Source of the DNA: Leisingera aquimarina DSM 24565
Lineage (GTDB): Bacteria; Pseudomonadota; Alphaproteobacteria; Rhodobacterales; Rhodobacteraceae
Length of the DNA stretch: 64,000 nt
NCBI RefSeq assembly: GCF_000473165.1
Contig: NZ_AXBE01000012.1
Coordinates: 45,644 to 109,643, forward strand
Reading direction: 5' to 3'
Shown here: piece by piece, positions 1-64,000 of the stretch
Position numbering within the stretch: position 1 is the first letter of the stretch
Layout of the letters: the number at the start of each line of letters is the position of its first letter
Notes under the pieces: model-generated
The model's input: only the letters and a program-made list of their open reading frames with translations
Databases searched by the model: none
What the model was told of the DNA's origin: nothing
Translations under genes and position numbers: made by a program

Positions 1-440
1 CCATCGTCTGTTCGATGATGCACGAAGTCGTACGACCAGACGTGATTGCGATACTCTGGCCGCAGCCGAACACACGAACCATTGTTGAGCCAGAGCCGCC
101 CTTTCTTGGGCTGTTTCATGGGAACCTTTAGCCCCTCTCGCCGCCATAGACGTTCGACGCGCTTGTCGTTCACCTGCCAGCCTGCGTCTCACAGCAGAGC
201 GGCAATCCGACGGTAGCCATATCGACCATACTGACGTGTCAGCTCGATCATGTCCTCGACCAGGCGGTCTTCGTCAGCACGCCCAAGTGGCAACCGGCGC
301 TGCGTGGATCGGTGCTGGCCCAGGACGCGGCATACACGGCGTTCGGAAATCTTGATTTGGCTACGCACATGATCGATGCAGGCACGGCGGCGCGAGGGGC
401 TCAGAAGTTTCCCTTTGCGGCCTCTGACAGGATCAGTTTG
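1..440 (-). pseudogene. IS3-family OrfB (integrase/DDE transposase), stop-interrupted and cut by the window edge
   Basis: The frame overlaps the end of orfA, as expected when OrfB is made by -1 frameshifting into an OrfAB fusion. It reads as an IS3 OrfB N-terminal part with the typical stretch YGRYGYRRIAALL. At 187-189 the next codon is TGA. The same frame then continues with DAGWQVNDKRVERLWRREG and goes on to the window edge. Family members normally have Arg (CGA) here, so this is a CGA to TGA nonsense change. The catalytic DDE region lies mostly outside the window. The element is probably inactive unless the stop is read through. Confidence 0.8.
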
Positions 441-679
441 TCGAGTGTAAGATCTGAAACGGCACGGCGAAGGCGCTCGTTCTCCTTCTGGAGCCGCTTC
501 AGTTCCTTGAGTTGTTCTGTGCCCATTCCGCCGTACTTCTTCTTCCAACGGCAATAGGTTTGTTCCGTCACACTGATCTGCCGAATGGCGTCTATTCGGG
601 GCATGCCTTGCCCCATCAGCACTTCAACCTGCCGTAACTTCACGACAATCTCTTCAGGCTTGGGTCTCTTAATCGCCAT
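401..679 (-). CDS. IS3-family OrfA, helix-turn-helix transposase subunit
   Basis: The 92-aa protein binds the IS ends and forms the N-terminal part of the OrfAB transposase. It shows the IS407-type pattern: an HTH around residues 10-50 (VVKLRQVEVLMGQGM, then TEQTYCRWKKKYGG), a leucine-zipper-like helix (LKELKRLQKENERLRRAV) and the end LDKLILSEAAKGNF, where frameshifting into orfB takes place. Length is normal for OrfA. It appears intact, unlike its orfB partner, which has an in-frame stop. The start is the ATG at 679. Confidence 0.9.
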   Translation of the reverse strand: MAIKRPKPEEIVVKLRQVEVLMGQGMPRIDAIRQISVTEQTYCRWKKKYGGMGTEQLKELKRLQKENERLRRAVSDLTLDKLILSEAAKGNF

Positions 680-736
680 CTATGGTCCTCCGCTTTCCTA
701 ATCATAGGGGCGGACCACTTCATTGGGGGAGGCTCA

Positions 737-1253
737 GCAGTCCGACCCGGCGCTAGCCGTAATCATTGATCATGTTCTTCCCTCGCATGAAGCCATATGC
801 GCAGCGGCGGCTGCGCTCGAGGTTGAGATTACTGCTATCGCCAAACGCCATGATCTGTCTCGTCGTTTGATGACGATCCCTGGGATCGGACCGGTTGTTG
901 CGTTGAGCTTTCTGGCACTCATCGAGAACACCGAGCGGTTTCCAAAGACTGCAAATGTCGGAGCGTTCGTGGGCCTAACGCCGAGACGATATCAGTCCGG
1001 TGAGGTCGACTACTCTGGCCGAATATCCAAAAGAGGCGATGCCGCCATGCGTCGCCTGCTGTACGAAGTGGCCAGTACATTGATCAATCGTGTGAAGCGA
1101 TATTCACCGTTGAAGTCTTGGGCTGTCCGCCTAGCGGCGAGGCGAGGCTTCAAAAAGGCCGCTGTCGCGACAGCCCGCAAACTGGCTGTACTCATGCTGA
1201 CACTTTGGAAGACTGGCGAAGAATTCCATTGGACAAAGGAGGCCACTACTTGA
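737..1253 (+). pseudogene. IS110-family transposase, C-terminal part (Transposase_20)
   Basis: About 170 residues of the C-terminal half of an IS110/IS116/IS902-type transposase remain. They include the helix-hairpin-helix-like segment MTIPGIGPVVALSFLALIE and the block GAFVGLTPRRYQSGE followed by KRGDAAMRRLLYEVA, the Transposase_20 domain with its catalytic serine region. The N-terminal RuvC-like DEDD domain is missing because the sequence is interrupted at the IS3 end near 736. The natural stop is at 1251-1253. The following 120 bases look like the 3' non-coding end of an IS110 element. Non-functional remnant. Confidence 0.85.
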
Positions 1254-1395
1254 GCTAAAATCCCGCCGGAGCCGGTAGGAAGCAAAGTCCCTGTGGGACG
1301 GAAGGCAGATCGACCTCGGAGAGAACTATGCCCCACAGTGACAATGCGAACTTCCGTTGACATAGCCGCAATCAGAGAACCTTCTCCAAGAACCG

Positions 1396-1431
1396 CCCTC
1401 TCGGCAGATTGCTTCGCAATCGCCTGCCGGG
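1396..1431 (+). repeat. Small hairpin element, copy A, inside the IS1182 transposase
   Basis: The element reads CCCTCTCG, then a hairpin (GATTGC TTC GCAATC), then CTGCCGGG. It interrupts the codons of the conserved SKNRHGRFR motif, with about 40 bases inserted in total. The same two 8-bp flanks surround a different hairpin at 2285-2316 in opposite orientation. It looks like a short palindromic mobile repeat. Confidence 0.6.
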
Positions 1432-2284
1432 TAATACATGGCCGGTTCCGTGACAGCGAACTGTTGCGGCATCTCTTCGAGACAACCGTCGCGCGGTGTA
1501 TCGAAGAGGGTCTGGTCAGCGGGCAGCGCATGGCCATCGATGCCAGCCTGATCGAAGCCGATGCCAACAAGCAAAATTCTACGCCTAAGGAAGAATGGGA
1601 CGTCAGGCAGATCGATCCCGCCGATGCGCCTCGGGCGGTCCGTGAGTATCTCGACACCCTGGACGAGGCTGCCTTCGGCGCGGCCAGCGAGGTTCAGCCA
1701 AAGTTTACGTCCCATTCCGACCCTGCCAGCCAATGGACCGCAGCCCGCAAGGGTCCGGCCTTCTTCAGCTATTCCGACAATTACCTGATCGACACGGACC
1801 ACGGCGTCATCGTGGACGCGGAGGCGACGAGATCAATCCGCCAAGCCGAAGTTGGGTCGACCAAGACCATGCTCGCGCGCGTGAAGGCCAGGTTCGACCT
1901 CCACCCTGAGCGCCTGATCGCAGACACCGCCTATGGCACCGCGCCGATGCTTGGCTGGTTGGTCGACCGCAAGATCGTCCCGCACATCCCCGTCTTCGAC
2001 AAGTCGGGGCGCAGCGACGGAACCTGGACCCGCGCGGACTTCGAGTGGGATGCCGGGAACAATCAATACATCTGCCCGGAACGCCACGAACTGAAGCAAT
2101 TCCGCCGGAACTATTCCGATCCGAACCGAGGGCCGACCAGAAAGGGCGTCGCGAAATACCGGTGCCTAAAGCACACGTGCCAGGCCTGCCCTTCGAAGTC
2201 TCGTTGCTGCCCTAACATGGACTTCCGGTCGATCACCCGAGAGGAGCATGAAGACGCGCGGCAAGTCGCTCGCGACATCCACTG

Positions 2285-2316
2285 CCCGGCAGTGCATGTT
2301 TACATGCACGAGAGGG
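2285..2316 (-). repeat. Small hairpin element, copy B, inside the IS1182 transposase
   Basis: Read on the minus strand the element is CCCTCTCG, then TGCATGT AA ACATGCA, then CTGCCGGG. The flanking octamers match copy A at 1396-1431, but the stem sequence is unrelated and still perfectly self-complementary. About 37 bases are inserted between the codons for ARDI and KTDQYIIS, which shifts the transposase frame. Confidence 0.6.
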
Positions 2317-2526
2317 GCGAAGACCGACCAATACATCATCTCAATGAAGCTGCGCAAGAAGGTCGAGATGCTCTTCGCCCACCTCAAGCGTATCCTTGGA
2401 CTCAGTCGGCTCCGATTACGCGGCCCATGCGGCGCAAACGACGAATTCCTCCTCGCCGCCACCGCCCAAAACCTCCGCAAACTGGCCAAGGTCATTCCCG
2501 CACCGCGGCAACCGAAGAAAGCCTGA

Positions 2527-2848
2527 TAAGAAAGGCGCTCACGCTCTTTTCCGGCGCCCATATTCTGCGCCCGCGAACGGGTGTTTTTCCACGGAATGGG
2601 GACTTTGCTGCCGTTCGCCGCACATGCAAACAGGATGCCCACACATGTCCGCTTTAGGCACATAGCACCCTTTGCAAACTTCAGGCAGATTCCCACAAGC
2701 CGAAGTTATGGCTGCCGCCAGAGCCCGTCTTCTCCAAGCCAAAAGTTCGGGCAGTTCGCTCGAAATTTCAGCGCAAACGGGCTTTCTGAAAATCACGCCG
2801 CACCACTGGCCTTTACAGCTTTCTTCCATCCTCATCATGCTGTGCCGC
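2527..2848. other. Gene-free stretch between IS1182 remnant and nasT
   Basis: No protein is supported here. The left part (to about 2600) looks like the 3' end of the IS1182 element. The right part should hold the nasT promoter and leader, but I see no convincing -35/-10 pair or terminator. The open frame upstream of the nasT ATG codes for no recognisable sequence. Confidence 0.5.
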
Positions 2849-3433
2849 ATGCCCGATGCCCTATCTATTATAGTTGTCGAAGCTGACCGTGAGCGCGCAT
2901 TCATGATTGTGGATGGGCTGCGCGAAGCTGGAGAATTCGACATACAGGTCATCTCGGAACCGTCCGGGCTTGCGCGCCAGATCCAGTTGCGGGACCCGGA
3001 TGTTGTCCTCATCGACATCGAAAACCCGTCCCGCGATATGCTGGAGGAATTGGCACTCGCATCCGGCCCCAAAGAAAGGCCTGTTGCGATGTTTGTGGAC
3101 CGCAGTGAAAACGGCATGTCTTCGGCCGCCGTGGAGGCCGGGGTTTCGGCGTATGTGGTGGATGGATTGCAGCCCGCACGGCTAAAGCCAGTTCTGGATG
3201 CCGCCATTGCCCGCTTCCGGTTGTTTCAGCGTATGCGCACAGAACTGGTCGAGGCCAAACGCGCCCTGGAAGAGCGTAAGGTCATCGACCGCGCCAAGGG
3301 GATGGTTATGAAGGCCCGCGGCATTGGCGAGGACGAAGCCTATGCGCTGCTGCGAAAAGCGGCAATGGACCAGAACAAGCGTGTCGCGGAGGTTGCCCAG
3401 GCGCTGGTCACCGCAGCAGGGCTGCTGGCATGA
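2849..3433 (+). CDS. nasT: NasT, ANTAR-domain nitrate-responsive antiterminator
   Basis: The 194-aa protein has a response-regulator-like receiver domain (SIIVVEADRERAFMIVDGL at the start, DPDVVLIDIENPS around residues 50-60) and a C-terminal ANTAR RNA-binding domain (ALEERKVIDRAKGMVMKARG, then EDEAYALLRKAAMD). NasT-type proteins bind hairpins in the leader of nitrate/nitrite assimilation operons and stop premature termination. They are held inactive by NasS when nitrate is absent. The next gene is nasS, overlapping by 4 bases (ATGA), and a suitable leader follows it. The ATG at 2849 (MPDALSII) was chosen because homology begins there; ATG 2837 is possible. No clear Shine-Dalgarno sequence is seen. 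The gene sits only about 300 bp from IS debris. Confidence 0.92.
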   Translation: MPDALSIIVVEADRERAFMIVDGLREAGEFDIQVISEPSGLARQIQLRDPDVVLIDIENPSRDMLEELALASGPKERPVAMFVDRSENGMSSAAVEAGVSAYVVDGLQPARLKPVLDAAIARFRLFQRMRTELVEAKRALEERKVIDRAKGMVMKARGIGEDEAYALLRKAAMDQNKRVAEVAQALVTAAGLLA

Positions 3434-4608
3434 GCGTGACGCTGATCCCAACAGGCTATGTCCCGCTGACCGATGCAGCACCGCTGATTGCGGCTCAGGA
3501 AATGGGCTTTGCCGCCGAGGAGCGGCTGACGCTGGAGTTGCACCGCGCACCCTCCTGGTCGTCGCTGCGGGATATGCTGGCCTTTGGCCGGGTGGACGCT
3601 GCCCATATGCTCGCGCCTGTGCCGGTCGCCGCGGCGCTTGGCCTCGGCGGCGCCAGCACACGCCTGTCTGTTCTGTGTGTGCTCTCCGTCAATGGCACCG
3701 TCATTGGTGTCAGCAGCAGCCTGGCCCGCAGGCTGGCCGATACCGGACACAGGTTCTCCTTCGACGACGCTGTGTCTGCCGGGAACGCCCTGACTGGCGC
3801 TGCCGGCCCGGATCTGCGGATTGGCGTCCCGTTTCCCTTTTCCATGCACGCCGAACTACTGACCTACTGGCTGAAAGGGCTGGGGACGGACACACCCCTG
3901 GACATAAGCATCCGCACGGTTCCACCGCCGCTGATGGCCCAGGCCATCCGCAAGGGGGAAATCGACGCCTTCTGCGTCGGCGAACCTTGGGGATCCATGG
4001 CGGTTGAGCAGGGTGCAGGCGCGCTGCTGCTGCCTGGCCGGGCCATCTGGTCCTTTGCGCCGGAAAAGGTGCTGGCCGTCCGCGGTGCGTGGGCGGAGAC
4101 CGAACCCGGCCTGTCAGGCCGCCTGATCCGGGCGCTGTGGCGCGCAGGGCGCTGGCTGGCCGACCCGGCCTCCCGCGGGCTTGCAGCCGAGATCCTGTCT
4201 TCCCGTCGGTATCTCGACTTGCCTGCCGAAATTATCGAACGGGCCCTTTCGGGAAAGTTCACAGTCACGGCGCAGGGCCTGCAGCGTGAAGCACCCGGTT
4301 TCATCGGGTTCCACGATGGTGCAGCAGGGTTCCCCTGGCGCAGCCAGGCCCAATGGATTGCGCTGCAACTCGCACGGAGGAACGGCTTGAACCGCCAGGC
4401 GGCGCTTGCAAAGGCCGGGCGTGTTTTCCGCAGCGATCTTTACCGCGATGCCCTGCGCGGGACTGGCGCGGACTTGCCCGGCGCCTCTTCGAAATTGGAA
4501 GGCGCGATTGGCGCCCCTATGTTGGCAGCGGGAGAATCTGAGGCCGTCAGGCTGCTGCAGAACCGGTTCTTCGATGGCCGGGTTTTTGATCCCCAGGCCG
4601 CGGATTGA
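3430..4608 (+). CDS. nasS: NasS, cytoplasmic nitrate/nitrite sensor (NrtA-like)
   Basis: The 392-aa protein belongs to the CmpA/NrtA periplasmic nitrate-binding family but has no signal peptide: it starts directly with MSVTLIPTGYVPLTDAAPLI. Family signatures include FGRVDAAHMLAPVPVAAALG, the PFPFSMHAELLTYWLKGLG segment and DAFCVGEPWG. In NasS/NasT systems this cytoplasmic protein binds NasT and releases it when nitrate or nitrite is bound. The ATGA overlap with nasT suggests translational coupling and a fixed ratio of the two. The homologous exported protein NrtA is encoded just downstream, so one fold serves both as sensor and as transporter subunit in this locus. Confidence 0.92.
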   Translation: MSVTLIPTGYVPLTDAAPLIAAQEMGFAAEERLTLELHRAPSWSSLRDMLAFGRVDAAHMLAPVPVAAALGLGGASTRLSVLCVLSVNGTVIGVSSSLARRLADTGHRFSFDDAVSAGNALTGAAGPDLRIGVPFPFSMHAELLTYWLKGLGTDTPLDISIRTVPPPLMAQAIRKGEIDAFCVGEPWGSMAVEQGAGALLLPGRAIWSFAPEKVLAVRGAWAETEPGLSGRLIRALWRAGRWLADPASRGLAAEILSSRRYLDLPAEIIERALSGKFTVTAQGLQREAPGFIGFHDGAAGFPWRSQAQWIALQLARRNGLNRQAALAKAGRVFRSDLYRDALRGTGADLPGASSKLEGAIGAPMLAAGESEAVRLLQNRFFDGRVFDPQAAD

Positions 4609-4717
4609 TGAAAAACTAGGCAGCGCTCCTTCATGCTGCGCTGCAGTGCAGAAAATCTTGCTGCAGATGCAAAAAACTGTTGGCGCTTCCCGGCTCATCC
4701 GGCAGTCTGAATGCAGG

Positions 4718-4733
4718 CAGGCAACGGAGCCTG
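4718..4733 (+). promoter_or_regulatory. ANTAR-type hexaloop hairpin in the nrt-nas leader
   Basis: A perfect 5-bp stem CAGGC/GCCTG closes the six-base loop AACGGA. Loop position 1 is A and position 4 is G, the pattern reported for targets of NasT-type ANTAR proteins. It lies about 37 bases before an intrinsic terminator and 140 bases before nrtA. A partner hairpin (P1) is expected just upstream; the CCGG-CTCAT-CCGG hairpin at 4692-4704 lies at the right place but does not show the A1/G4 loop. Confidence 0.65.
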
Positions 4734-4769
4734 ACTGAGAATTTTCCCGAAGACCGGGTTTCACTGAGC

Positions 4770-4824
4770 AAAGCCGCTCGACCCACCGCCACTCCTCCCG
4801 GCGGTGCGTGTCAGCGGCTTTTTT
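4770..4824 (+). terminator. Leader terminator before nrtA (NasT antitermination target)
   Basis: The outer stem AAAGCCGCT (4770-4778) pairs with AGCGGCTTT (4813-4821), with an inner stem CACCGCC/GGCGGTG, followed by six T (4819-4824). Its place between nasS and nrtA, inside an operon leader and after a hexaloop hairpin, fits a conditional terminator that NasT would override when nitrate is present. Confidence 0.8.
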
Positions 4825-4872
4825 CTGTTCCGCCCCTTGGGCCGGACACAGCTAGGAAAAGGAAACAACCCG

Positions 4873-6240
4873 ATGAAGACACTCATTATGGCGCTTGCGG
4901 CCTCCACGGCACTGACCGGACCGGCACTGGCCGGAGCACTGGAACTGGAAAGAGATGTGCTGACCTTCGGCTTCATCAAGCTGACGGATATGGCGCCGCT
5001 GGCAGTGGCCTATGAGCAGGGCTTTTTCGATGACGAGGGCCTGTTCGTTACGCTGGAAGCACAGGCGAACTGGAAGGTTCTGCTGGATGGCGTGATCGAC
5101 GGCACTCTGGACGGCGCCCATATGCTGGCAGGTCAGCCTCTGGCCGCCACCATCGGCTATGGGACTGAGGCTCATATCATCACGCCGTTCTCCATGGACC
5201 TGAATGGCAATGGCATCACGCTCTCCAACGAAGTGTGGGAGATGATGAAGCCGAACCTGCCCACGGACGCAGATGGCAAGATCGCGCATCCTATTTCGGC
5301 CTCCCACCTGAAACCGGTGATCGAAGACTTCAACGCCAATGGCAAGCCGTTCAACATGGGAATGGTGTTCCCGGTCTCTACTCACAATTACGAGCTGCGC
5401 TACTGGCTGGCGGCCGGCGGCATCCATCCCGGCTACTACTCGCCTGAAAACGTGACCGGCCAGATCGGCGCCGAGGCCTTTCTGTCGGTGACCCCGCCGC
5501 CGCAGATGCCCGCTACATTGGAGGCCGGCACCATCTCCGGCTACTGCGTAGGCGAACCCTGGAACCAGCAGGCCGTGTTCAAGGGCATCGGTGTCCCGGT
5601 TATCACCGACTACGAGCTGTGGAAGAACAATCCGGAAAAAGTATTCGGCATCACCGCCGAATTCGCCGAGGAAAACCCGAACACCACCCGGGCTGTGGTC
5701 AAGGCGCTGATCCGCGCCGCCATGTGGCTGGATGAAAACGGTAATGCCAACCGTCCCGAAGCGGTGGAGATCCTGTCGCGCCCGGATTACGTCGGTGCCG
5801 ACTACGAAGTGATCGCCAACTCGATGACCGGCACTTTCGAGTACGAAAAGGGCGACAAGCGCGAGGTCCCGGATTTCAACGTGTTCTTCCGTTACAACGC
5901 CACCTATCCATTCTACTCGGACGCGGTCTGGTATCTGACCCAGATGCGCCGCTGGGGGCAGATCGCCGACCCCAAGCCCGACAGCTGGTATGACGAGGTC
6001 GCCCGGTCGGTCTACAAGCCTGAAATCTATCTCGAGGCCGCAAAGGTGCTGGTCGATGAGGGCCTGGCAAACCACGAAGACTTCCCCTGGGACAGCGACG
6101 GCTACAAGGCCCTGACCCCGGCAGAGGACATCATCGATGGCATCCCATTCGGTGGCAAAACGCCCAACGCCTATATCGACAGCCTGCCGATTGGCTTGAA
6201 GTCCGGCCAGACCGTAGTCGGCAACGCCGTTCAGGGCTGA
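4873..6240 (+). CDS. nrtA: NrtA, periplasmic nitrate-binding protein
   Basis: The 455-aa substrate-binding protein of an ABC nitrate/nitrite importer begins with a Sec signal peptide ([22 protein letters not shown]; cleavage probably after LAGA). The mature part has the NrtA pattern: [51 protein letters not shown] and the late [18 protein letters not shown]. The start at 4873 follows AGGAAAAGGAAAC; the longer frame upstream runs into the leader terminator and is not used. Expression should depend on the NasT-controlled leader. It delivers nitrate to NrtB/NrtC for the assimilation enzymes encoded downstream. Confidence 0.95.
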
Positions 6241-6259
6241 CACCGGTCGGGAGGGCGGG

Positions 6260-6290
6260 CGGAGCGATGCTTCCGTAGGAGCGAGCTCCG
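6260..6290 (+). other. Intercistronic hairpin between nrtA and nrtB
   Basis: CGGAGC (6260-6265) pairs with GCTCCG (6285-6290), with a second small hairpin inside the loop. No T-run follows, so it is probably an mRNA-stabilising or partial-termination structure that gives more binding protein than permease, as is common after binding-protein genes. Confidence 0.4.
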
Positions 6291-6325
6291 TTCCCCTTCC
6301 CCAGCAATCCCCAGAGGACTACACT

Positions 6326-7399
6326 ATGACCATCGCCGACCACGACACGCTGAACTCCGAGGCTCGCCGCTCCCGGCTCTTCACCCGCATCAACAATATG
6401 GACGCCTGGTTCCAGGTCTTCGGCCTAGCCTGGATCACCCCGGTTCTTAAAGCCGCAGCCGGCGACAACCCCAAGGCGCAGATAAAGGAGATCTGGCGCC
6501 TGCTGGCGGTGCCCGTCATCGCAATTGCCGCCTTTCTGGTTCTCTGGGGCACATTGGCGCCCAAGGTGCAAACCTCGCTGGGCGCAATTCCCGGCCCGGC
6601 TGCCGTGTGGGCCGAAGCCGTGAACCTGCACCAGGATGCACAGGCAAAAGCCGCCAAGGAGCAGGTCCACTACGAAAAGGTCGAGGCCCGCAACCAGCGT
6701 TTCATCGACCGGGGCCAGCCGGAGCGGGTCAAGGACATCCCCTTCACAGGTGCGCCGTCTTACTACCAGCAGATCTGGACTTCGATCCAGACCGTCTTCT
6801 TCGGGTTCCTGATCGCCTCCGCCGTAGCAATTCCGCTTGGCATTCTGGCCGGCCTTTCACCAGTTGCGAACTCTGCCATCAACCCGCTGGTTCAGATCTT
6901 CAAACCCGTGTCTCCGCTGGCATGGCTGCCCATCGTCACTATGGTGGTCTCCGCGCTTTATGCCACTAACGACGGTCTGTTCTCCAAGTCCTTCCTGGTC
7001 TCAGCCATCACCGTCACGCTTTGCTCGCTGTGGCCAACGCTGATCAATACCGCGCTGGGGGTGGCTTCCATCGACAAGGACCTGGTGAATGTCTCCAAGG
7101 TTCTGAAAATGAACACCTATACCAAGATCACCAAGCTGGTGCTGCCTTCGGCCCTGCCGCTGATCTTCACCGGCCTGCGCCTGTCGCTGGGGGTCGGCTG
7201 GATGGTGCTGATCGCGGCCGAAATGCTGGCCCAAAACCCCGGCCTTGGCAAATTTGTCTGGGACGAATTCCAGAACGGCTCCTCCCAGTCGCTGGCCAAG
7301 ATCATCGTCGCGGTCCTGACCATCGGCATCATCGGCTTCCTGCTGGACCGGGTGATGTACGCGCTGCAATCACTCTTTACCTTCACGAACAACCGGTGA
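6326..7399 (+). CDS. nrtB: NrtB, nitrate ABC transporter permease
   Basis: The 357-aa inner-membrane permease carries a cytoplasmic N-terminal segment, a first membrane helix at about residues 52-75 (LLAVPVIAIAAFLVLWGTLA), a periplasmic stretch and the BPD_transp_1 core with about five further helices (IWTSIQTVFFGFLIASAVAI onward). The EAA-type loop region is LGVASIDKDLVNVSKVLKMN. The start ATG follows AGAGGACTACACT. It is followed after 6 bases by the ATPase gene. The length fits proteobacterial NrtB/NasE proteins. Confidence 0.93.
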   Translation: MTIADHDTLNSEARRSRLFTRINNMDAWFQVFGLAWITPVLKAAAGDNPKAQIKEIWRLLAVPVIAIAAFLVLWGTLAPKVQTSLGAIPGPAAVWAEAVNLHQDAQAKAAKEQVHYEKVEARNQRFIDRGQPERVKDIPFTGAPSYYQQIWTSIQTVFFGFLIASAVAIPLGILAGLSPVANSAINPLVQIFKPVSPLAWLPIVTMVVSALYATNDGLFSKSFLVSAITVTLCSLWPTLINTALGVASIDKDLVNVSKVLKMNTYTKITKLVLPSALPLIFTGLRLSLGVGWMVLIAAEMLAQNPGLGKFVWDEFQNGSSQSLAKIIVAVLTIGIIGFLLDRVMYALQSLFTFTNNR

Positions 7400-7405
7400 T
7401 CCGCC

Positions 7406-9088
7406 ATGAGCATTCTTGAATTCAGCAATGTCTGCAAAAGATTCGGTGAGGGTACGGCCAGAACCACCGTTCTCAGGAACATCAGCCTGAGCGTTCAGGA
7501 GGGCGAATTCCTCGTGCTTCTGGGCTTTTCCGGCACCGGCAAGACAACCCTGATCAACCTGATGGCCGGCCTTGAGGCACCATCTGACGGTTCGGTCACC
7601 TTCAGGGGCAAAAAGATCACCGGCCCCGGCCCCGAACGCGGGGTGATCTTCCAAAGCTACTCGCTGATGCCCTGGCTCACGGTGAACGGCAATGTCTCGC
7701 TTGCGGTGGACACGGTCTTTCCGGGCCTGCCCAAGGCCGAAAAACAGGCCAAGGTGGACCGCTACGTCCAGATGGTCGGCCTCAGCCACGCTGCCAGCCG
7801 CCGCCCGGCGGAGCTGTCGGGCGGCATGCGGCAGCGGGTCAACGTGGCGCGGGCTTTGGCGATGGACCCGGAGGTCCTCTTGCTGGATGAGCCGCTGTCG
7901 GCACTGGACGCGCTGACCCGCGCCAATTTGGCGGATGAGATCGAGATGATCTGGGAAGCGGACAAGAAGACCTGCGTGCTGATCACCAATGACGTGGACG
8001 AGGCGATCTTGCTGGCCGACCGCATCATTGCGCTCAATCCCGATGGCACCCTTGGCGAAGAGTTCAAGGTCGCCATCCCGCGTCCCCGCGACCGGTCGGC
8101 GATGAATACGGATGAGTCCTTCAAGCGTTTGCGGGCCAAGGTGACGAGCTACCTGATGGAGGTGGGGATTGAGGCCAAGATCAAAGGCACCAGAATCCTG
8201 CCGGATGTGACCCCGGTCCACGGGCTGCCTGCGGCTGTGGCCGAGGCCTCGAAGTCGATGACCGAGGAGCGCTTCCTGGATTTCTCGCAGCTGCACAAGA
8301 TCTACCCCACACCCAAGGGGCCGCTGACAGTGGTCGAGGATTTCAACCTCAAGATCAACAAGGGCGAGTTCATTTCGCTGATCGGCCATTCGGGCTGCGG
8401 CAAGTCCACGGTGCTGACCATGGCCGCCGGGCTGAACCCGATCTCCAAGGGGGCAATCAAGCTGGACCGCAAACACGTCGAGGGCGCCGACCCGGAGCGC
8501 GCCGTGGTGTTCCAGTCGCCCAACCTGTTTCCCTGGCTGACCGCTCGCGAAAACTGCGCCATCGGGGTGGACAAGGTCTATCCCAAGGCATCCCAGGCGG
8601 AACGGCAGGACGTGGTGGAATACTACCTGGAGCGCGTCGGCCTGGGTGAGGCGATGGACAAGCCCGCCAGCGCCATGTCGAACGGCATGCAGCAGCGGGT
8701 GGGTATCGCCCGCGCCTTTGCCCTGTCACCCAAACTGCTGCTCTTGGATGAACCCTTTGGAATGCTCGACAGCCTTACCCGCTGGGAGCTGCAGGAGGTG
8801 CTGATGGAGGTGTGGAGCCGCACCAAGGTCACCGCCATCTGCGTCACCCACGACGTCGACGAGGCGATCCTTCTGGCCGACCGCGTGGTGATGATGACCA
8901 ATGGCCCCCAGGCCACCATCGGCAAAATCACAGAGGTGGATCTGCCGCGCCCGCGCACTCGCAAAGCGCTGCTGGAGCACCCGGACTACTACACTTACCG
9001 GCAGGAGGTGCTCGATTTCCTCGAGGAATACGAGCACGGGGCCCAGCCGACCCCGAAACCGGCCGCCAACAAGATTGCAGCGGAGTAA
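7406..9088 (+). CDS. Fused double ABC ATPase of the nitrate importer (NrtC/NrtD type)
   Basis: The 560-aa protein holds two complete ABC ATPase domains in one chain, taking the place of separate NrtC and NrtD. Domain 1 (about 1-250) has Walker A GFSGTGKT, signature LSGGMRQR and Walker B VLLLDEPLSALD. Its switch histidine is replaced by Asn (LITNDVDEA). Domain 2 (about 275-520) has GHSGCGKST, a variant signature MSNGMQQR, LLLLDEPFGMLD and a normal VTHDVDEA. There is no NrtA-like regulatory domain as in cyanobacterial NrtC. Domain 1 may thus be catalytically weak and domain 2 canonical apart from the signature change. The protein energises NrtAB. Confidence 0.93.
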   Translation: MSILEFSNVCKRFGEGTARTTVLRNISLSVQEGEFLVLLGFSGTGKTTLINLMAGLEAPSDGSVTFRGKKITGPGPERGVIFQSYSLMPWLTVNGNVSLAVDTVFPGLPKAEKQAKVDRYVQMVGLSHAASRRPAELSGGMRQRVNVARALAMDPEVLLLDEPLSALDALTRANLADEIEMIWEADKKTCVLITNDVDEAILLADRIIALNPDGTLGEEFKVAIPRPRDRSAMNTDESFKRLRAKVTSYLMEVGIEAKIKGTRILPDVTPVHGLPAAVAEASKSMTEERFLDFSQLHKIYPTPKGPLTVVEDFNLKINKGEFISLIGHSGCGKSTVLTMAAGLNPISKGAIKLDRKHVEGADPERAVVFQSPNLFPWLTARENCAIGVDKVYPKASQAERQDVVEYYLERVGLGEAMDKPASAMSNGMQQRVGIARAFALSPKLLLLDEPFGMLDSLTRWELQEVLMEVWSRTKVTAICVTHDVDEAILLADRVVMMTNGPQATIGKITEVDLPRPRTRKALLEHPDYYTYRQEVLDFLEEYEHGAQPTPKPAANKIAAE

Positions 9089-9092
9089 GACC

Positions 9093-11534
9093 ATGACCCA
9101 GAAACTCGTCATCATCGGGGCCGGCATGGCTTCGGGCAGGGTGATCGAGCATCTGCTCGACGCAGACCCCAACGCCTATGACATCACCCTGTTCAACGCC
9201 GAGCCGCGCGGAAACTACAACCGCATCATGCTGTCGCCGGTTCTGTCGGGGGAGAAGACCTACGAGGAGATCGTTACCCATTCGGATGACTGGTATGCGC
9301 AGAACGGCGTCACCTGCCGCTTCGGCGAGCATGTGGTGAATATCGACCGCGAGATGAAGGTGGTCGAGGGCGAAAACGGTCATGTTCCTTACGACAAGCT
9401 GATCATCGCCACCGGCTCCGCCCCCTTCATCATCCCGGTGCCGGGCCATGACCTGCCCAATGTGATCAGTTACCGCGACCTGGATGACACCAACGCGATG
9501 ATCGAAGCCGCCGGGAAAGGCAGCAAGGCGGTGGTGATCGGCGGCGGCCTCCTGGGGCTCGAGGCGGCAGCGGGCCTCAAGGAACGCGGCATGAATGTGA
9601 CCGTGCTGCACCTGATGGGCCACCTGATGGAGCGCCAGCTGGACGAGGCCGCGGGTTATCTCTTGCGCAAGGATCTGGAGGCGCGCGGCATTACCGTGAA
9701 AACCCAGGCCGCAACCAAGGCAATCCTGGGTGAGGGCCGCGCCGAAGCCGTGCTTCTGGAAAGCGGCGAGACGCTGGGGGCCGATCTGGTCGTGATGGCC
9801 GTGGGCATCCGCCCGGAAACCCGGCTCGCCACGGACGCACATCTGGATGTGGCGCGCGGCATCGAGGTGAACGCGCAGATGCAGACATCCGACCCTGATA
9901 TCTATGCGGTCGGCGAATGCGTTGAGTTCGACGGCCACCTCTTCGGCCTTGTTGCGCCGCTCTACGATCAGGCCAAAGTGCTGGCGGACAGTCTCTTGGG
10001 CCAGCCCAGTGCATTTGTCGTCAAGGAACTGGCGACCAAGCTCAAGGTCACAGGCTGCGATCTGTTCAGCGCCGGGGATTTTGCCGGCGGCGAGACCCGC
10101 GAGGACATCGTCTTCCGCGATCCCTCCCGCGGTATCTACAAACGCCTGGTGATCGAAGAGGACCGCCTGATCGGCGCAGTGATGTACGGCGACACTGCCG
10201 ACGGCAGCTGGTTCTTCGGGCTGATCAAAGACGGTACAGATATCGAGGAGATGCGCGAGACGCTGATCTTCGGCCCGGCTTTTCAGGGGGGCGCCTCTGC
10301 GGACCCTTTGTCAGCCGTTGCAGCCTTACCGCCTGAGGCGGAAATTTGCGGCTGCAACGGCGTTTGCAAAGGACAGATCACCAGTGCCATCGAAGGCGGC
10401 GCGACAGACCTTGGCGCAATCCGCGCCAAGACCAAGGCCAGCGCCTCCTGTGGCACTTGCACCGGGCTGGTGGAGCAGCTTTTGTCGGTGACGCTGGGTG
10501 ATGAGTACGCTGCCCCTCAGGCCCAACCCATTTGCGGCTGCACCAGCCACACCCACGAGGATGTCCGCCGCCTGATCAAGTCGCAGGAGCTGAAAAGCCA
10601 GGCCGCAGTCTGGCAGGAACTGGGCTGGACCACCCCGAACGGCTGCCACAGCTGCCGCCCGGCGGTGAACTATTACCTATTGGCCGACTGGCCGCTTGAG
10701 TACCAGGATGACCCGCAAAGCCGTTTCGTGAACGAACGCAAGCACGCCAACATCCAGAAGGACGGCACCTTTTCCGTGGTGCCGCGCATGTGGGGCGGCA
10801 TCACCACCCCGGAGGAGCTGCGCGCCATTGCCGATGCCGCCGACAGGTACAATGTGCCGACGGTCAAGGTCACCGGTGGCCAGCGCATCGACCTTTTGGG
10901 TGTCAGAGGCGAGGATCTGCCAGCCATCTGGTCCGACCTGAACGGCGCAGGGCTGGTCTCGGGCCATGCCTATTCCAAGGGGCTTCGCACCGTGAAAACC
11001 TGCGTCGGCACCGATCACTGCCGCTTTGGCACCCAGGACAGCACCGGGCTGGGCATCAAGCTGGAAAAACACCTCTGGGGGTCCTGGACGCCGCATAAGC
11101 TGAAGCTGGCGGTCTCCGGCTGCCCGCGCAACTGCGCCGAGGCAACCTGCAAGGACATCGGGGTGATCTGTGTGGACAGTGGCTATGAAATCCACGTGGG
11201 CGGCGCAGCCGGCATGGAGATCAAGGGCACCGAAGTCCTGTGCAAGGTGGAGACTGAGGAAGACGCCATCAAAGTGATTTCCGCCATGACCCAGATCTAT
11301 CGCGAAAATGCCAAGTACCTCGACCGGATCTACAAATGGCTGGCCAAGGTCGGTCTGGACTGGGTCAAGACGCAGATCGTAGACGATCTGGAGAACCGCA
11401 AGGCACTGGCCGAGCGCTTTGCGCTGTCGCAATCCGTCTACCGCAAGGACCCCTGGGCCGAGCACGCGCAGAACCAAACCGTTCGGGCGCAATACGCCCC
11501 TCTTGCCAATCTCACATTGGAGGCTGCGGAATGA
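9093..11534 (+). CDS. nirB: NirB, assimilatory NAD(P)H nitrite reductase large subunit
   Basis: The 813-aa protein reduces nitrite to ammonium in the cytoplasm. In order it has an FAD/NAD(P)H pyridine-nucleotide oxidoreductase part (KLVIIGAGMASGRVIEHLL, later AVVIGGGLLGLEAAAGL); two BFD-type [2Fe-2S] segments (CGCNGVCKGQI with CGTCTG, and CGCTSHTHEDVRRLI with GCHSCRP); and the siroheme/[4Fe-4S] domains with the ligand pair CVGTDHCRFG and SGCPRNCAEA. The real start is ATG 9093 (MTQKLVII), 4 bases after the ATPase stop. The longer frame from 8901 is a shadow. nirD overlaps the stop by 4 bases. Siroheme would come from cobA downstream. Confidence 0.95.
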   Translation: MTQKLVIIGAGMASGRVIEHLLDADPNAYDITLFNAEPRGNYNRIMLSPVLSGEKTYEEIVTHSDDWYAQNGVTCRFGEHVVNIDREMKVVEGENGHVPYDKLIIATGSAPFIIPVPGHDLPNVISYRDLDDTNAMIEAAGKGSKAVVIGGGLLGLEAAAGLKERGMNVTVLHLMGHLMERQLDEAAGYLLRKDLEARGITVKTQAATKAILGEGRAEAVLLESGETLGADLVVMAVGIRPETRLATDAHLDVARGIEVNAQMQTSDPDIYAVGECVEFDGHLFGLVAPLYDQAKVLADSLLGQPSAFVVKELATKLKVTGCDLFSAGDFAGGETREDIVFRDPSRGIYKRLVIEEDRLIGAVMYGDTADGSWFFGLIKDGTDIEEMRETLIFGPAFQGGASADPLSAVAALPPEAEICGCNGVCKGQITSAIEGGATDLGAIRAKTKASASCGTCTGLVEQLLSVTLGDEYAAPQAQPICGCTSHTHEDVRRLIKSQELKSQAAVWQELGWTTPNGCHSCRPAVNYYLLADWPLEYQDDPQSRFVNERKHANIQKDGTFSVVPRMWGGITTPEELRAIADAADRYNVPTVKVTGGQRIDLLGVRGEDLPAIWSDLNGAGLVSGHAYSKGLRTVKTCVGTDHCRFGTQDSTGLGIKLEKHLWGSWTPHKLKLAVSGCPRNCAEATCKDIGVICVDSGYEIHVGGAAGMEIKGTEVLCKVETEEDAIKVISAMTQIYRENAKYLDRIYKWLAKVGLDWVKTQIVDDLENRKALAERFALSQSVYRKDPWAEHAQNQTVRAQYAPLANLTLEAAE

Positions 11535-11863
11535 ACTGGATCGACATCGGCCCAATTGACAGCATTCCCCTTTACGGCGCCCGGGTCATAAAAACACCCG
11601 TGGGCTGCGTCGCGCTGTTCCGCACCGGCCAGGATGAGGTCTTTGCCGCCGACGACCGCTGCCCGCACAAGGGCGGCCCGCTATCCGAAGGGATAGTGCA
11701 TGGCCAAAGCGTGACCTGCCCGTTGCATAACTGGGTGTTTGACCTCAACATCGGCGAGGCGCAGGGCGCGGATGAAGGCCGGATCAGCACCTACCCGGTG
11801 CGCGTCGAAGCCGGGCGCCTTTTGATTGATGGCAATGCAATCGGCAAACGGAGCGCTGCGTGA
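11531..11863 (+). CDS. nirD: NirD, nitrite reductase small subunit (Rieske-type)
   Basis: The 110-aa protein starts inside the nirB stop (ATGA) and works with NirB. It is a Rieske-fold protein and keeps both ligand motifs, CPHKGGPLSEG (C-x-H) and CPLHNWVFDL (C-x2-H), so it can probably bind a [2Fe-2S] cluster. Some enterobacterial NirD proteins have lost these residues. Length and fold order are normal for the NirD_Rieske family. The next gene starts at the TGATG overlap, so nirB, nirD and nasA are translationally coupled. Confidence 0.92.
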   Translation: MNWIDIGPIDSIPLYGARVIKTPVGCVALFRTGQDEVFAADDRCPHKGGPLSEGIVHGQSVTCPLHNWVFDLNIGEAQGADEGRISTYPVRVEAGRLLIDGNAIGKRSAA

Positions 11864-14508
11864 TGCCGGGTGCCGGATGCAAGGAAACCCGCTCAACCTG
11901 CCCCTATTGCGGCACCGGCTGCGGTGTGCTGCTGCGCCCGGACGGCGTGGGCGGGCTGGCGGTGCGTGGCGACCCGGACCACCCGGCCAATCGCGGGCGG
12001 CTCTGCTCCAAGGGGCTGGCACTGGGGGAAACCGTAGGGTTGCAGGGCCGCCTGCTGGCGCCGCAGGTGCAGGGCCGCGAAACCGATTGGGACAGCGCCC
12101 TGGACCTGATTGCCGCCAAGTTCCGGCAAGCGGCAGAACAGTATGGCCCGGACAGCGTCGGCTTCTACTTGTCGGGCCAGATGCTGACCGAGGATTACTA
12201 TGTCGCCAACAAGCTGATGAAGGGCTTTCTCGGCTCGGCCAACATCGACACCAACTCGCGCCTGTGCATGGCCTCCACCGTGGCCGGCCACAAACGCGCT
12301 TTCGGCACCGACACCGTGCCCGGCACCTATGACGACCTGGAACAGGCTGATCTGATCGTTTTGGTCGGCTCCAACCTCGCCTGGTGTCATCCGGTGCTGT
12401 ATCAGCGGATCCTTGCTGCCCGCGAAAAGCGCGGCACCAAGCTGGTGGTGATCGACCCGCGCCGCACCGCCAGCTGCGATCAGGCGGACATGCATCTGAA
12501 ACTGCGCGCGGGCAGTGACGTGGCGCTGTTCAACCGGCTGCTGGCGGGGCTCTACGAGGGCGGCGCACTGGACGCTGATTACCTGAGCAACGTGAACGGG
12601 CTGGGCGAAGCGTTAGAAGCGGCCTTTGCAGCGGATGCTGCGCCGACCGGCCTGTCCGGGAACGAAATCACTGCCTTTTGCGATCTCTGGCTGCGCACGG
12701 AAAAGGTTGTTACCATCTTCAGCCAGGGCGTGAACCAGTCCACCTCCGGCGCGGACAAGGTGAATGCCATCCTTAACTGCCACCTGGCCGCCGGCCGCAT
12801 CGGAAAACCTGGCTGCGGGCCGTTTTCGGTGACCGGCCAGCCTAATGCCATGGGCGGGCGCGAGGTCGGCGGGCTGGCTAATATGCTGGCCTGCCATATG
12901 GATCTGGAAAACAGCAGCCACCGCGACGCCGTCCAGGAATTCTGGGGGGCGCCCGCGATGCCGGACCGGGCCGGCCTGAAGGCGGTCGACCTGTTCCGCG
13001 CCGCAGGCGACGGGCGGCTCAAGGCACTGTGGATAATCCACACGAACCCGGCTGTCACCATGCCGGAGGCGGATGTCGTAGCCGCCGCCATCAAGGCCTG
13101 CGAATTCACCGTGGTCAGCGACATCACCGCAGCCACCGATACGGCCCGCTTGGCGGATGTGCTGCTGCCTGCCGCCGCTTGGGCTGAAAAGGACGGCACA
13201 GTTACTAATTCGGACCGTACCATCAGCCGTCAGCGTGCCGTTCTGCCGCCACCCGGGCAGGCCCGCGCCGACTGGGACATTCTGGCGGACGCGGGCCGGC
13301 GCATGGGCTGGGCCAAGGCGTTTGATTATCAAACCCCGGCCCAGATCTTCCGCGAACACGCGGCGCTTTCGGGTCTTGCGGGCAGCTTCGGGCTGGATTT
13401 CGATATTTCCGGTCTCGGCGGGCTTTCCATCCAAGAGTACGACGGGATGGCCCCAGTGCGCTGGCCGGTCAGCCGCGCCCGCCAGGGCGGGCGCTTCTTT
13501 GCGGATGGAAGGTTCTTTCACCCGGACTGCAAGGCACGCATGATGCCGGTCCGGCACCGCGCCCCGGCTGCCACGCCGGACCGCCGGTTTCCGCTCCGCT
13601 TGAACACCGGCCGTATCAGGGACCAGTGGCACACAATGACCCGCACCGGGCAGGCCGCCCGCCTGTCGGGGCATCTTGCGGAACCCTTTGCTGATATCCA
13701 TCCTCAGGATGCCCGGAAGCTGGGGGTGGAATCAGCAGACCTGGTGCGCCTGCACAATACGCATGGCCAAGCCGTCCTACGCGCGCGGATCACCACCGAT
13801 GTGCAACCCGGCGACCTGTTTGCGCCGATCCACTGGACCGGCGAAACCGCACCCTCGGCGCGTATCGACACGTTGGTGGCAGCCGCCATTGATCCTGTCT
13901 CGGGGCAACCCGAAAGCAAAGCCGCCGTTGTTGCCGCTGAACGCTGGCAAGCCGCCTGGTACGGGTTTGCAGTATCGTGCCGGCCAATGGCGCCTCAGGC
14001 GGACTATTGGGCTGTTGCACGAACCGAAGCTGGATACCGTGCGGAACTGGCCGGGCAGGCGCCTCTCACCGATCCGGAGGCCACTGGGCGGGACCTGTTC
14101 GCCATGCCAGAGGCCGAGGTGCAGATGATGACAGACAGTTGCAAGGGCATTGCCCGGCTGGCCCTGTTTCAGGACGGCGAGATCATGGCAGCGCTGTTCA
14201 CCGCACCGGGGCCGGTGGCGGTCAGCCGGGACTATCTGGCCGGTCTGCCGGGCGCCAGCGCGGCGGGTGTTCTGACCGGCGTTCCCGCAGGGGACCAGCC
14301 CGACCCTGGTCCGGTGGTCTGCGCCTGCTTCAGCGTCGGAGCCAACACCATTCTCCATGCCATCGAAAGCGGAGGGCTGATGAGCGTTGGGGACGTGGGC
14401 GCTGCCTTGCACGCGGGAACAAACTGCGGCTCCTGCCGCCCTGACATCGCTGAATTGCTAGCGCGGCACCCGTTCCAGCAGGCCGCAGAACAGGACGGCT
14501 TCGGATGA
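11863..14508 (+). CDS. nasA: NasA, assimilatory nitrate reductase catalytic subunit
   Basis: The 881-aa molybdenum enzyme reduces nitrate to nitrite. The N-terminus has a [4Fe-4S] motif C13-x2-C16-x3-C20-x27-C48 (CPYCGTGCG, later GRLCSKG). The large Mo-bis-MGD domain follows (VGFYLSGQMLTEDYYVANKL; NTNPAVTMPEAD; NTGRIRDQWHTMTRTG near the C-terminal molydopterin-binding part). A C-terminal BFD-like [2Fe-2S] segment (VCACFSVGANTILHAI, then GTNCGSCRPDIAELL) probably receives electrons. The start is ATG 11863 in a TGATG overlap with nirD; GTG 11860 is the in-frame alternative. cobA overlaps the stop by 4 bases. Confidence 0.94.
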   Translation: MPGAGCKETRSTCPYCGTGCGVLLRPDGVGGLAVRGDPDHPANRGRLCSKGLALGETVGLQGRLLAPQVQGRETDWDSALDLIAAKFRQAAEQYGPDSVGFYLSGQMLTEDYYVANKLMKGFLGSANIDTNSRLCMASTVAGHKRAFGTDTVPGTYDDLEQADLIVLVGSNLAWCHPVLYQRILAAREKRGTKLVVIDPRRTASCDQADMHLKLRAGSDVALFNRLLAGLYEGGALDADYLSNVNGLGEALEAAFAADAAPTGLSGNEITAFCDLWLRTEKVVTIFSQGVNQSTSGADKVNAILNCHLAAGRIGKPGCGPFSVTGQPNAMGGREVGGLANMLACHMDLENSSHRDAVQEFWGAPAMPDRAGLKAVDLFRAAGDGRLKALWIIHTNPAVTMPEADVVAAAIKACEFTVVSDITAATDTARLADVLLPAAAWAEKDGTVTNSDRTISRQRAVLPPPGQARADWDILADAGRRMGWAKAFDYQTPAQIFREHAALSGLAGSFGLDFDISGLGGLSIQEYDGMAPVRWPVSRARQGGRFFADGRFFHPDCKARMMPVRHRAPAATPDRRFPLRLNTGRIRDQWHTMTRTGQAARLSGHLAEPFADIHPQDARKLGVESADLVRLHNTHGQAVLRARITTDVQPGDLFAPIHWTGETAPSARIDTLVAAAIDPVSGQPESKAAVVAAERWQAAWYGFAVSCRPMAPQADYWAVARTEAGYRAELAGQAPLTDPEATGRDLFAMPEAEVQMMTDSCKGIARLALFQDGEIMAALFTAPGPVAVSRDYLAGLPGASAAGVLTGVPAGDQPDPGPVVCACFSVGANTILHAIESGGLMSVGDVGAALHAGTNCGSCRPDIAELLARHPFQQAAEQDGFG

Positions 14509-15281
14509 CGGTTTCCCCCGTAACTCAAAAGGCACCGGGCTGGCTTGCCCTGGTGGGCGCAGGCCCCGGCGCACGCGACCTGTTGACGGTCCGCGCACTG
14601 CAAAGGCTTCGGCAGGCTGATACGGTTTTCTATGACCGTCTGGTTGACGAGGAAGTCTTGGAGCTGGCCCCGCCAGCAACCAAACGGGTCTTTGTCGGCA
14701 AACACGTCGGTGCCCACGCCTGGCCGCAGGACAGGATCAACACGGTCATCGTTGCAGAGGCACTGAAGGGCCGCCGGGTTGTGCGCCTCAAGTCGGGTGA
14801 CCCCAGTATCTTTGGACGAGCTGCCGAAGAGCTGGCCGCCGCCCGCGCCGCCGGCATCAACGCCGAGATCATTCCCGGGGTCACCGCCGCTTGCGCCGCC
14901 GCTGCACAGACAAGCCTCCCGCTGACCGAACGGGGGGTGTCAGACACGCTTGTGCTGACCACTGCCAGATGCAAGGCCGGAGACCCTCTGCCCGACTGCG
15001 CCCGGCATGCAAAGCCTGGAACCACAATTGTCTTTTACATGTCCGTGGGACAGGCATCCCGGGTACGCGACGGGCTGCTCCGCCTGGGCATGCCTCCCTC
15101 CACTCCTGTCACGATAGCTGTGGATGTTTCCAAGCCAGGCGCACGAACAGTGTTTTGCAACATCAGCGCGCTCCCGGAAACCCTGGGTCAACATGAAATC
15201 TCCGGCTGCGCAACAATTGTCATAACATATCCCAAGAACAGGTCCGGTCAGATATCCCCCAAGACAACGAGGTCATGTTGA
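14505..15281 (+). CDS. cobA: Uroporphyrinogen-III C-methyltransferase (siroheme synthesis)
   Basis: The 258-aa SAM-dependent methyltransferase of the SUMT/CobA type makes precorrin-2, the precursor of the siroheme needed by NirB. Signatures are LVGAGPGARDLLTVRALQRL near the N-terminus, VFYDRLVDEEVLEL, RLKSGDPSIFGRAAEEL and EIIPGVTAACAAAAQ. It overlaps the nasA stop by 4 bases (ATGA), so it is the last gene of the nrt-nir-nas operon. No dehydrogenase/ferrochelatase (CysG N-terminal) domain is present; that step must be encoded elsewhere. IS5-type debris begins inside its last codons. Confidence 0.93.
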   Translation: MTVSPVTQKAPGWLALVGAGPGARDLLTVRALQRLRQADTVFYDRLVDEEVLELAPPATKRVFVGKHVGAHAWPQDRINTVIVAEALKGRRVVRLKSGDPSIFGRAAEELAAARAAGINAEIIPGVTAACAAAAQTSLPLTERGVSDTLVLTTARCKAGDPLPDCARHAKPGTTIVFYMSVGQASRVRDGLLRLGMPPSTPVTIAVDVSKPGARTVFCNISALPETLGQHEISGCATIVITYPKNRSGQISPKTTRSC

Positions 15282-15413
15282 CAAATGGCGCAGCCAGAGG
15301 CGGATTGACGTGATATCGACGACGCCTATAAAGCTCTCGGCTGTTTTGTTGTAACGGGTTGCGGCCCTTAGGACGTTCTTGAGCTTGTTGAAGCACGGTT
15401 CGACCAGGTTTCG
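15273..15413 (-). pseudogene. IS5-family transposase C-terminal remnant
   Basis: The minus frame reads RNLVEPCFNKLKNVLRAATR, then YNKTAESFIGVVDITSIRLW and LRHLST before a stop at 15273-15275. This is the characteristic end of IS5-group (IS427-like) transposases. The rest of the protein is not found upstream. It overlaps the last codons of cobA, so an IS end may have replaced the original 3' end of cobA or its downstream region. Confidence 0.75.
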
Positions 15414-15559
15414 AGGCGGATACAGCGAATGCTCCACGAGGATGCTTTTTTGCGTAAGTCGCGCATGGGGATCACAGGACGTATACGCGCATTGAACGAC
15501 CGTTTAGCGCCGATTTCGTCCTGCTGCATCGGCTAGGCCGTCACGATGACTAATGACCG

Positions 15560-15793
15560 GTGTGGGCTCGAAACGTCTTTATGAGGTCGCCGCAGCGGGC
15601 GGCAAGGAGGATGGGATTCTCTGAAACGTTCGGCCTGGCTATTCCGGCTATCTTCAGGAACGGGGACATACGCCTGTCGCTATTTGCTACCCTTGCTCAA
15701 TTCGGCACGGCCGAGGACTTGCCCCTAGACGACCTAAGAATTGAGCTCTATTTCCCGCGGTCAAAAAAACCACGCCGCTGCTCAAGGCGATGA
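15560..15793 (+). pseudogene. Fragment resembling the C-terminal part of an XRE/MmyB-type regulator
   Basis: A 77-codon frame contains IFRNGDIRLSLFATLAQFGT, followed by EDLPLDDLRIELYFP. This looks like the ligand-binding-region end of HTH regulators of the MmyB-like group. There is no HTH, no convincing start, and the last residues (RSKKPRRCSRR) run over the end of the opposite gene, so it is best seen as a decayed piece. The bases from 15414 to 15559 hold nothing I recognise. Confidence 0.3.
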
Positions 15794-16620
15794 CTGGATA
15801 GATCCCCCTCCGCTGGTGACACGGCCCGCCGATAGAGATGCCAAGTGGTGTGGCCAAGGATCGGCAAGGTGAAGATCAGACCCAGAAACGCCGGAACCAG
15901 CGACAACAGCAAGGCGACCGAGATGATCGCTGCCCAGGTGAGCATGACCAACGGGTTTTCCGTGACAACACGAATGGACGTTAACATGGCGGAAACGAAA
16001 TTGGTTTCCCGGTCGAGCAGCATGGGCATGGCTACGACGGTCAACGAGAACAGTACAGCCGACAGAACTGCGCCTACACAGGTGCCAATAGCAAGGAAGG
16101 TCCAGCCCTGCGGTGTGAAGAATACGGTGTTCAAGAACCCGTCGAAATCCGAGAAGGATGCATTCTGCAGGATGATCGCCAGCCAAAGCCGAACCTGGTA
16201 GACCCACACCCAGAAAATGAACAGGGTAACAAAAGCCATCCAGCCCATTTCGCGCTTGCGTTGATTGGCCATGACGGTGAGGATTTCAGACCAGCCGAAA
16301 CTCTCTCCCTTCTGGAACCGTCGGGACATTTCATAAAGCCCGGCGGCAGCGAAAGGCGCGACCAGCGGAAAGCCTACAGCGGCAGGAATGATCATCCAGA
16401 TCTTGCCGAGCCAGACCAAGCACCAAACAAACAGGATCCCGAAAACCGCATAGAACAGGCCGAAGAAGCCACTCATGATGGGGTGAGCCAGAAAGTCGGA
16501 AAGCCCGGCCTTCAGCGACGCGGTGATATCACCCGCAGTCACACTATTGATCTTGGGCATGGCCCGCTGCTGCGGCGTCAGATTGTCTGGTGGTGTGGAA
16601 CCTGCGGTCTTGGATGCCAT
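15748..16620 (-). CDS. DUF2189 integral membrane protein
   Basis: The 290-aa protein starts MASKTAGSTPPDNLT after GGGAGGAG. After a polar N-terminus it has about six hydrophobic segments (for example SGFFGLFYAVFGILFVWCLV, WMIIPAAVGFPLVAPFAAA, FVTLFIFWVWVYQVRLWLAI and WAAIISVALLLSLVPAFLGL). The block GFPLVAPFAAAGLYEMSRR and the end LPILGHTTWHLYRRAV are typical of DUF2189 proteins found in Rhodobacterales. The function is unknown. It stands alone, convergent to the decayed frame at 15560. The longer frame from 16674 lacks a ribosome site. Confidence 0.85.
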   Translation of the reverse strand: MASKTAGSTPPDNLTPQQRAMPKINSVTAGDITASLKAGLSDFLAHPIMSGFFGLFYAVFGILFVWCLVWLGKIWMIIPAAVGFPLVAPFAAAGLYEMSRRFQKGESFGWSEILTVMANQRKREMGWMAFVTLFIFWVWVYQVRLWLAIILQNASFSDFDGFLNTVFFTPQGWTFLAIGTCVGAVLSAVLFSLTVVAMPMLLDRETNFVSAMLTSIRVVTENPLVMLTWAAIISVALLLSLVPAFLGLIFTLPILGHTTWHLYRRAVSPAEGDLSSHRLEQRRGFFDRGK

Positions 16621-17121
16621 GACACACTCCTCCCAATGCATAGAACCGCGCTGGTCCGTTTGCCAATAGACCAAGCGGTGAAACAGACAACCCTACTCCG
16701 CATACAAGTCTGCATCAGGTAAGGCGTGAGGACAAGGAAGAGTATGGCAGCCAAGTCCCGCTTGGCGATCCTGCCATAGCCCAAAGCTGAACGTCTGCTT
16801 GAAGCGGTTTGCGTCGTACTGCAATCGCGAAAAGCAGGTAGGCAATCTAGGTCTGCAAAGGGCTCAAACTACCTATCTCAGCGGCAATCCTAGTTGGGGG
16901 TCCCTGGACGATGTCGAACGGCCCAATCCTGACCTTCATCACTCTGTCAAACGCTGCGGCGCAGCTTTAACCATACCGGACATCCATTGATCGTGCAGCA
17001 AACAAGGTGAAGGTGAAATTTGTTCGTCGTCCTAATCCGAACCAATTCAATCATTTTTGAGGTTGTAGAACTCAAGTCACCCGCTCAGAGCGCTACGAAA
17101 CTGCTCGGGCATGCAAAAAAG
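16621..17121. other. Gene-free stretch between DUF2189 gene and GntR regulator
   Basis: About 500 bases without a supportable gene on either strand. The short frames at 16799-16990 and 17020-17361 code for nothing recognisable. The stretch should hold the DUF2189 promoter on the left and the 3' end of the GntR gene on the right. No clear terminator hairpin with a T-run was found. Confidence 0.5.
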
Positions 17122-17811
17122 TCAAACCGGATCAGGCAGATCAGGCTCTCCAGGATAGGCAGCGTTGTGAAGAGTGCGGAGGCGGGCGGCTTGTCCCGCT
17201 TCGATATGGGCGCGCATACAAACCTCAGCTCTGTCACCATCACGGGCTTGAAGGGCTTCGATAATGGTCTGATGCTCTGCAATAGCTCTATCAAAACGGT
17301 CGCTTTCAACCGATGCGGCTGGACCAAGGATCATCAGAGAATTTTGGAGTATTCTCATTGAACTGTGCAAGAAGCGGTTCTTAGCAGCGTCCAATAAGGC
17401 GGAGTGAAACAGACGATTAAGCTCTAAAGCGCCCTCATCACTGGTTGCCTTGCTGAGTTCGAAATTGATGACGGATAATTCGTTGATCTCGACATCTGAA
17501 GCGGCGCGCGCAGCAAGCCGGGCGACAGTTCCTTCAAGCACAGTGCGCATCTCATAAAGCTCAATGATTTCTGCATAGTCCAAATACCTGATCGCGGCAC
17601 CTTGGCGCGGCAAGTGGACTACAAGGCCATCAGCTTCGAGCTGGCGGATGGCTTCGCGTACGGGTGTACGGCTGACGCCCAAGCGATCCGCCAGCTCGAT
17701 TTCCCTTAGGCGGTCACCCGGCCCCAATCGCCCTGCACGAATTTCATGAAAGAGAGTCACATAGGCCACGTTACTATGCCGGTTGTCAGCTTGGTGATGT
17801 CCGTTTTCCAT
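17122..17811 (-). CDS. GntR-family (FadR/FCD type) transcriptional regulator
   Basis: The 229-aa repressor-like protein has an N-terminal winged HTH (YVTLFHEIRAGRLGPGDRLR, then ELADRLGVSRTPVREAIRQL) and a C-terminal all-helical FCD effector domain. The probable metal/effector positions lie in EMRTVLEGTVARLAARAA, NRLFHSALLDAA and AEHQTIIEALQARD. It is divergent from acnB with about 335 bp between them, and palindromes of FCD-operator type occur there, so it may control acnB and itself. The effector is unknown; organic acids of the citrate or methylcitrate pathway would fit, which is inference. The ATG at 17811 is preferred over TTG 17814. Confidence 0.88.
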   Translation of the reverse strand: MENGHHQADNRHSNVAYVTLFHEIRAGRLGPGDRLREIELADRLGVSRTPVREAIRQLEADGLVVHLPRQGAAIRYLDYAEIIELYEMRTVLEGTVARLAARAASDVEINELSVINFELSKATSDEGALELNRLFHSALLDAAKNRFLHSSMRILQNSLMILGPAASVESDRFDRAIAEHQTIIEALQARDGDRAEVCMRAHIEAGQAARLRTLHNAAYPGEPDLPDPV

Positions 17812-17847
17812 CAATGCAGCCCTATGTTACTCTTGCAACACTCGGGA

Positions 17848-17863
17848 GTATGCAATTGGATAC
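17848..17863. promoter_or_regulatory. Palindrome GTATGCAATTGGATAC, candidate GntR operator
   Basis: A 16-bp near-perfect palindrome centred on CAATTG with GTAT/ATAC ends lies 37 bases upstream of the GntR ATG, in the region shared with acnB. FCD-group GntR proteins commonly bind palindromes of this shape. Binding by this protein is not shown. Confidence 0.45.
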
Positions 17864-18043
17864 TGTCTGTCAACTTTTGCATTCTCAGCAATTCAGGGGG
17901 AGAAACTTTTCTCTTTCAAACAAATGGTTATGGTCGATACCTCCCCCTTCATCACCGCATAAGGTGAGGGCTGAGGAAACGCGACTTGGCACATATTGGA
18001 TGTCAAAATGGTGCTGACATCAGATATCTTGCAACCCAAGATC

Positions 18044-18071
18044 ATTTGGTATACCTCCGCATACAATATGC
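18044..18071. promoter_or_regulatory. Second palindromic region upstream of acnB
   Basis: GGTATACC (18048-18055) and GCATA-CAA-TATGC (18059-18071) lie side by side about 75-100 bases before the acnB ATG. Together with the palindrome at 17848 they suggest two operator sites for the divergent GntR regulator. Confidence 0.4.
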
Positions 18072-18146
18072 TTGAGCGTGAGCCAGACAGAGGTGTCTGA
18101 ACACCAGCGCTTGAACTTTCGCTAGCACCTAACCGTTGGATTCATC

Positions 18147-20939
18147 ATGAGCTTGTACACCGACTACCTAAGTGAGATCGCCACTCGTAAAGAGCAGGGG
18201 TTGAACCCCAAGCCCATTGATGGGGCTGAGCTTGTGAAAGAGCTGATCGCTCAGATCAAAGAGAACGGTAACGAACACCGCGAAGACTCGCTGAAGTTCT
18301 TCATCTACAATACTCTGCCAGGCACCACGAGTGCTGCAGGTGCCAAAGCAGCCTTCTTGAAAGAGATCATTCTCGGCAAGGAAGCCGTCGCAGAAATCTG
18401 TGCCGGCTTTGCCTTCGAGCTCTTGTCTCACATGAAGGGTGGCCCCTCGGTCGAGGTGCTGCTGGATCTGGCCCTCGGCGACGATCTGGGTATTGCATGC
18501 CAGGCCGCAGAAGTGCTGAAGTCGCAGGTCTTCCTCTATGAGGCCGACACCGACCGTCTGGATGACGCCTTCAAGGCGGGCAATGACGTGGCTAAGGATA
18601 TCCTCAAAAGCTACGCCAAGGCGGAATTCTTCACCAAGCTGCCCGAGCTCGACGAAGAAATTAAAGTGGTGACCTATATCGCCGGTGAAGGCGATATCTC
18701 CACTGACCTCTTGTCCCCTGGCAACCAGGCGCACTCGCGTTCGGACCGGGAACTGCATGGCAAGTGCATGATGTCTGAAAAGGCGCAACAAGAAATTGAG
18801 GCGCTGAAGCTGCAGCACCCCGACAAGCGGGTAATGCTGATCGCGGAAAAAGGCACCATGGGTGTGGGCTCTTCCCGTATGTCCGGCGTCAACAACGTCG
18901 CGCTTTGGACCGGCAAGCAGGCCTCTCCTTTTGTCCCTTTCGTGAACTACGCACCGGTTGTTGCCGGAACCAACGGTATCTCGCCAATCTTCCTGACCAC
19001 CGTGGGTGTGACCGGCGGCATCGGCCTGGACCTAAAGAACTGGGTCAAAAAGGTGGATGAGGATGGCAACACCATCCTCAACAACGATGGCAACCCCGTC
19101 CTGGAACAGAAATACTCGGTTGAGACCGGAACTGTTCTGACCATCAACAGCAAGACCAAGAAGCTCTATAGCGAAGATGGGTCCGAAGAACTGGTCGATG
19201 TGGCCGGCGCCTTTACCCCGCAAAAGATGGAGTTCATGAAGGCCGGCGGCTCTTATGCCATCGTCTTTGGTAAGAAACTGCAGACATTTGCCTGCGAGGC
19301 CCTGAGTGTTGAGCTGAAATCGGCCTTTGCGCCCTCCAAGGAAGTCAGCCACAAAGGCCAGGGCCTGACGGCGGTTGAGAAGATTTTCAACAAGAACGCG
19401 CGTGGCACCACGCCCGGCAAGACTCTGCACGCTGGCTCTGACGTGCGGGTCAAAGTCAACATCGTGGGCTCACAGGACACAACCGGTCTGATGACGAGCC
19501 AAGAGCTGGAAGCCATGGCGGCCACTGTGATCTCACCTTCGGTGGATGGTGCGTATCAGTCCGGCTGCCACACTGCCTCGGTTTGGGATCTCAAGGCGCA
19601 GGCCAATATCCCCAAGCTGATGTCCTTTATGAATGGCTTTGGCCTGATCACCGCCCGTGATCCCAAGGAAAAATACCACGCCATGACCGACGTGATCCAC
19701 AAGGTGCTGAATGACATCACCGTGGATGACTGGGACATCATCATCGGCGGCGACAGCCACACCCGCATGTCCAAAGGCGTCGCTTTTGGCGCCGACTCTG
19801 GCACCGTGGCGCTGGCACTGGCTACCGGTGAGGCCTCGATGCCGATCCCGGAATCGGTCAAGGTGACCTTCAAGGGCCAAATGGCCGACTACATGGATTT
19901 CCGCGACGTTGTGCATGCAACCCAGGCGCAGATGCTGAAACAGCACGGCGACAATGTCTTCCAGGGCCGCATCATCGAAGTGCACATCGGCACTTTGCTT
20001 GCGGATCAGGCCTTTACCTTCACCGATTGGACCGCAGAAATGAAGGCAAAGGCCTCAATCTGCATCTCCAACGATGAAACCCTGATCGGCTCGCTGGAGC
20101 TGGCCAAGGGCCGTATTCAGATCATGATCGACAAGGGAATGGAGAATAAGGCCGGAACCCTGCAGGGCCTGATCGACAAGGCAGACAAGCGCATTGCCGA
20201 CATCCGCTCGGGCGAGAAACCGGCGCTGACCCCGGATGCCAACGCCAAGTACTATGCTGAGGTGATTGTTGATCTGGACGAGATCGTTGAGCCGATGATC
20301 GCCGACCCGGACGTCAACAACGCCGATGTCTCCAAGCGCTACACCCACGACACCATCCGCCCGATCTCGTTCTACAAAGCGGACAAGAAGGTGGATCTGG
20401 GCTTTGTAGGTTCCTGCATGGTGCACAAGGGCGACATGAAGATCGTCGCCCAGATGCTGAAGAACCTGGAAGAAGCCAACGGCAAAGTCGAGTTCAATGC
20501 ACCGCTGGTGGTTGCTGCTCCGACCTACAACATTATCAACGAGATGAAGGCCGAGGGCGACTGGGAGATCCTTCAGCGCTATTCGGGCTTTGAATTCGAC
20601 GACTTCATGCCCAAGAGCCAGGCGCGTACAGAATACGAGAACATCCTCTATCTGGAGCGTCCAGGCTGCAATCTCTGCATGGGCAACCAGGAGAAGGCCG
20701 AAAAAGGCGATACAGTGCTTGCCACCTCAACTCGCCTGTTCCAGGGCCGCGTTGTGGAAGACACCGCCGAGAAGAAAGGTGAGTCTTTGCTTGCTTCAAC
20801 TCCGGTTGTTGTTCTTTCAGCAATCCTTGGCAGAACTCCTGCAATTGAAGAATACAAGGCTGCGGTGAAAGGCATTGACCTGACAAAATTTGCCCCCCCC
20901 TTGGAGAAGCCTGCTGGTACACGGTCAGCCCACTTCTGA
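18147..20939 (+). CDS. acnB: Aconitate hydratase B / 2-methylisocitrate dehydratase
   Basis: The 930-aa [4Fe-4S] enzyme interconverts citrate and isocitrate in the TCA cycle; AcnB enzymes also hydrate 2-methyl-cis-aconitate. The N-terminus (YTDYLSEIATRKEQGLNPKP) is the HEAT-like AcnB domain. Later segments HSRSDRELHGKCMM, GAYQSGCHTASVWDLKAQA, IIIGGDSHTRMSKGVAFGAD and RPGCNLCMGNQEKAE contain the substrate and cluster-ligand residues (Cys of SGC, and C-x2-C in GCNLCMG). Length is normal for AcnB. It is a single gene followed by a strong terminator and preceded by a divergent GntR gene with palindromes. Confidence 0.96.
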   Translation: MSLYTDYLSEIATRKEQGLNPKPIDGAELVKELIAQIKENGNEHREDSLKFFIYNTLPGTTSAAGAKAAFLKEIILGKEAVAEICAGFAFELLSHMKGGPSVEVLLDLALGDDLGIACQAAEVLKSQVFLYEADTDRLDDAFKAGNDVAKDILKSYAKAEFFTKLPELDEEIKVVTYIAGEGDISTDLLSPGNQAHSRSDRELHGKCMMSEKAQQEIEALKLQHPDKRVMLIAEKGTMGVGSSRMSGVNNVALWTGKQASPFVPFVNYAPVVAGTNGISPIFLTTVGVTGGIGLDLKNWVKKVDEDGNTILNNDGNPVLEQKYSVETGTVLTINSKTKKLYSEDGSEELVDVAGAFTPQKMEFMKAGGSYAIVFGKKLQTFACEALSVELKSAFAPSKEVSHKGQGLTAVEKIFNKNARGTTPGKTLHAGSDVRVKVNIVGSQDTTGLMTSQELEAMAATVISPSVDGAYQSGCHTASVWDLKAQANIPKLMSFMNGFGLITARDPKEKYHAMTDVIHKVLNDITVDDWDIIIGGDSHTRMSKGVAFGADSGTVALALATGEASMPIPESVKVTFKGQMADYMDFRDVVHATQAQMLKQHGDNVFQGRIIEVHIGTLLADQAFTFTDWTAEMKAKASICISNDETLIGSLELAKGRIQIMIDKGMENKAGTLQGLIDKADKRIADIRSGEKPALTPDANAKYYAEVIVDLDEIVEPMIADPDVNNADVSKRYTHDTIRPISFYKADKKVDLGFVGSCMVHKGDMKIVAQMLKNLEEANGKVEFNAPLVVAAPTYNIINEMKAEGDWEILQRYSGFEFDDFMPKSQARTEYENILYLERPGCNLCMGNQEKAEKGDTVLATSTRLFQGRVVEDTAEKKGESLLASTPVVVLSAILGRTPAIEEYKAAVKGIDLTKFAPPLEKPAGTRSAHF

Positions 20940-20952
20940 AACACCAGACAAA

Positions 20953-20982
20953 AAACTGCCCCATTTTAGTGGGGCAGTTTGA
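20953..20982 (+). terminator. Intrinsic terminator after acnB
   Basis: A perfect 10-bp stem AAACTGCCCC/GGGGCAGTTT with loop ATTTTAGT starts 14 bases after the acnB stop. The A/T-rich stem ends make it usable in both directions. Confidence 0.85.
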
Positions 20983-21185
20983 ATAGCTGCGCATGATTGA
21001 TCTTGGACCTCCCGGACGAGAACGTCTCAAACCCATGAGCTCGGCACCTGAGCTGCAGTCAGGCCGGCCGTCTGCATCAAAATCGTCACTCAGGCAGACC
21101 CGACTTCAGCAGGGCGTCAGCCCAAGACCGGCGCAACTCTTCATTTCCATATGCAACTTGCTCGGTATAGGCGCGAGCCGGGTGA

Positions 21186-21569
21186 GGTGCGGATCTCGTT
21201 TATCTGGCCTGGAACGCATTTCGTAGTGGAGCGGCCAAGGCTGGAAATTCGCCGGATGCCCCAAGGGCAGCTGACCGTTTGATTGGCCGGGGCCTCTTGA
21301 TGAACCTTTCAAATCCTAAGGTGTCGATCTTCATGCTCGCCTTCTCGCCTCAGCTTGCGGACCCGTCCCAAGGGGGAATTGGAACACAAATGCTGATGCT
21401 CTGTGCAACCATGACCGTGATGACGCTGATGGTGTTCGAAGGCTTGGCGTGGGCATCAAGGCTGGCGGGGCAGAAAGTATCCACCTCGCACCGGATCCAA
21501 TGCGCAAAGCAGCGTATCGCAGGCATAGTGTTCCTCGGATTGGCAGCCAAGCTCATTTTGCAGAGCTGA
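21186..21569 (+). pseudogene. LysE/RhtB-family amino acid exporter, C-terminal half only
   Basis: The frame reads DLVYLAWNAFRSGAAKAG, then RGLLMNLSNPKVSIFMLAF and two hydrophobic helices to a natural end at AGIVFLGLAAKLILQS. This is the second half of a LysE/RhtB translocator, which is normally about 205 residues. A TGA stop in frame just upstream (near 21182) and no recognisable start show that the N-terminal half is gone. The stretch from 20983 to about 21180 holds nothing I recognise. The neighbouring IS1111-group transposase suggests IS-associated rearrangement. Confidence 0.75.
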
Positions 21570-21718
21570 CGGGAGCGGCCCTTTGCGGTCATCCATCGTA
21601 CTTCCGCTTGCGGCAATGCAGCTTCCCCAAACCGGATGGAGTGGATGGCTCCTGCTCCCCCGGCGTCGCAATGCGCCATAATGCAGTTGTCATGGCCTGC
21701 CAGGAGAGGAGCCACCCT

Positions 21719-22738
21719 ATGACAGTTAAAACAGTCGGCCTGGATTTGGCCAAGGATGTGTTTCAGGTTCACGGAATTTCCGAGAATGGACGCGTGATTT
21801 TCAAGAAGACAATTAGGCGGGCGAAGCTGCTGACATTTTTCGAAACCCTGCCGCGCTGCACCGTTGGCATGGAAGCGTGCGGATCGGCACATTACTGGGG
21901 CCGTGAGCTGCGCAAGCTCGGGCACGATGTCCGCCTGATGCCAGCGTTCTATGTCAAACCTTATGTGAAGCGCGGCAAGACCGATGCGGTTGATGCTGAG
22001 GCGATCTGCGAAGCAGTCCGGCGGCCATCAATGCGGTTTGTTGAGATAAAGTCGAAGGACCAACAGGCATTCCTTACCGTGCATCGCACCCGCGACCTCG
22101 TGGTCCGGCAGAGAACTCAGGTTGTAAACACGATCCGTAGCATCCTGCGAGAATTTGGGCATGTGCTGCCGACAGGCGTAGAAGCCGTGAACCGCTTTTC
22201 GCAAAGCCATATGGATGGGGATCAATTGGACATGCCCGAGTTAGCCAACGGTATTCTGGGAACGCTGTGCTATCAGCTGCTGGGGCTCAATGCGCGGATC
22301 GACGGATACACCCAGCTCATCAAACGACATGCGTTGCTTGACGCAAACTGCCGCCGCCTGACGCGCATACCGGGTGTCGGGCCAATTACAGCGTCAGCCA
22401 TGGTCGCGACAATTGGCGACGGGCACCAGTTCAGAACTGGTCGGGATCTTGCTGCATGGCTGGGCTTGACCCCGCGCAACAAGTCCAGCGGTGGCAAACA
22501 GAAGCTCGGCAAGATCACGAAAATGGGCGACAGGTACCTCCGCAAGTTGCTGGTCGTTGGTATGACGTCGCGCGCCTTGCAAGCGAAAACCCATCCCGAG
22601 CGCGCCGACCGGTGGACCGCTAATATCCTCGTACAAAAACCATTCCGGCTAGCGACCATTGCGATGGCCAACAAGTCAGCGCGGGTTATCTGGGCAATTC
22701 TGACAAAAAAACAGAACTACCGGCAGCCCGTCGCATAA
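21719..22738 (+). CDS. IS110-family (IS1111 group) transposase, intact
   Basis: The 339-aa transposase has the N-terminal DEDD RuvC-like domain (TVGLDLAKDVFQVHGISENG, GMEACGSAHYWGREL, KTDAVDAEAICEAV) and the C-terminal Transposase_20 part (TRIPGVGPITASAMVATIG, AAWLGLTPRNKSSGGKQ, KMGDRYLRKLLVVG). Such proteins recombine without target duplication using a bridge RNA made from non-coding DNA at the element end. The start at 21719 follows GGAGAGGAG; the longer frame from 21449 is not used. The flanking non-coding stretches, about 21570-21718 and 22739-22832, probably belong to the element. I cannot place the ends exactly. Confidence 0.9.
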   Translation: MTVKTVGLDLAKDVFQVHGISENGRVIFKKTIRRAKLLTFFETLPRCTVGMEACGSAHYWGRELRKLGHDVRLMPAFYVKPYVKRGKTDAVDAEAICEAVRRPSMRFVEIKSKDQQAFLTVHRTRDLVVRQRTQVVNTIRSILREFGHVLPTGVEAVNRFSQSHMDGDQLDMPELANGILGTLCYQLLGLNARIDGYTQLIKRHALLDANCRRLTRIPGVGPITASAMVATIGDGHQFRTGRDLAAWLGLTPRNKSSGGKQKLGKITKMGDRYLRKLLVVGMTSRALQAKTHPERADRWTANILVQKPFRLATIAMANKSARVIWAILTKKQNYRQPVA

Positions 22739-22832
22739 CGCGGCAGCGCCGCCACGAGATGCAAGACGAAAGAAGTGATGACGCGGAACAAGTCAACCAA
22801 GAGCCAGGACACTCCGGCGAATGGCGTGAACC

Positions 22833-23788
22833 TTAGAGTTCGTTAACCCGATTGGAACCTCGCTTGCGGAACACATCAGGGCCAGCAGTATTTTGAAAAT
22901 GCTGCGCAAACAGGCTGGACAGACGACTGTACTGACAGACCACCGTTGAAGTCACAATAAACTCTTGCAATGCAGGAGCCATCCGCAGAAGCCATTCGTG
23001 AACAGTGCAGCATTTCAGGAACAAAGGCGGGACAAACCCTCCTTTCGCTGCTGAAGCAGGCTGGATGACCGCCGCGTAGGACAGGGAGAAGAGCAGGCTA
23101 GCCATGGATCGGCTCGCTCAGGATGGTTGGCAACTTGTCTCACGCGCGATGTCATACCTACGACGATGAGCTGCCTTAGGTATCGGTCGCCCATCTTGGT
23201 GATCTTACCCAACCGCTCCTTTCCGCCGCTCGAACGGTTGCGCGGGGTAAGCCCCAACCAAGCCGCAAACTCGCGTCCACTTCTGAACTGCCTGCCTGAT
23301 CCGATTGTCGCGGCCACGGCAGATGCTGTGACAGGCCCGACACCCGGAATGGTCTGCAATAGCTGGGCTTGTCGGCTCAAACGCGCCTGGATGCGCATGG
23401 TGATCTCATACCAGCTGAGGCGGTTGTTCGCCTTCGCATAGGCCAGGCATCGGTCTTCCAGCCACGCGTTCAACTCGGCATAGGATTTGAACTTCGGACG
23501 CGGCACGAAGAACCTCCGCCGGAGCACGCCGACCTGGTTCTCAACCTGGCCTTTCTCCCAGCCCGACGCGGGCGTACAGGCGACCGGATCGACCAGGTAA
23601 TGTCCGCACATCTGCTGGAACCGACGATTGTAGGCGCGATCCTTGCCGACAAAGATCGCATCCACAGCCGTCTTCATATTATCGTAGATACCTCGGGCAC
23701 AGGCCCCGCCGAAGAAGGCGAAAGCCTTATCGTGGGCGTCAAAAACCATCTCTTGCGTCTCGCGGGGGTAAGCCCGGACAAACGGCAT
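22833..23788 (-). pseudogene. Chimeric ORF: IS21 IstA integrase fused to an IS110 transposase end
   Basis: Residues 1-122 of the 257-codon frame are the rve/DDE part of an IS21 transposase IstA (AYPRETQEMVFDAHDKAFAF, RGIYDNMKTAVDAIFVGKDR, DPVACTPASGWEKGQVENQ). From about residue 123 (position 23422) the same frame continues as the C-terminal domain of an IS110/IS1111 transposase (TIPGVGPVTASAVAATIGSG, AAWLGLTPRNRSSGGKERL, KMGDRYLRQLIVVG). The end is frameshifted near 23110: the expected continuation WLASLLFSL is in another frame. The 5' half of istA is found beyond the Tn3 transposon at 36203. Not functional as either transposase. Confidence 0.85.
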
Positions 23789-23806
23789 CCGGCTATGGCT
23801 GAGGCG

Positions 23807-23811
23807 TATAT
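23807..23811. repeat. Target-site duplication TATAT, left
   Basis: TATAT directly precedes the left inverted repeat. The same five bases follow the right inverted repeat at 36203-36207. Five-base duplications are the rule for Tn3-family transposition. Confidence 0.9.
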
Positions 23812-23849
23812 GGGGTCGTTTCCGGTAGGGGGCAGGATAGTACGTTTAG
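23812..23849 (+). repeat. Left terminal inverted repeat of the Tn3-family transposon
   Basis: It begins GGGGTCGTTTCCGGTAGGGG and continues GCAGGATAGTACG. It matches the reverse complement of 36165-36202 at 34 of 38 positions, differing at positions 7, 8, 34 and 36. Confidence 0.93.
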
Positions 23850-23897
23850 CGAAGCGGACCTTTATACAACGAGCGGCGAAATCACTCACTGAGCCCA

Positions 23898-24500
23898 TTA
23901 GTAACGATTGCTGCACGTCGCACGAATGTCTGTTGTTAAAAAAATCTGGGACGAATTCGTCGGGTTTTGCTTCTCGTCTGCGGTACTTTCGAATGAGACG
24001 GTCAGTTTCCAACGTTCATTTTTTTCTGTCGATATTGACTCAGCCAGTAAGCCACGCAAATCCAGTTCCGCAGTTTCAGACTTCAGCCAGGCGGTGCAGC
24101 TTTCGCCAATCTCGTCGGGTTGCATTCGTGATCGGCCCATCAAAGCGCACTCCCAGACGGTCGCAATCCGCCATCCACTCTCGATAAGGGCAGCCCTCTG
24201 TTTCGCATCGCGCTCGCGGTTGCGGGTGATCTTCTGTTGCCAGAAGTCCCGCCGGGACCTGGGCATGCTGAACAGGTGACAGTCGTGGCCATGCCAGAAA
24301 CAGCCGTGAACGAAGAGAACCGCACGGTGTTTTGGGAAAACTAGGTCCGGCTTGCCGGGCAAGTCCCGGCGGTGAAGGCGAAAGCGCAGCCCTCGCCTGT
24401 GCAGGCTTGAGCGGATCGCAAGCTCGGGTTTGGTGTCCTTGCCCTTGATGCTCGCCATGATCTTGCTGCGGACGGCAGTCGATACGCGGTCGGCACACAT
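23898..24500 (-). CDS. vsr: Vsr, very-short-patch mismatch repair endonuclease
   Basis: The 200-aa protein resembles enzymes that nick DNA at T:G mismatches left by deamination of 5-methylcytosine. Family signatures are RSKIMASIKGKDTKPELAIR, LRFRLHRRDLPGKPDLVFP (catalytic Asp region), VLFVHGCFWHGHDCHLF (zinc/His region) and WQQKITRNRERDAKQRAAL. Vsr proteins are usually about 140-160 residues. Here a tail of about 45 residues after DLRGLLAES is unrelated and runs towards the transposon end, perhaps because the original stop was lost. No cytosine methyltransferase (dcm) gene lies beside it in the transposon, so it is an orphan Vsr. Confidence 0.88.
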   Translation of the reverse strand: MCADRVSTAVRSKIMASIKGKDTKPELAIRSSLHRRGLRFRLHRRDLPGKPDLVFPKHRAVLFVHGCFWHGHDCHLFSMPRSRRDFWQQKITRNRERDAKQRAALIESGWRIATVWECALMGRSRMQPDEIGESCTAWLKSETAELDLRGLLAESISTEKNERWKLTVSFESTADEKQNPTNSSQIFLTTDIRATCSNRY

Positions 24501-24539
24501 TGGGTTGGCCTCCGTTTAATGAGGGAATGGCGCGGGGCG

Positions 24540-25469
24540 CTACGGCCTGGCTCTGCGCTTTCCGAGAAGCATCGCCAGCACTCGACCGTCGGTGATGATC
24601 AGGCCGATAGCGATCAGGCCGAACCCCCAGAGCGCCTCCGTGCCCAGCCTCTCGCCAAGGAACGAGTAGCTCAGGCCGACGGCGATCGGTGGGATCAGCA
24701 GGGTGACCAGCATCAGGTTGGCCGAACCCGCCCGAACGAGGATCTCGAAATAGAGAAGGTAGGCCACCGCCGTTGACAGCAGCGAGACAGCAAGGAGCGA
24801 GGCCCAGACCTCCATAGAGAGCGCAAATGATGGGAGACCCTCGCTGTAGAACGCGACCGGCACCATCAGGATTGTGCTGCCTACCAGCATACCGAAAGCG
24901 TTCATCACCGGCGGGTACCCGGAAAGGAATTTCTTTCCCCAGACACCGGCGAATGCATAGGACAGTGCTGCGCCCAGTATCGCGATCTGCGCCAGGTTGC
25001 GCAGGTCGAAGTTCGTCAATGCATCGAGGCCCATGATAGCGGCCACACCGAACACACCGAAAAGGGCACCGACAATCTTGCGCGGGATCAGCGGCTCATC
25101 CACCAGGAAGATGCCGGCAACGACTGCCCCGAACACGGCCGTCGTCCCGTTCAGGATGGAGGCAAGGCCGCTTTCGATGCTCACCTGCCCCCAGAAGATC
25201 AGGGAAAAGGGGATGGCGTTGTTCAGCGCGCCCATCACCAGGTAACAGAGCCAGGCCTTCACTGACCTCGGGATCCTCAAACCCTTCCACAGGACGACCA
25301 TGTACAGCGCCGGAACCGCCCAGAAGATGCGATGCAGCGCGACCGTTAGAGGCGGAACTTCCCTCAGGGCAATCTCAGCGAAGAAAAACGATCCGCCCCA
25401 CACAGCCGCCAGTGCAAGCAGCAGCGACCCGGAAACCATATTGAGGGTGGGTACGGATTTGCCAGTCAT
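24540..25469 (-). CDS. EamA-family (DMT superfamily) exporter
   Basis: The 309-aa protein has about ten membrane helices in two EamA repeats (from SLLLALAAVWGGSFFFAEIA, and from ILGAALSYAFAGVWGKKFL, ending GLIAIGLIITDGRVLAMLLG). Such proteins export amino acids or related metabolites; the substrate cannot be told. The start at 25469 (MTGKSVPTLN) follows AAAGGAAA; an upstream GTG/ATG-type start at 25499 is less likely. It is the last gene of a minus-strand run starting with an MFS gene, 100 bases after the 2OG-Fe(II) oxygenase, and could provide efflux for the product of that run. Confidence 0.85.
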   Translation of the reverse strand: MTGKSVPTLNMVSGSLLLALAAVWGGSFFFAEIALREVPPLTVALHRIFWAVPALYMVVLWKGLRIPRSVKAWLCYLVMGALNNAIPFSLIFWGQVSIESGLASILNGTTAVFGAVVAGIFLVDEPLIPRKIVGALFGVFGVAAIMGLDALTNFDLRNLAQIAILGAALSYAFAGVWGKKFLSGYPPVMNAFGMLVGSTILMVPVAFYSEGLPSFALSMEVWASLLAVSLLSTAVAYLLYFEILVRAGSANLMLVTLLIPPIAVGLSYSFLGERLGTEALWGFGLIAIGLIITDGRVLAMLLGKRRARP

Positions 25470-25573
25470 GGTTTTTCCTTTGATTTTCTTAGTTCTCATT
25501 CAACCATAGCTATGTTTCCGAACAACCCGAAACCTGCGCTTTCGCCTGCCGTTATGCCCGTTAGTTTAGTCGT

Positions 25574-26290
25574 CTACTCGGCGTCATGGAATATGATGCC
25601 AAGCGTGTGCCGTGTACCGCTGTGCAGCCGGCTCACACCGTGGCGCATGTTTACGCGATAGGTGCTCTTGGTCCCGCGCACCGGTCGGTTGCGCACGGCA
25701 AAGACCACGGCGTCACCCTGAGCCAGGGACAGGACCTCGGCCCGGCTTTGCATGCGAGGGCGCTGCTCCGTCAGCACGAACTCACCGCCGATGAAGTCCC
25801 GGCGCGGCTCAGAGAGAAGGACGGCAACCTGAAGCGGAAACAACAGTTCTCCATAGACATCCTGATGAAGGCAGTTGTAGTCGCCTTCCGAATACTGCAG
25901 CAGCAGCGGCGTCGGCCGTACCTGCCCCGAGTCGTGGCATCTGCTCAGGTAGTCCGCATGCCGGTTCGGAAATCGTGTGTCGATTTTCATCCGCTCGTTC
26001 CAGTCGTTCGCGATTGGCGCCAGCAGCGGATACAGCCCCTCCCGGAGCGCGAGGACAGTTTCGGGGAGCGGGTATGCGAAGTACTTGTATTCACCTTTCC
26101 CGAAGCCGTGCCGTGCCATTCGGATATGGCTGCGAAATGGCGCATCGGTTGCGTAAAGCTTGGCCACCGCGTCACATTCTTCTGGCGCTAGCAAACTGCT
26201 TACCGTCGCACAGCCCCAGGCATTCAATTGGTCTTCCAAATTGCCTGCATCGATCGCGTTAATTCGTTCGGTTAGGGGAATGAGGGTCAA
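25574..26290 (-). CDS. 2-oxoglutarate/Fe(II)-dependent oxygenase (COG3826-like)
   Basis: The 238-aa protein has the HxD...H iron triad of 2OG oxygenases: HQD in LLLQYSEGDYNCLHQDVYGE, and a later His with a 2OG-binding Arg in the region RHGVSRLHSGTRHTLGIIFH. Segments such as FPLQVAVLLSEPRRDFIGGE and GDAVVFAVRNRPVRGTKSTY match the prolyl-4-hydroxylase-like group of uncharacterised bacterial enzymes. It starts with TTG overlapping the stop of the decarboxylase gene (TTGA), so the two are translationally coupled. The substrate is unknown; an amino acid or amine made by the neighbouring PLP enzymes is possible. Confidence 0.8.
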   Translation of the reverse strand: MTLIPLTERINAIDAGNLEDQLNAWGCATVSSLLAPEECDAVAKLYATDAPFRSHIRMARHGFGKGEYKYFAYPLPETVLALREGLYPLLAPIANDWNERMKIDTRFPNRHADYLSRCHDSGQVRPTPLLLQYSEGDYNCLHQDVYGELLFPLQVAVLLSEPRRDFIGGEFVLTEQRPRMQSRAEVLSLAQGDAVVFAVRNRPVRGTKSTYRVNMRHGVSRLHSGTRHTLGIIFHDAE

Positions 26291-27693
26291 CTAACACACT
26301 CCACTTTGTCCATCTGAAGGGCCCACTGGGCGGCCTCGATAGCACGGGTGATATCGCTTTCATTTGTCCGCCAGTTCACGACGCTTACGCGCATAGCGCG
26401 GCGGCCCTGCCAGACCGTATCCGAAAAGAACGCCTCGCCTGTCGCATTAATCCGGGACATGATTTCCTTTGTGTAAAGGTCGCCTTCCTCGCCGGTGTCA
26501 CCCGGTCTGGCGAACCTGACCAGTCCCTGATTCAACTGCGGATCAAACACAACATGGGCGTTATCCAATGCTCCAATCCCCCGGACAATCGCCTGGCAGT
26601 GGGCACAGCAGCGGTCAATCATATCCTCGATGCCGGATCGGCCCAATTGCTTGAGAGCTGCGTAGACAGGAACGCCGCGCGCCCTTCGGGACCATTCCGG
26701 GTTCCAGTCGATCTGGTCACGCGCCGCTCCAGCCGGGGCAATATAGTCGGCCGCGATGGTCATAGCTGCCTTATGCGCGGCCTGGTCTCGGATAATGGCG
26801 ACACCGCAATCAAACGGCACGTTCAGCCACTTGTGACCATCGGTCGCCCAGCTGTCAGCCAGCTGAAGACCGTCAGCCAAATGGGAGTATTTGGCACTTG
26901 TCCGTGCGAAAAGGCCGAAAGCACCATCAATATGCACCCACGCACCAGTATTTTTCGCCATAGGGATCAGGGTCCTGTAGTCATCAAATGCACCAATGTT
27001 CAAATCGGCGGCGTTCAAGACTAAAATCTTCGGGCCTTTGTGTTCCGAAAGCGCCTGTTCAAGTTCACTTGTCAGCACTCTTCCCATTGAGTCAGTCTTC
27101 AGTTGAACCAAAGAACTTTGCCCCAAGCCCAAGAAGTTCACCGCTTGCCGGATAGAGCCATGCTTTTGGTCATTCACCAGAACCTTGAGGTCTGGCGCAC
27201 CGATCAGCCCATTTTCCTCGACGTCCCATCCATCTGCCTTAAGGACGGCATGTCGCGCCGCTGCGAGCGATGTCATATGCGCCAACTGGCATCCTGTCGT
27301 GAACGCGAAAGAAGCGTCACGGGGCAGGTCGAACAACTCTTTCAGCCAAATACCGGCTTGCTCCTCAACCACCGCTGCAGCAGGTCCGCACGCATAAAGG
27401 GCTGCATTCTGATCCCAGGTTGAGACGAGCCAATCAGCGGCAAGCGCGGCCTCAAGTCCACCACCGATGACCCAGGCAAAAAACCTTCCGCCCGCAGACC
27501 CCAGCAAACCGTCCTGCATATCTCTTGCCAATGTCTGCACTACGGTTTCGGGTTCTTCTCCATTTGCAGGCAATGGGCCAGAAAACCTGGAACGGAGTGT
27601 TTCAAGACTGGCTGTGGAATTGACTTTTCTTTCATCCAATCCTTCCAGCCAGGTTTTTGCGAGTGTTGCGGCTTGGTCCAGCGCTTGTGTCAT
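26287..27693 (-). CDS. PLP-dependent aromatic-amino-acid/glutamate-type decarboxylase
   Basis: The 468-aa protein belongs to the group II PLP decarboxylases (DDC/TDC/GAD fold type I). Motifs are FAWVIGGGLEAALAADWL, TTGCQLAHMTSLAAARHAVL, WVHIDGAFGLFARTS with the conserved Asp near PLP, and the PLP lysine in SWATDGHKWLNVPFDCGVAI. The C-terminal RRAMRVSVVNWRTNESDI is typical of family members acting on diverse amino acids. The start at 27693 (MTQALDQAATL) follows AAGAGG. The substrate cannot be deduced. It lies between a C-S lyase-like PLP enzyme and a 2OG oxygenase in one operon inside the Tn3 transposon. Confidence 0.87.
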   Translation of the reverse strand: MTQALDQAATLAKTWLEGLDERKVNSTASLETLRSRFSGPLPANGEEPETVVQTLARDMQDGLLGSAGGRFFAWVIGGGLEAALAADWLVSTWDQNAALYACGPAAAVVEEQAGIWLKELFDLPRDASFAFTTGCQLAHMTSLAAARHAVLKADGWDVEENGLIGAPDLKVLVNDQKHGSIRQAVNFLGLGQSSLVQLKTDSMGRVLTSELEQALSEHKGPKILVLNAADLNIGAFDDYRTLIPMAKNTGAWVHIDGAFGLFARTSAKYSHLADGLQLADSWATDGHKWLNVPFDCGVAIIRDQAAHKAAMTIAADYIAPAGAARDQIDWNPEWSRRARGVPVYAALKQLGRSGIEDMIDRCCAHCQAIVRGIGALDNAHVVFDPQLNQGLVRFARPGDTGEEGDLYTKEIMSRINATGEAFFSDTVWQGRRAMRVSVVNWRTNESDITRAIEAAQWALQMDKVECVS

Positions 27694-27762
27694 AGTGAAA
27701 CCTCTTAAATAGTTCTTTGCCATTTTGCCTTCAGGGTCCGGCTTGAGACGACCCGAAACATG

Positions 27763-28941
27763 CTAATTCTGCATCGGTCGGGTGGCGGATATGTGCGCGA
27801 GCGCCTTTCCGATATCTGCACAAAGATCTTCCGAATGCTCCAAGCCAATGTGCAGGCGTAAAAGTCGCCCTTCATTGGGAAGTACATCCAAAGCGCGCAA
27901 GTGATGAGGGATGGCTGGCATTACGAGGCTTTCAAACCCACCCCAGCTGGTTCCCAGTCCAAAGAGCGACAGGCTGTCGATGAGTTTGGCGAATTCTTCC
28001 TCGCTGCACGCTACAAGCTCGATCGTGAACGGCCCCGCTCCGCCCGTAAACTGCCGCTTCCACAGCTCATGCCCTGGGTCATCATCGAGGGCCGGGTTGA
28101 GAATTTTCTTGATCTGGGGTTGACCCTGTAACCATTGCGCGACGTGGCGGGCGTTCTCCTCATGGCGCCGCATACGCACGTCGAGTGTCCTGAGCCCGCG
28201 AAGCCCGAGCCAACACACATCCGGAGCGGCGGTTGAGCCATAGTGGGCGCACCAGTCTCGCGTAGATGACAGGTCGTCATATGAGCCTGTAATCAGGCCC
28301 AGCATGATGTCGGAATGCCCGCCGATGTACTTGGTTGCGGCGTGAATGGATATGTTGATGCCAAGGCCGTGCGCGTCAAAGAAGAGCGGTGTGCCCCAGC
28401 TGCTGTCACACGCCACTGGCACGCTGTAGTGTTTGGCCAGCTTACAAACAGCCTCTACATCAATCATATCCATCGTCAACGAACCGGGAACTTCGATAAA
28501 TACAAGCGCTGTTCGTTCGTCGAGGTGAGATTCGAGAGCATCTAAGGTGTCAAAGAACACAACCTCGCTGCCAAGCTTGTCCAGCTCCTTTTCTGCGAGA
28601 ACCCGTGTGGGTCCGTAAACACAATCCTGGACCAGGATACGCTTGCCGGGGGCGGAATGCGCGCCGATTACTGCGGCAACAGCACTTAACCCACTCGACG
28701 TGGCAATGCAGCTCTCCGTCTCGCATAAGGCGGCCATGGCGGTTTGCAATTCAAAAACGGTGCTCGTGCCGGATCGCCCATAGCGTGGGGTCTCAAAGGT
28801 CACGCCCTTGTAGGAATTCTTGAATTCGGCCAGCGTCGAAAAAATTGTTGTCGAAGCGCGGACCAATGGCGGATTCACCGCGTTTGCGGCATCTGCCGAC
28901 GCACGGCCAAGGTGAACAAGCTGTGTGGTCTTTTTGGACAT
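27763..28941 (-). CDS. Cys/Met-metabolism PLP enzyme, cystathionine beta-lyase (MetC)-like
   Basis: The 392-aa fold-type I PLP enzyme is of the cystathionine beta-lyase/gamma-synthase family. Signatures are FETPRYGRSGTSTVFELQTA, the substrate/PLP contact TSSGLSAVAAVIGAHSAPG, DSSWGTPLFFDAHGLGINIS and the PLP lysine in HAATKYIGGHSDIMLGLITG. The late GTSWGGFESLVMPA is the usual C-terminal loop. MetC-type enzymes release thiols, pyruvate and ammonia from S-substituted cysteines, but context suggests a specialised role. It follows the MFS gene by 4 bases and precedes a decarboxylase gene. The start at 28941 (MSKKTTQLVHLG) agrees with the family N-terminus. Confidence 0.87.
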   Translation of the reverse strand: MSKKTTQLVHLGRASADAANAVNPPLVRASTTIFSTLAEFKNSYKGVTFETPRYGRSGTSTVFELQTAMAALCETESCIATSSGLSAVAAVIGAHSAPGKRILVQDCVYGPTRVLAEKELDKLGSEVVFFDTLDALESHLDERTALVFIEVPGSLTMDMIDVEAVCKLAKHYSVPVACDSSWGTPLFFDAHGLGINISIHAATKYIGGHSDIMLGLITGSYDDLSSTRDWCAHYGSTAAPDVCWLGLRGLRTLDVRMRRHEENARHVAQWLQGQPQIKKILNPALDDDPGHELWKRQFTGGAGPFTIELVACSEEEFAKLIDSLSLFGLGTSWGGFESLVMPAIPHHLRALDVLPNEGRLLRLHIGLEHSEDLCADIGKALAHISATRPMQN

Positions 28942-28945
28942 GGCT

Positions 28946-30187
28946 TTATCTCTGGAAAATACTGCGATCGCTCGCTTCACGTGGTAGTGATTTCAGGAAG
29001 ATCTGACTGCCTATGAGGATGGTCAGTGAGCAAAGCGCCAGGATATGGAACAGTCCATCAAAGCCCCAGTTCACATGGATGACGGAGATCATCGGCAGGG
29101 CGGTGGACAGCGCCAGAAAGCTGACCATTGCCCGCAACCCAAAGGCGCGGGCCCGTGCCTTGTTTGATACTGTTTTTGCCATCAGGAAATCGTTGATCGG
29201 AACCTGACCGAACACGCCAAGCATGAACCCAAAGGAGACCGCGAAGGCCGCAAGGTTCTGCAAGCCTGGCATCATCAGAAACGCTGAGATTTGGATGACC
29301 ATGACCAGTAGGATCGTGGGCTTGGCCCCAACGCTATCCAGCATGAAGCCGGTAACGAGCTGTGCCAATGAGGCTGCCGCAAACACAAGGAATGCCAATA
29401 CGCCAATGATCGTCGCTGACTGCGATGTCAAAAGGGAGAGGGTTTCGCTGATATCATCTGCAAGACCGGTAAGCCTCTCATCGAATATTTCCGGCAACGC
29501 GACGGTGGTTGATTGGAAGATAACGTTGCCCAGTAGAGTGATCATGTAGACGCACAACAGCACGCGCCATTTCGGGCCATAGGCAATGTTCTGATGCGAT
29601 GTGACGCCTTGGTCTTCTGGCGGGCTGTCTTGGCTAATATTCCGCGAAACAATGTAATACGGATAGGCGAATGCGATCCCGATCAGGCCCGGTAAAATGA
29701 ACGCAGCGCGCCAGCTTGCCAGGTCAATGAGCAGTCCCGTGATGAGCGCCGCGGACCCGACACCAAGGTTTCCCCAGACGCCGTTCACCGCCAGCCGCAT
29801 GCCCGTTTTTCGCCAACGTCCGGTGACGATGGCAAGCCCGACCGGATGGTAGATTGAGGCGAACACGCCCATCAGCAAGAGCCCGGCTCCAAGCTGAAAC
29901 GGGTTTTGGGCAAAGCCGGTCAGGACTGAAGACAACCCGATGCCGAAGAAGAATATGCACATCATGCCGTCGCGGCTCCACCTGTCCGCAAGCCAGCCAC
30001 TTGGTAAAGCGCAGAGCGCAAACGCCGCGAACCCCGGCGCTCCATAGGGCAGAAGTTCGGAATAGCTCAGACCCCAGCCTTCGCTCAGCGCGAGCGCGGC
30101 CACCGTTGCAAAGATCAAGATGAAATAGTGATCCAGAAAGTGGCCAACATTCAGCAGCAGGAAATATTTGGTGTCGCGTGTGACCAT
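28946..30187 (-). CDS. Major facilitator superfamily transporter
   Basis: The 413-aa protein has twelve predicted membrane helices. The N-terminal half has LLLNVGHFLDHYFILIFATV and the loop GWLADRWSRDGMM, resembling the MFS loop 2-3 motif. The second half opens with KWRVLLCVYMITLLGNVIFQ. It is the first gene of a five-gene minus-strand run and divergent from an AraC-type regulator, 51 bases away from its start. The transported compound is unknown; it may import the substrate of the two downstream PLP enzymes or export their product. Confidence 0.87.
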   Translation of the reverse strand: MVTRDTKYFLLLNVGHFLDHYFILIFATVAALALSEGWGLSYSELLPYGAPGFAAFALCALPSGWLADRWSRDGMMCIFFFGIGLSSVLTGFAQNPFQLGAGLLLMGVFASIYHPVGLAIVTGRWRKTGMRLAVNGVWGNLGVGSAALITGLLIDLASWRAAFILPGLIGIAFAYPYYIVSRNISQDSPPEDQGVTSHQNIAYGPKWRVLLCVYMITLLGNVIFQSTTVALPEIFDERLTGLADDISETLSLLTSQSATIIGVLAFLVFAAASLAQLVTGFMLDSVGAKPTILLVMVIQISAFLMMPGLQNLAAFAVSFGFMLGVFGQVPINDFLMAKTVSNKARARAFGLRAMVSFLALSTALPMISVIHVNWGFDGLFHILALCSLTILIGSQIFLKSLPREASDRSIFQR

Positions 30188-30238
30188 TCGGGTTCCAGTG
30201 TCGTTGCGACGGAACTACCATTGTCATATAGTCGATGT
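30188..30238. promoter_or_regulatory. Short divergent promoter region between MFS operon and araC-type gene
   Basis: Only 51 bases separate the two starts, so promoters must overlap the coding ends. This arrangement is usual when the AraC protein controls both units. I could not identify a clear direct repeat for AraC binding. Confidence 0.4.
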
Positions 30239-31039
30239 ATGGACATAGATCGTCGAGAAACAGACAAACATGTAGAAAAGACCGTAGCTCGAAGTGTTGA
30301 GTCTTTGGACTACCAGGAGCTTCCGGTGGCCTTGGCGGTCATGGCAAAGCGGTTTCCGGACGGCTATTTTGTCGAGCCCCACGATCATCCACGGGATCAG
30401 TTGATCTATGCCGTTGCGGGTCTTATGCGTGTCGCCACATCCGATGATACCTGGGTGGTGCCACCTGATCGCGCCCTGTTCATGCCTGCCGACATTGAAC
30501 ACAGTATCGAGATATGTGGCAATGTCGAAATGCGTTCTCTTTACATCACGCCGTTGAAAGCCAGCACGATCAAAGTATTGAAAGTTCACTCGCTCTTGAG
30601 GGAACTCATTACCCACCTTGGCCGCGAGCCTATAGACTACTCCGGCAATAAGCGCGCAGAACAAATTGCCGCTCTGATCCGGATAGAGTTGATAGAGGCG
30701 GAGGCACTGCCCTTGAACATCCCGCTGCCCCGAGACGAGCGCCTGCGCCGTGTCTGCCAAAGGCTTATGAACGACCCGTCTACCACTTTGCCACTTGAGC
30801 AGCTTGCTGATGACGCTGGCGCGTCCTCCAAAACACTGGCGCGTCTGTGTGCCCGTGAACTGGGGATGAGTTTTTCCGCCTGGCGTCGTCGTGTCCGGTT
30901 CTCGAAAGCCATGGAATTGCTTGATGGTGGCCAGCCTATGAAACAGGTCGCTCGAAGCTGCGGCTACGAAAGCCCAAGTGCGTTCACCTATGCTTTCCGA
31001 AAAGAGTTTGGCATGGCTCCCAGCGGGCTCCGGAAATAG
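30239..31039 (+). CDS. AraC-family transcriptional regulator
   Basis: The 266-aa protein has an N-terminal cupin-like sensor part (GYFVEPHDHPRDQLIYAVAG, DDTWVVPPDRALFMPADIEH with cupin His residues) and a C-terminal double HTH (LEQLADDAGASSKTLARLCA; AMELLDGGQPMKQVARSCGY ending in ESPSAFTYAFRKEFGMAPSG). The ATG at 30239 was chosen because the frame upstream lies in the MFS gene. It is divergent to the MFS-C-S lyase-decarboxylase-oxygenase-EamA run and is its likely activator. It faces alkB at the 3' side. Confidence 0.9.
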   Translation: MDIDRRETDKHVEKTVARSVESLDYQELPVALAVMAKRFPDGYFVEPHDHPRDQLIYAVAGLMRVATSDDTWVVPPDRALFMPADIEHSIEICGNVEMRSLYITPLKASTIKVLKVHSLLRELITHLGREPIDYSGNKRAEQIAALIRIELIEAEALPLNIPLPRDERLRRVCQRLMNDPSTTLPLEQLADDAGASSKTLARLCARELGMSFSAWRRRVRFSKAMELLDGGQPMKQVARSCGYESPSAFTYAFRKEFGMAPSGLRK

Positions 31040-31173
31040 TGGTAATGCGGGAGCGAAAATAAGCAGCTCTCCCAAAATCATCCGCACAAAGCCCTGGCCT
31101 TCGCATGCTAGCTCGCGGCCGCCCGCCGTTAACTGTCTTGGCAAAGTTCAATGGCCGAGAAGTGCGTGGCCAT

Positions 31174-31785
31174 TTACTGCCGCTGAATAGTCCTGAATGT
31201 CAGGCTGATCCGTGGACTTTTCACCTTCTTTGTTTTGGGCAGAGAGTGTTTCCAGAAAGACTGTGTTGTATCTTTCATCACCAGTAGACTGCCATGTTCC
31301 AGGTTCACGTCAACTCGATGATCTGACATCTTATGCCTAAAGGAAAATCTTCTAGTAGCGCCAAGACTTAGTGAACCAATGGCGCCGTCGGGCTTTAGAT
31401 CGACCTCAGCATCGCTATGCCAGGACATGCCCTCATCGCCCGAGTGGTACAAGTTCAGAAGGCATGAATTGTATTCTTCACCGGAACGGCTTTGGACGAG
31501 CCCACGAAGCTCCAATAGTTCCTTCGTCCAGGGGTCAGCTGATTTGGTTACTTTGGAATACGTGTAGCAGAATCCCTGGTCGCCGTACCAAGCCACCTTG
31601 CGCTTTGTTGCAATGCGCTTGCCATAGATAATGACTTCGTCATGCCTCCAATCCACTGTTTGCATCAGTTTCTGGAAAAACTGATCCGCCTGTTGCGTCC
31701 CCAGGATCGGCCCGTAGTAGTTCACAGTGCCGTCCATGGGGAGAAGATTTTCCGCAGGGTCTGCAAGATTACCGAACAGGTCCAT
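31174..31785 (-). CDS. alkB: AlkB-like 2OG-Fe(II) DNA/RNA dealkylation protein
   Basis: The 203-aa protein resembles the ALKBH2/3-like branch of AlkB repair enzymes, which oxidatively remove 1-methyladenine and 3-methylcytosine lesions. It begins MDLFGNLADPAENLL. The iron ligands are in YHSGDEGMSWHSDAEVDL (HxD) and the distal His in FWKHSLPKTK, followed by the 2OG-binding PRISLTFRTI (RxxxxxR). GSLLVMKDTTQ precedes the last His. It lies 25 bases after ogt on the same strand, so alkyl-lesion reversal by two mechanisms is encoded as a pair. The longer frame from 32031 overlaps ogt and is not used. Confidence 0.9.
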   Translation of the reverse strand: MDLFGNLADPAENLLPMDGTVNYYGPILGTQQADQFFQKLMQTVDWRHDEVIIYGKRIATKRKVAWYGDQGFCYTYSKVTKSADPWTKELLELRGLVQSRSGEEYNSCLLNLYHSGDEGMSWHSDAEVDLKPDGAIGSLSLGATRRFSFRHKMSDHRVDVNLEHGSLLVMKDTTQSFWKHSLPKTKKVKSPRISLTFRTIQRQ

Positions 31786-31810
31786 TTTCAATCCAATCAG
31801 TTCAGGGCAC

Positions 31811-32305
31811 TCATTGTGCCACTGCTTCATTGGCCAGCAACTGCCTTTTCCTCTCCAGACCCCAACGGTATCCGCCAATCCCACCGTCTGATCGCAAGAC
31901 CCGATGGCATGGAACCATGACCGCAACCGGATTTGCGCCGCAAGCATTGGCAACTGCTCGAACGGCTTTCTCTTCTCCGATTTCCCGAGCGATGGTCGTA
32001 TATGTAACGGTTCTTCCGGTCGGAATGGCACACAGCGCGTCCCAGACTTTCTTTTGAAATGCTGTACCCTTCAGGCTCAACGGTATATTGTGAGAAGCGT
32101 GAGGGTTATCTATCAAATCCACCACACTGTCAGCGATTGCGGTAACTGAAGGGGTTTCCAGATCCATCACGGCCTCTGGAAACATGTACAATATTTCCGC
32201 TTCAAGAGCTTTGTCATCGTCTCCGATCCTTGCAGCACTTATCTCACCATTGGCACCTGCAATTGCAAGACGGCCGAGCTTGCTCTCAACAATTCTGTAC
32301 CACAT
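31811..32305 (-). CDS. ogt: Methylated-DNA--protein-cysteine methyltransferase (Ogt/Ada C-terminal type)
   Basis: The 164-aa protein carries the MGMT catalytic domain with the acceptor cysteine in the motif PCHRV (VMVPCHRVLRSDGGIGGYRW) and the DNA-binding HTH segment TAFQKKVWDALCAIPTGRTV, then YTTIAREIGEEKAVRAVANA. It repairs O6-alkylguanine by suicide transfer. No Ada AraC-type domain is present. The start at 32305 (MWYRIVESKLG) follows GAAGGAG. It is upstream of alkB by 25 bases. Confidence 0.9.
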   Translation of the reverse strand: MWYRIVESKLGRLAIAGANGEISAARIGDDDKALEAEILYMFPEAVMDLETPSVTAIADSVVDLIDNPHASHNIPLSLKGTAFQKKVWDALCAIPTGRTVTYTTIAREIGEEKAVRAVANACGANPVAVMVPCHRVLRSDGGIGGYRWGLERKRQLLANEAVAQ

Positions 32306-32338
32306 GTCATGCTCCTTCTGCGTCCTGGTATGGCGCAC

Positions 32339-32521
32339 AGTTATTTGGATCAGCGGCGTGAGACGACCCGTTTCTTGCGGATAGGGTTTCGATCAGACCG
32401 AATTGCTAGCTGACAAAAAAACGCTGGCGTTTAGTTTCATCGGAAAGCGGTCACTCAACGCGCGCGCATGAATGACCGCACCGTCCCGCATCTTGCCAGT
32501 TCGCGCATGACGCAGCGAAAG
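32339..32521. other. Stretch between ogt and resolvase gene, no gene seen
   Basis: About 180 bases. A weak inverted repeat AAACGC/GCGTTT with a T-run on the minus strand (around 32414-32434) could end resolvase transcription. The ogt promoter is expected here as well. Confidence 0.35.
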
Positions 32522-33097
32522 TCAGGTCCGGTGCCGGTTGAGGGTTCTGTAAACGGTTGGCCGTGACACGGAGAATACTTCAGCCAGATCGCTGATGGAG
32601 TAATCGCCGGTAGCGTGCATACGGCAAAGTTCGCGCTGTTGCTTCTCAGATAGCTTGGGTTGTTTGCCGCGCAGTTTACCCTTGGCGCGTGCGATAACCA
32701 TGCCTTCACGGGTCCGCATGCGGATCAGATCAGCCTCGAATTCGGCAAAGGTAGCGAGGATGTTGAAAAACATCTTTCCCATTGGATCGGACGGATCATA
32801 GACAGATGCGCCGAGGGCCAGCTTCACCCCTTTCTCCTGGAGCTGGTCGGCTATGGCGCGGGCATCAGGAACAGAGCGGGCCAGCCTGTCGAGTTTAGGT
32901 ACAACCAGCGTGTCGCCCTCCCGCACTGCTGCAATGGCTTGATCCAAACCGGGGCGGACGCGGTTTGTGCCCGTCAGTCCATGATCGGTATAGATGCGAT
33001 CCGGTGCCACGCCGAGATTTCCCAGAGCCTGTTTCTGCGCGGTGAGATCCTGGCTGTCGGTGGAACAGCGGGCATATCCGATAAGCGTGGTGTTCAT
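32522..33097 (-). CDS. tnpR: Tn3-family serine resolvase
   Basis: The 191-aa site-specific recombinase has the catalytic serine in IGYARCSTDSQDLTAQKQAL, the E/R catalytic segment VVPKLDRLARSVPDARAIAD, the dimer helix FNILATFAEFEADLIRMRTR and a C-terminal HTH (YSISDLAEVFSVSRPTVYRT). It resolves the cointegrates made by TnpA at a res site, here probably in the gap to tnpA. The start is ATG 33097 (MNTTLIGYAR). It is divergent from tnpA, a layout found in the Tn3 subgroup. Confidence 0.93.
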   Translation of the reverse strand: MNTTLIGYARCSTDSQDLTAQKQALGNLGVAPDRIYTDHGLTGTNRVRPGLDQAIAAVREGDTLVVPKLDRLARSVPDARAIADQLQEKGVKLALGASVYDPSDPMGKMFFNILATFAEFEADLIRMRTREGMVIARAKGKLRGKQPKLSEKQQRELCRMHATGDYSISDLAEVFSVSRPTVYRTLNRHRT

Positions 33098-33259
33098 GGG
33101 CGTACTGTACGAATAAGGCCCCTTCATTGCAAATTATATCGTACCACTTATATGAGACACGCTTCGAGCCAGTTTTGTTGGAGGGATGTCGCGATGGTAA
33201 ATTGTCCGCTGACCGATCCCCTTACGGACAAGCCAATCCCCCACTCATAGGAATCAGAA
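33098..33259. promoter_or_regulatory. Candidate res site and divergent tnpR/tnpA promoters
   Basis: The 162-bp gap holds the inverted repeat CGTAC-T-GTACG (about 33101-33111) and, further right, TATCGTACCACTTATATGAGAC. These look like resolvase subsites, which are degenerate inverted repeats. Subsite limits cannot be set by eye. Confidence 0.5.
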
Positions 33260-36155
33260 TTGCCAAGACGTCAGATTTTGAGCGACCGACAGCGGGCAGC
33301 GCTGTTTGATCTTCCAACCGATGAAGCAACTTTGTTGCAGCACTACACGCTAGCTGATGATGACATCGAACACATTCGATCCCGCCGCCGGTCACGCAAT
33401 CGCTTCGGGTTTGCTTTACAACTCTGCGTCTTCCGCTATCCGGGTCGGCTCTTGCAGCCGGGGGAAGTCATTCCATCTGAGATTGCCGAGTTTCTGGCGG
33501 CACAGCTCGGCATTGCGCCTGACGACTTGACTGATTACGCGCACCGGGCCGAAACCCGGCGCGAACACCTCGCCGATCTGCGTGAGATTTACGGTTACAA
33601 GATATTCTCGGGTCAGGGGGCACGCGATCTGAAAACATGGTTGTTACGGGAAGCGGAAACAGCACGGTCAAATCTGGATTTGGCGCGACGGCTCGTGGAG
33701 CAATGCCGCCGGATGCAAACAATTCTGCCCGGTGTCTCTGTTGTCGAACGGCTTTGCGCAGACGCCCTAGTTGCCGCAGAAAGGACAATCGACAGCCGTA
33801 TTGCGGAACGTCTCAATGAAACCAAGCAAGCCCAACTGGATTCATTACTGACGGAACTGGTCGATGAGCGGGTTAGCCGATTTGTCTGGCCGCGTCAGTT
33901 TGAGGTCGGGAACAACTCGGCCGGGGCCAGTCGCCTTCTGGATCGGCTGGAATTCTTGCAGTCGCTTGGTGTTCCGACCGAAACTCTGGACGAGGTGCCT
34001 CCTCATCGGATTGCCCGGTTGCGCAGACAGGGTGAACGGTATTTTGCGGATGGGTTGCGCGACATTTCCAGTGACCGGCGGCTGGCTATTCTGGCGGTTT
34101 GCGCCTTGGAATGGCAGGCGGCCATCGCTGATACTGTTGTCGAAACACATGACCGGATCGTTGGAAAGACGTGGCGCGATGCTAAGAGGTTGTGCGATAC
34201 CCGCGTTGACGACGCAAAAGGCGCTGTCCAACAAACTCTGCGCTCCTTCACTGTTTTGGGAACCGCCTTACTTGCCGCGCATAGCGATGGTGTATCCCTG
34301 GAAGCTGCCGTTTCGGATACAGCTGGATGGTCAGTCCTGGAGGATCTGGTCGCGACATCGGCGCAGTTAACCAACACCATGGCAGCAGAACCGCTTACTC
34401 ATGTCGTACAAGGTCATCGCCGGTTCCGGCGCTATGCCCCACGCATGCTGAAAGCGCTGGACATCAAGGCCGCCTCGGTCGCCATTCCCTTGCTGAATGC
34501 AGCTGAGTCAATTGGTGGCAAAATCGACTGGGTAAAGCCGACAGATTTTCTGCGCAAAAATTCGAAATGGCACCGACACCTCAAAGCCCAGCCGGAGGAT
34601 GACCATCGCCTCTGGGAAGTCGCAGTGCTGTTTCATCTGCGTGATGCCTTCCGATCCGGGGATATCTGGCTGGAGCATTCGAAGCGCTACGCCGATTTGA
34701 AGCAGGCTCTTGTGCCAATCTCAGCCGTTCCTGCCATCCCGAGATTGAGCATGCCTCTTGACCCGGTCACTTGGCTTTCAGATCGAAAGGTGCGGATCAC
34801 CGACGGCCTGAACCGTTTGGCGCGTGCGGCCAGGCACGGTGCTATCCCCGGTGGGTCTATTGAGAATGGCACACTGAAGATCGAGCAGCTGGCAACCGCC
34901 GTCCCTGACGAGGCAGAGGAACTCGTCCTTGATCTCTATCGGCAGCTTCCAGATATCCGTATCACCGATCTGCTTCTGGAAGTGGATGAGGCCACTGGGT
35001 TCACAGACGCCTTTACACATCTACACACATCTACGGACAGGGGCGCCTTGCAAGGACAGGATCGGGCTGCTGAATGTTCTGCTGGCCGAGGGGCTGAATC
35101 TTGGCCTGAGCAAGATGGCCGACGCCAGCAACACCCATGATTACCTCCAACTGTCACGCCTTTCGCGCTGGCACATCGAAAGCGAAGCCATCAACCGGGC
35201 ACTGGCAACAGTCATAAGCGCACAATCCAAATTGCCGATGGCAAAGTTCTGGGGTGCCGGTGTCACCGCATCCAGTGATGGTCAGTTCTTCCCGGCGGCA
35301 CGTCAGGGTGAGGCGATGAACCTGATCAATGCGAAATACAGTAATGAGCCGGGGTTAAAAGCCTATACTCATGTCTCCGACCAGTTCGGGCCATTCGCCA
35401 CCCAGAACATCCCTGCTACGGTGAGCGAAGCACCCTACATCCTCGATGGCCTGCTCATGAACGAAACGGGCAAGCGGATCAAAGAGCAATATGCCGACAC
35501 CGGCGGATTCACGGATCATGTCTTCGCCGTTTCGGCCCTGCTGGGATATCGGTTCATCCCGCGTATCCGGGATCTTCCATCCAAACGCCTGTATATGTTC
35601 GATCCTGCAACAACCCCCAAAGAGCTGCGTGGCTTGATCGGCGGTAAGGTCCGTGAAAATCTGATCGTCCAGAATTGGCCGGATATTCTACGCGCCGTTG
35701 CGACGATAGCAGCAGGGATCATGCCACCCAGCCAACTGCTGAAGAAGTTCGCATCGTACCCGCGTCAGCATGAGCTTGCAGTAGCGCTGCGGGAGATCGG
35801 TCGTATTGAGCGCACCTTGTTTATTATCGAATGGCTGCTGGACACTGACATGCAGCGCCGCGCCCAGATCGGTTTGAACAAAGGTGAGGCTCATCACGCC
35901 TTGAAAAACGCTCTGCGCCTTGGCAGGCAAGGTGAAATCCGGGACCGAACGGCTGAAGGTCAGCATTACAAGATGGCAGGCCTGAACCTGCTGGCAGCGA
36001 TCATCATATATTGGAACACGGATCATCTCGGACGCGCAGTCACAGCAAGAATGGATGATGGTCGAAATTGTTCGCCGGAGCTTCTGTCGCACATCTCACC
36101 GCTAGGATGGGCACATATTCTATTGACCGGCGAGTACAGGTGGTCAAAACGATAG
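33260..36155 (+). pseudogene. tnpA: Tn3-family transposase TnpA, frameshifted by a 10-bp tandem duplication
   Basis: The protein would be about 960 residues, normal for Tn3 TnpA. It starts with TTG (LPRRQILSDRQRAALFDL) after AGGAATC and stays in one frame to EATGFTDAFTHLHT. It then continues in the next frame with THLRTGAPCKDRIGLLNVLL to the end LTGEYRWSKR. The catalytic-region segments VTASSDGQFF, HVSDQFGPFA and LNKGEAHHALKNAL are all in the second part. The shift is caused by ACACATCTAC being present twice at 35015-35034. Deleting one copy restores the expected FTHLRTGAPCKD. The change is the only one I see, so inactivation seems recent. Confidence 0.93.
35015..35034 (+). repeat. 10-bp tandem duplication in tnpA
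   Basis: ACACATCTAC occurs twice in direct succession (35015-35024 and 35025-35034). The unit is not a multiple of three and so moves the reading frame by +1. Confidence 0.95.
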
Positions 36156-36164
36156 CCAATCCAG

Positions 36165-36202
36165 CTTAGCGTACTATCCTGCCCCCTACCGGAACAGACC
36201 CC
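36165..36202 (-). repeat. Right terminal inverted repeat of the Tn3-family transposon
   Basis: Read from the outside it begins GGGGTCTGTTCCGGTAGGGG and ends TAAG, 34 of 38 positions matching the left end. It starts 10 bases after the tnpA stop. The target duplication TATAT follows at 36203-36207. Confidence 0.93.
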
Positions 36203-36288
36203 TATATGTGCCACCTTCACGGTAGTCGTCGCCCCGTCGATCAGAACTGTCTCGTGGCTCCAGTCGAACTGATATCCATCATGCCCTG
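36203..36288 (-). pseudogene. IS21 istA fragment right of the Tn3 transposon
   Basis: The minus frame reads GYQFDWSHETVLIDGATTTV and then KVAHI up to the transposon end. This is the part of IstA directly before the rve domain, and it joins in frame to RLSHSRMPFVRAYP at 23811 once the Tn3 element is removed. Upstream of about 36288 the IstA similarity is lost, so the gene was already partial before or is broken again there. Confidence 0.8.
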
Positions 36289-36623
36289 TTGTCCGGCTGC
36301 GGTTCCCTGCCAGATGAGCGCAGATCCGGCACCCGAATCAAGTCGGTGATTCGGATGCTTATCATGTTCGGAAAAATCTTCTGCGGCGCGGCGAAACCGG
36401 CTTTGAAACAGGCCGTTACAAAGCCGCTCGCAAAACGTAACGCAATTTTACACATTTTCGGAACGGTCCGCAGAAACCGCAGAAAAACGCGGCTTCCGGC
36501 CCTTTCTGATTGCGTCAACGTGCCGCTCGGATACCCTGTGTGCCACCCGGAAAAACGGGGCCCGTGGGAGGGTGGCCAATGCAGAAAATCTCAAGCAGGC
36601 AGCGCAACAGATCACTGGGGGCT
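36289..36623. other. Gene-free stretch with inverted repeats left of the monooxygenase island
   Basis: No supportable gene. It holds a perfect 8-bp inverted repeat CCGAATCA-AGTCGG-TGATTCGG (36333-36354), whose role is unknown, and the CGTTAC/GTAACG motifs listed separately. I searched for a GG-N10-GC sigma54 promoter on the plus strand and found none that fits. Confidence 0.5.
36414..36443. promoter_or_regulatory. Candidate activator-binding motifs (TGTAACG type), left copy
   Basis: CGTTACA (36414-36420, reverse of TGTAACG) and GTAACG (36437-36442) flank TCGCAAAACGT (36428-36438). The reverse complement of the latter, ACGTTTTGCGA, occurs exactly at 41085-41095 upstream of the hydroxylase gene. 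This suggests one regulator binds both regions. Confidence 0.45.
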
Positions 36624-36962
36624 TCAGTTCGGCCGGCCGGAGCTCGGCGCTCCGGGCAGGGAGTCCCAGATCGCGGAAGGATCGCTGACCATGCGCAGAT
36701 GGAACTGCCGGAGAAGGTCGCTCTTGAGAGGATCGTCCAGCTTTTCAACGGCCTTGTGCGCCGCCTGCATGTCCAGAGGATCGCCGGTTTCCAGCGCGCG
36801 GTCGATGGCGTCGCGGCAGCTCCGATCGACACCTTCGGCGGCGCTGCAAACATCTTTCAGCGCCCGGAAAAAACGGAGATCGGCGGGATCTGTCTTAGGA
36901 TTTGCCTTTCGCTGCAAAAATCGGCGCCAGTTTACAGGGGGCGTCCATGACAGGTCAATCAC
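36624..36962 (-). CDS. Hypothetical protein at the left edge of the monooxygenase island
   Basis: A 112-codon frame with regular high-GC third positions. The protein is polar and helix-rich (RFFRALKDVCSAAEGVDRSC, AAHKAVEKLDDPLKSDLLRQ, FHLRMVSDPSAIWDSLPGAP). I do not recognise a family. The start is unclear: GTG at 36962 would overlap the start of the plus-strand gene at 36947 by 16 bases, and no ribosome site is evident. It could also be a chance frame, but the amino acid composition looks like real coding sequence. Function unknown. Confidence 0.5.
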   Translation of the reverse strand: MIDLSWTPPVNWRRFLQRKANPKTDPADLRFFRALKDVCSAAEGVDRSCRDAIDRALETGDPLDMQAAHKAVEKLDDPLKSDLLRQFHLRMVSDPSAIWDSLPGAPSSGRPN

Positions 36963-37237
36963 GCAAAACCGGCGATATCCTTATGGACCGGATGAAGACT
37001 ATCCAGGCGATTGCCCAGGCCAATACCGAACAATTGCGGCTGAAGCAAAGGGCCAGCGGCCTGATGGTACTCGACATGAAGGACGCGCGGGACGGGGTCG
37101 AAGACCACGCCCACGAGGGCGCGCAGGCGCAGAACGACGCGGCGCTCAAAGAAAACACTCAAACGATCAACCGGCTGGAGACCAGGCTTTCCGCCTTTGA
37201 CGGGGAACTTGACGCCGCGATGAAGGAGCAAAGCTGA
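36947..37237 (+). CDS. Small coiled-coil-like protein, first gene of a three-gene unit
   Basis: The 96-aa protein starts MTGQSRKTGDILMDRMKTIQ after AGGGGGC. It has helix-forming stretches with few hydrophobics, the segment ASGLMVLDMKDARDGVEDHA and a C-terminal helix with coiled-coil spacing (NTQTINRLETRLSAFDGELD). The block GLMVLDMKDAR resembles GLIIHDMKAR in the protein at 55640-56131 at the other end of the island, so the two may share a small domain. It is followed without a gap (TGA-ATG) by the WD40-like gene. No family recognised. Confidence 0.7.
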   Translation: MTGQSRKTGDILMDRMKTIQAIAQANTEQLRLKQRASGLMVLDMKDARDGVEDHAHEGAQAQNDAALKENTQTINRLETRLSAFDGELDAAMKEQS

Positions 37238-38374
37238 ATGACACAGTACAAGCCGCCGCAAGCGATGACGCTATTCAACTTGATTGCCCGTACCTGGGAG
37301 GTGAAAACCGAGGTGCGCGCGCTTCAATTCAATGCAAAGGGGACGTCCCTGGCCGCCCAACTGGCCGATGGCCAAATGGCCTTTGTTTCGGTGCACGATG
37401 CCGAGAGCCCGGACAGCCGGGTACGGGTCGAGGCCGATACCGGGCGGCCGAGCATCCGGCCCCGGTCCAAGCCGCTGCCGCCAACGGTGTTCAGCGAAGA
37501 GCCAGTGGCGCGCGCCGATGTTCCGCTGTGCCGGCTGGGCGATCAGGGCTTTGCTTTTTCCCATGCCGGGACTGGTGTCCTGTGGCGCGCAACCGCGCGA
37601 GGCCAGACCCTGGCGATGAATGCGGCGCGTCAGGACGCGGTCACTGCGTTGGCAGCCCTTTCGCGCTCTGGGCAGGTGGCCGTAGCACATGAGACACGCC
37701 TGGCGCTGGTGGCCGAAAGCGGCGGTGCTGAGGTGGCTGGCATCACGTTGGGTCACAGTGTGGCACGGATTGCAGTTTCTGGCGATGAATCCCTGTTGGC
37801 CTGCTGGGGCGCCGGCCAGGTGAGCATCGTCCATGCCGAAGACATGACCAGCCAGGCGCAGATCGCCTGCGATGGCAAAGTGCAGTGTCTCGAATGGTCG
37901 CCCTGCCGGCGTTGGCTGGTGGCGGGCTGCGAAGACAAAGCGGTGCTGCTAGTCGATGTGGCGGCGCGAACGTCCGACCGGATCGTCGATTTCCCGGCTC
38001 CGGTTCTGTCGGCTCAATTCAGCGGCGAGGCCAAGGCGGTCATCGCCTCGGGGGCGTTTCGCGTTGTGGGATGGTCCTTGCCGGACCTGCCGTTCGGCGA
38101 CCACGCCGGCGCACCGATCGAGACCGGCAAACCGGGGCTGACGATTGTCGACGGGGTGGCGGTGCATCCCAAGCGGGATCTTTGCGCGGTAAGCTACGGT
38201 ACCGGCCTCGTCATGCTGTGCCGTATCGGGCACACGGATGAAATGCTGGTGCGCGAAGGCACAGGTGCGGCGGTTACTGCGCTGGCCTGGTCCGGCGACG
38301 GCGCGCATCTGGCCATCGGCGGGGAGGACGGCAGCCTGTCGATCGCCACCTTCCCCAAGAACATGTTCAAATAA
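37238..38374 (+). CDS. WD40-like beta-propeller protein
   Basis: The 378-aa protein has no signal peptide and shows at least five repeats of propeller type, for example VRALQFNAKGTSLAAQLADG, VARIAVSGDESLLACWGAGQ, VQCLEWSPCRRWLVAGCEDK, LSAQFSGEAKAVIASGAFRV and VTALAWSGDGAHLAIGGEDG. Such propellers are scaffolds for protein complexes. It starts directly after the stop of the 96-aa protein gene and is followed after 20 bases by a 59-aa gene. This trio has no counterpart in the well-known mycobacterial mim clusters, as far as I know. A role in assembling or localising the monooxygenase is possible but only inferred from position. Confidence 0.75.
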   Translation: MTQYKPPQAMTLFNLIARTWEVKTEVRALQFNAKGTSLAAQLADGQMAFVSVHDAESPDSRVRVEADTGRPSIRPRSKPLPPTVFSEEPVARADVPLCRLGDQGFAFSHAGTGVLWRATARGQTLAMNAARQDAVTALAALSRSGQVAVAHETRLALVAESGGAEVAGITLGHSVARIAVSGDESLLACWGAGQVSIVHAEDMTSQAQIACDGKVQCLEWSPCRRWLVAGCEDKAVLLVDVAARTSDRIVDFPAPVLSAQFSGEAKAVIASGAFRVVGWSLPDLPFGDHAGAPIETGKPGLTIVDGVAVHPKRDLCAVSYGTGLVMLCRIGHTDEMLVREGTGAAVTALAWSGDGAHLAIGGEDGSLSIATFPKNMFK

Positions 38375-38394
38375 TTTCCCAGGGAGGGAGACCA

Positions 38395-38574
38395 ATGACG
38401 CAAGCACTATCCACCGAAGAACAAAGCAAGGACCGTTTCTTTCAGCAGCTCGCCAAAGTAGCAGAAAAGATGGTCGAGGAACACGGCAAGGATTTTGCCG
38501 CAGGCGCGCTGGTTCTGGCCGCGCGCTGGGTGTCAGAAAACCGGCTCGGCAAACCCGAGGACCTGAAACACTAA
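38395..38574 (+). CDS. Small hypothetical protein (59 aa)
   Basis: ATG 38395 follows GGGAGGGAGACCA, a strong ribosome site. The product begins MTQALSTEEQSKDRFFQQLA and ends ENRLGKPEDLKH. It is a soluble, helix-rich protein (VAEKMVEEHGKDFAAGALVL) without known motifs. It closes the unit with the 96-aa and WD40-like genes and overlaps the end of the convergent gene at 38571 by 4 bases. Confidence 0.7.
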   Translation: MTQALSTEEQSKDRFFQQLAKVAEKMVEEHGKDFAAGALVLAARWVSENRLGKPEDLKH

Positions 38575-39524
38575 TGGTGTTTGGCCGCCTTCGGTGTGTT
38601 TGCGGGCGGCGTCGATAGGCTCTGAATCTGATTGACGATGATACCGCTCATCGGAGCGGCCAGCGCGGCAAGCGGGCTGGCCGAGGAGGTGGATTTTGCT
38701 GCCGTAGCGAGTGCGCCGGTCAAGCCGGGTTCAAGCAATTGCGCAAAGGCACAAAGCTCATGAATGCGAAAAGTTGCAAAATGCAGGCTGTCCCCATTCA
38801 CCAGCACCGCGCCCTGCTGACGCCGCGGCGCTTCGGTCTTGAGCGCATTGCTGTGAACCGCCGCGCCCAGCGTGGTCAGCACCGATTTTCGCCACTTGGC
38901 GTAATCGGTGTCGGTGGAATGGTCGATGCCCACCGCATAGAGCTTTTCGGAAACCGCGCGGAAGGCGCGGCCCCCGGCAATATGGCGGCGCCAGAAATCG
39001 CTGGCCTCCTCGGCGCTGCGGCAGGCGGCGAAACGCTCCGCCAGTTTGCGGCGGATCAGGATCACCAGCGCCATGTCCACGTCTTCCGACAGCGACCGGG
39101 CAATCTGCATCGCGGGCATCGGCAGGTCCGTCAGCGCCAGAACGCGCAAGGCTGCAAGCTGTTCGGTCAACCGGGCAGAGAGCGCCGCCAGCCCGTGCCA
39201 TTGCGCCGCGGTCAGCCCGCCGGTCTGGTGCTGACGTCCGATGGCCGCGGCCTCGTGCAGCGCCCGGGTCCAGAGCACCGCCTGATCGTAGAGAAACACC
39301 AGGTCGACATCGGTGCTGGCAGGGGCGGTCTCGACCCGGGGCAGGGCGCGGAACCCCGGCAGGCTGCGCAGGCCCAGGCGCCAGCCATGGTCGAAATCCA
39401 GCCCGGCGGCGGACCAGAGTTGCCGCACCCGTGCCAGAAGCTGGGGCGAAAGGCCCGGATAGGACAGTTCCGGTGCTGCGCCGTCGAGCGGGGTAATGCC
39501 ACCGATGGGGGGATGCGGGCTCAT
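38571..39524 (-). CDS. Hypothetical protein divergent from rpoN
   Basis: The 317-aa protein starts MSPHPPIGGITPLDGAAPEL. It is rich in Ala and Leu and mostly helical (DVDLVFLYDQAVLWTRALHE, LTEQLAALRVLALTDLPMPA, VDMALVILIRRKLAERFAAC), without membrane segments or a signal peptide. The C-terminus is low complexity (ATAAKSTSSASPLAALAAPM). I do not recognise a family. It is divergent from the sigma54 gene; 95 bases separate the starts if rpoN starts at 39620. The longer frame from 39827 runs through rpoN and is rejected. Probably co-regulated with the island. Confidence 0.65.
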   Translation of the reverse strand: MSPHPPIGGITPLDGAAPELSYPGLSPQLLARVRQLWSAAGLDFDHGWRLGLRSLPGFRALPRVETAPASTDVDLVFLYDQAVLWTRALHEAAAIGRQHQTGGLTAAQWHGLAALSARLTEQLAALRVLALTDLPMPAMQIARSLSEDVDMALVILIRRKLAERFAACRSAEEASDFWRRHIAGGRAFRAVSEKLYAVGIDHSTDTDYAKWRKSVLTTLGAAVHSNALKTEAPRRQQGAVLVNGDSLHFATFRIHELCAFAQLLEPGLTGALATAAKSTSSASPLAALAAPMSGIIVNQIQSLSTPPANTPKAAKHH

Positions 39525-39619
39525 CTTGCTGCTTTTCAATGGTTTCTTTATCTCAAAATAGCGCGGCGCTTGGCCTCGGGGCCAGCATTTTGTCGGCTGC
39601 CCGGGCAGAAAGCAGTGCC

Positions 39620-40864
39620 ATGCCTTTGAAGACTCAGCTGCGCGCGAAACACAGCCAGGTGTTCCGGCTGGGTCAGGTTGTGACCCTTCTTCAGATGTCC
39701 GCGGCGGAACTTGATGAGCATCTGGCCGTTGAGGCGCAGGAGAATCCGCTGCTGGTTTTGCGCCGGCGCCGGGCCGCCGGGATGAGCGCCACGGATGTGC
39801 TGGAAATGACCGCGGTGGAACAGGCAAACAGCCTTTATGATCATGTGTTCCGCGAATTGGCCGGGATGATCGGCCAGGGCGGGCTGATGGAAAAACTCAT
39901 CATCGCGCTGATTGCGGAGCTTGAGCCGTCGGGCTGGCTGGGGCGCGCGCCCGTGTCGATTGCCGAAAGCTTGGAACTGAGCGGGGAGTTGGTGGAAACC
40001 GCGTTGCGGGTGGTTCAGAAACGGGTCGATCCGGCGGGACTGTTCGCCCGCGATCTCACGGACTGCCTGCGGTTGCAGTTGGAAGACCAGAACGCGATGA
40101 GTAAGGACATGGAGCTGGTGCTGGATCATCTTCCTGCGCTAGAAAGCGGCGGCCCGGAGGCGCTGGTTCGGGCGACCGGACTGCCGTGGGACAGGGTGCA
40201 GGATTGCCTCGCGCTGCTCCGCCGGCTCGATCCGAAACCGGGCAGCGCCTTTGCCTTGGATCCGACGCTTACACGTGAACCCGATGTCCGGATCACGCCG
40301 TCAGGCGAGGGCTGGGAAATCGATTTTCTGTCGTCGTGGCAGGGGGGTATCGAAATCACCAAGCTTCCGCGGGGTAGTCGGGCAAGCGAGGCCAGCGAAG
40401 CGCTGGCCAAGGCGCGGACGCTGAAACATGCGCTCGACATGCGGGTGTCCGCGCTTAAAGCGGTGGTGGGCCAAATCGTGGAGCGCCAGGGAACCTATTT
40501 CCGCTTTGGCGACGGCGCTCTGGCTCCGATGACTCTGTCCGAGATTGCGCGGGAAACCGGATTTCACCTAAGCACCGTCAGCCGAGTGCTGAACGGTTTG
40601 CTGATTGAAGGGCCGAACGGCATTGTTCTTGCGCGCACCCTGTTCACCGGCACGGCGTCGGCCCAGGCTACCCAGTCCAAGCCGCAGGTCCAGGTGCGCA
40701 TTCGGGCGCTGCTGGCCGACGAAGACCCGAAGAAGCCGCTGTCCGATCGGCGGCTGACGGCCATTCTGCAGTCCGAAGGGATCGCGGTGTCGCGCCGTGT
40801 CGTGTCGAAGTACCGGCAGGACATCGGCATCTACGCCGCCTCGAAGCGCCGGCTGCCGGCCTGA
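39620..40864 (+). CDS. rpoN: Short RNA polymerase sigma54 factor (RpoN paralogue)
   Basis: The 414-aa sigma54 has region I (MPLKTQLRAKHSQVFRLGQV, then VTLLQMSAAELDEHLAVEAQ and ENPLL), the core-binding domain, the HTH for the -12 element (LSEIARETGFHLSTVSRVLN) and the RpoN box variant SRRVVSKYRQDIGI near the C-terminus. Typical RpoN proteins have 470-500 residues; this one is short and its region I has fewer glutamines, which points to a specialised paralogue. ATG 39539 would add 27 residues and leave only 14 bases to the divergent gene, so 39620 is preferred. Its gene lies just upstream of the monooxygenase operon, whose promoter has a -24/-12 site. Confidence 0.93.
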   Translation: MPLKTQLRAKHSQVFRLGQVVTLLQMSAAELDEHLAVEAQENPLLVLRRRRAAGMSATDVLEMTAVEQANSLYDHVFRELAGMIGQGGLMEKLIIALIAELEPSGWLGRAPVSIAESLELSGELVETALRVVQKRVDPAGLFARDLTDCLRLQLEDQNAMSKDMELVLDHLPALESGGPEALVRATGLPWDRVQDCLALLRRLDPKPGSAFALDPTLTREPDVRITPSGEGWEIDFLSSWQGGIEITKLPRGSRASEASEALAKARTLKHALDMRVSALKAVVGQIVERQGTYFRFGDGALAPMTLSEIARETGFHLSTVSRVLNGLLIEGPNGIVLARTLFTGTASAQATQSKPQVQVRIRALLADEDPKKPLSDRRLTAILQSEGIAVSRRVVSKYRQDIGIYAASKRRLPA

Positions 40865-41047
40865 CGCGCCAACCCCTCGGCGCGGTATGACGCTACAGAA
40901 GTGAACATCCGGATGCGGTTGTTGGCCCGCACGGTTCCGGCGATGCTGCGATGCGGAAAGCCCGATATTTTTTAGCGGTTTGCGCTGACAGGCGCGGTGC
41001 TTTCGGGGTGCGCGGTGCGGGATGTATAATGCGGGTGTTTCAGCAGG

Positions 41048-41095
41048 TGTAACGAAGCGTAAAGTCATTGGAACGGCGATTGTAACGTTTTGCGA
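41048..41095 (+). promoter_or_regulatory. Upstream activator-binding motifs before the monooxygenase operon
   Basis: TGTAACG occurs at 41048-41054 and 41081-41087, the second inside TGTAACGTTTTGCGA. They lie about 135-180 bases upstream of the -24/-12 promoter, the usual distance for sites of sigma54 activators. The motif ACGTTTTGCGA recurs in reverse at 36428-36438. The regulator at 56235 is the probable binder. Confidence 0.5.
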
Positions 41096-41226
41096 CAGTC
41101 CGCCCATATGCCTCGCCCGGCCTCGGCCTCAAGCGAAGTGCCCCGCGAAAAACTCATCGAAAAATATTATTCAAAATCAGTCAGATAATATATTTCTTCG
41201 CGCCGCTTCGGACGTCTGCCGAATTC

Positions 41227-41242
41227 TGGAACCGGCCTTGCC
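41227..41242 (+). promoter_or_regulatory. Sigma54 (-24/-12) promoter of the monooxygenase operon
   Basis: TGGAACCGGCCTTGCC has the obligatory GG-N10-GC spacing and fits TGGCACG-N4-TTGCW at most positions. It lies 215 bases before the hydroxylase start, giving a leader of about 200 bases. Its position between activator motifs and the operon and the neighbouring rpoN gene support it. Confidence 0.7.
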
Positions 41243-41456
41243 AGAAGAGAACCACAAGACGCTAGCGCCCGGACAGGACGCTCAAAGAACGAAGGACAGG
41301 GAGAGAGACCAGCAGCCGCCTCGATGCAGCGGGCGTGTCGAACTTCTCAACCTTTGCCGAGAACCGGTGCCTCAAGGGGGGCGCCAAACCGAAACGGCAA
41401 AAGCCGCCAACCGGGCGCCGGGCGACTGGCCCCAGAGCTTTAAGGAGGCTCATGGC

Positions 41457-43121
41457 ATGACTTTGACGCTCAACAAGATCACGTCCCAACGTGGTATCTC
41501 GGTAGGGGAGGCCACTAAGAAGATCTCCGATCTCGGATGGAATCCGTCCTACGTCCAGGAGGCCGCCACCTTCCCAACCGACTACAAGATCACCAAGGCC
41601 CCGCGCGACCCGATGAAACAGGTCCTGCGCTCTTACTTCCCGATGGAAGAGGAAAAGGACAACCGTGTTTACGGCGCGCTCGACGCGGCGCTGCGCGGCG
41701 ACATGTTCCGCAACGTGGAGCCGCGCTGGATCGAATGGATGAAGCTGTTTCTGGCAATCATTCCATTCCCCGAGATCTCGGCCGCGCGGTCGATGGCCAT
41801 GGTGGCGCGCCTGTCACCGGGCGAGGACCTGCGCACCGGCTTCACCATGCAGATGGTCGATGAATTCCGTCACTCCACGATCCAGATGAATCTGAAGAAG
41901 TGGTACATGGAAAACTACATCGACCCGGCGGGCTTCGACATTACCGAAGAAGCCTTCGGCAAGTGCTATGCCACCACCATTGGCCGCCAGTTCGGCGAAG
42001 GGTTCATCACCGGCGACACCATGACCGCCGCCTGCATGTACCTGACCGTGGTGGCGGAAACCGCCTTCACCAACACGCTCTTCGTGGCCATGCCCTCGGA
42101 AGCGGCGCGGAATGGCGACTATGCGCTGCCCACGGTGTTCCTCTCGGTCCAGTCGGACGAAAGCCGCCACATCGGCAATGGCCATTCCCTTCTGATGGCC
42201 GCGCTGAAGGAGCCGGAGAACCACCTGCTGCTGGAGCGTGACCTGCGCTACGCCTTCTGGCAGAACCACGCCATCGTTGACGCCGCCATCGGGACGTTTA
42301 TCGAATACGGCACCACCAACCGCGACAAGGAAAAGGAATCCTATGCGGAGATGTGGCACCGGTGGATCTTTGAGGACTACTATCGGACCTACATGCTGCC
42401 GCTCGAAAAGTATGGCGTGAAGGTCCATCACGACGACGTCCAGGAAGCCTGGAAGCGGATCACCGAAAAGAACTACGTCCACAAAGTCGCCCAGTTCTTC
42501 GCCGTCGGCTGGCCTGTCAACTTCTGGCGCATTGAAGCCCAGACCGAGAAGGACTTCGAGTGGTTTGAGCACAAGTACCCGGGCTGGTACGCCGAGTTCG
42601 GCGAGTTCTGGAAGTGGTACGCGAAACTGTCGAAGCCGGGCGAGAAGGTCGTCACCTTCAACGAGGAAACCGGTTACGTCTATCCGCACCGCTGCTGGTC
42701 GTGCCTCGTGCCCTGCCTGATCCGCGAGGACATGGTGGTCGACGAGATCGACGGCGAGCTGCACACCTTCGCCCATGAGCTGGACCGGTGGACCGCGGTC
42801 GAGGCCTTCTCGGACGAATACCAGGGTCGGCCTACCCCGGCGATGGGCAAGTTCTCGGGCAAGCGTGAATGGGAAACCGTCTATGACGGCTGGGACCTGG
42901 CGGATGCCATCAAGGATCTCAACTTTGTCCGCGAAGACGGCGAAACCCTGGTGCCGCAGCCGCACCTGCGGTTCGACAACAAGGACATGTGGAAGCTGGA
43001 GCATGTCCGCGGCCACACCCTGGCTTCGCCGCTGAAAGCGCTGCGAGCCATGTCGCCCAGCGATCGCGAGGCGCACATCGCCGACTATCGTGCAGGCTTC
43101 ACCATCAATCCCTGCAACTGA
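41457..43121 (+). CDS. mimA: Soluble di-iron monooxygenase hydroxylase alpha subunit (MimA/PrmA type)
   Basis: The 554-aa catalytic subunit of a propane/acetone-type binuclear iron monooxygenase inserts oxygen into small alkanes, ketones or phenols. The di-iron ligands are visible as two E-x2-H motifs: MVDEFRHSTIQMN and SVQSDESRHIGNGH, with further Glu in the neighbouring helices (MVARLSPGEDLRTGF; LTVVAETAFTNTLFV). The C-terminal cysteine-containing HRCWSCLVPCLIRED is typical of the PrmA/MimA group. The start at 41457 follows TAAGGAGG; the longer frame from 41022 includes the promoter and is wrong. It is the first of a long operon. The substrate is inferred only from the gene order. Confidence 0.93.
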   Translation: MTLTLNKITSQRGISVGEATKKISDLGWNPSYVQEAATFPTDYKITKAPRDPMKQVLRSYFPMEEEKDNRVYGALDAALRGDMFRNVEPRWIEWMKLFLAIIPFPEISAARSMAMVARLSPGEDLRTGFTMQMVDEFRHSTIQMNLKKWYMENYIDPAGFDITEEAFGKCYATTIGRQFGEGFITGDTMTAACMYLTVVAETAFTNTLFVAMPSEAARNGDYALPTVFLSVQSDESRHIGNGHSLLMAALKEPENHLLLERDLRYAFWQNHAIVDAAIGTFIEYGTTNRDKEKESYAEMWHRWIFEDYYRTYMLPLEKYGVKVHHDDVQEAWKRITEKNYVHKVAQFFAVGWPVNFWRIEAQTEKDFEWFEHKYPGWYAEFGEFWKWYAKLSKPGEKVVTFNEETGYVYPHRCWSCLVPCLIREDMVVDEIDGELHTFAHELDRWTAVEAFSDEYQGRPTPAMGKFSGKREWETVYDGWDLADAIKDLNFVREDGETLVPQPHLRFDNKDMWKLEHVRGHTLASPLKALRAMSPSDREAHIADYRAGFTINPCN

Positions 43122-43132
43122 TCACGGCCATC

Positions 43133-43158
43133 GCCGGGGCTGCGACAGCGGCCCCGGC
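43133..43158 (+). other. Intercistronic hairpin between mimA and mimB
   Basis: A perfect stem GCCGGGGC/GCCCCGGC with a 10-base loop starts 11 bases after the mimA stop. No T-run follows. The arms resemble those of the hairpin at 45771-45805, so both may adjust subunit ratios by protecting upstream mRNA. Confidence 0.5.
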
Positions 43159-43193
43159 ACCCCCCGCAATCACGGGAGAGGGAGGAGACAACA

Positions 43194-44252
43194 ATGACGG
43201 ACATCTACAACGTGCGCCTTGAGCCGGTCGGCGTGGAGTTCGAGGTCGAGGACGGTGAATACATCCTTGACGCCGCCTTTCGCCAGGGCATCGCGCTGCC
43301 GCATGGCTGCAAGGAGGGCCAATGCTCGGCCTGCAAGTGCGTCCAGCTCGACGGCGAGTCCGAGATGGAGAACTATTCGACCTTTGCGCTCAACGACATG
43401 GAAAAGGACGGCGGCCATATTCTGATGTGCCGCTCCCTGGCGCTCAGCGATCTCGAGATCGAACTGCTGAATTACGATGAAGAGGTGCTGTCCAAAAGCA
43501 TCCCGGTCAAGCAGTTCACCGGCCGGATCACCGATTTCCAGAAGCTCACCCATGACATTCGCGGAGTCCAGATCGTACTGGATTCGCCTTTGAAATTCTG
43601 GGCGGGTCAATATGTCGACATCACGGTCAAAACCGAAGAAGGGGAGGAGATTACACGCTCGTTCTCCATGGCAAATCCGCCGAGCGAAACCCAAAAACTC
43701 GGCTTCATCATCAAGAAATACCCCGACGGACGGTTCAGCAACGAGCTCGACGACGGCGGCATCAAGGCCGGAGCAGAAGTCAGCATCGAAGGCCCCTACG
43801 GCATGTGCTTCCGACGCGAAGAGCGGCAAGGACCCGTGATCCTCGTCGGCGCCGGCTCGGGCATGTCGCCGGTCTGGTCAATCCTGAATGACCAGGTGGC
43901 CAGCGGCGAAGATCGTCCGGTTTACTTCTACTATGGCGCCCGCACGCAGGACGATCTTTTCAAGCTCGACGAGATTAGCGCCATCACCGGCGCCCATCCC
44001 AATGTCGAATTTATCCCCGTCCTCAGCCATGAGGAAGAGGGCAACGGATGGGCCGGGGCGCGCGGCTTCGTGCACGAATATGTGGACACGCACCTGCGCG
44101 AGCTGGGGATCGACGGCGAGGGCGATGTCTATGCCTGCGGCCCGCCGCCGATGATCGACGCGCTGACGCCGGTGCTCTTCATGCACGACTTCGATACCGA
44201 CCGCATCTTCTACGACAAGTTCACGCCCACGTCCGGTTCTTCGGGCCACTGA
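43194..44252 (+). CDS. mimB: Monooxygenase NADH-dependent reductase component
   Basis: The 352-aa electron-transfer protein has an N-terminal plant-type [2Fe-2S] ferredoxin domain (HGCKEGQCSACKCVQL, C-x4-C-x2-C, with the fourth Cys in GGHILMCRSL), an FAD domain (EEITRSFSMANPPSETQKLG, RxFSMA flavin motif) and an NAD-binding domain (VILVGAGSGMSPVWSIL; DVYACGPPPMIDALTPVLF). It passes electrons from NADH to the hydroxylase. The position between the alpha and beta hydroxylase genes is the order known for mimABCD/prmABCD. A GGGAGGAG sequence precedes the start. Confidence 0.93.
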   Translation: MTDIYNVRLEPVGVEFEVEDGEYILDAAFRQGIALPHGCKEGQCSACKCVQLDGESEMENYSTFALNDMEKDGGHILMCRSLALSDLEIELLNYDEEVLSKSIPVKQFTGRITDFQKLTHDIRGVQIVLDSPLKFWAGQYVDITVKTEEGEEITRSFSMANPPSETQKLGFIIKKYPDGRFSNELDDGGIKAGAEVSIEGPYGMCFRREERQGPVILVGAGSGMSPVWSILNDQVASGEDRPVYFYYGARTQDDLFKLDEISAITGAHPNVEFIPVLSHEEEGNGWAGARGFVHEYVDTHLRELGIDGEGDVYACGPPPMIDALTPVLFMHDFDTDRIFYDKFTPTSGSSGH

Positions 44253-44297
44253 CGGTCCGAACGCTCGTGACGTGAACGAAACCCAAGGGAGGCAATC

Positions 44298-45359
44298 ATG
44301 CCAGCAACATCCAGCTCAGTCGGATCCGGTGCCGCCGGTGCCGCGGAATTCACCGGCTCCAAGAGCCGTAAGTACAATTACTTCGAACCGCGCGGCAAAC
44401 GGGCGACCCACTACGAGGATGTCACCGTCGACGTCCAGCCCGATCCCGATCGCTACCTGATTCAGAACTGGATCATCGAGTTCGAGGGCGGCAAGGGCGG
44501 CGGCGCTTACCAGAAGGACAACACAGCGGCGCTGTCGTCGAACTGGCACGCCTTCCGCGCGCCCGACCAGGAATGGGAGCGCACCCACTACCAGCGCCAG
44601 TCCAAGATCGAGACCATGGTGCAGAATGTGATCTCGAACGCCCGCAAGGCCGGCGCGCATAAGGTCTTCGACAAGAACTGGCAGACCATCCTCCAGAAAC
44701 ACCTGGGCGCGTGGAAACACGCGGAATTCGGCCTCGGCACCTCGCTCATGCAGGCGCAGCGCTACGGCTACACCCAGATGATCAACAACGCCACGCTGAC
44801 CAATTCCTCCTACAAGATGCGCCTGACCCAGGACATCACGCTCTACCTGGCCGAGATCGGCATGGACATCGACGGCTGGGATGACACCCTGGGCAAGAAG
44901 GTGTGGCTGGAAGATCCGATCTGGCAGCCCTGCCGCGAGGCGATCGAAACGATTATGGGCTCGGAAGACTACCTCGAGCAGTATTTTGCCATCAATATCG
45001 TCTTTGAGCCGATGGTGGGCGAGCTGATCCGCTCGGGCTTCTTCATGCAGGCGGCCGCGGCCAACAACGACTTTATCACCCCGCCGGTGATTTCCGCCGC
45101 CGAAGCTGACTATGAGCGCAACCTCGCGAACACCGTCGACCTGATCTACCTGCTGGCGCACGACGAAGAGCATGGCGAACACAACCGCGCGCTCTTCAAG
45201 GCCTGGCTCGCCAAGCATGGCGACTTGGCTGAAAAGGCCGCTGCCGCGCTGCAGCCGATCTGGTCGCAGCCGCATTCTAAGCCGGTCTCCTTCGAGGACG
45301 TCAAAGCCGTCTCACAAGAGCGCCTTGGCAGGATCATCGCCGAATTGGGCCTGTCGTAA
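44298..45359 (+). CDS. mimC: Monooxygenase hydroxylase beta subunit
   Basis: The 353-aa structural subunit has the ferritin-like fold of the di-iron monooxygenase family but no metal site. Recognisable segments are SRKYNYFEPRGKRATHYEDV at the N-terminus, FGLGTSLMQAQRYGYTQMIN in the middle, and EQYFAINIVFEPMVGELIRS and LIYLLAHDEEHGEHNRALFK towards the end. It pairs with the alpha subunit in an (alpha-beta)2 hydroxylase. The start follows AGGGAGGCAATC. The coupling-protein gene follows after 23 bases. Confidence 0.92.
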   Translation: MPATSSSVGSGAAGAAEFTGSKSRKYNYFEPRGKRATHYEDVTVDVQPDPDRYLIQNWIIEFEGGKGGGAYQKDNTAALSSNWHAFRAPDQEWERTHYQRQSKIETMVQNVISNARKAGAHKVFDKNWQTILQKHLGAWKHAEFGLGTSLMQAQRYGYTQMINNATLTNSSYKMRLTQDITLYLAEIGMDIDGWDDTLGKKVWLEDPIWQPCREAIETIMGSEDYLEQYFAINIVFEPMVGELIRSGFFMQAAAANNDFITPPVISAAEADYERNLANTVDLIYLLAHDEEHGEHNRALFKAWLAKHGDLAEKAAAALQPIWSQPHSKPVSFEDVKAVSQERLGRIIAELGLS

Positions 45360-45382
45360 CTCTCTGAAAAGGAACTGGAACC

Positions 45383-45757
45383 ATGTCTAGCACAGCGCGC
45401 AACGCGTCCAACCAGAACATCTTCAAATCAATGAAGGACATCGACCTGACCTCACGCGAGGTCTCGCACCAGTGCGGCGTCACCATGAACGACAGCGTCG
45501 AGGCCCGCGCCATCGCCGAGTTCATGGAGGAAAATGACCCCAAGGTCACGATCACCTACAACCCGGCGACCATTCGGATCGATGGCGAGGGCAAGCTTAT
45601 CTTCAAGATGAGCGAGATCACCGAGTACCTGGGCCGCGAGATGACCGCCGAGACCTTCGAGGTCAACACCTCGACCCACTACGGGCGGATGGTCCGGGTC
45701 GACGACGATACCGTGATCCTGTTCGGCGACATGAACGAGGTCATGGAATTCATCTGA
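45383..45757 (+). CDS. mimD: Monooxygenase coupling/effector protein
   Basis: The 124-aa MmoB/DmpM-type regulatory protein has no cofactor. The typical sequence is REVSHQCGVTMNDSVEARAI, AEFMEENDPKVTITYNPATI, RIDGEGKLIFKMSEITEYLG and a terminal HYGRMVRVDDDTVILFGDMN. It binds the hydroxylase and gates oxygen and substrate access. It is the last of the four structural genes; a strong hairpin follows before the amidohydrolase gene. Confidence 0.92.
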   Translation: MSSTARNASNQNIFKSMKDIDLTSREVSHQCGVTMNDSVEARAIAEFMEENDPKVTITYNPATIRIDGEGKLIFKMSEITEYLGREMTAETFEVNTSTHYGRMVRVDDDTVILFGDMNEVMEFI

Positions 45758-45770
45758 TCGACCGCTGACA

Positions 45771-45805
45771 GCTCCGGGGCTGCTGCATCTGCACGGCCCC
45801 GGAGC
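45771..45805 (+). other. Intercistronic hairpin between mimD and amidohydrolase gene
   Basis: A perfect 10-bp stem GCTCCGGGGC/GCCCCGGAGC with a 15-base loop, without a T-run, separates the four enzyme genes from the accessory genes. It would be a good barrier to 3' exonucleases or a partial attenuator. Confidence 0.55.
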
Positions 45806-45839
45806 CCGCGACAACTCAGCCAATGCAAGGGAGGACACC

Positions 45840-46865
45840 ATGTTCAAGACACCGGACGGAAAAGAGATCTTCGTTCTCGACGGGCACACCCATTTCTGGG
45901 ACGGCAGCCCCGAGAACCAGGCGAATGTACACGGCAAGCAGTTCATCGACTGCTTCTATGCCTATCACACCAATCTGAGCCCCGAGGACCAGCTCTGGGA
46001 GAAGGCCAGGTTCGAGAAGTACTCCGAGGACGACATCTATCGCGACCTGTTCGTCGACGGACCCGACGACATGGCGATCATCCAGTCGACCTATCTGAAC
46101 GACTTCTACAAGAACGGGTTTTCCTCGATCGAACGCTCGTCGTCGATGGCCCAACGCCACCCGGAGCGCTTTATCGTCAACGGCAGTTTCGATCCCCGCG
46201 ATGGCGAAAAGGCGCTGGAATACATCCACTATATGAAGGAAAACTTCGATATCAAGGGCGTGAAGATGTACACGGCCGAGTGGAGCGGCGACAGCAAGGG
46301 CTGGGCGCTGAACGATCCGGCAGCATACAAGTGCTTTGAGCTGTGCGAGAAACTGGGTATCAAGAACATCCACGTCCACAAGGGGCCAACGATCATCCCT
46401 CTGTCGAAGGATGCTTTCGATGTCCATGACGTCGACCACGCCGCCACCGATTTCCAGGGCCTCAACTGGATCATCGAACATTGCGGCCTTCCGCGGCTCG
46501 ACGATTTCTGCTGGATCGCGACCCAGGAAACCAACGTCTATGGCGGGCTGGCGGTGGCGATGCCCTTCATCCATTCGCGCCCGCGCTACTTCGGCGAAGT
46601 GATTGCGGAACTGCTGTGGTGGGTTGGCGAAGACAAGCTTTTGTTCGGCTCGGACTACGCGATCTGGACACCGCAGTGGCTGGTCGAGAAGTTTTGGGAC
46701 TACCAGATCCCCGAGGACATCTCGGCAGAACGCGGCGGCGTGCAGCTGACCGACGATGTGAAAGAGAAGATCCTCGGGCTGAACGCGGCCAAGCTTTATA
46801 ACATCGACGTGGCCGCCAAGAAAGCAGAACTGGCCGGCGCCCCTGTCCAGATCGCGGCGGAGTAG
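45840..46865 (+). CDS. Amidohydrolase-family protein of the monooxygenase operon
   Basis: The 341-aa TIM-barrel metal hydrolase is of the Amidohydro_2 group. The first-strand metal motif HxH is in VLDGHTHFWDGSPENQ; KGVKMYTAEWSGDSKGW and NIHVHKGPTIIPLSKDAFDV supply further His residues, and the last strand has LLFGSDYAIWTPQWLVEKFW with the conserved Asp. A homologue occupies the same place in known mim/prm clusters, but its reaction is not established as far as I know. It begins after GGGAGGACACC and ends 4 bases before the DUF59 gene. Confidence 0.88.
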   Translation: MFKTPDGKEIFVLDGHTHFWDGSPENQANVHGKQFIDCFYAYHTNLSPEDQLWEKARFEKYSEDDIYRDLFVDGPDDMAIIQSTYLNDFYKNGFSSIERSSSMAQRHPERFIVNGSFDPRDGEKALEYIHYMKENFDIKGVKMYTAEWSGDSKGWALNDPAAYKCFELCEKLGIKNIHVHKGPTIIPLSKDAFDVHDVDHAATDFQGLNWIIEHCGLPRLDDFCWIATQETNVYGGLAVAMPFIHSRPRYFGEVIAELLWWVGEDKLLFGSDYAIWTPQWLVEKFWDYQIPEDISAERGGVQLTDDVKEKILGLNAAKLYNIDVAAKKAELAGAPVQIAAE

Positions 46866-46869
46866 GGCG

Positions 46870-47673
46870 ATGCTGGTGGCCAATCTCAAGGCAGAGCTGG
46901 AAACCGATGTCTGGGAATGTCTCGACGCAGTGACAGACCCGGAGCTTGATGAGCCCATCACCGACATGGGCTTTGTCGAGCGGATCGAGGTCACGGACGC
47001 GAAGAAGGTGCGGGTAGAGTTCCGGCTCCCAACCTATTGGTGCTCGCCAAACTTCGCCTTCCTTATGGCCTTCGGTATCCGGAAGGAGGTTACGTCGATC
47101 CCTTGGGTTGTCGAGGCCGAGGTGCAGCTGAACGATCATTGCTTCGGTGAAAAGGTCAACGAAGGCGTCAATAGCGGCCGTGCATACCACCAAATCTTCG
47201 CAGAATACTGCGACGGTGCGCGGCTCGACGAGGTGGTCGACACCTTCCTCGCCAAGGCCTTCGACCGGCGTCAGGAAACCGTGCTGCTTGGATTGCAGGC
47301 GCTGGGGCATGACGCAGAAGATATCGTCTCAATGTCCCTTGGCCAGCTTCGGCGTGTGGTTTTCAGCGGCGAAGAGGAGCTGCGGCAATTGCCGCGTTAC
47401 CTTGATCTCCTCTTGTCCCAGGGGCTGGCGTCCGAGCCGCATGATTTGGCCTTCCCCTCATGGGACGGAGACGAGATCGCTCCGCATGAGCTCAGGGCGC
47501 ATCTTGCCAAGCTGCGCAGCACGCGGATCAACATGGAGTTCAACGGGGCGCTGTGCCGGGGGCTCGCCAAAACGCGCTACAAAGAGGTCGAAATCGGGCC
47601 CGATGGCCCGACTCTGATCGACTTCATCGAAGGCCGCGTTCCGTCTCGGGAAAAACTCGCTGCGCGAGGGTAA
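46870..47673 (+). CDS. DUF59/MIP18-domain protein of the monooxygenase operon
   Basis: The 267-aa protein has an N-terminal DUF59 (FeS assembly/PaaD-like) domain with the typical WECLDAVTDPELDEPITDMG and the Cys-containing PTYWCSPNFAFLMAFGIRKE. The C-terminal part (FDRRQETVLLGLQALGHDAE, LRQLPRYLDLLLSQGLASEP) is specific to this cluster type. DUF59 proteins help to insert iron-sulphur or iron centres, so a role in loading the di-iron site or the reductase cluster is plausible, though inferred. It starts 4 bases after the amidohydrolase stop. Confidence 0.82.
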   Translation: MLVANLKAELETDVWECLDAVTDPELDEPITDMGFVERIEVTDAKKVRVEFRLPTYWCSPNFAFLMAFGIRKEVTSIPWVVEAEVQLNDHCFGEKVNEGVNSGRAYHQIFAEYCDGARLDEVVDTFLAKAFDRRQETVLLGLQALGHDAEDIVSMSLGQLRRVVFSGEEELRQLPRYLDLLLSQGLASEPHDLAFPSWDGDEIAPHELRAHLAKLRSTRINMEFNGALCRGLAKTRYKEVEIGPDGPTLIDFIEGRVPSREKLAARG

Positions 47674-47739
47674 CTCGCCGGAAATTCACATGAAATCAGG
47701 ACGGCACCCAGGCATTCGTCTGGGCCGATGGAGGAAGAT

Positions 47740-49371
47740 ATGGCTAAACTCATGGTACACGGCAAGACTGCCCGCAATTGTCTGGCCCGCGGGGTCGCAC
47801 GGCTTGCGGCAGCGGTGGAACCGACGCTTGGGCCCAAGGGGCTGAATGCAATGGTGGACCGCCCGGTGGGCACCCCGGTAGTGACCCGCGACGGGGTCAG
47901 CATTGCCTCTGAGATCGAACTCAACGACCGTTTCGAGAACATGGGCGCCCAGGTGGTGCGCGAGGTTTCAATGCAGACCAATGACGTGGCGGGCGACGGC
48001 ACTACAACCGCCATTGTGCTGGCCAACGCACTGATCCAGCGCGGCGTGGATCTGACTGATAATGGTGTCAAGCCGGTGGATCTCTGCAAGGGGATCGATC
48101 TAGCGGTAGCGCGAGTGGTCGACGCGATTGATGCCTCCTCTCTCGATTGCGACGACCACCCGGAGTACCTTGAGGCGGTGGCGCGCGTGTCGTCGACTGA
48201 TCCCAAACTGGGCGAGCTGGTGGCAGAAGCCTATCGCCGGGTCGGCCGCGATGGCGTCATCTCGGCCGACTTCGGTGTCACCATTGAAACCACGATGGAT
48301 GTGGTCGAAGGCATGTCTTTCGAGCGCGGCTACATCTCGCACCACATGGTCACCGACCGCGAGCACATGGAAGCGGTGCTGCGCAATCCGCTGATCCTGC
48401 TGACTGACCAGAAGATCCTGAAGCCCGGGACGCTGGACTCCGCCATCTCGATTGCTGATGCCGAGAACCGCCCGCTTCTGATTGTCGCGGAAGAGATCGC
48501 GCCCGAAGTGGTGGTCAAACTGCTGGAGGCCGGCGGCGCGGGGAAATACTTGATCGTGCATCCGCCGGAATACGGCCATTGGCGCACCGCGATGATGGAC
48601 GACCTGGCCATTCTTACCGGCGGCGAGGTTCTGGCCCGCGATCTGGGCAAGAAGATCGAGAATGTCACGCTGGCGCAGCTGGGCGGGGCGGAAATGGTCC
48701 GCTCCCACGCCTCGGGCACCTCTGTGCTGCGCGGCGAGGGCGATCCGGAGGCGATCACTGCCCGCCGCAACCAGGTGCAGCGCCAGCATGACGTGGCGCC
48801 GCCGAACATCGAGAAGGACAAGCTGCGCGAGCGGCTGTCGAAACTGACGGGCGGCAGCGCGATTATCTATGCGGGCGGTTTCACCCCGGTCGAGCAGAAG
48901 CGCACGATCCAGCTGATCGAGGACGCGCTCTGTGCGGTCCAGGCGGCAGCCGCGGATGGCGTGGTCGCCGGCGGCGGGACGGCGCTGGCGCAGATCTCCG
49001 GCTGCCTCGACAAGATCGACGCGCTAGGCGACGTGGCCAAGGGCATCCAGCTGGTCCGGTCGATCCTGACCGAACCGGTCCGCCGCATTGCCCGCAATGC
49101 CGGGGCCGACGTGGCCGCCGTGGCGCAAGCCGTGTCCGAGGGCCCGCCGGCTCACGGCTACAACGCCGCCACCGGCACCTACGGTAACATGTTCGAGGCC
49201 GGCATTGTCGATCCCGCCCGTGTGCCTGCCAGCGCGCTGGTCAACGCGGCCTCGGTCGCGACACTGATCCTGACCACGGAAACCTTGGTCGGCGATCTCG
49301 AAGAAGGCGAGGCCGACCCGACCGAAGGCCCCGCCCGCGGTGGCGGTGCCGAGCTTCTGGGCCGCGCCTGA
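47740..49371 (+). CDS. mimG: Dedicated GroEL-like chaperonin (MimG type)
   Basis: The 543-aa group I chaperonin has the normal ATP-binding segments (PTLGPKGLNAMVDRPVGTPV, NDVAGDGTTTAIVLANALIQ) and GroEL fold order, but is clearly divergent from housekeeping GroEL. Its C-terminus (LVGDLEEGEADPTEGPARGG, then GAELLGRA) lacks the GGM-repeat tail. Mycobacterial MimG is needed to fold the MimA hydroxylase, and this gene has the same setting. No groES gene is nearby, so it must use the host GroES or none. The start at 47740 follows GGAGGAAG. Confidence 0.92.
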   Translation: MAKLMVHGKTARNCLARGVARLAAAVEPTLGPKGLNAMVDRPVGTPVVTRDGVSIASEIELNDRFENMGAQVVREVSMQTNDVAGDGTTTAIVLANALIQRGVDLTDNGVKPVDLCKGIDLAVARVVDAIDASSLDCDDHPEYLEAVARVSSTDPKLGELVAEAYRRVGRDGVISADFGVTIETTMDVVEGMSFERGYISHHMVTDREHMEAVLRNPLILLTDQKILKPGTLDSAISIADAENRPLLIVAEEIAPEVVVKLLEAGGAGKYLIVHPPEYGHWRTAMMDDLAILTGGEVLARDLGKKIENVTLAQLGGAEMVRSHASGTSVLRGEGDPEAITARRNQVQRQHDVAPPNIEKDKLRERLSKLTGGSAIIYAGGFTPVEQKRTIQLIEDALCAVQAAAADGVVAGGGTALAQISGCLDKIDALGDVAKGIQLVRSILTEPVRRIARNAGADVAAVAQAVSEGPPAHGYNAATGTYGNMFEAGIVDPARVPASALVNAASVATLILTTETLVGDLEEGEADPTEGPARGGGAELLGRA

Positions 49372-49432
49372 GCGCGGTTTCACACCCGAGGGGTCGGGCG
49401 TTCCGGCCTTTCCCGAGCAAAGGACATAGACC

Positions 49433-50476
49433 ATGAAAGCAGCGAGACTCTACGAATACGATCCCGGCATGAACGTCGAGTTGAAGATTGAGGACGTCGC
49501 CGCGCCCACGATCACGGCCCCGGACGAGGTGATCGTCAAGGTCGGCGCAGCGGGCCTCTGCCGCACCGATCTGCACATCATCGAAGGCGTCTGGAAGGAC
49601 ATCATGGACACCAAGGGCAACCTGCTGCCTTATGTGATGGGCCATGAAAACGCTGGTTGGGTCGAGGACGTGGGCAGCAATGTCACTTCGGTCAAACCCG
49701 GCGACGCGGTGATCTGTCACCCGTTCAACGCCTGCGGTATCTGCCTGGAATGCCGCTATGGCCATGACATGTACTGCGACCACGGCAAGTTCCCCGGTCT
49801 CGGACTGGATGGTGGCTTTGCTGAGTATTTCAAGACCAACGAACGCTCGGTCATCAAGCTGAACACCGGCATCACGCCGCTGAGCGTCGCGCCGATGGCC
49901 GATGCCGGGATCACCGCCTACCGCGCTGCCAAAAAGGCCGCGAAACTTCTCAATCCAGGCGGTTATGTCCTGCTTCTGGGCATTGGCGGGCTGGGCCATA
50001 TCGCGCTCCAGGTGCTTAAGCACACCTGCGGCGCACGGGTCATCGCGGTGGACCGGGAACCGGCGGCGCAGGTGCTGGCCAAGGAGCTGGGGGCCGACAT
50101 CGTGCTCGACGGCGGGCCGAACTTGATCGACGAGGTCAAGGACCTGACTGGCGGCGGGGTGCATGTGGCGATTGATTTCGTCGGTGAGCACGGCACCGAG
50201 AACATCTGCTGGAAGCTGCTGCGCCAGGGCGGCGAGCTGATCATGGTGGGCTATGGCGGCATGGTCGAAGTGCCGACGCTGGAGCTGGTTGCCAACGAGA
50301 TCAAGATCGGCGGCAGCCTCGTGGGCGACTTCGTCGAATTGGTCGAGCTGATGGAGATGAACGCCGACGGAAAGGTCACGATGCACCAGACCGAATACAA
50401 GCTGGCCAACATCAACGAGGCGATTTCTGACTTCAAGGATCGCAAGTTTACCGGACGCGGCGTGATCGTACCCTGA
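49433..50476 (+). CDS. adh: Zinc-dependent alcohol dehydrogenase (MDR family)
   Basis: The 347-aa medium-chain dehydrogenase has the catalytic zinc region GLCRTDLHIIEG and GHENAGWVEDVGS, the structural zinc cysteines in FNACGICLECRYGHDMYCDH, and the NAD-binding motif GIGGLGHIALQVLKH with the Asp of DREPAAQV, suggesting NAD preference. It would oxidise the alcohol made by the monooxygenase. Its counterpart lies in the same position in known propane/acetone monooxygenase clusters. Some 60 bases separate it from the chaperonin gene. Confidence 0.92.
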   Translation: MKAARLYEYDPGMNVELKIEDVAAPTITAPDEVIVKVGAAGLCRTDLHIIEGVWKDIMDTKGNLLPYVMGHENAGWVEDVGSNVTSVKPGDAVICHPFNACGICLECRYGHDMYCDHGKFPGLGLDGGFAEYFKTNERSVIKLNTGITPLSVAPMADAGITAYRAAKKAAKLLNPGGYVLLLGIGGLGHIALQVLKHTCGARVIAVDREPAAQVLAKELGADIVLDGGPNLIDEVKDLTGGGVHVAIDFVGEHGTENICWKLLRQGGELIMVGYGGMVEVPTLELVANEIKIGGSLVGDFVELVELMEMNADGKVTMHQTEYKLANINEAISDFKDRKFTGRGVIVP

Positions 50477-50521
50477 CACGCAGTCCGGCTCCCCGAGGCG
50501 CGCCGCCCGTGCGCCTTCCCT

Positions 50522-50552
50522 CGCGGGCCTGCGCCCTTCCCGTGTGCCCGCG
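50522..50552 (+). other. Intercistronic hairpin between adh and VOC gene
   Basis: A stem CGCGGGC/GCCCGCG with a 17-base loop lies in the 109-base gap, without a T-run. It separates the conserved monooxygenase part of the operon from the following oxidoreductase part. Confidence 0.4.
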
Positions 50553-50585
50553 GGGCTCCTTACCACCTGCAATGCCGAGGACATC

Positions 50586-50981
50586 ATGGCCAAAGCCATC
50601 CATTCCATGATCCGCGTGCTGGACGAAAAGCGCTCGGTCGATTTTTACCGCAGGGCCCTTGGGCTGACCGTGGCGGAGCGCCTCGATTTCGACAGCTTCA
50701 CGCTGGTCTACCTTTCCAATGACGAGGCCGCCTTCGAGCTCGAACTAACGGTCAACAAGGGCCAGTCCGAGCCCTATGTCTTGGGCAACGGCTATGGCCA
50801 CCTGGCGGTCTGTGTGCCCGATGTGGCGGCGGAACACGCAAGGTTCGAAGCCGAGGGGCTGAAGCCCCGCAAGCTCGTCGATTTCAAGCACGAGGGCGCA
50901 ACGCTCGCCCATTTCTTCTTCGTTCAGGATCCCGACGGTTACGAGATCGAGGTCGTGCAGCGGGCCGGGCGCTACCGGTAA
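50586..50981 (+). CDS. VOC-family (glyoxalase I-like) protein
   Basis: The 131-aa protein has two beta-alpha-beta-beta-beta modules. The metal-ligand positions of glyoxalase I are suggested by SMIRVLDEKRSVDFYRRALG, TLVYLSNDEAAFELELTVNK, YGHLAVCVPDVAAEHARFEA and FFVQDPDGYEIEVVQRAGRY. It may be lactoylglutathione lyase or a related enzyme removing methylglyoxal or another aldehyde. Methylglyoxal can arise from acetone via acetol, which would fit this island. The start ATG 50586 (MAKAIHSMIR) agrees with family N-termini; the track-like start at 50544 is too long. Confidence 0.85.
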   Translation: MAKAIHSMIRVLDEKRSVDFYRRALGLTVAERLDFDSFTLVYLSNDEAAFELELTVNKGQSEPYVLGNGYGHLAVCVPDVAAEHARFEAEGLKPRKLVDFKHEGATLAHFFFVQDPDGYEIEVVQRAGRYR

Positions 50982-51006
50982 TCCAAATCAGACAGGGAGG
51001 CCCCTA

Positions 51007-51531
51007 ATGTCACTTAGCAAGCAAGGCATGACCCGCCGCCAGTTGCTGTCGCAAAGCGCGCTCTTCGGTGCCGGTTTCGTTATCGGCGCCGGTTTCGTCG
51101 CAGGCAAGGCCAGCGCCTCCAATTGGGCGCTCGAGGTCGAACATCTCAACCCCGGAACTATGGCGACGCTTATCCAGATGGCGCGCGATATCTATCCGCA
51201 CGACCAGGTTGGGGATCAACACTATGCAACTGCGGTTAAGGGCTATGACACCGCAGAGGCCGCCGAAGGGGTCGAGGCCGGTGTCGCAGCGCTAAACGAT
51301 GCGGCCAGGGGCGTGGGCTATGCCCGCTACATCGACATCGGCTGGGAACGTGACCGCGCCGATTTGTTGCGCGGTTTCGAAGACACCGCCTTTTTCCAGC
51401 AGGTTCGAGGCGGTCTTGTGACTGGTCTCTACAACCAGAAAGCGGTTTGGCCAATCTTCGGATACGAGGGCGAGAGCTTCTCCGAAGGCGGCTACATCGA
51501 CCGCGGTTTCGACGACATCCACTGGCTTTGA
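51007..51531 (+). CDS. Tat-exported small subunit, gluconate 2-dehydrogenase subunit 3-like
   Basis: The 174-aa protein starts with a twin-arginine signal (MTRRQLLSQSALFGAGFVIG, following MSLSKQG; cleavage probably after AGKASA). The mature part has the subunit-3 features TMATLIQMARDIYPHDQVGD, GVAALNDAARGVGYARYIDI and YNQKAVWPIFGYEGESFSEG. In such dehydrogenases this small subunit carries the Tat signal for the FAD-containing GMC large subunit, which has none. The GMC gene follows after 13 bases, so a periplasmic two-subunit enzyme is likely. A cytochrome c subunit is not encoded here. Confidence 0.85.
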   Translation: MSLSKQGMTRRQLLSQSALFGAGFVIGAGFVAGKASASNWALEVEHLNPGTMATLIQMARDIYPHDQVGDQHYATAVKGYDTAEAAEGVEAGVAALNDAARGVGYARYIDIGWERDRADLLRGFEDTAFFQQVRGGLVTGLYNQKAVWPIFGYEGESFSEGGYIDRGFDDIHWL

Positions 51532-51544
51532 GGGGGCTTGAGCC

Positions 51545-55388
<3,844 letters not shown>

Positions 55389-55411
55389 CGCCTGGCACGG
55401 CGGATCAGAGG

Positions 55412-55430
55412 AAAACCGGATCGGTTTTTT
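55412..55430 (+). terminator. Intrinsic terminator after katG
   Basis: AAAACCG/CGGTTTT with a GAT loop followed by further T, 23 bases after the katG stop. It probably ends the 14 kb transcript that starts upstream of mimA. Confidence 0.75.
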
Positions 55431-55639
55431 AGCGAGTGGGTCGGGGGCCGGACACAGGTCCCCGACAAGTTGTGCCGGCCAGGAATGGCCCGATCGCGGA
55501 ACCGTGTTCCGGCCAAGAGACATGCCCGGAACACAACCGGAAACCGCAAGAAAATAGGCCTGTTGCGTCCATATACGGCCCGAAAGTTTGGCAATGGGCT
55601 GCGCAATCTGCTAACATTTGTACAGGGGGAGGAAAAACA

Positions 55640-56131
55640 GTGGTGGATATTTTTTCGAAGCGCGGCGGTCCGCGTCTCGAAGACGTGAAGGCAAAGCGTC
55701 TGTTGTCGGAAAATGCTGGCACGATACGCAAACTTGCGGATCAGATCAGCAATGGCGGGTTCAGCCGGATGCAGGCCGATCAGGCGCGCCGGAAGCAAGA
55801 GCCGAAGCCCGATGGGCTGATCATCCACGACATGAAGGCGCGGGTCACATCCGACGTGCCCGCGCCTTATGTCAAGGTCAGCCTCAACAACCGGGTGGTG
55901 CTGGTCGACAAGTCGACAGGCCTCCAGATGCAGATGCTGGGCGAGATCCGCGGTAACTTCATGTCGAGAAAATTTGTGCTGGCGACGAAAAAAAACGGCT
56001 TCCTCTCGCCGCTGGAGGAGGGCACCGCCGCCGCGCTGGCGCATCTGGAAGGGGTGGAGATGACCGCCACCTTTAACGATCGCGCCCTTGCCGAGGCGAT
56101 TGAAGCCTTGCTTGTACCGCAGGACGACTGA
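55640..56131 (+). CDS. Hypothetical protein between katG and the sigma54 activator gene
   Basis: The 163-aa protein starts at GTG 55640 (or GTG 55643) after GGGGGAGG. It has an N-terminal helical part (DVKAKRLLSENAGTIRKLAD), the block DGLIIHDMKARVTSDVPAPY, and a mixed alpha/beta C-terminal part (VSLNNRVVLVDKSTGLQMQM, EEGTAAALAHLEGVEMTATF). No family recognised. The DGLIIHDMKAR block resembles SGLMVLDMKDAR in the 96-aa protein at 36947. The stop lies about 100 bases before the regulator gene, and the two may be co-transcribed. Confidence 0.75.
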   Translation: MVDIFSKRGGPRLEDVKAKRLLSENAGTIRKLADQISNGGFSRMQADQARRKQEPKPDGLIIHDMKARVTSDVPAPYVKVSLNNRVVLVDKSTGLQMQMLGEIRGNFMSRKFVLATKKNGFLSPLEEGTAAALAHLEGVEMTATFNDRALAEAIEALLVPQDD

Positions 56132-56234
56132 TCCTCGTCCGCGCTATTTTCTCGTCATCGACCGTGAGGAATGCCTGCAGAGCCGGTATCATTGGCCCGC
56201 AACGACACATGAGAAAAGCGAGAGGGCGCATCAA

Positions 56235-58199
56235 TTGCCTGATAACTCCAGCTATTCGGACGACGATACCCGCAAGGCCTGGGAGAAATTCGTCTCCTCC
56301 GGCAAAGACGGCGACGGGATGCCGGCGAAGGTGCGGGACGAGATCCTCGCCTCCTGGCGGCGCAGCCGGGAGCTGGGGGTCGATGCCGGCAGCCAAGCTT
56401 CACGCAAGGTGATCGACGAAAGCCAGTTGTTTCTGCGCCGTGAACGCAACACCGCGCTCCGCCAAGCGGCCTCGGCGGCCTTCAAACGGCTGGAGCCGCA
56501 TCTGAAAGAGGCCCGCACCATTCTGATCCTGGCTGACAGCCAGGGGGTGATTATCGACGCCATCGGTGACGAACACGTGCTGGACGAGGGCCAGGAAATC
56601 CACCTGGAGCTTGGCGGCGACTGGAGCGAGCGCACCATCGGCACCAATGGCATCGGCACCGCGCTCAAGACCGGCAAACCCTCTTACGTGCATGCCTCCG
56701 AGCATTTTGCCGAAGGCGTACAGGCCTGGACCTGCGTCGGTGCGCCGATCTTCGATCCTCTCACCCAGAACGTGATCGGCGTCGTCGATCTGTCCGGTCC
56801 GCCGCAGATTTTCCGCCAGCACAATGTGGCACTGGTCCTGGCGGCGGCGCGCGAGATCGAGATTGCGCTGGCGGAACAGAAACAGGTCGAACGCACGCAA
56901 TTGCTGGAAGCTTTCCTGATGTCGGATTACAGCCGCGGTCATGACAGTGTGGTGCTGGTCGATCAATCGGGCCGCGTGCTGTTCCGCCGCGGGCTGGACG
57001 ACGACCCGCTGCGCCGGAACAAGGAATTGTCGTTCGGCCACAAGCTGTTGCCGAAACTTGAAGGCCTGTCGGATCAGGATATTCCCAAGCTCTTGCCGCT
57101 CAACGTCGAGGCGGAAGGCATCGAACGGCTCAAGCTGGAAGGCGTTTTTCGCGGCGCCGCCCTGTTTCTCAAGGACAAGGGCAAGATGCGGCAGGCGGGA
57201 GTAACCTGCACCATCAAGCCGCGGGTCAATGTGGCGGAGGGCGAGATCCAGATCATTGGATCGTCGCCGAAGATGGTCGATGCCATCGGCCTGGCCGAAC
57301 GCGCGGCGCTGGCCAATGTCCCGGTGCTGATCCACGGTGAAACCGGAGTCGGCAAGGAATTGTTCGCGCGCCTGATCCACAGCCGGATGCCGGATACCAA
57401 GGCTCCCTACGTGCCGGTCAACTGCGCGGCCATTTCCAGCGATCTGATCGGCGCGGAACTGTTCGGCTATTCGGAAGGCGCCTTTACCGGCGCCGTCCGG
57501 GGCGGGCGCGCCGGGAAGTTCGAACAGGCCAACAACGGTGTGCTCTGCCTCGATGAAATCGGCGACATGCCGATCGAATTGCAGCCCTACCTGCTCAGGG
57601 CGCTTGAACAGCGGGCGATCTACCGGGTAGGTGACAACAAGCGGCGCCCGGTCGATGTCCGGCTGGTGACGATGACCAACCGCGACCTGCGCCAGGAGAT
57701 CGAAAAGGGCAATTTCCGCCGCGACCTGTTCTACCGCATCGGGGTGATGACCATCGAGGTGCCCCCCTTGCGAGAACGCGGCAACGACATCGTCGCCTTG
57801 CTCGACCATTTTTCGCAAAAATACGCCGAAGAAACCGGGCGCACACCGATGACCTTTGCCAGCCGGGCGATGGAATTGATGCTGAAGTACCAGTGGCCGG
57901 GCAACGTCCGGGAGCTGCGCAATGTCGTTCAGCGCTTTTTTCTCATCAAGCCAGACAGTTTCGTGACTGAACGGGATTTGCCGCCGGAGATTCAGGACGA
58001 TTTCGACGATGGCGCAGAGAATTCACTGGAGCATATCCTCGGCGGCCATTCCGGCGACTTGGAAAGCATCGAGGCCAGCGCCATCCGCCGGGCGATCAGC
58101 GCGGAGAACGGCAACCTGACCAGAGTGGCCCAGGTTCTCGGGATCTCGCGGCCAACGCTTTACCGCAAGATCAAGCGGTATCACATCCGCAAGGTCTGA
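56235..58199 (+). CDS. mimR: Sigma54-dependent activator, AcoR/MimR-like
   Basis: The 654-aa bacterial enhancer-binding protein has an N-terminal sensor with a GAF-like domain (RTILILADSQGVIIDAIGDE, ERTIGTNGIGTALKTGKPSY, TCVGAPIFDPLTQNVIGVVD), an AAA+ domain with Walker A HGETGVGKELFARLIHS, the sigma54-contact motif GYSEGAFTGAVRGG and Walker B CLDEIGDMP, and a Fis-type HTH (NLTRVAQVLGISRPTLYRKI). The intact GAFTGA fits the local rpoN gene and -24/-12 promoter. No receiver domain is present, so it should sense a small molecule directly. The start is uncertain: TTG 56235 is the best candidate because no ATG/GTG lies in a good place. Confidence 0.9.
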   Translation: MPDNSSYSDDDTRKAWEKFVSSGKDGDGMPAKVRDEILASWRRSRELGVDAGSQASRKVIDESQLFLRRERNTALRQAASAAFKRLEPHLKEARTILILADSQGVIIDAIGDEHVLDEGQEIHLELGGDWSERTIGTNGIGTALKTGKPSYVHASEHFAEGVQAWTCVGAPIFDPLTQNVIGVVDLSGPPQIFRQHNVALVLAAAREIEIALAEQKQVERTQLLEAFLMSDYSRGHDSVVLVDQSGRVLFRRGLDDDPLRRNKELSFGHKLLPKLEGLSDQDIPKLLPLNVEAEGIERLKLEGVFRGAALFLKDKGKMRQAGVTCTIKPRVNVAEGEIQIIGSSPKMVDAIGLAERAALANVPVLIHGETGVGKELFARLIHSRMPDTKAPYVPVNCAAISSDLIGAELFGYSEGAFTGAVRGGRAGKFEQANNGVLCLDEIGDMPIELQPYLLRALEQRAIYRVGDNKRRPVDVRLVTMTNRDLRQEIEKGNFRRDLFYRIGVMTIEVPPLRERGNDIVALLDHFSQKYAEETGRTPMTFASRAMELMLKYQWPGNVRELRNVVQRFFLIKPDSFVTERDLPPEIQDDFDDGAENSLEHILGGHSGDLESIEASAIRRAISAENGNLTRVAQVLGISRPTLYRKIKRYHIRKV

Positions 58200-58371
58200 G
58201 TTCGCGGGTTACAGGGTCCATGGGGCCGCCGCGTCGGCGTTCAAGCCGAAACGGTGGAAAACCGTGATCAACGGCAAGTGCGGGCCGAAACTGTGTGGAA
58301 ATTTGACGCTGGGGTCGGCGGGACGGCAGTTTTGTCTGGTTGGTCGGCGCTGACATTAGAATGTATTTTGA
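58200..58371. other. Right edge of the island, no gene seen
   Basis: 172 bases between the activator gene and a truncated phosphatase frame. Nothing recognisable and no direct repeat or attachment-like sequence was found by eye. Confidence 0.4.
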
Positions 58372-58695
58372 TCAGCCGGATCGGCTTGGGATTACGGCTA
58401 TCAGGCCGCGGATGCCGATCAGTGCTGCCAACTGCTTGATATCATTTGATGACGGACATCCCGCCCCGAGCAGCCCGGCGCCGTTTTCGACAATTGCAGG
58501 CCATCTCCCGAGACCCATCGACTGCCTCAGTGGAGCAACTTCAGCCGCCGTCTTGCTGGTGGCCAGAATAACACCCGCCCCGGCTCTTTTCAGCGCTGTC
58601 AGGGCCGGCCGGGCGGGCTCCCAGCTATAGTTCTCGTGGCTCAACAAAGTGCCATCGAGATCAGAGAATAGGAGAAGCGGGACAGTTTGCAACAT
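58372..58695 (-). pseudogene. HAD phosphatase (mannosyl-3-phosphoglycerate phosphatase-like), N-terminal part
   Basis: The frame starts MLQTVPLLLFSDLDGTLLSH, the HAD motif I (DxDGT), and continues with EPARPALTALKRAGAGVILA, TSKTAAEVAPLRQSMGLG and IVENGAGLLG, typical of MPGP-type phosphatases acting on glycosyl-glycerate phosphates. These have about 260-280 residues. Here the similarity fades after about residue 80 and the frame stops at 107, at the island edge. It is thus truncated, probably when the island was acquired. Confidence 0.75.
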
Positions 58696-59120
58696 TCTTT
58701 GAGTGTAATCTGCCCGCGCCGAGCTTCAGAGATTTCTGCAAGAAAGTTTAACCCGAATGCTGAGATCGTACTCGCTTTTCAGATGCCTGCTTAACGTTTG
58801 GGCGTTTCCTGCATTAGCAGAAAATTGATAACGTGACCGCGCCTCTTACGGTATCGATGTGCCACGGTGGGTCTATGACCCCCAAAAAAACGCGTCAATG
58901 CAATGGACCCGTCGCGGAGGGCTAGGCGCGACAGCAGGTAGCGTCAGTGACAACGCACAGCCAGCTAAGTTACTTGTTTATATAGGTGATGCCGCTGGAA
59001 CGGGTGAAAACGAACTATTATTATCTCCATGTTCCGAAACATGCGGCTCTTCGTCCACCTAGCGAGTCAATGCAAGAAGCCGTCCCGAGGCTGACAAGCT
59101 GTCTGCCCCGGGATCATAAG
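58696..59120. other. Gene-free stretch between phosphatase remnant and proW
   Basis: 425 bases. The short plus frame at 58859-59062 codes for nothing recognisable. The region is lower in GC than its surroundings and should contain the phosphatase promoter and the end of the proXVW transcript. No clear terminator seen. Confidence 0.45.
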
Positions 59121-60638
59121 TCATCGTTTGCCTGCAACAATTCGGTCGAGGATCAGGGCACAGAACAGGATTGCCAGACCCGCCAGGATCCCTTGCCCGG
59201 CTGCCGCATATTGCAGCGCTTCCAGAACGTCCTCGCCCAGTCCCTTGGCACCAATCAGCGAGGCCACCACCACCATCGCCAGCGACAGCAGGATGGTCTG
59301 GTTGACGCCGGCCATGATCGTCTTGCGCGCCAGCGGCAGGTCGACGCGCCACAGCAGGTAACGCGGCGTGGCGCCAAAGGCGAGCGCCGCCTCGCGCACG
59401 GTTTCCGGCACCTGCTGCAGGCCCAGCACGGTAAAGCGGATCACCGGCGGGCTGCCAAAGATCATGGTGGCCACCACGCCTGCAGGCTTGCCCGAGCCGA
59501 TAAAGGCCACAACCGGGATCAGGTAGACAAAGGACGGCATCGACTGCATGAAGTCCAGCACCGGGCGCACCACGGCAAACACCTTGGGCCGGCGCGCACA
59601 GTAGATGCCCAGCGGGATGCCCAGGGTGATCGAGATCAGCGCCGCGGCCCCCAGCAGCGCGATGGTGGTCATCGCCTTCTCCCAAAAGTCCAGCAGCCCC
59701 AGATAGGCCAGCGCCGCGCCGGTAAAGATCGCCACCCGTGCGCCCGCCGACAGGTAGGCCAGCATCACAATGACCAGCGCCACCACCGGCCAGGGGGTAT
59801 CGACCAGCACCACCTCGATCCAATCGAGTAGCGTCCGCATCCCCGCGGTCAGCCCGTCAAAGAAGCCCCGGCCCGAAGTCTTGGTCCAGTCGAACGCCGC
59901 CTGCACCCCGTCGCCCACGTTCAGCCGCCAGTCGCGGTTGGTGGGAAAGGCGTTCAGCAGCGAAAACGCATCTGGCATCGCAAACTTCAGCGCCGACAGC
60001 ACCACGACCGCCGCCGCCAGCACAGCGGAAACCGCCAGCCGCGGCACGGACCAGCCGCTTGCAACACTCCGATCCGAGCGCCACCGGGCAAACTGCCCCT
60101 CAAGCGTCCAGTTCGCCAATGACGCCGCCAGAAACTTCACTGCCAGCAGCAATGCTGCGCCCACCACCAGGTAGGTGACACCGCTGGCATTCGCCGCCGC
60201 CGCAGCCTCCTGTGCCCCGGCCAGCGCGCTCTCAAGCGACTCTGCCGCGCGTTTCAGCGAGCCCAGCGAGGACGCGCCCGAGGCCTCCGCGGCCGCAATC
60301 TGCTGATGCCGCAGCTCCAGCGTCTGGGCGATCTGCTCGGCCCGGATGCGGAAGTCTCGGCCCAGATCGCCGAACAGCCCCAGCCCGATCTGGATATAGG
60401 CCAGGGTTTCCAGCAGCAGGAAGCCCAGGAACCAGGACCACAGGCCCCGCGCCCCGAACCAGACCGGCCCCAGCAAACCCGCTGCCCAGTTCAAGGTGAA
60501 GCGGTAGCCCGGCGCCTCCATCATGTAGCTGAAAACCTGCTGGTAGTAGCTTTTCGACTGGCCGGTGAACTCACTCACCAGCGAATTCAGCCGCCCAGCG
60601 GTTTCCGGTTTTATATGAGATTGGTCGATGTGTTTCAT
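59121..60638 (-). CDS. proW: ProW, betaine/choline-type ABC transporter permease with N-terminal extension
   Basis: The 505-aa inner-membrane protein has its BPD_transp_1 core at about residues 310-500 (TTIALLGAAALISITLGIPL, DFMQSMPSFVYLIPVVAFIG and the EAA-type loop VPETVREAALAFGATPRYLL). In front lies an unusual extra part: a membrane segment near residues 55-75, a helical stretch DFRIRAEQIAQTLELRHQQI with the Ala-rich SLESALAGAQEAAAAANASG, and another two membrane segments. Usual ProW proteins have 350 residues or fewer. It is the last gene of the gcvT-proX-proV-proW run and 10 bases behind proV. Confidence 0.88.
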   Translation of the reverse strand: MKHIDQSHIKPETAGRLNSLVSEFTGQSKSYYQQVFSYMMEAPGYRFTLNWAAGLLGPVWFGARGLWSWFLGFLLLETLAYIQIGLGLFGDLGRDFRIRAEQIAQTLELRHQQIAAAEASGASSLGSLKRAAESLESALAGAQEAAAAANASGVTYLVVGAALLLAVKFLAASLANWTLEGQFARWRSDRSVASGWSVPRLAVSAVLAAAVVVLSALKFAMPDAFSLLNAFPTNRDWRLNVGDGVQAAFDWTKTSGRGFFDGLTAGMRTLLDWIEVVLVDTPWPVVALVIVMLAYLSAGARVAIFTGAALAYLGLLDFWEKAMTTIALLGAAALISITLGIPLGIYCARRPKVFAVVRPVLDFMQSMPSFVYLIPVVAFIGSGKPAGVVATMIFGSPPVIRFTVLGLQQVPETVREAALAFGATPRYLLWRVDLPLARKTIMAGVNQTILLSLAMVVVASLIGAKGLGEDVLEALQYAAAGQGILAGLAILFCALILDRIVAGKR

Positions 60639-60648
60639 CGTCGCCTCC

Positions 60649-61698
60649 TTACGCCTGGCTGTCCTGAATGGCGCGGATCAGCCCCGCACGGTTGATCACC
60701 CCGACAGTGCTGCCGGCATCGGCCACCTTGACAATGCCGTGGCCGTCAACGGCCAGGTCCATCAGGTCGCTCAGATCCATATCGGGCCGCGCCACTTTGG
60801 CATCTGTCGGCAGCGCGCCGTGAGTGGCTTCGAACTCCGCCACCGGCTTCATCACCGAATGGGCAAAAATCATGTTCAGCTTGGAGATGCCGGCCACGAA
60901 GTCCGCCACATAGTCATCTGCCGGGTTCAGGATGATCTCCTCCGGCGTGCCGGTCTGCACAATGCGGCCGTCCTTCATGATGGCAATGCGGTGACCGATG
61001 CGGATCGCCTCATCGAGGTCATGGGTGATGAACATCGTGGTCTTGCCCAGCTTACGGCTCAGCTCCATGAACTGGTCCTGCAGCTGCTTGCGAATGAGCG
61101 GATCCAGCGCCGAGAACGGCTCATCCATCAGCAGGATTTCTGGGTCCGAGGCGATGGCGCGGGCCAGACCGACGCGCTGCTGCATGCCGCCCGACAGCTC
61201 ATGGGCGTATTTGTCCTCCCAGCCGGTCAGCTCCACCAGCTCCAGCACCCGGTCGGCCTCTTCCCAGCGGCGCGCCTTGCCGGTGCCGCGGATCTCCAGC
61301 GGCATCGCCACATTGTCGCGCACCGTGCGGTGCGGCATCAGGCCGAAGTTCTGGAACACCATGGCGACGCGGCGGTTGCGCAGGTCGCGCAGGCCGTCGT
61401 CCTTGAGCCCCATCACGTCGTCACCGTTGATGTAGATATGCCCGTCCGTCGGCTCCAGCAGCCTGTTCACATGGCGCACCAGCGTCGATTTGCCGGACCC
61501 CGACAGGCCCATCACGCAAAACAGCTCACCGCGTTCGATCTGGAAGCTGGCATCCGCCACCCCGACCACGCAGTTGAACCGCTCCAGCACCTCGGCTTTG
61601 CTCAGGCCTTCCGCATGAATGGCCCGCAGCGCCTCGTCCGCGCGTGCGCCAAAAATCTTCCAGACGCCGCGTGCGTCAATTGCGATGTCGTCCGCCAT
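60649..61698 (-). CDS. proV: ProV, betaine/choline-type ABC transporter ATPase
   Basis: The 349-aa ATPase has Walker A MGLSGSGKSTLVRHVNRL, the signature HELSGGMQQRVGLARAIASD, Walker B ILLMDEPFSALDPLIRK and the switch His in FITHDLDEAIRIGHRIAIMK. The N-terminal extension VWKIFGARADEALRAI is typical of ProV/OpuAA. A C-terminal regulatory part (about 270-349) ends in CBS-like sequence (DLAVDGHGIVKVADAGSTVG, VINRAGLIRAIQ), through which ionic strength may control uptake. Confidence 0.93.
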   Translation of the reverse strand: MADDIAIDARGVWKIFGARADEALRAIHAEGLSKAEVLERFNCVVGVADASFQIERGELFCVMGLSGSGKSTLVRHVNRLLEPTDGHIYINGDDVMGLKDDGLRDLRNRRVAMVFQNFGLMPHRTVRDNVAMPLEIRGTGKARRWEEADRVLELVELTGWEDKYAHELSGGMQQRVGLARAIASDPEILLMDEPFSALDPLIRKQLQDQFMELSRKLGKTTMFITHDLDEAIRIGHRIAIMKDGRIVQTGTPEEIILNPADDYVADFVAGISKLNMIFAHSVMKPVAEFEATHGALPTDAKVARPDMDLSDLMDLAVDGHGIVKVADAGSTVGVINRAGLIRAIQDSQA

Positions 61699-61732
61699 GG
61701 CCCCCCCCTGTCTTTGAAGTATCGTACGGGCA

Positions 61733-61755
61733 CCTGCAGCCGCCTGGGCTGCAGG
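61733..61755 (-). other. Intercistronic hairpin between proX and proV
   Basis: A perfect 9-bp stem CCTGCAGCC/GGCTGCAGG with a 5-base loop, no T-run. It probably stabilises proX mRNA or partially ends transcription so that the binding protein is made in excess. Confidence 0.6.
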
Positions 61756-61769
61756 GCCAATGGATGGGA

Positions 61770-62732
61770 TCAGTTAAGGCCAAGCCAGCCGTCAACGGTC
61801 TCGCCGTTTTCAGCCAGCCAGTCCGACACCGCGGCATCGATCTCCTGGCCCTGGATCACCACCTGATAGGTGAGCTTGGACAGCTCGCCTGCATCCATGT
61901 CGATCTTGCTGAGGAAGGCTGCCGTCGCCGGGTTCCGCTGTTCCAGCGACTTGGAATAGGCCACGGTCACTGTCTTTACAGGGTCGCCGGTGGTGATCGA
62001 GGATTTGTTGTACCAGTCGGAATCCTGATCCGGCTGCAGCATGGTATAGGTGCCGGGGTCGTGCTCCGGCTCCTCGATCATGGTCACATCATAAAGCGCA
62101 TGCACGTAGTGCGGCTCATAGCAGTAGAAGACCACGCCCTCTTCCTGATCGATGGCGTCCTTGAGGCGGGCGTAAAACACTGTCTCGTCCTCGGTCGAGG
62201 GCTCCAGGAAGGTCTCGATCCCGTAGTCGCGCACCTTCACCTTGTGCACATTGGTCGAGGCCCAGCCGGTGGCGCCGAGCCAGATCTCGCCCTTGCCGTC
62301 GCCATTGGTGTCATACAGCTCCTGGGCCATCGGCGTGGCTAGGTCGAAAACGGAGGAAATGCCATGTTTCTCGACCATATAGGTTGGCGTGCAGAACCCG
62401 GTGCGGCCCTGGTAGCTGCCCGAGGACAGGCCGACGGTGCCTTTCTGATCCACGTATTCATCGGTAAAGGACAGGTGGTTCGGCAGCCAGACATCGGGGT
62501 GCACGTCGATGTCGCCGCGGCCGCCGTCCATCGCGGCAAAGATCACCGCATTGGCGCCGGGGGCATAACCGGCTTCGCCACCGAGGCGGGTTTCAATCAC
62601 CTGGCCGATCACCCGGCTCATCACCTTGGCGCCCGGCCAGCTCGGCTCCCCCACCATCACCTTTTCCTGCGCCATGGCGCCGGTGCCGATGCTGAGGGCC
62701 GCAATTGCGGTAAGGGTTTTCAGCGGTTTCAT
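61770..62732 (-). CDS. proX: ProX, glycine betaine/choline-type periplasmic binding protein
   Basis: The 320-aa OpuAC-family protein has a signal peptide MKPLKTLTAIAALSIGTGAM (cleavage near AMAQE). The mature chain has VGEPSWPGAKVMSRVIGQVI, GDIDVHPDVWLPNHLSFTDE, GATGWASTNVHKVKVRDYGI and VVFYCYEPHYVHALYDVTMI, with aromatic residues suited to hold a quaternary ammonium group. It follows the gcvT-like gene by 35 bases, so the two are probably co-transcribed. The exact ligand (glycine betaine, choline, dimethylglycine or similar) is not decided by sequence. Confidence 0.9.
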   Translation of the reverse strand: MKPLKTLTAIAALSIGTGAMAQEKVMVGEPSWPGAKVMSRVIGQVIETRLGGEAGYAPGANAVIFAAMDGGRGDIDVHPDVWLPNHLSFTDEYVDQKGTVGLSSGSYQGRTGFCTPTYMVEKHGISSVFDLATPMAQELYDTNGDGKGEIWLGATGWASTNVHKVKVRDYGIETFLEPSTEDETVFYARLKDAIDQEEGVVFYCYEPHYVHALYDVTMIEEPEHDPGTYTMLQPDQDSDWYNKSSITTGDPVKTVTVAYSKSLEQRNPATAAFLSKIDMDAGELSKLTYQVVIQGQEIDAAVSDWLAENGETVDGWLGLN

Positions 62733-62767
62733 ATTTTCTCTCTCCTGTTGGGGTTGGATTTGCGCGC

Positions 62768-63913
62768 TCAGGCGCGGGCCCGCTTGCGTTGCGGGTCTAT
62801 GAAGGGAATGTCCGAGACGGTGGCGCCGAGGCGCTTCATCCGCCCGTCGAGCTGGCCGATTTCCAGCCGGGCGCCGTTCTCCGCGTGCTCGACGTTCAGC
62901 CGGGCGATGGCGATGGCGTGCTCCAGCGAGGGCGAGCGGGTGGCGGAGGTCACCGTGCCCACCTGCCGCTCGCCGTCATAGACGGGGCTGCCGTGCAGCG
63001 GCACGTCGTTGCAGCCCAGCAAAAGCCCCTTCAGCGCCCGGCGCGGCTCGCGCGTGTTGCGCTCCAGCGCCGCCTTGCCAGTAAAAGAGGGCTTAGTCAG
63101 GTCGACGGCAAAGCCCAGCCCCGCCTCGAACGCATCCACACCCGGTGCGAACTCCGCGTTGGCGGCGGCCAGCCCGGCCTCGATCCGAATGATCTCCAGC
63201 GCGGCAGAGCCCATCGGGGTGATTCCGAACTCCTCGCCCGCTTCGATCACTGCGTCCCAGATCGTGAGAGCATCGGCCTTGGAGCAGAATATCTCGTAAC
63301 CCAGTTCCCCGGTGTATCCGGAGCGGGACAGCATGAAGGGCGCACCCTCCCGGTCGTTCAGCCGCGCCACTGTCACGCCGAACCATTTCAGCTGGTCCAG
63401 CTGCGGCACATGCGGCTGCGTAAAGGCGATTTTGCGCAGCAGGTCCCGCGACTTGGGTCCCTGGATCGCCAGATTGGGCATCGCACCGCGCATGTCGTGG
63501 ATGCGCACCTGCAGCCCCATCTGCTGTGCCAATGCCTCCAGCACCCTCCCGCTTTCCTCCGAGCCGCAGCACCAGCGGAACAGGTCCGGGGCCAGCCGGA
63601 ACAGGGTGCCATCGTCGATCACCGTGCCAGCCTCGTCGCACATCAAGGTGTAGGAGCCGCGCCAGACCGCCAGCTTGGCCACGTTGCGGGTGGTGGCCTG
63701 TTGCAGCAGCACCTCGGCATCGGGTCCGGCAATGTCGTATTTGCGCAGCCCGCTCATGTCCTGCACGGTCACCGCGTTGCGGCAGGCCCAGTATTCGCCG
63801 GTGGTGCCATGCGAGGGAAAGCTCACCGGCGCCCAGAGGTCGCGGGCCGGCGCGAAATGCTGGGTCAGCGGCTCAAGCCGGTCATGAAAGGCGGAGTTCT
63901 GGCTGATCGACAT
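62768..63913 (-). CDS. GcvT-family aminomethyltransferase/demethylase
   Basis: The 381-aa protein has the glycine-cleavage T fold that moves a methyl or methylene group to tetrahydrofolate. Characteristic segments are CRNAVTVQDMSGLRKYDIAG, NLAIQGPKSRDLLRKIAFTQ, FMLSRSGYTGELGYEIFCSK (folate-site region) and IRIEAGLAAANAEFAPGVDA, with the barrel domain RRALKGLLLGCNDVPLHGSP at the end. It heads a run with proX-proV-proW, so it likely demethylates an imported betaine-type compound rather than serving the glycine cleavage complex. The start at 63913 (MSISQNSAF) follows AAAAGGAAG; the frame stays open to the window edge. Confidence 0.85.
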   Translation of the reverse strand: MSISQNSAFHDRLEPLTQHFAPARDLWAPVSFPSHGTTGEYWACRNAVTVQDMSGLRKYDIAGPDAEVLLQQATTRNVAKLAVWRGSYTLMCDEAGTVIDDGTLFRLAPDLFRWCCGSEESGRVLEALAQQMGLQVRIHDMRGAMPNLAIQGPKSRDLLRKIAFTQPHVPQLDQLKWFGVTVARLNDREGAPFMLSRSGYTGELGYEIFCSKADALTIWDAVIEAGEEFGITPMGSAALEIIRIEAGLAAANAEFAPGVDAFEAGLGFAVDLTKPSFTGKAALERNTREPRRALKGLLLGCNDVPLHGSPVYDGERQVGTVTSATRSPSLEHAIAIARLNVEHAENGARLEIGQLDGRMKRLGATVSDIPFIDPQRKRARA

Positions 63914-64000
63914 CGGGGCGTCTTCCTTTTCGCGGTAGGCAACGGCACGGCGCAGGGGTGTTTCGGGGCGGTAGATGCGCACATGCACATCCGTCGGGTT

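Follow-up and report, generated by a model that had tools for sequence, protein, structure and literature searches.

A mim-type monooxygenase block in Leisingera aquimarina with its own sigma54, GAFTGA activator and predicted -24/-12 promoter

Sigma54 is usually regarded as a host-wide factor. Precedents for a sigma54 of the present kind are the dedicated RpoNs of Cereibacter sphaeroides, rpoN2 of Mesorhizobium loti, which is borne on an island, and rpoN-mmoR-mmoG; the rpoN of Methylosinus trichosporium OB3b is linked to the mmoR-mmoG cluster. The account of C. (Rhodobacter) sphaeroides in the available text of PMC11999139 gives four RpoNs, with the pairs RpoN1-NifA, RpoN2-FleQ and RpoN3-AprX, and specificity that comes partly through promoter base -11; within that text, neither RpoN4 nor the activator RSWS8N_04525 is assigned a function. 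The M. loti symbiosis island ICEMlSymR7A, as described in the available portion of its report, has rpoN2 and the activator NifA for the island's own genes, and its authors suggest that RpoN2 alone recognises an atypical nifH promoter (PMC3538637). The soluble methane monooxygenase of M. trichosporium OB3b is reported to be sigma54-dependent, with mmoR and mmoG (Stafford 2003, cited in PMC5874634). Actinobacterial mim/prm propane monooxygenase clusters comprise mimABCD with mimR and groEL (PMC8394569), and Actinomycetota have, by the accessible account, effectively no functional RpoN (PMC12316311). A sequence-only reading of the locus described here had likewise stated that mim clusters are best known from actinobacteria, which lack sigma54.

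The window, a stretch of 64,000 nucleotides from L. aquimarina DSM 24565, contains such a cluster within a block common to four congeners (G001, G015, G016 and G019), to whose regions it is about 90-95% identical by blastn (Table 1). The left end, where similarity to the congeners ceases, adjoins a Tn3-family element, and, in the DNA compared, the block has different flanks. The sequence-only reading had described one island at 39620-58199; a shared block is indeed found, but it is larger than that. By Pfam families the block encodes MimABCD-type subunits and GroEL, as expected of mim/prm clusters, with the MimD model below its cut-off. WD40 genes also lie near mimA in Ponticoccus, Paracoccus and Caballeronia, and Ponticoccus has a gene without a Pfam match at the position equivalent to the divergent gene beside rpoN. 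Ponticoccus, which has one extra divergent gene, and Paracoccus both preserve the order small gene-WD40-small gene-rpoN, in Paracoccus inverted relative to mimA.

Table 1. Coordinates of the block and of the genes and predicted sites within it.
Feature	Position in window	Strand	Basis or remark
Block common to four congeners	36273 to 58216-58444		blastn; right end varies by genome
WD40-repeat protein of mim cluster	37238-38374	+	Pfam
Divergent gene beside rpoN	38571-39527	-	no Pfam match
rpoN, sigma54 (putatively dedicated)	39620-40864	+	Pfam; ORF 39539-40864, likely ATG 39620, 414 aa
Weaker second upstream activator site (predicted), TGTAACGAAGCGTAAAG	41048-41064	+	begins 33 bases ahead of the 41081 site
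Upstream activator site (predicted), TGTAACGTTTTGCGACA	41081-41097	+	TGTAAC-N5-GTTACA type
-24/-12 promoter-like site, TGGAACCGGCCTTGCC	41227-41242	+	GG 41228-41229, GC 41240-41241; predicted start 41253
mimA, hydroxylase large subunit	41457-43121	+	PF02332
Reductase	43194-44252	+	Fer2, FAD, NAD domains
Hydroxylase small subunit	44298-45359	+	PF02332
MimD-like coupling protein	45383-45757	+	PF02406; NF045941 95.6 vs cut-off 150 (below)
Amidohydrolase	45840-46865	+	
Iron-sulfur assembly-like protein	46870-47673	+	
GroEL-like chaperonin	47728-49371	+	
Zinc-type alcohol dehydrogenase	49433-50476	+	
VOC/glyoxalase-family protein	50544-50981	+	
Small protein	51007-51531	+	no Pfam match; Ponticoccus counterpart annotated twin-arginine signal protein
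GMC oxidoreductase	51545-53116	+	
Peroxidase-family protein	53172-55388	+	Ponticoccus counterpart annotated katG
GAF-AAA(GAFTGA)-Fis sigma54 activator	56235-58199	+	Pfam; start uncertain (ORF opens 56088)

The product of rpoN exceeds the Pfam cut-off in each of its three domains (AID 29.2, CBD 106.4 and DBD 131.7 bits) and can be aligned to solved sigma54 structures. It had been called a short, divergent RpoN paralogue. "Short and divergent" is correct, since its TIGR02395 equivalog score (262.6 bits) falls just under the cut-off of 277.35; "paralogue" has to be dropped, because a profile search of the complete L. aquimarina genome with PF04552 and PF04963 found no second rpoN. Its RpoN box reads SRRVVSKYRQ against the canonical ARRTVAKYRE, with the two arginines retained, and is a variant box rather than a loss of the DNA-binding domain. 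The dN/dS values of rpoN, 0.20-0.30 over 11 comparisons, indicate purifying selection.

An AcoR-like activator with GAFTGA had also been placed in the island, which the GAF, Sigma54_activat and Fis-HTH domains of the encoded protein confirm. It carries Walker A (GETGVGKE), GAFTGA and a Fis-type HTH, the features by which bEBPs are recognised. Its GAFTGA is the only one in the window, and among six enhancer-binding-like ORFs of the genome the motif occurs in this one alone. The gene probably starts near 56235 and not at 56088, because stops interrupt the intervening frame in two congeners. The Ponticoccus counterpart is annotated, with 658 aa and the same domains.

The -24/-12 site with GG-N10-GC that had been noticed 5' of mimA is present and conserved across homologous loci. 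Its score of 9/11 is reached by six sites within 20 kb, of which it is one, and taken alone the motif is not beyond chance. The promoter is credible because it is conserved at the same position in homologous loci; the exact CTGGAACCGGCCTTGCC stands at the mimA locus in all five block-bearing genomes of the genus. The upstream repeats were likewise found, the second a weaker copy. Activator-site scores of at least 10/12 occur in 61 of 80 mimA loci (the best 80 of 586), compared with 2 of 80 shuffled sequences; no such site is evident in five outgroup loci or in Paracoccus (best 7-9 of 12).

Within the genus Leisingera, sigma54 is found in five of 21 genomes, exactly those five that also have mimA and, with its GAFTGA motif, the cognate activator; none was found in the other 16. 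RpoN and the activator co-occur in 5/5 and are a candidate dedicated pair. In a family sample of 394 genomes, about one per genus, 264 lack any sigma54 match that passes the Pfam cut-off. All 12 genomes with intact mimA have rpoN, as against 118 of the 382 without an intact mimA (Fisher 1.2e-6, kinship ignored). The rpoN gene is linked to mimA in ten of these 12; in the other two, a canonical rpoN lies on a different contig (217 and 214 bits). One further genome, G372, has mimA and rpoN both broken, side by side.

The sequence-only reading had asked whether such an rpoN always accompanies mim/prm clusters in proteobacteria, and had proposed a phylogeny of this RpoN against the host's. Among the named mimA loci (the best 80 of 586, several of whose genomes also belong to the family sample), rpoN adjoins mimA in 44, mostly of Rhodobacterales, and is unlinked in 36. 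By record titles, the linked arrangement in this best-80 set was seen in Rhodobacterales and in two MAGs labelled only Alphaproteobacteria, whereas Rhizobiales-type hosts of mim loci have a canonical rpoN at another place in the genome. Of the 36 unlinked loci in the best 80, 34 have such a canonical gene elsewhere (match of at least 218 bits); rpoN was not found in two mimA-bearing MAGs, G106 (on a short contig) and G118. Of the 43 linked genomes examined from the best 80, 29 have no full-length sigma54 besides the mim-linked one, and 14 have further full-length copies. A tree of chosen sequences (51 mim-linked RpoNs and 65 others, with six duplicates, truncated L272, G361's linked RpoN and many others of the family omitted) places the 51 on one side of a branch with SH-aLRT 94; the genome itself offers no host RpoN for the comparison. 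Separate sources of RpoN for the two gene orders are not favoured, given the conserved neighbour order and the one-sided tree.

The earlier suggestion that the locus has a full sigma54 circuit of its own and does not depend on host RpoN is supported: the genome has no other sigma54 match, GAFTGA occurs only in the island activator, the parts were transferred together as one block, and linkage recurs over the 80 loci (best 80 of 586). The block is very probably a self-sufficient transferable catabolic unit whose own RpoN, activator and promoter switch on mimA. The island RpoN would bind core RNA polymerase and the promoter at 41227, while the GAF-type activator, sensing a small inducer, would bind the TGTAAC-N5-GTTACA sites (in the window some 155-205 bases 5' of the predicted start) and remodel the holoenzyme through GAFTGA, turning on mimA and downstream genes. 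The sequences show the parts themselves, the single copy of sigma54, the co-occurrence and co-transfer of the genes, and selection on rpoN; we infer that mimA depends on sigma54, what induces it, how far the operon extends, and that this RpoN has essentially one target promoter. Since most sampled family genomes and 16 of 21 in the genus have no sigma54, mimA could not be transcribed in this way there without a carried sigma.

Two other explanations were weighed. Were mimA read from a sigma70-type promoter, rpoN would be a vestigial passenger, and -24/-12 matches of equal quality do arise by chance in the island; the purifying selection on rpoN, its place beside mimA in 44 of the best 80 of 586 loci as one group, and the conserved promoter and activator site make this very improbable. 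There is an equally slim chance that RpoN is a host sigma54 with a wider regulon that adjoins mim by chance. Because no second sigma54 was found in the genome, any further sigma54 promoters would have to rely on this one; TGGAACN5TTGC has 15 genome sites against 7 in a reversed control, and the longer promoter motif has a second exact match in G001 and in G015. However, ten of the 15 sites lie in open frames (306-520 codons; not proven genes) and four in copies of one repeat, leaving only the mimA site. On average, the longer motif occurs 5.0 times per genome where rpoN is present (five genomes; 4.0 when the mimA site is left out) and 3.6 times in the 16 that lack rpoN, and genome-wide counts were set aside as regulon evidence for want of clear enrichment. 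In addition, rpoN is absent from those 16 genomes and moves with the block, and GAFTGA occurs in no other activator of the genome.

A self-sufficient unit of this kind may also have changed its promoter specificity. In a 33-member RpoN subclade that includes the window's, the Thr of ARRTVAKYR, which we take to be T457 in E. coli numbering, is replaced by Val, Ile, Met or, once, Ala. The mimA promoter has TGGA in place of TGGC as its -24 element in 32 of these 33 non-Thr-box loci, and A at -23 in none of 18 Thr-box loci. The RpoN box is described as the contact of the -24 element in the accessible part of PMC7175178. There is about an even chance that the loss of Thr to Val, Ile or Met goes with the C to A change at -23 as a natural orthogonal sigma54-promoter pair, in addition to the private circuit. 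Outside the 33 and 18, Ponticoccus (SRRVVAKYRQ, A) and Paracoccus aminophilus (ARRTIAKYRD, C) fit the switch, and all five outgroup loci (Bradyrhizobium, Azospirillum, Methylocella and two Caballeronia) have C; the activator site is the same in both classes. The exception, L091, with an Ala box and C at -23, is nested in the switched clade, so there was a second joint change of box and promoter. On the other hand, the tree gives one main origin plus one reversal, and the counts are therefore not independent of one another. Two Roseibium loci do not fit: they have A at -23 (TGGAATC), although they lack a linked rpoN and their genomes have a canonical-box RpoN; three more such loci have T. Box residues besides Thr vary too, and L112 combines a Thr-type box, with a changed arginine, with no clear promoter. 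No convincing promoter was found at 11 loci elsewhere with non-Thr or odd boxes (L250, L258, L259, L240, L268, L235, L242, L277, L254, L234 and L236). On the mimA tree the RpoN classes do not each form one group (changes: non-Thr 3, Thr 6, none 6); identical histories of enzyme and sigma are therefore not supported. A sigma54 of nearly a single promoter that travels with the enzyme into sigma54-less lineages and, freed of a wider regulon, rewrote its -24 recognition (Thr to Val, C to A at -23) is conceivable at slightly less than even odds.

Sigma54 here behaves as cargo, a catabolic block bringing its own polymerase specificity into a mostly sigma54-less family. What is new is the pairing of RpoN-box Thr loss with the -23 change, which suggests a natural promoter-specificity switch. 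One box residue and one promoter base make it directly testable and, if real, usable for orthogonal sigma54 circuits. The mim-linked pattern also suggests a function for RpoN4 of C. sphaeroides. G174, which is presumably C. sphaeroides 2.4.1, has four rpoN genes, one of them beside mimA; neighbour genes did not tell RpoN3 from RpoN4 for this copy, and by elimination RpoN4 and RSWS8N_04525 are predicted to be the mim pair.

As in the available account of C. sphaeroides, a sigma54-activator pair, here putatively dedicated, is found in Rhodobacterales (PMC11999139). The sigma factors of that species coexist, whereas the window's RpoN is its genome's only one and lies on a transferable block; the promoter change is at -23 in the window's subclade, as against the -11 described there. 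The accessible description of ICEMlSymR7A shares sigma54 and activator on a mobile island, but the M. loti host retains a chromosomal rpoN1 and the system serves nitrogen fixation (PMC3538637), while here no host rpoN was found and the enzyme is a monooxygenase. In M. trichosporium OB3b, as cited, a GroEL-like protein and a dedicated activator likewise accompany a di-iron monooxygenase (PMC5874634), although its soluble methane monooxygenase belongs to a different enzyme group from mim. Actinobacterial mim/prm clusters, in the sources available, have mimABCD and groEL as the island does (PMC8394569); actinobacteria are effectively without functional RpoN (PMC12316311), whereas the island carries its own.

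The genome that carries the island (5.34 Mb in 8 contigs, completeness rating 100%, with the window on contig C5 of 242,809 bases) gives a single match to the sigma54 profile PF04552. The sequence-only reading had described a short, divergent RpoN paralogue: the divergence is borne out by a score slightly below the RpoN equivalog cut-off, but with one match in the genome the protein is not a paralogue. Sigma54 matches above cut-off are found in five of 21 genomes of the genus, the same five by PF04552 and PF04963 (G001 and G016, two congeners bearing the block, each have an extra weak PF04552 match below cut-off). mimA is present in exactly these five genomes, as is the cognate activator, with 91-95% identity in the other four. 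Nine ORFs of the genome match Sigma54_activat, six resembling enhancer-binding proteins and three resembling Clp-type ATPases (assigned from Pfam for L012 and from reading of the sequence for L010 and L011). Among the six, GAFTGA is confined to the island activator, and one other has GAFPGA. Paralogues that have lost the interaction with sigma54 are already known, for example HupR (PMC3162934).

Features of the island and its left edge in the window
Feature	Coordinates	Remarks
Tn3-family transposase gene	34929-36155	adjoins left edge of block
WD40-repeat gene	37238-38374	near mimA
RpoN-like ORF	39620-40864	three sigma54 domains all matched
mim-type di-iron monooxygenase cluster		same region as RpoN ORF
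GAF-AAA-Fis activator		same region as RpoN ORF and mim cluster

In the searched sets, the mim cluster lacks rpoN where a canonical host rpoN is present and has its own where the host gene is absent. A family sample of 394 genomes, roughly one per genus, yields sigma54 matches above cut-off in 130 genomes and intact mimA (at least 89% identity) in 12; all 12 have rpoN, which is linked to mimA in 10, and the two unlinked genomes (G206 and G253) have canonical rpoN genes on other contigs, at 217 and 214 bits. A broken mimA with a truncated rpoN-like frame alongside occurs in G372, where a PF04552 match is absent; the two neighbouring frames (L272) look as though in joint decay. Whether rpoN always accompanies mim clusters is answered in part by the best 80 of 586 mimA relatives, a named set sharing several genomes with the family sample, so that the counts overlap: rpoN lies within the DNA around mimA in 44 loci and is unlinked in 36. 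The 44 linked loci minus L110 give 43 linked genomes, of which 29 have one full-length rpoN match (with an additional weak partial match, 20-23 bits, in G061, G066 and G087); the other 14 have two or more, every match in these being at most 206 bits. For the unlinked loci of the best 80, the genome has a match of at least 218 bits in 34 of 36; in two MAGs with unlinked mimA (G106 and G118), a search of the genome found no rpoN match.

The mim-rpoN region appears to move as one block. Positions 36273 to 58216-58444 are common to the window and four congeners at ~90-95% identity, and to the left a further 1.5-1.7 kb common to the four congeners is replaced in the window by the transposase gene. 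Further out (0.6-3.3 kb compared on the left, about 4-6 kb on the right) the flanks are unlike between genomes, except for ~0.2 kb more on the right common to G001 and G015 and one 63-base match. The block of G019, another congener, sits on a 4.36 Mb contig; rpoN-mimA linkage is also found on three named plasmids, from Ponticoccus, Gemmobacter fulvus and Paracoccus aminophilus.

The linked rpoN genes would have one origin: on a quick tree of 116 RpoNs, built with RpoN-box columns removed and midpoint-rooted for drawing only, the 51 mim-linked rows require one change (SH-aLRT 94). The order small gene-WD40-small gene-rpoN is kept in Ponticoccus and Paracoccus (WD40 by Pfam), and in Paracoccus this unit is inverted relative to mimA. 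WD40-repeat genes near mimA are seen in Ponticoccus, Paracoccus and Caballeronia; in the last, the annotation beside mimA has no sigma factor. MimA is much more conserved than RpoN (97.3% vs 47.7% in L078). dN/dS is 0.01-0.06 for mimA (5 pairs) and 0.20-0.30 for rpoN (11 pairs, dS >1 in four), so rpoN is under constraint and not decaying.

Promoter base -23 and the sigma factor box appear to have changed together. Loci were sorted into classes according to the fourth residue of the RpoN box, which is Thr in ARRTVAKYR; the promoter scan fixed GG and GC, whose conservation is thus by construction, and left -23 free. In the non-Thr class (n = 33) -23 is A in 32 and C in 1, and in the Thr class (n = 18) it is C in 15, T in 1 (L121) and an automatic G call in 2 (L273, with an equal-scoring site with C, and L112, without a clear site); this is in effect one switch and one reversal, so the Fisher value for this table overstates the independence of its counts and should not be read literally. 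Among the 38 loci without linked rpoN, -23 is C in 32, T in three and A in two, both from Roseibium, and one locus has no site. A-23 is probably derived, because all five outgroup loci have C. L091 (box Ala, -23 C) is nested in the non-Thr group of the RpoN tree and looks like a second joint change. Other variants were seen. The mim-linked RpoN of L112 (3827-5116 of that locus) has the box SRSTVAKYR, with Ser for the second arginine, and a mimA promoter that is not recognisable; TTAC replaces TTGC at -12 in L103 and L110, both with Thr-type linked RpoN; and three non-mim Rhodobacteraceae RpoNs (L250, L258 and L259) have Val at the Thr position.

Upstream activator sites were scored as TGTAAC and GTTACA halves with spacers of 3-7, to a maximum of 12. 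Sites scoring at least 10 occur in 61/80 loci vs 2/80 shuffled, and they are found both with and without a linked rpoN; the five outgroup loci and Paracoccus show no evident site (scores 7-9, spacer 5 only). Some activators near mimA are without exact GAFTGA (GAYTGA in L111, GSFTGA in L155, none found in L117), and the L117 mimA locus is also without a -24/-12 site. In L277 (G169), where mimA is absent, an RpoN with the box SRRAVANHR lies near a frame that matches the island activator at 287 bits; the two may form another private sigma54 circuit. Of the 15 sites that the motif TGGAACN5TTGC has in the window's genome (vs 7 in a reversed control), ten fall inside open frames 306-520 codons long and four belong to copies of a single repeat, which leaves the mimA site. 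For a longer motif, with one mismatch allowed, the mean is 5.0 per genome where rpoN is present (5 genomes; 4.0 minus the mimA site) and 3.6 where it is absent (16 genomes); a second exact match to it occurs in each of G001 and G015. The simplest reading would be a regulon of one promoter.

Searches of open-licence papers brought up no title or abstract that deals with a -23 change or with an rpoN linked to mim. Related arrangements are known. C. sphaeroides has dedicated RpoN-activator pairs, with base -11 distinguishing RpoN1 promoters from those of RpoN2 (PMC11999139; PMC3162934). AprX, which works with RpoN3, carries a receiver domain; by contrast, the mim activator from C. johrii (L118) matches the GAF-type activator of the window at >580 bits. 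In G174, a four-rpoN family genome likened to C. sphaeroides, one rpoN lies <4 kb from fliP, one adjoins a homocitrate-synthase-like gene, one is beside mimA and one is unassigned; the stretch of G174 that was analysed has no activator. PMC11999139 reports no role for RpoN4 of C. sphaeroides, which by elimination would be the mim sigma. The rpoN2 of M. loti is borne on an island along with its activator (PMC3538637), and sMMO is a sigma54-dependent system that has a dedicated activator (PMC5874634).
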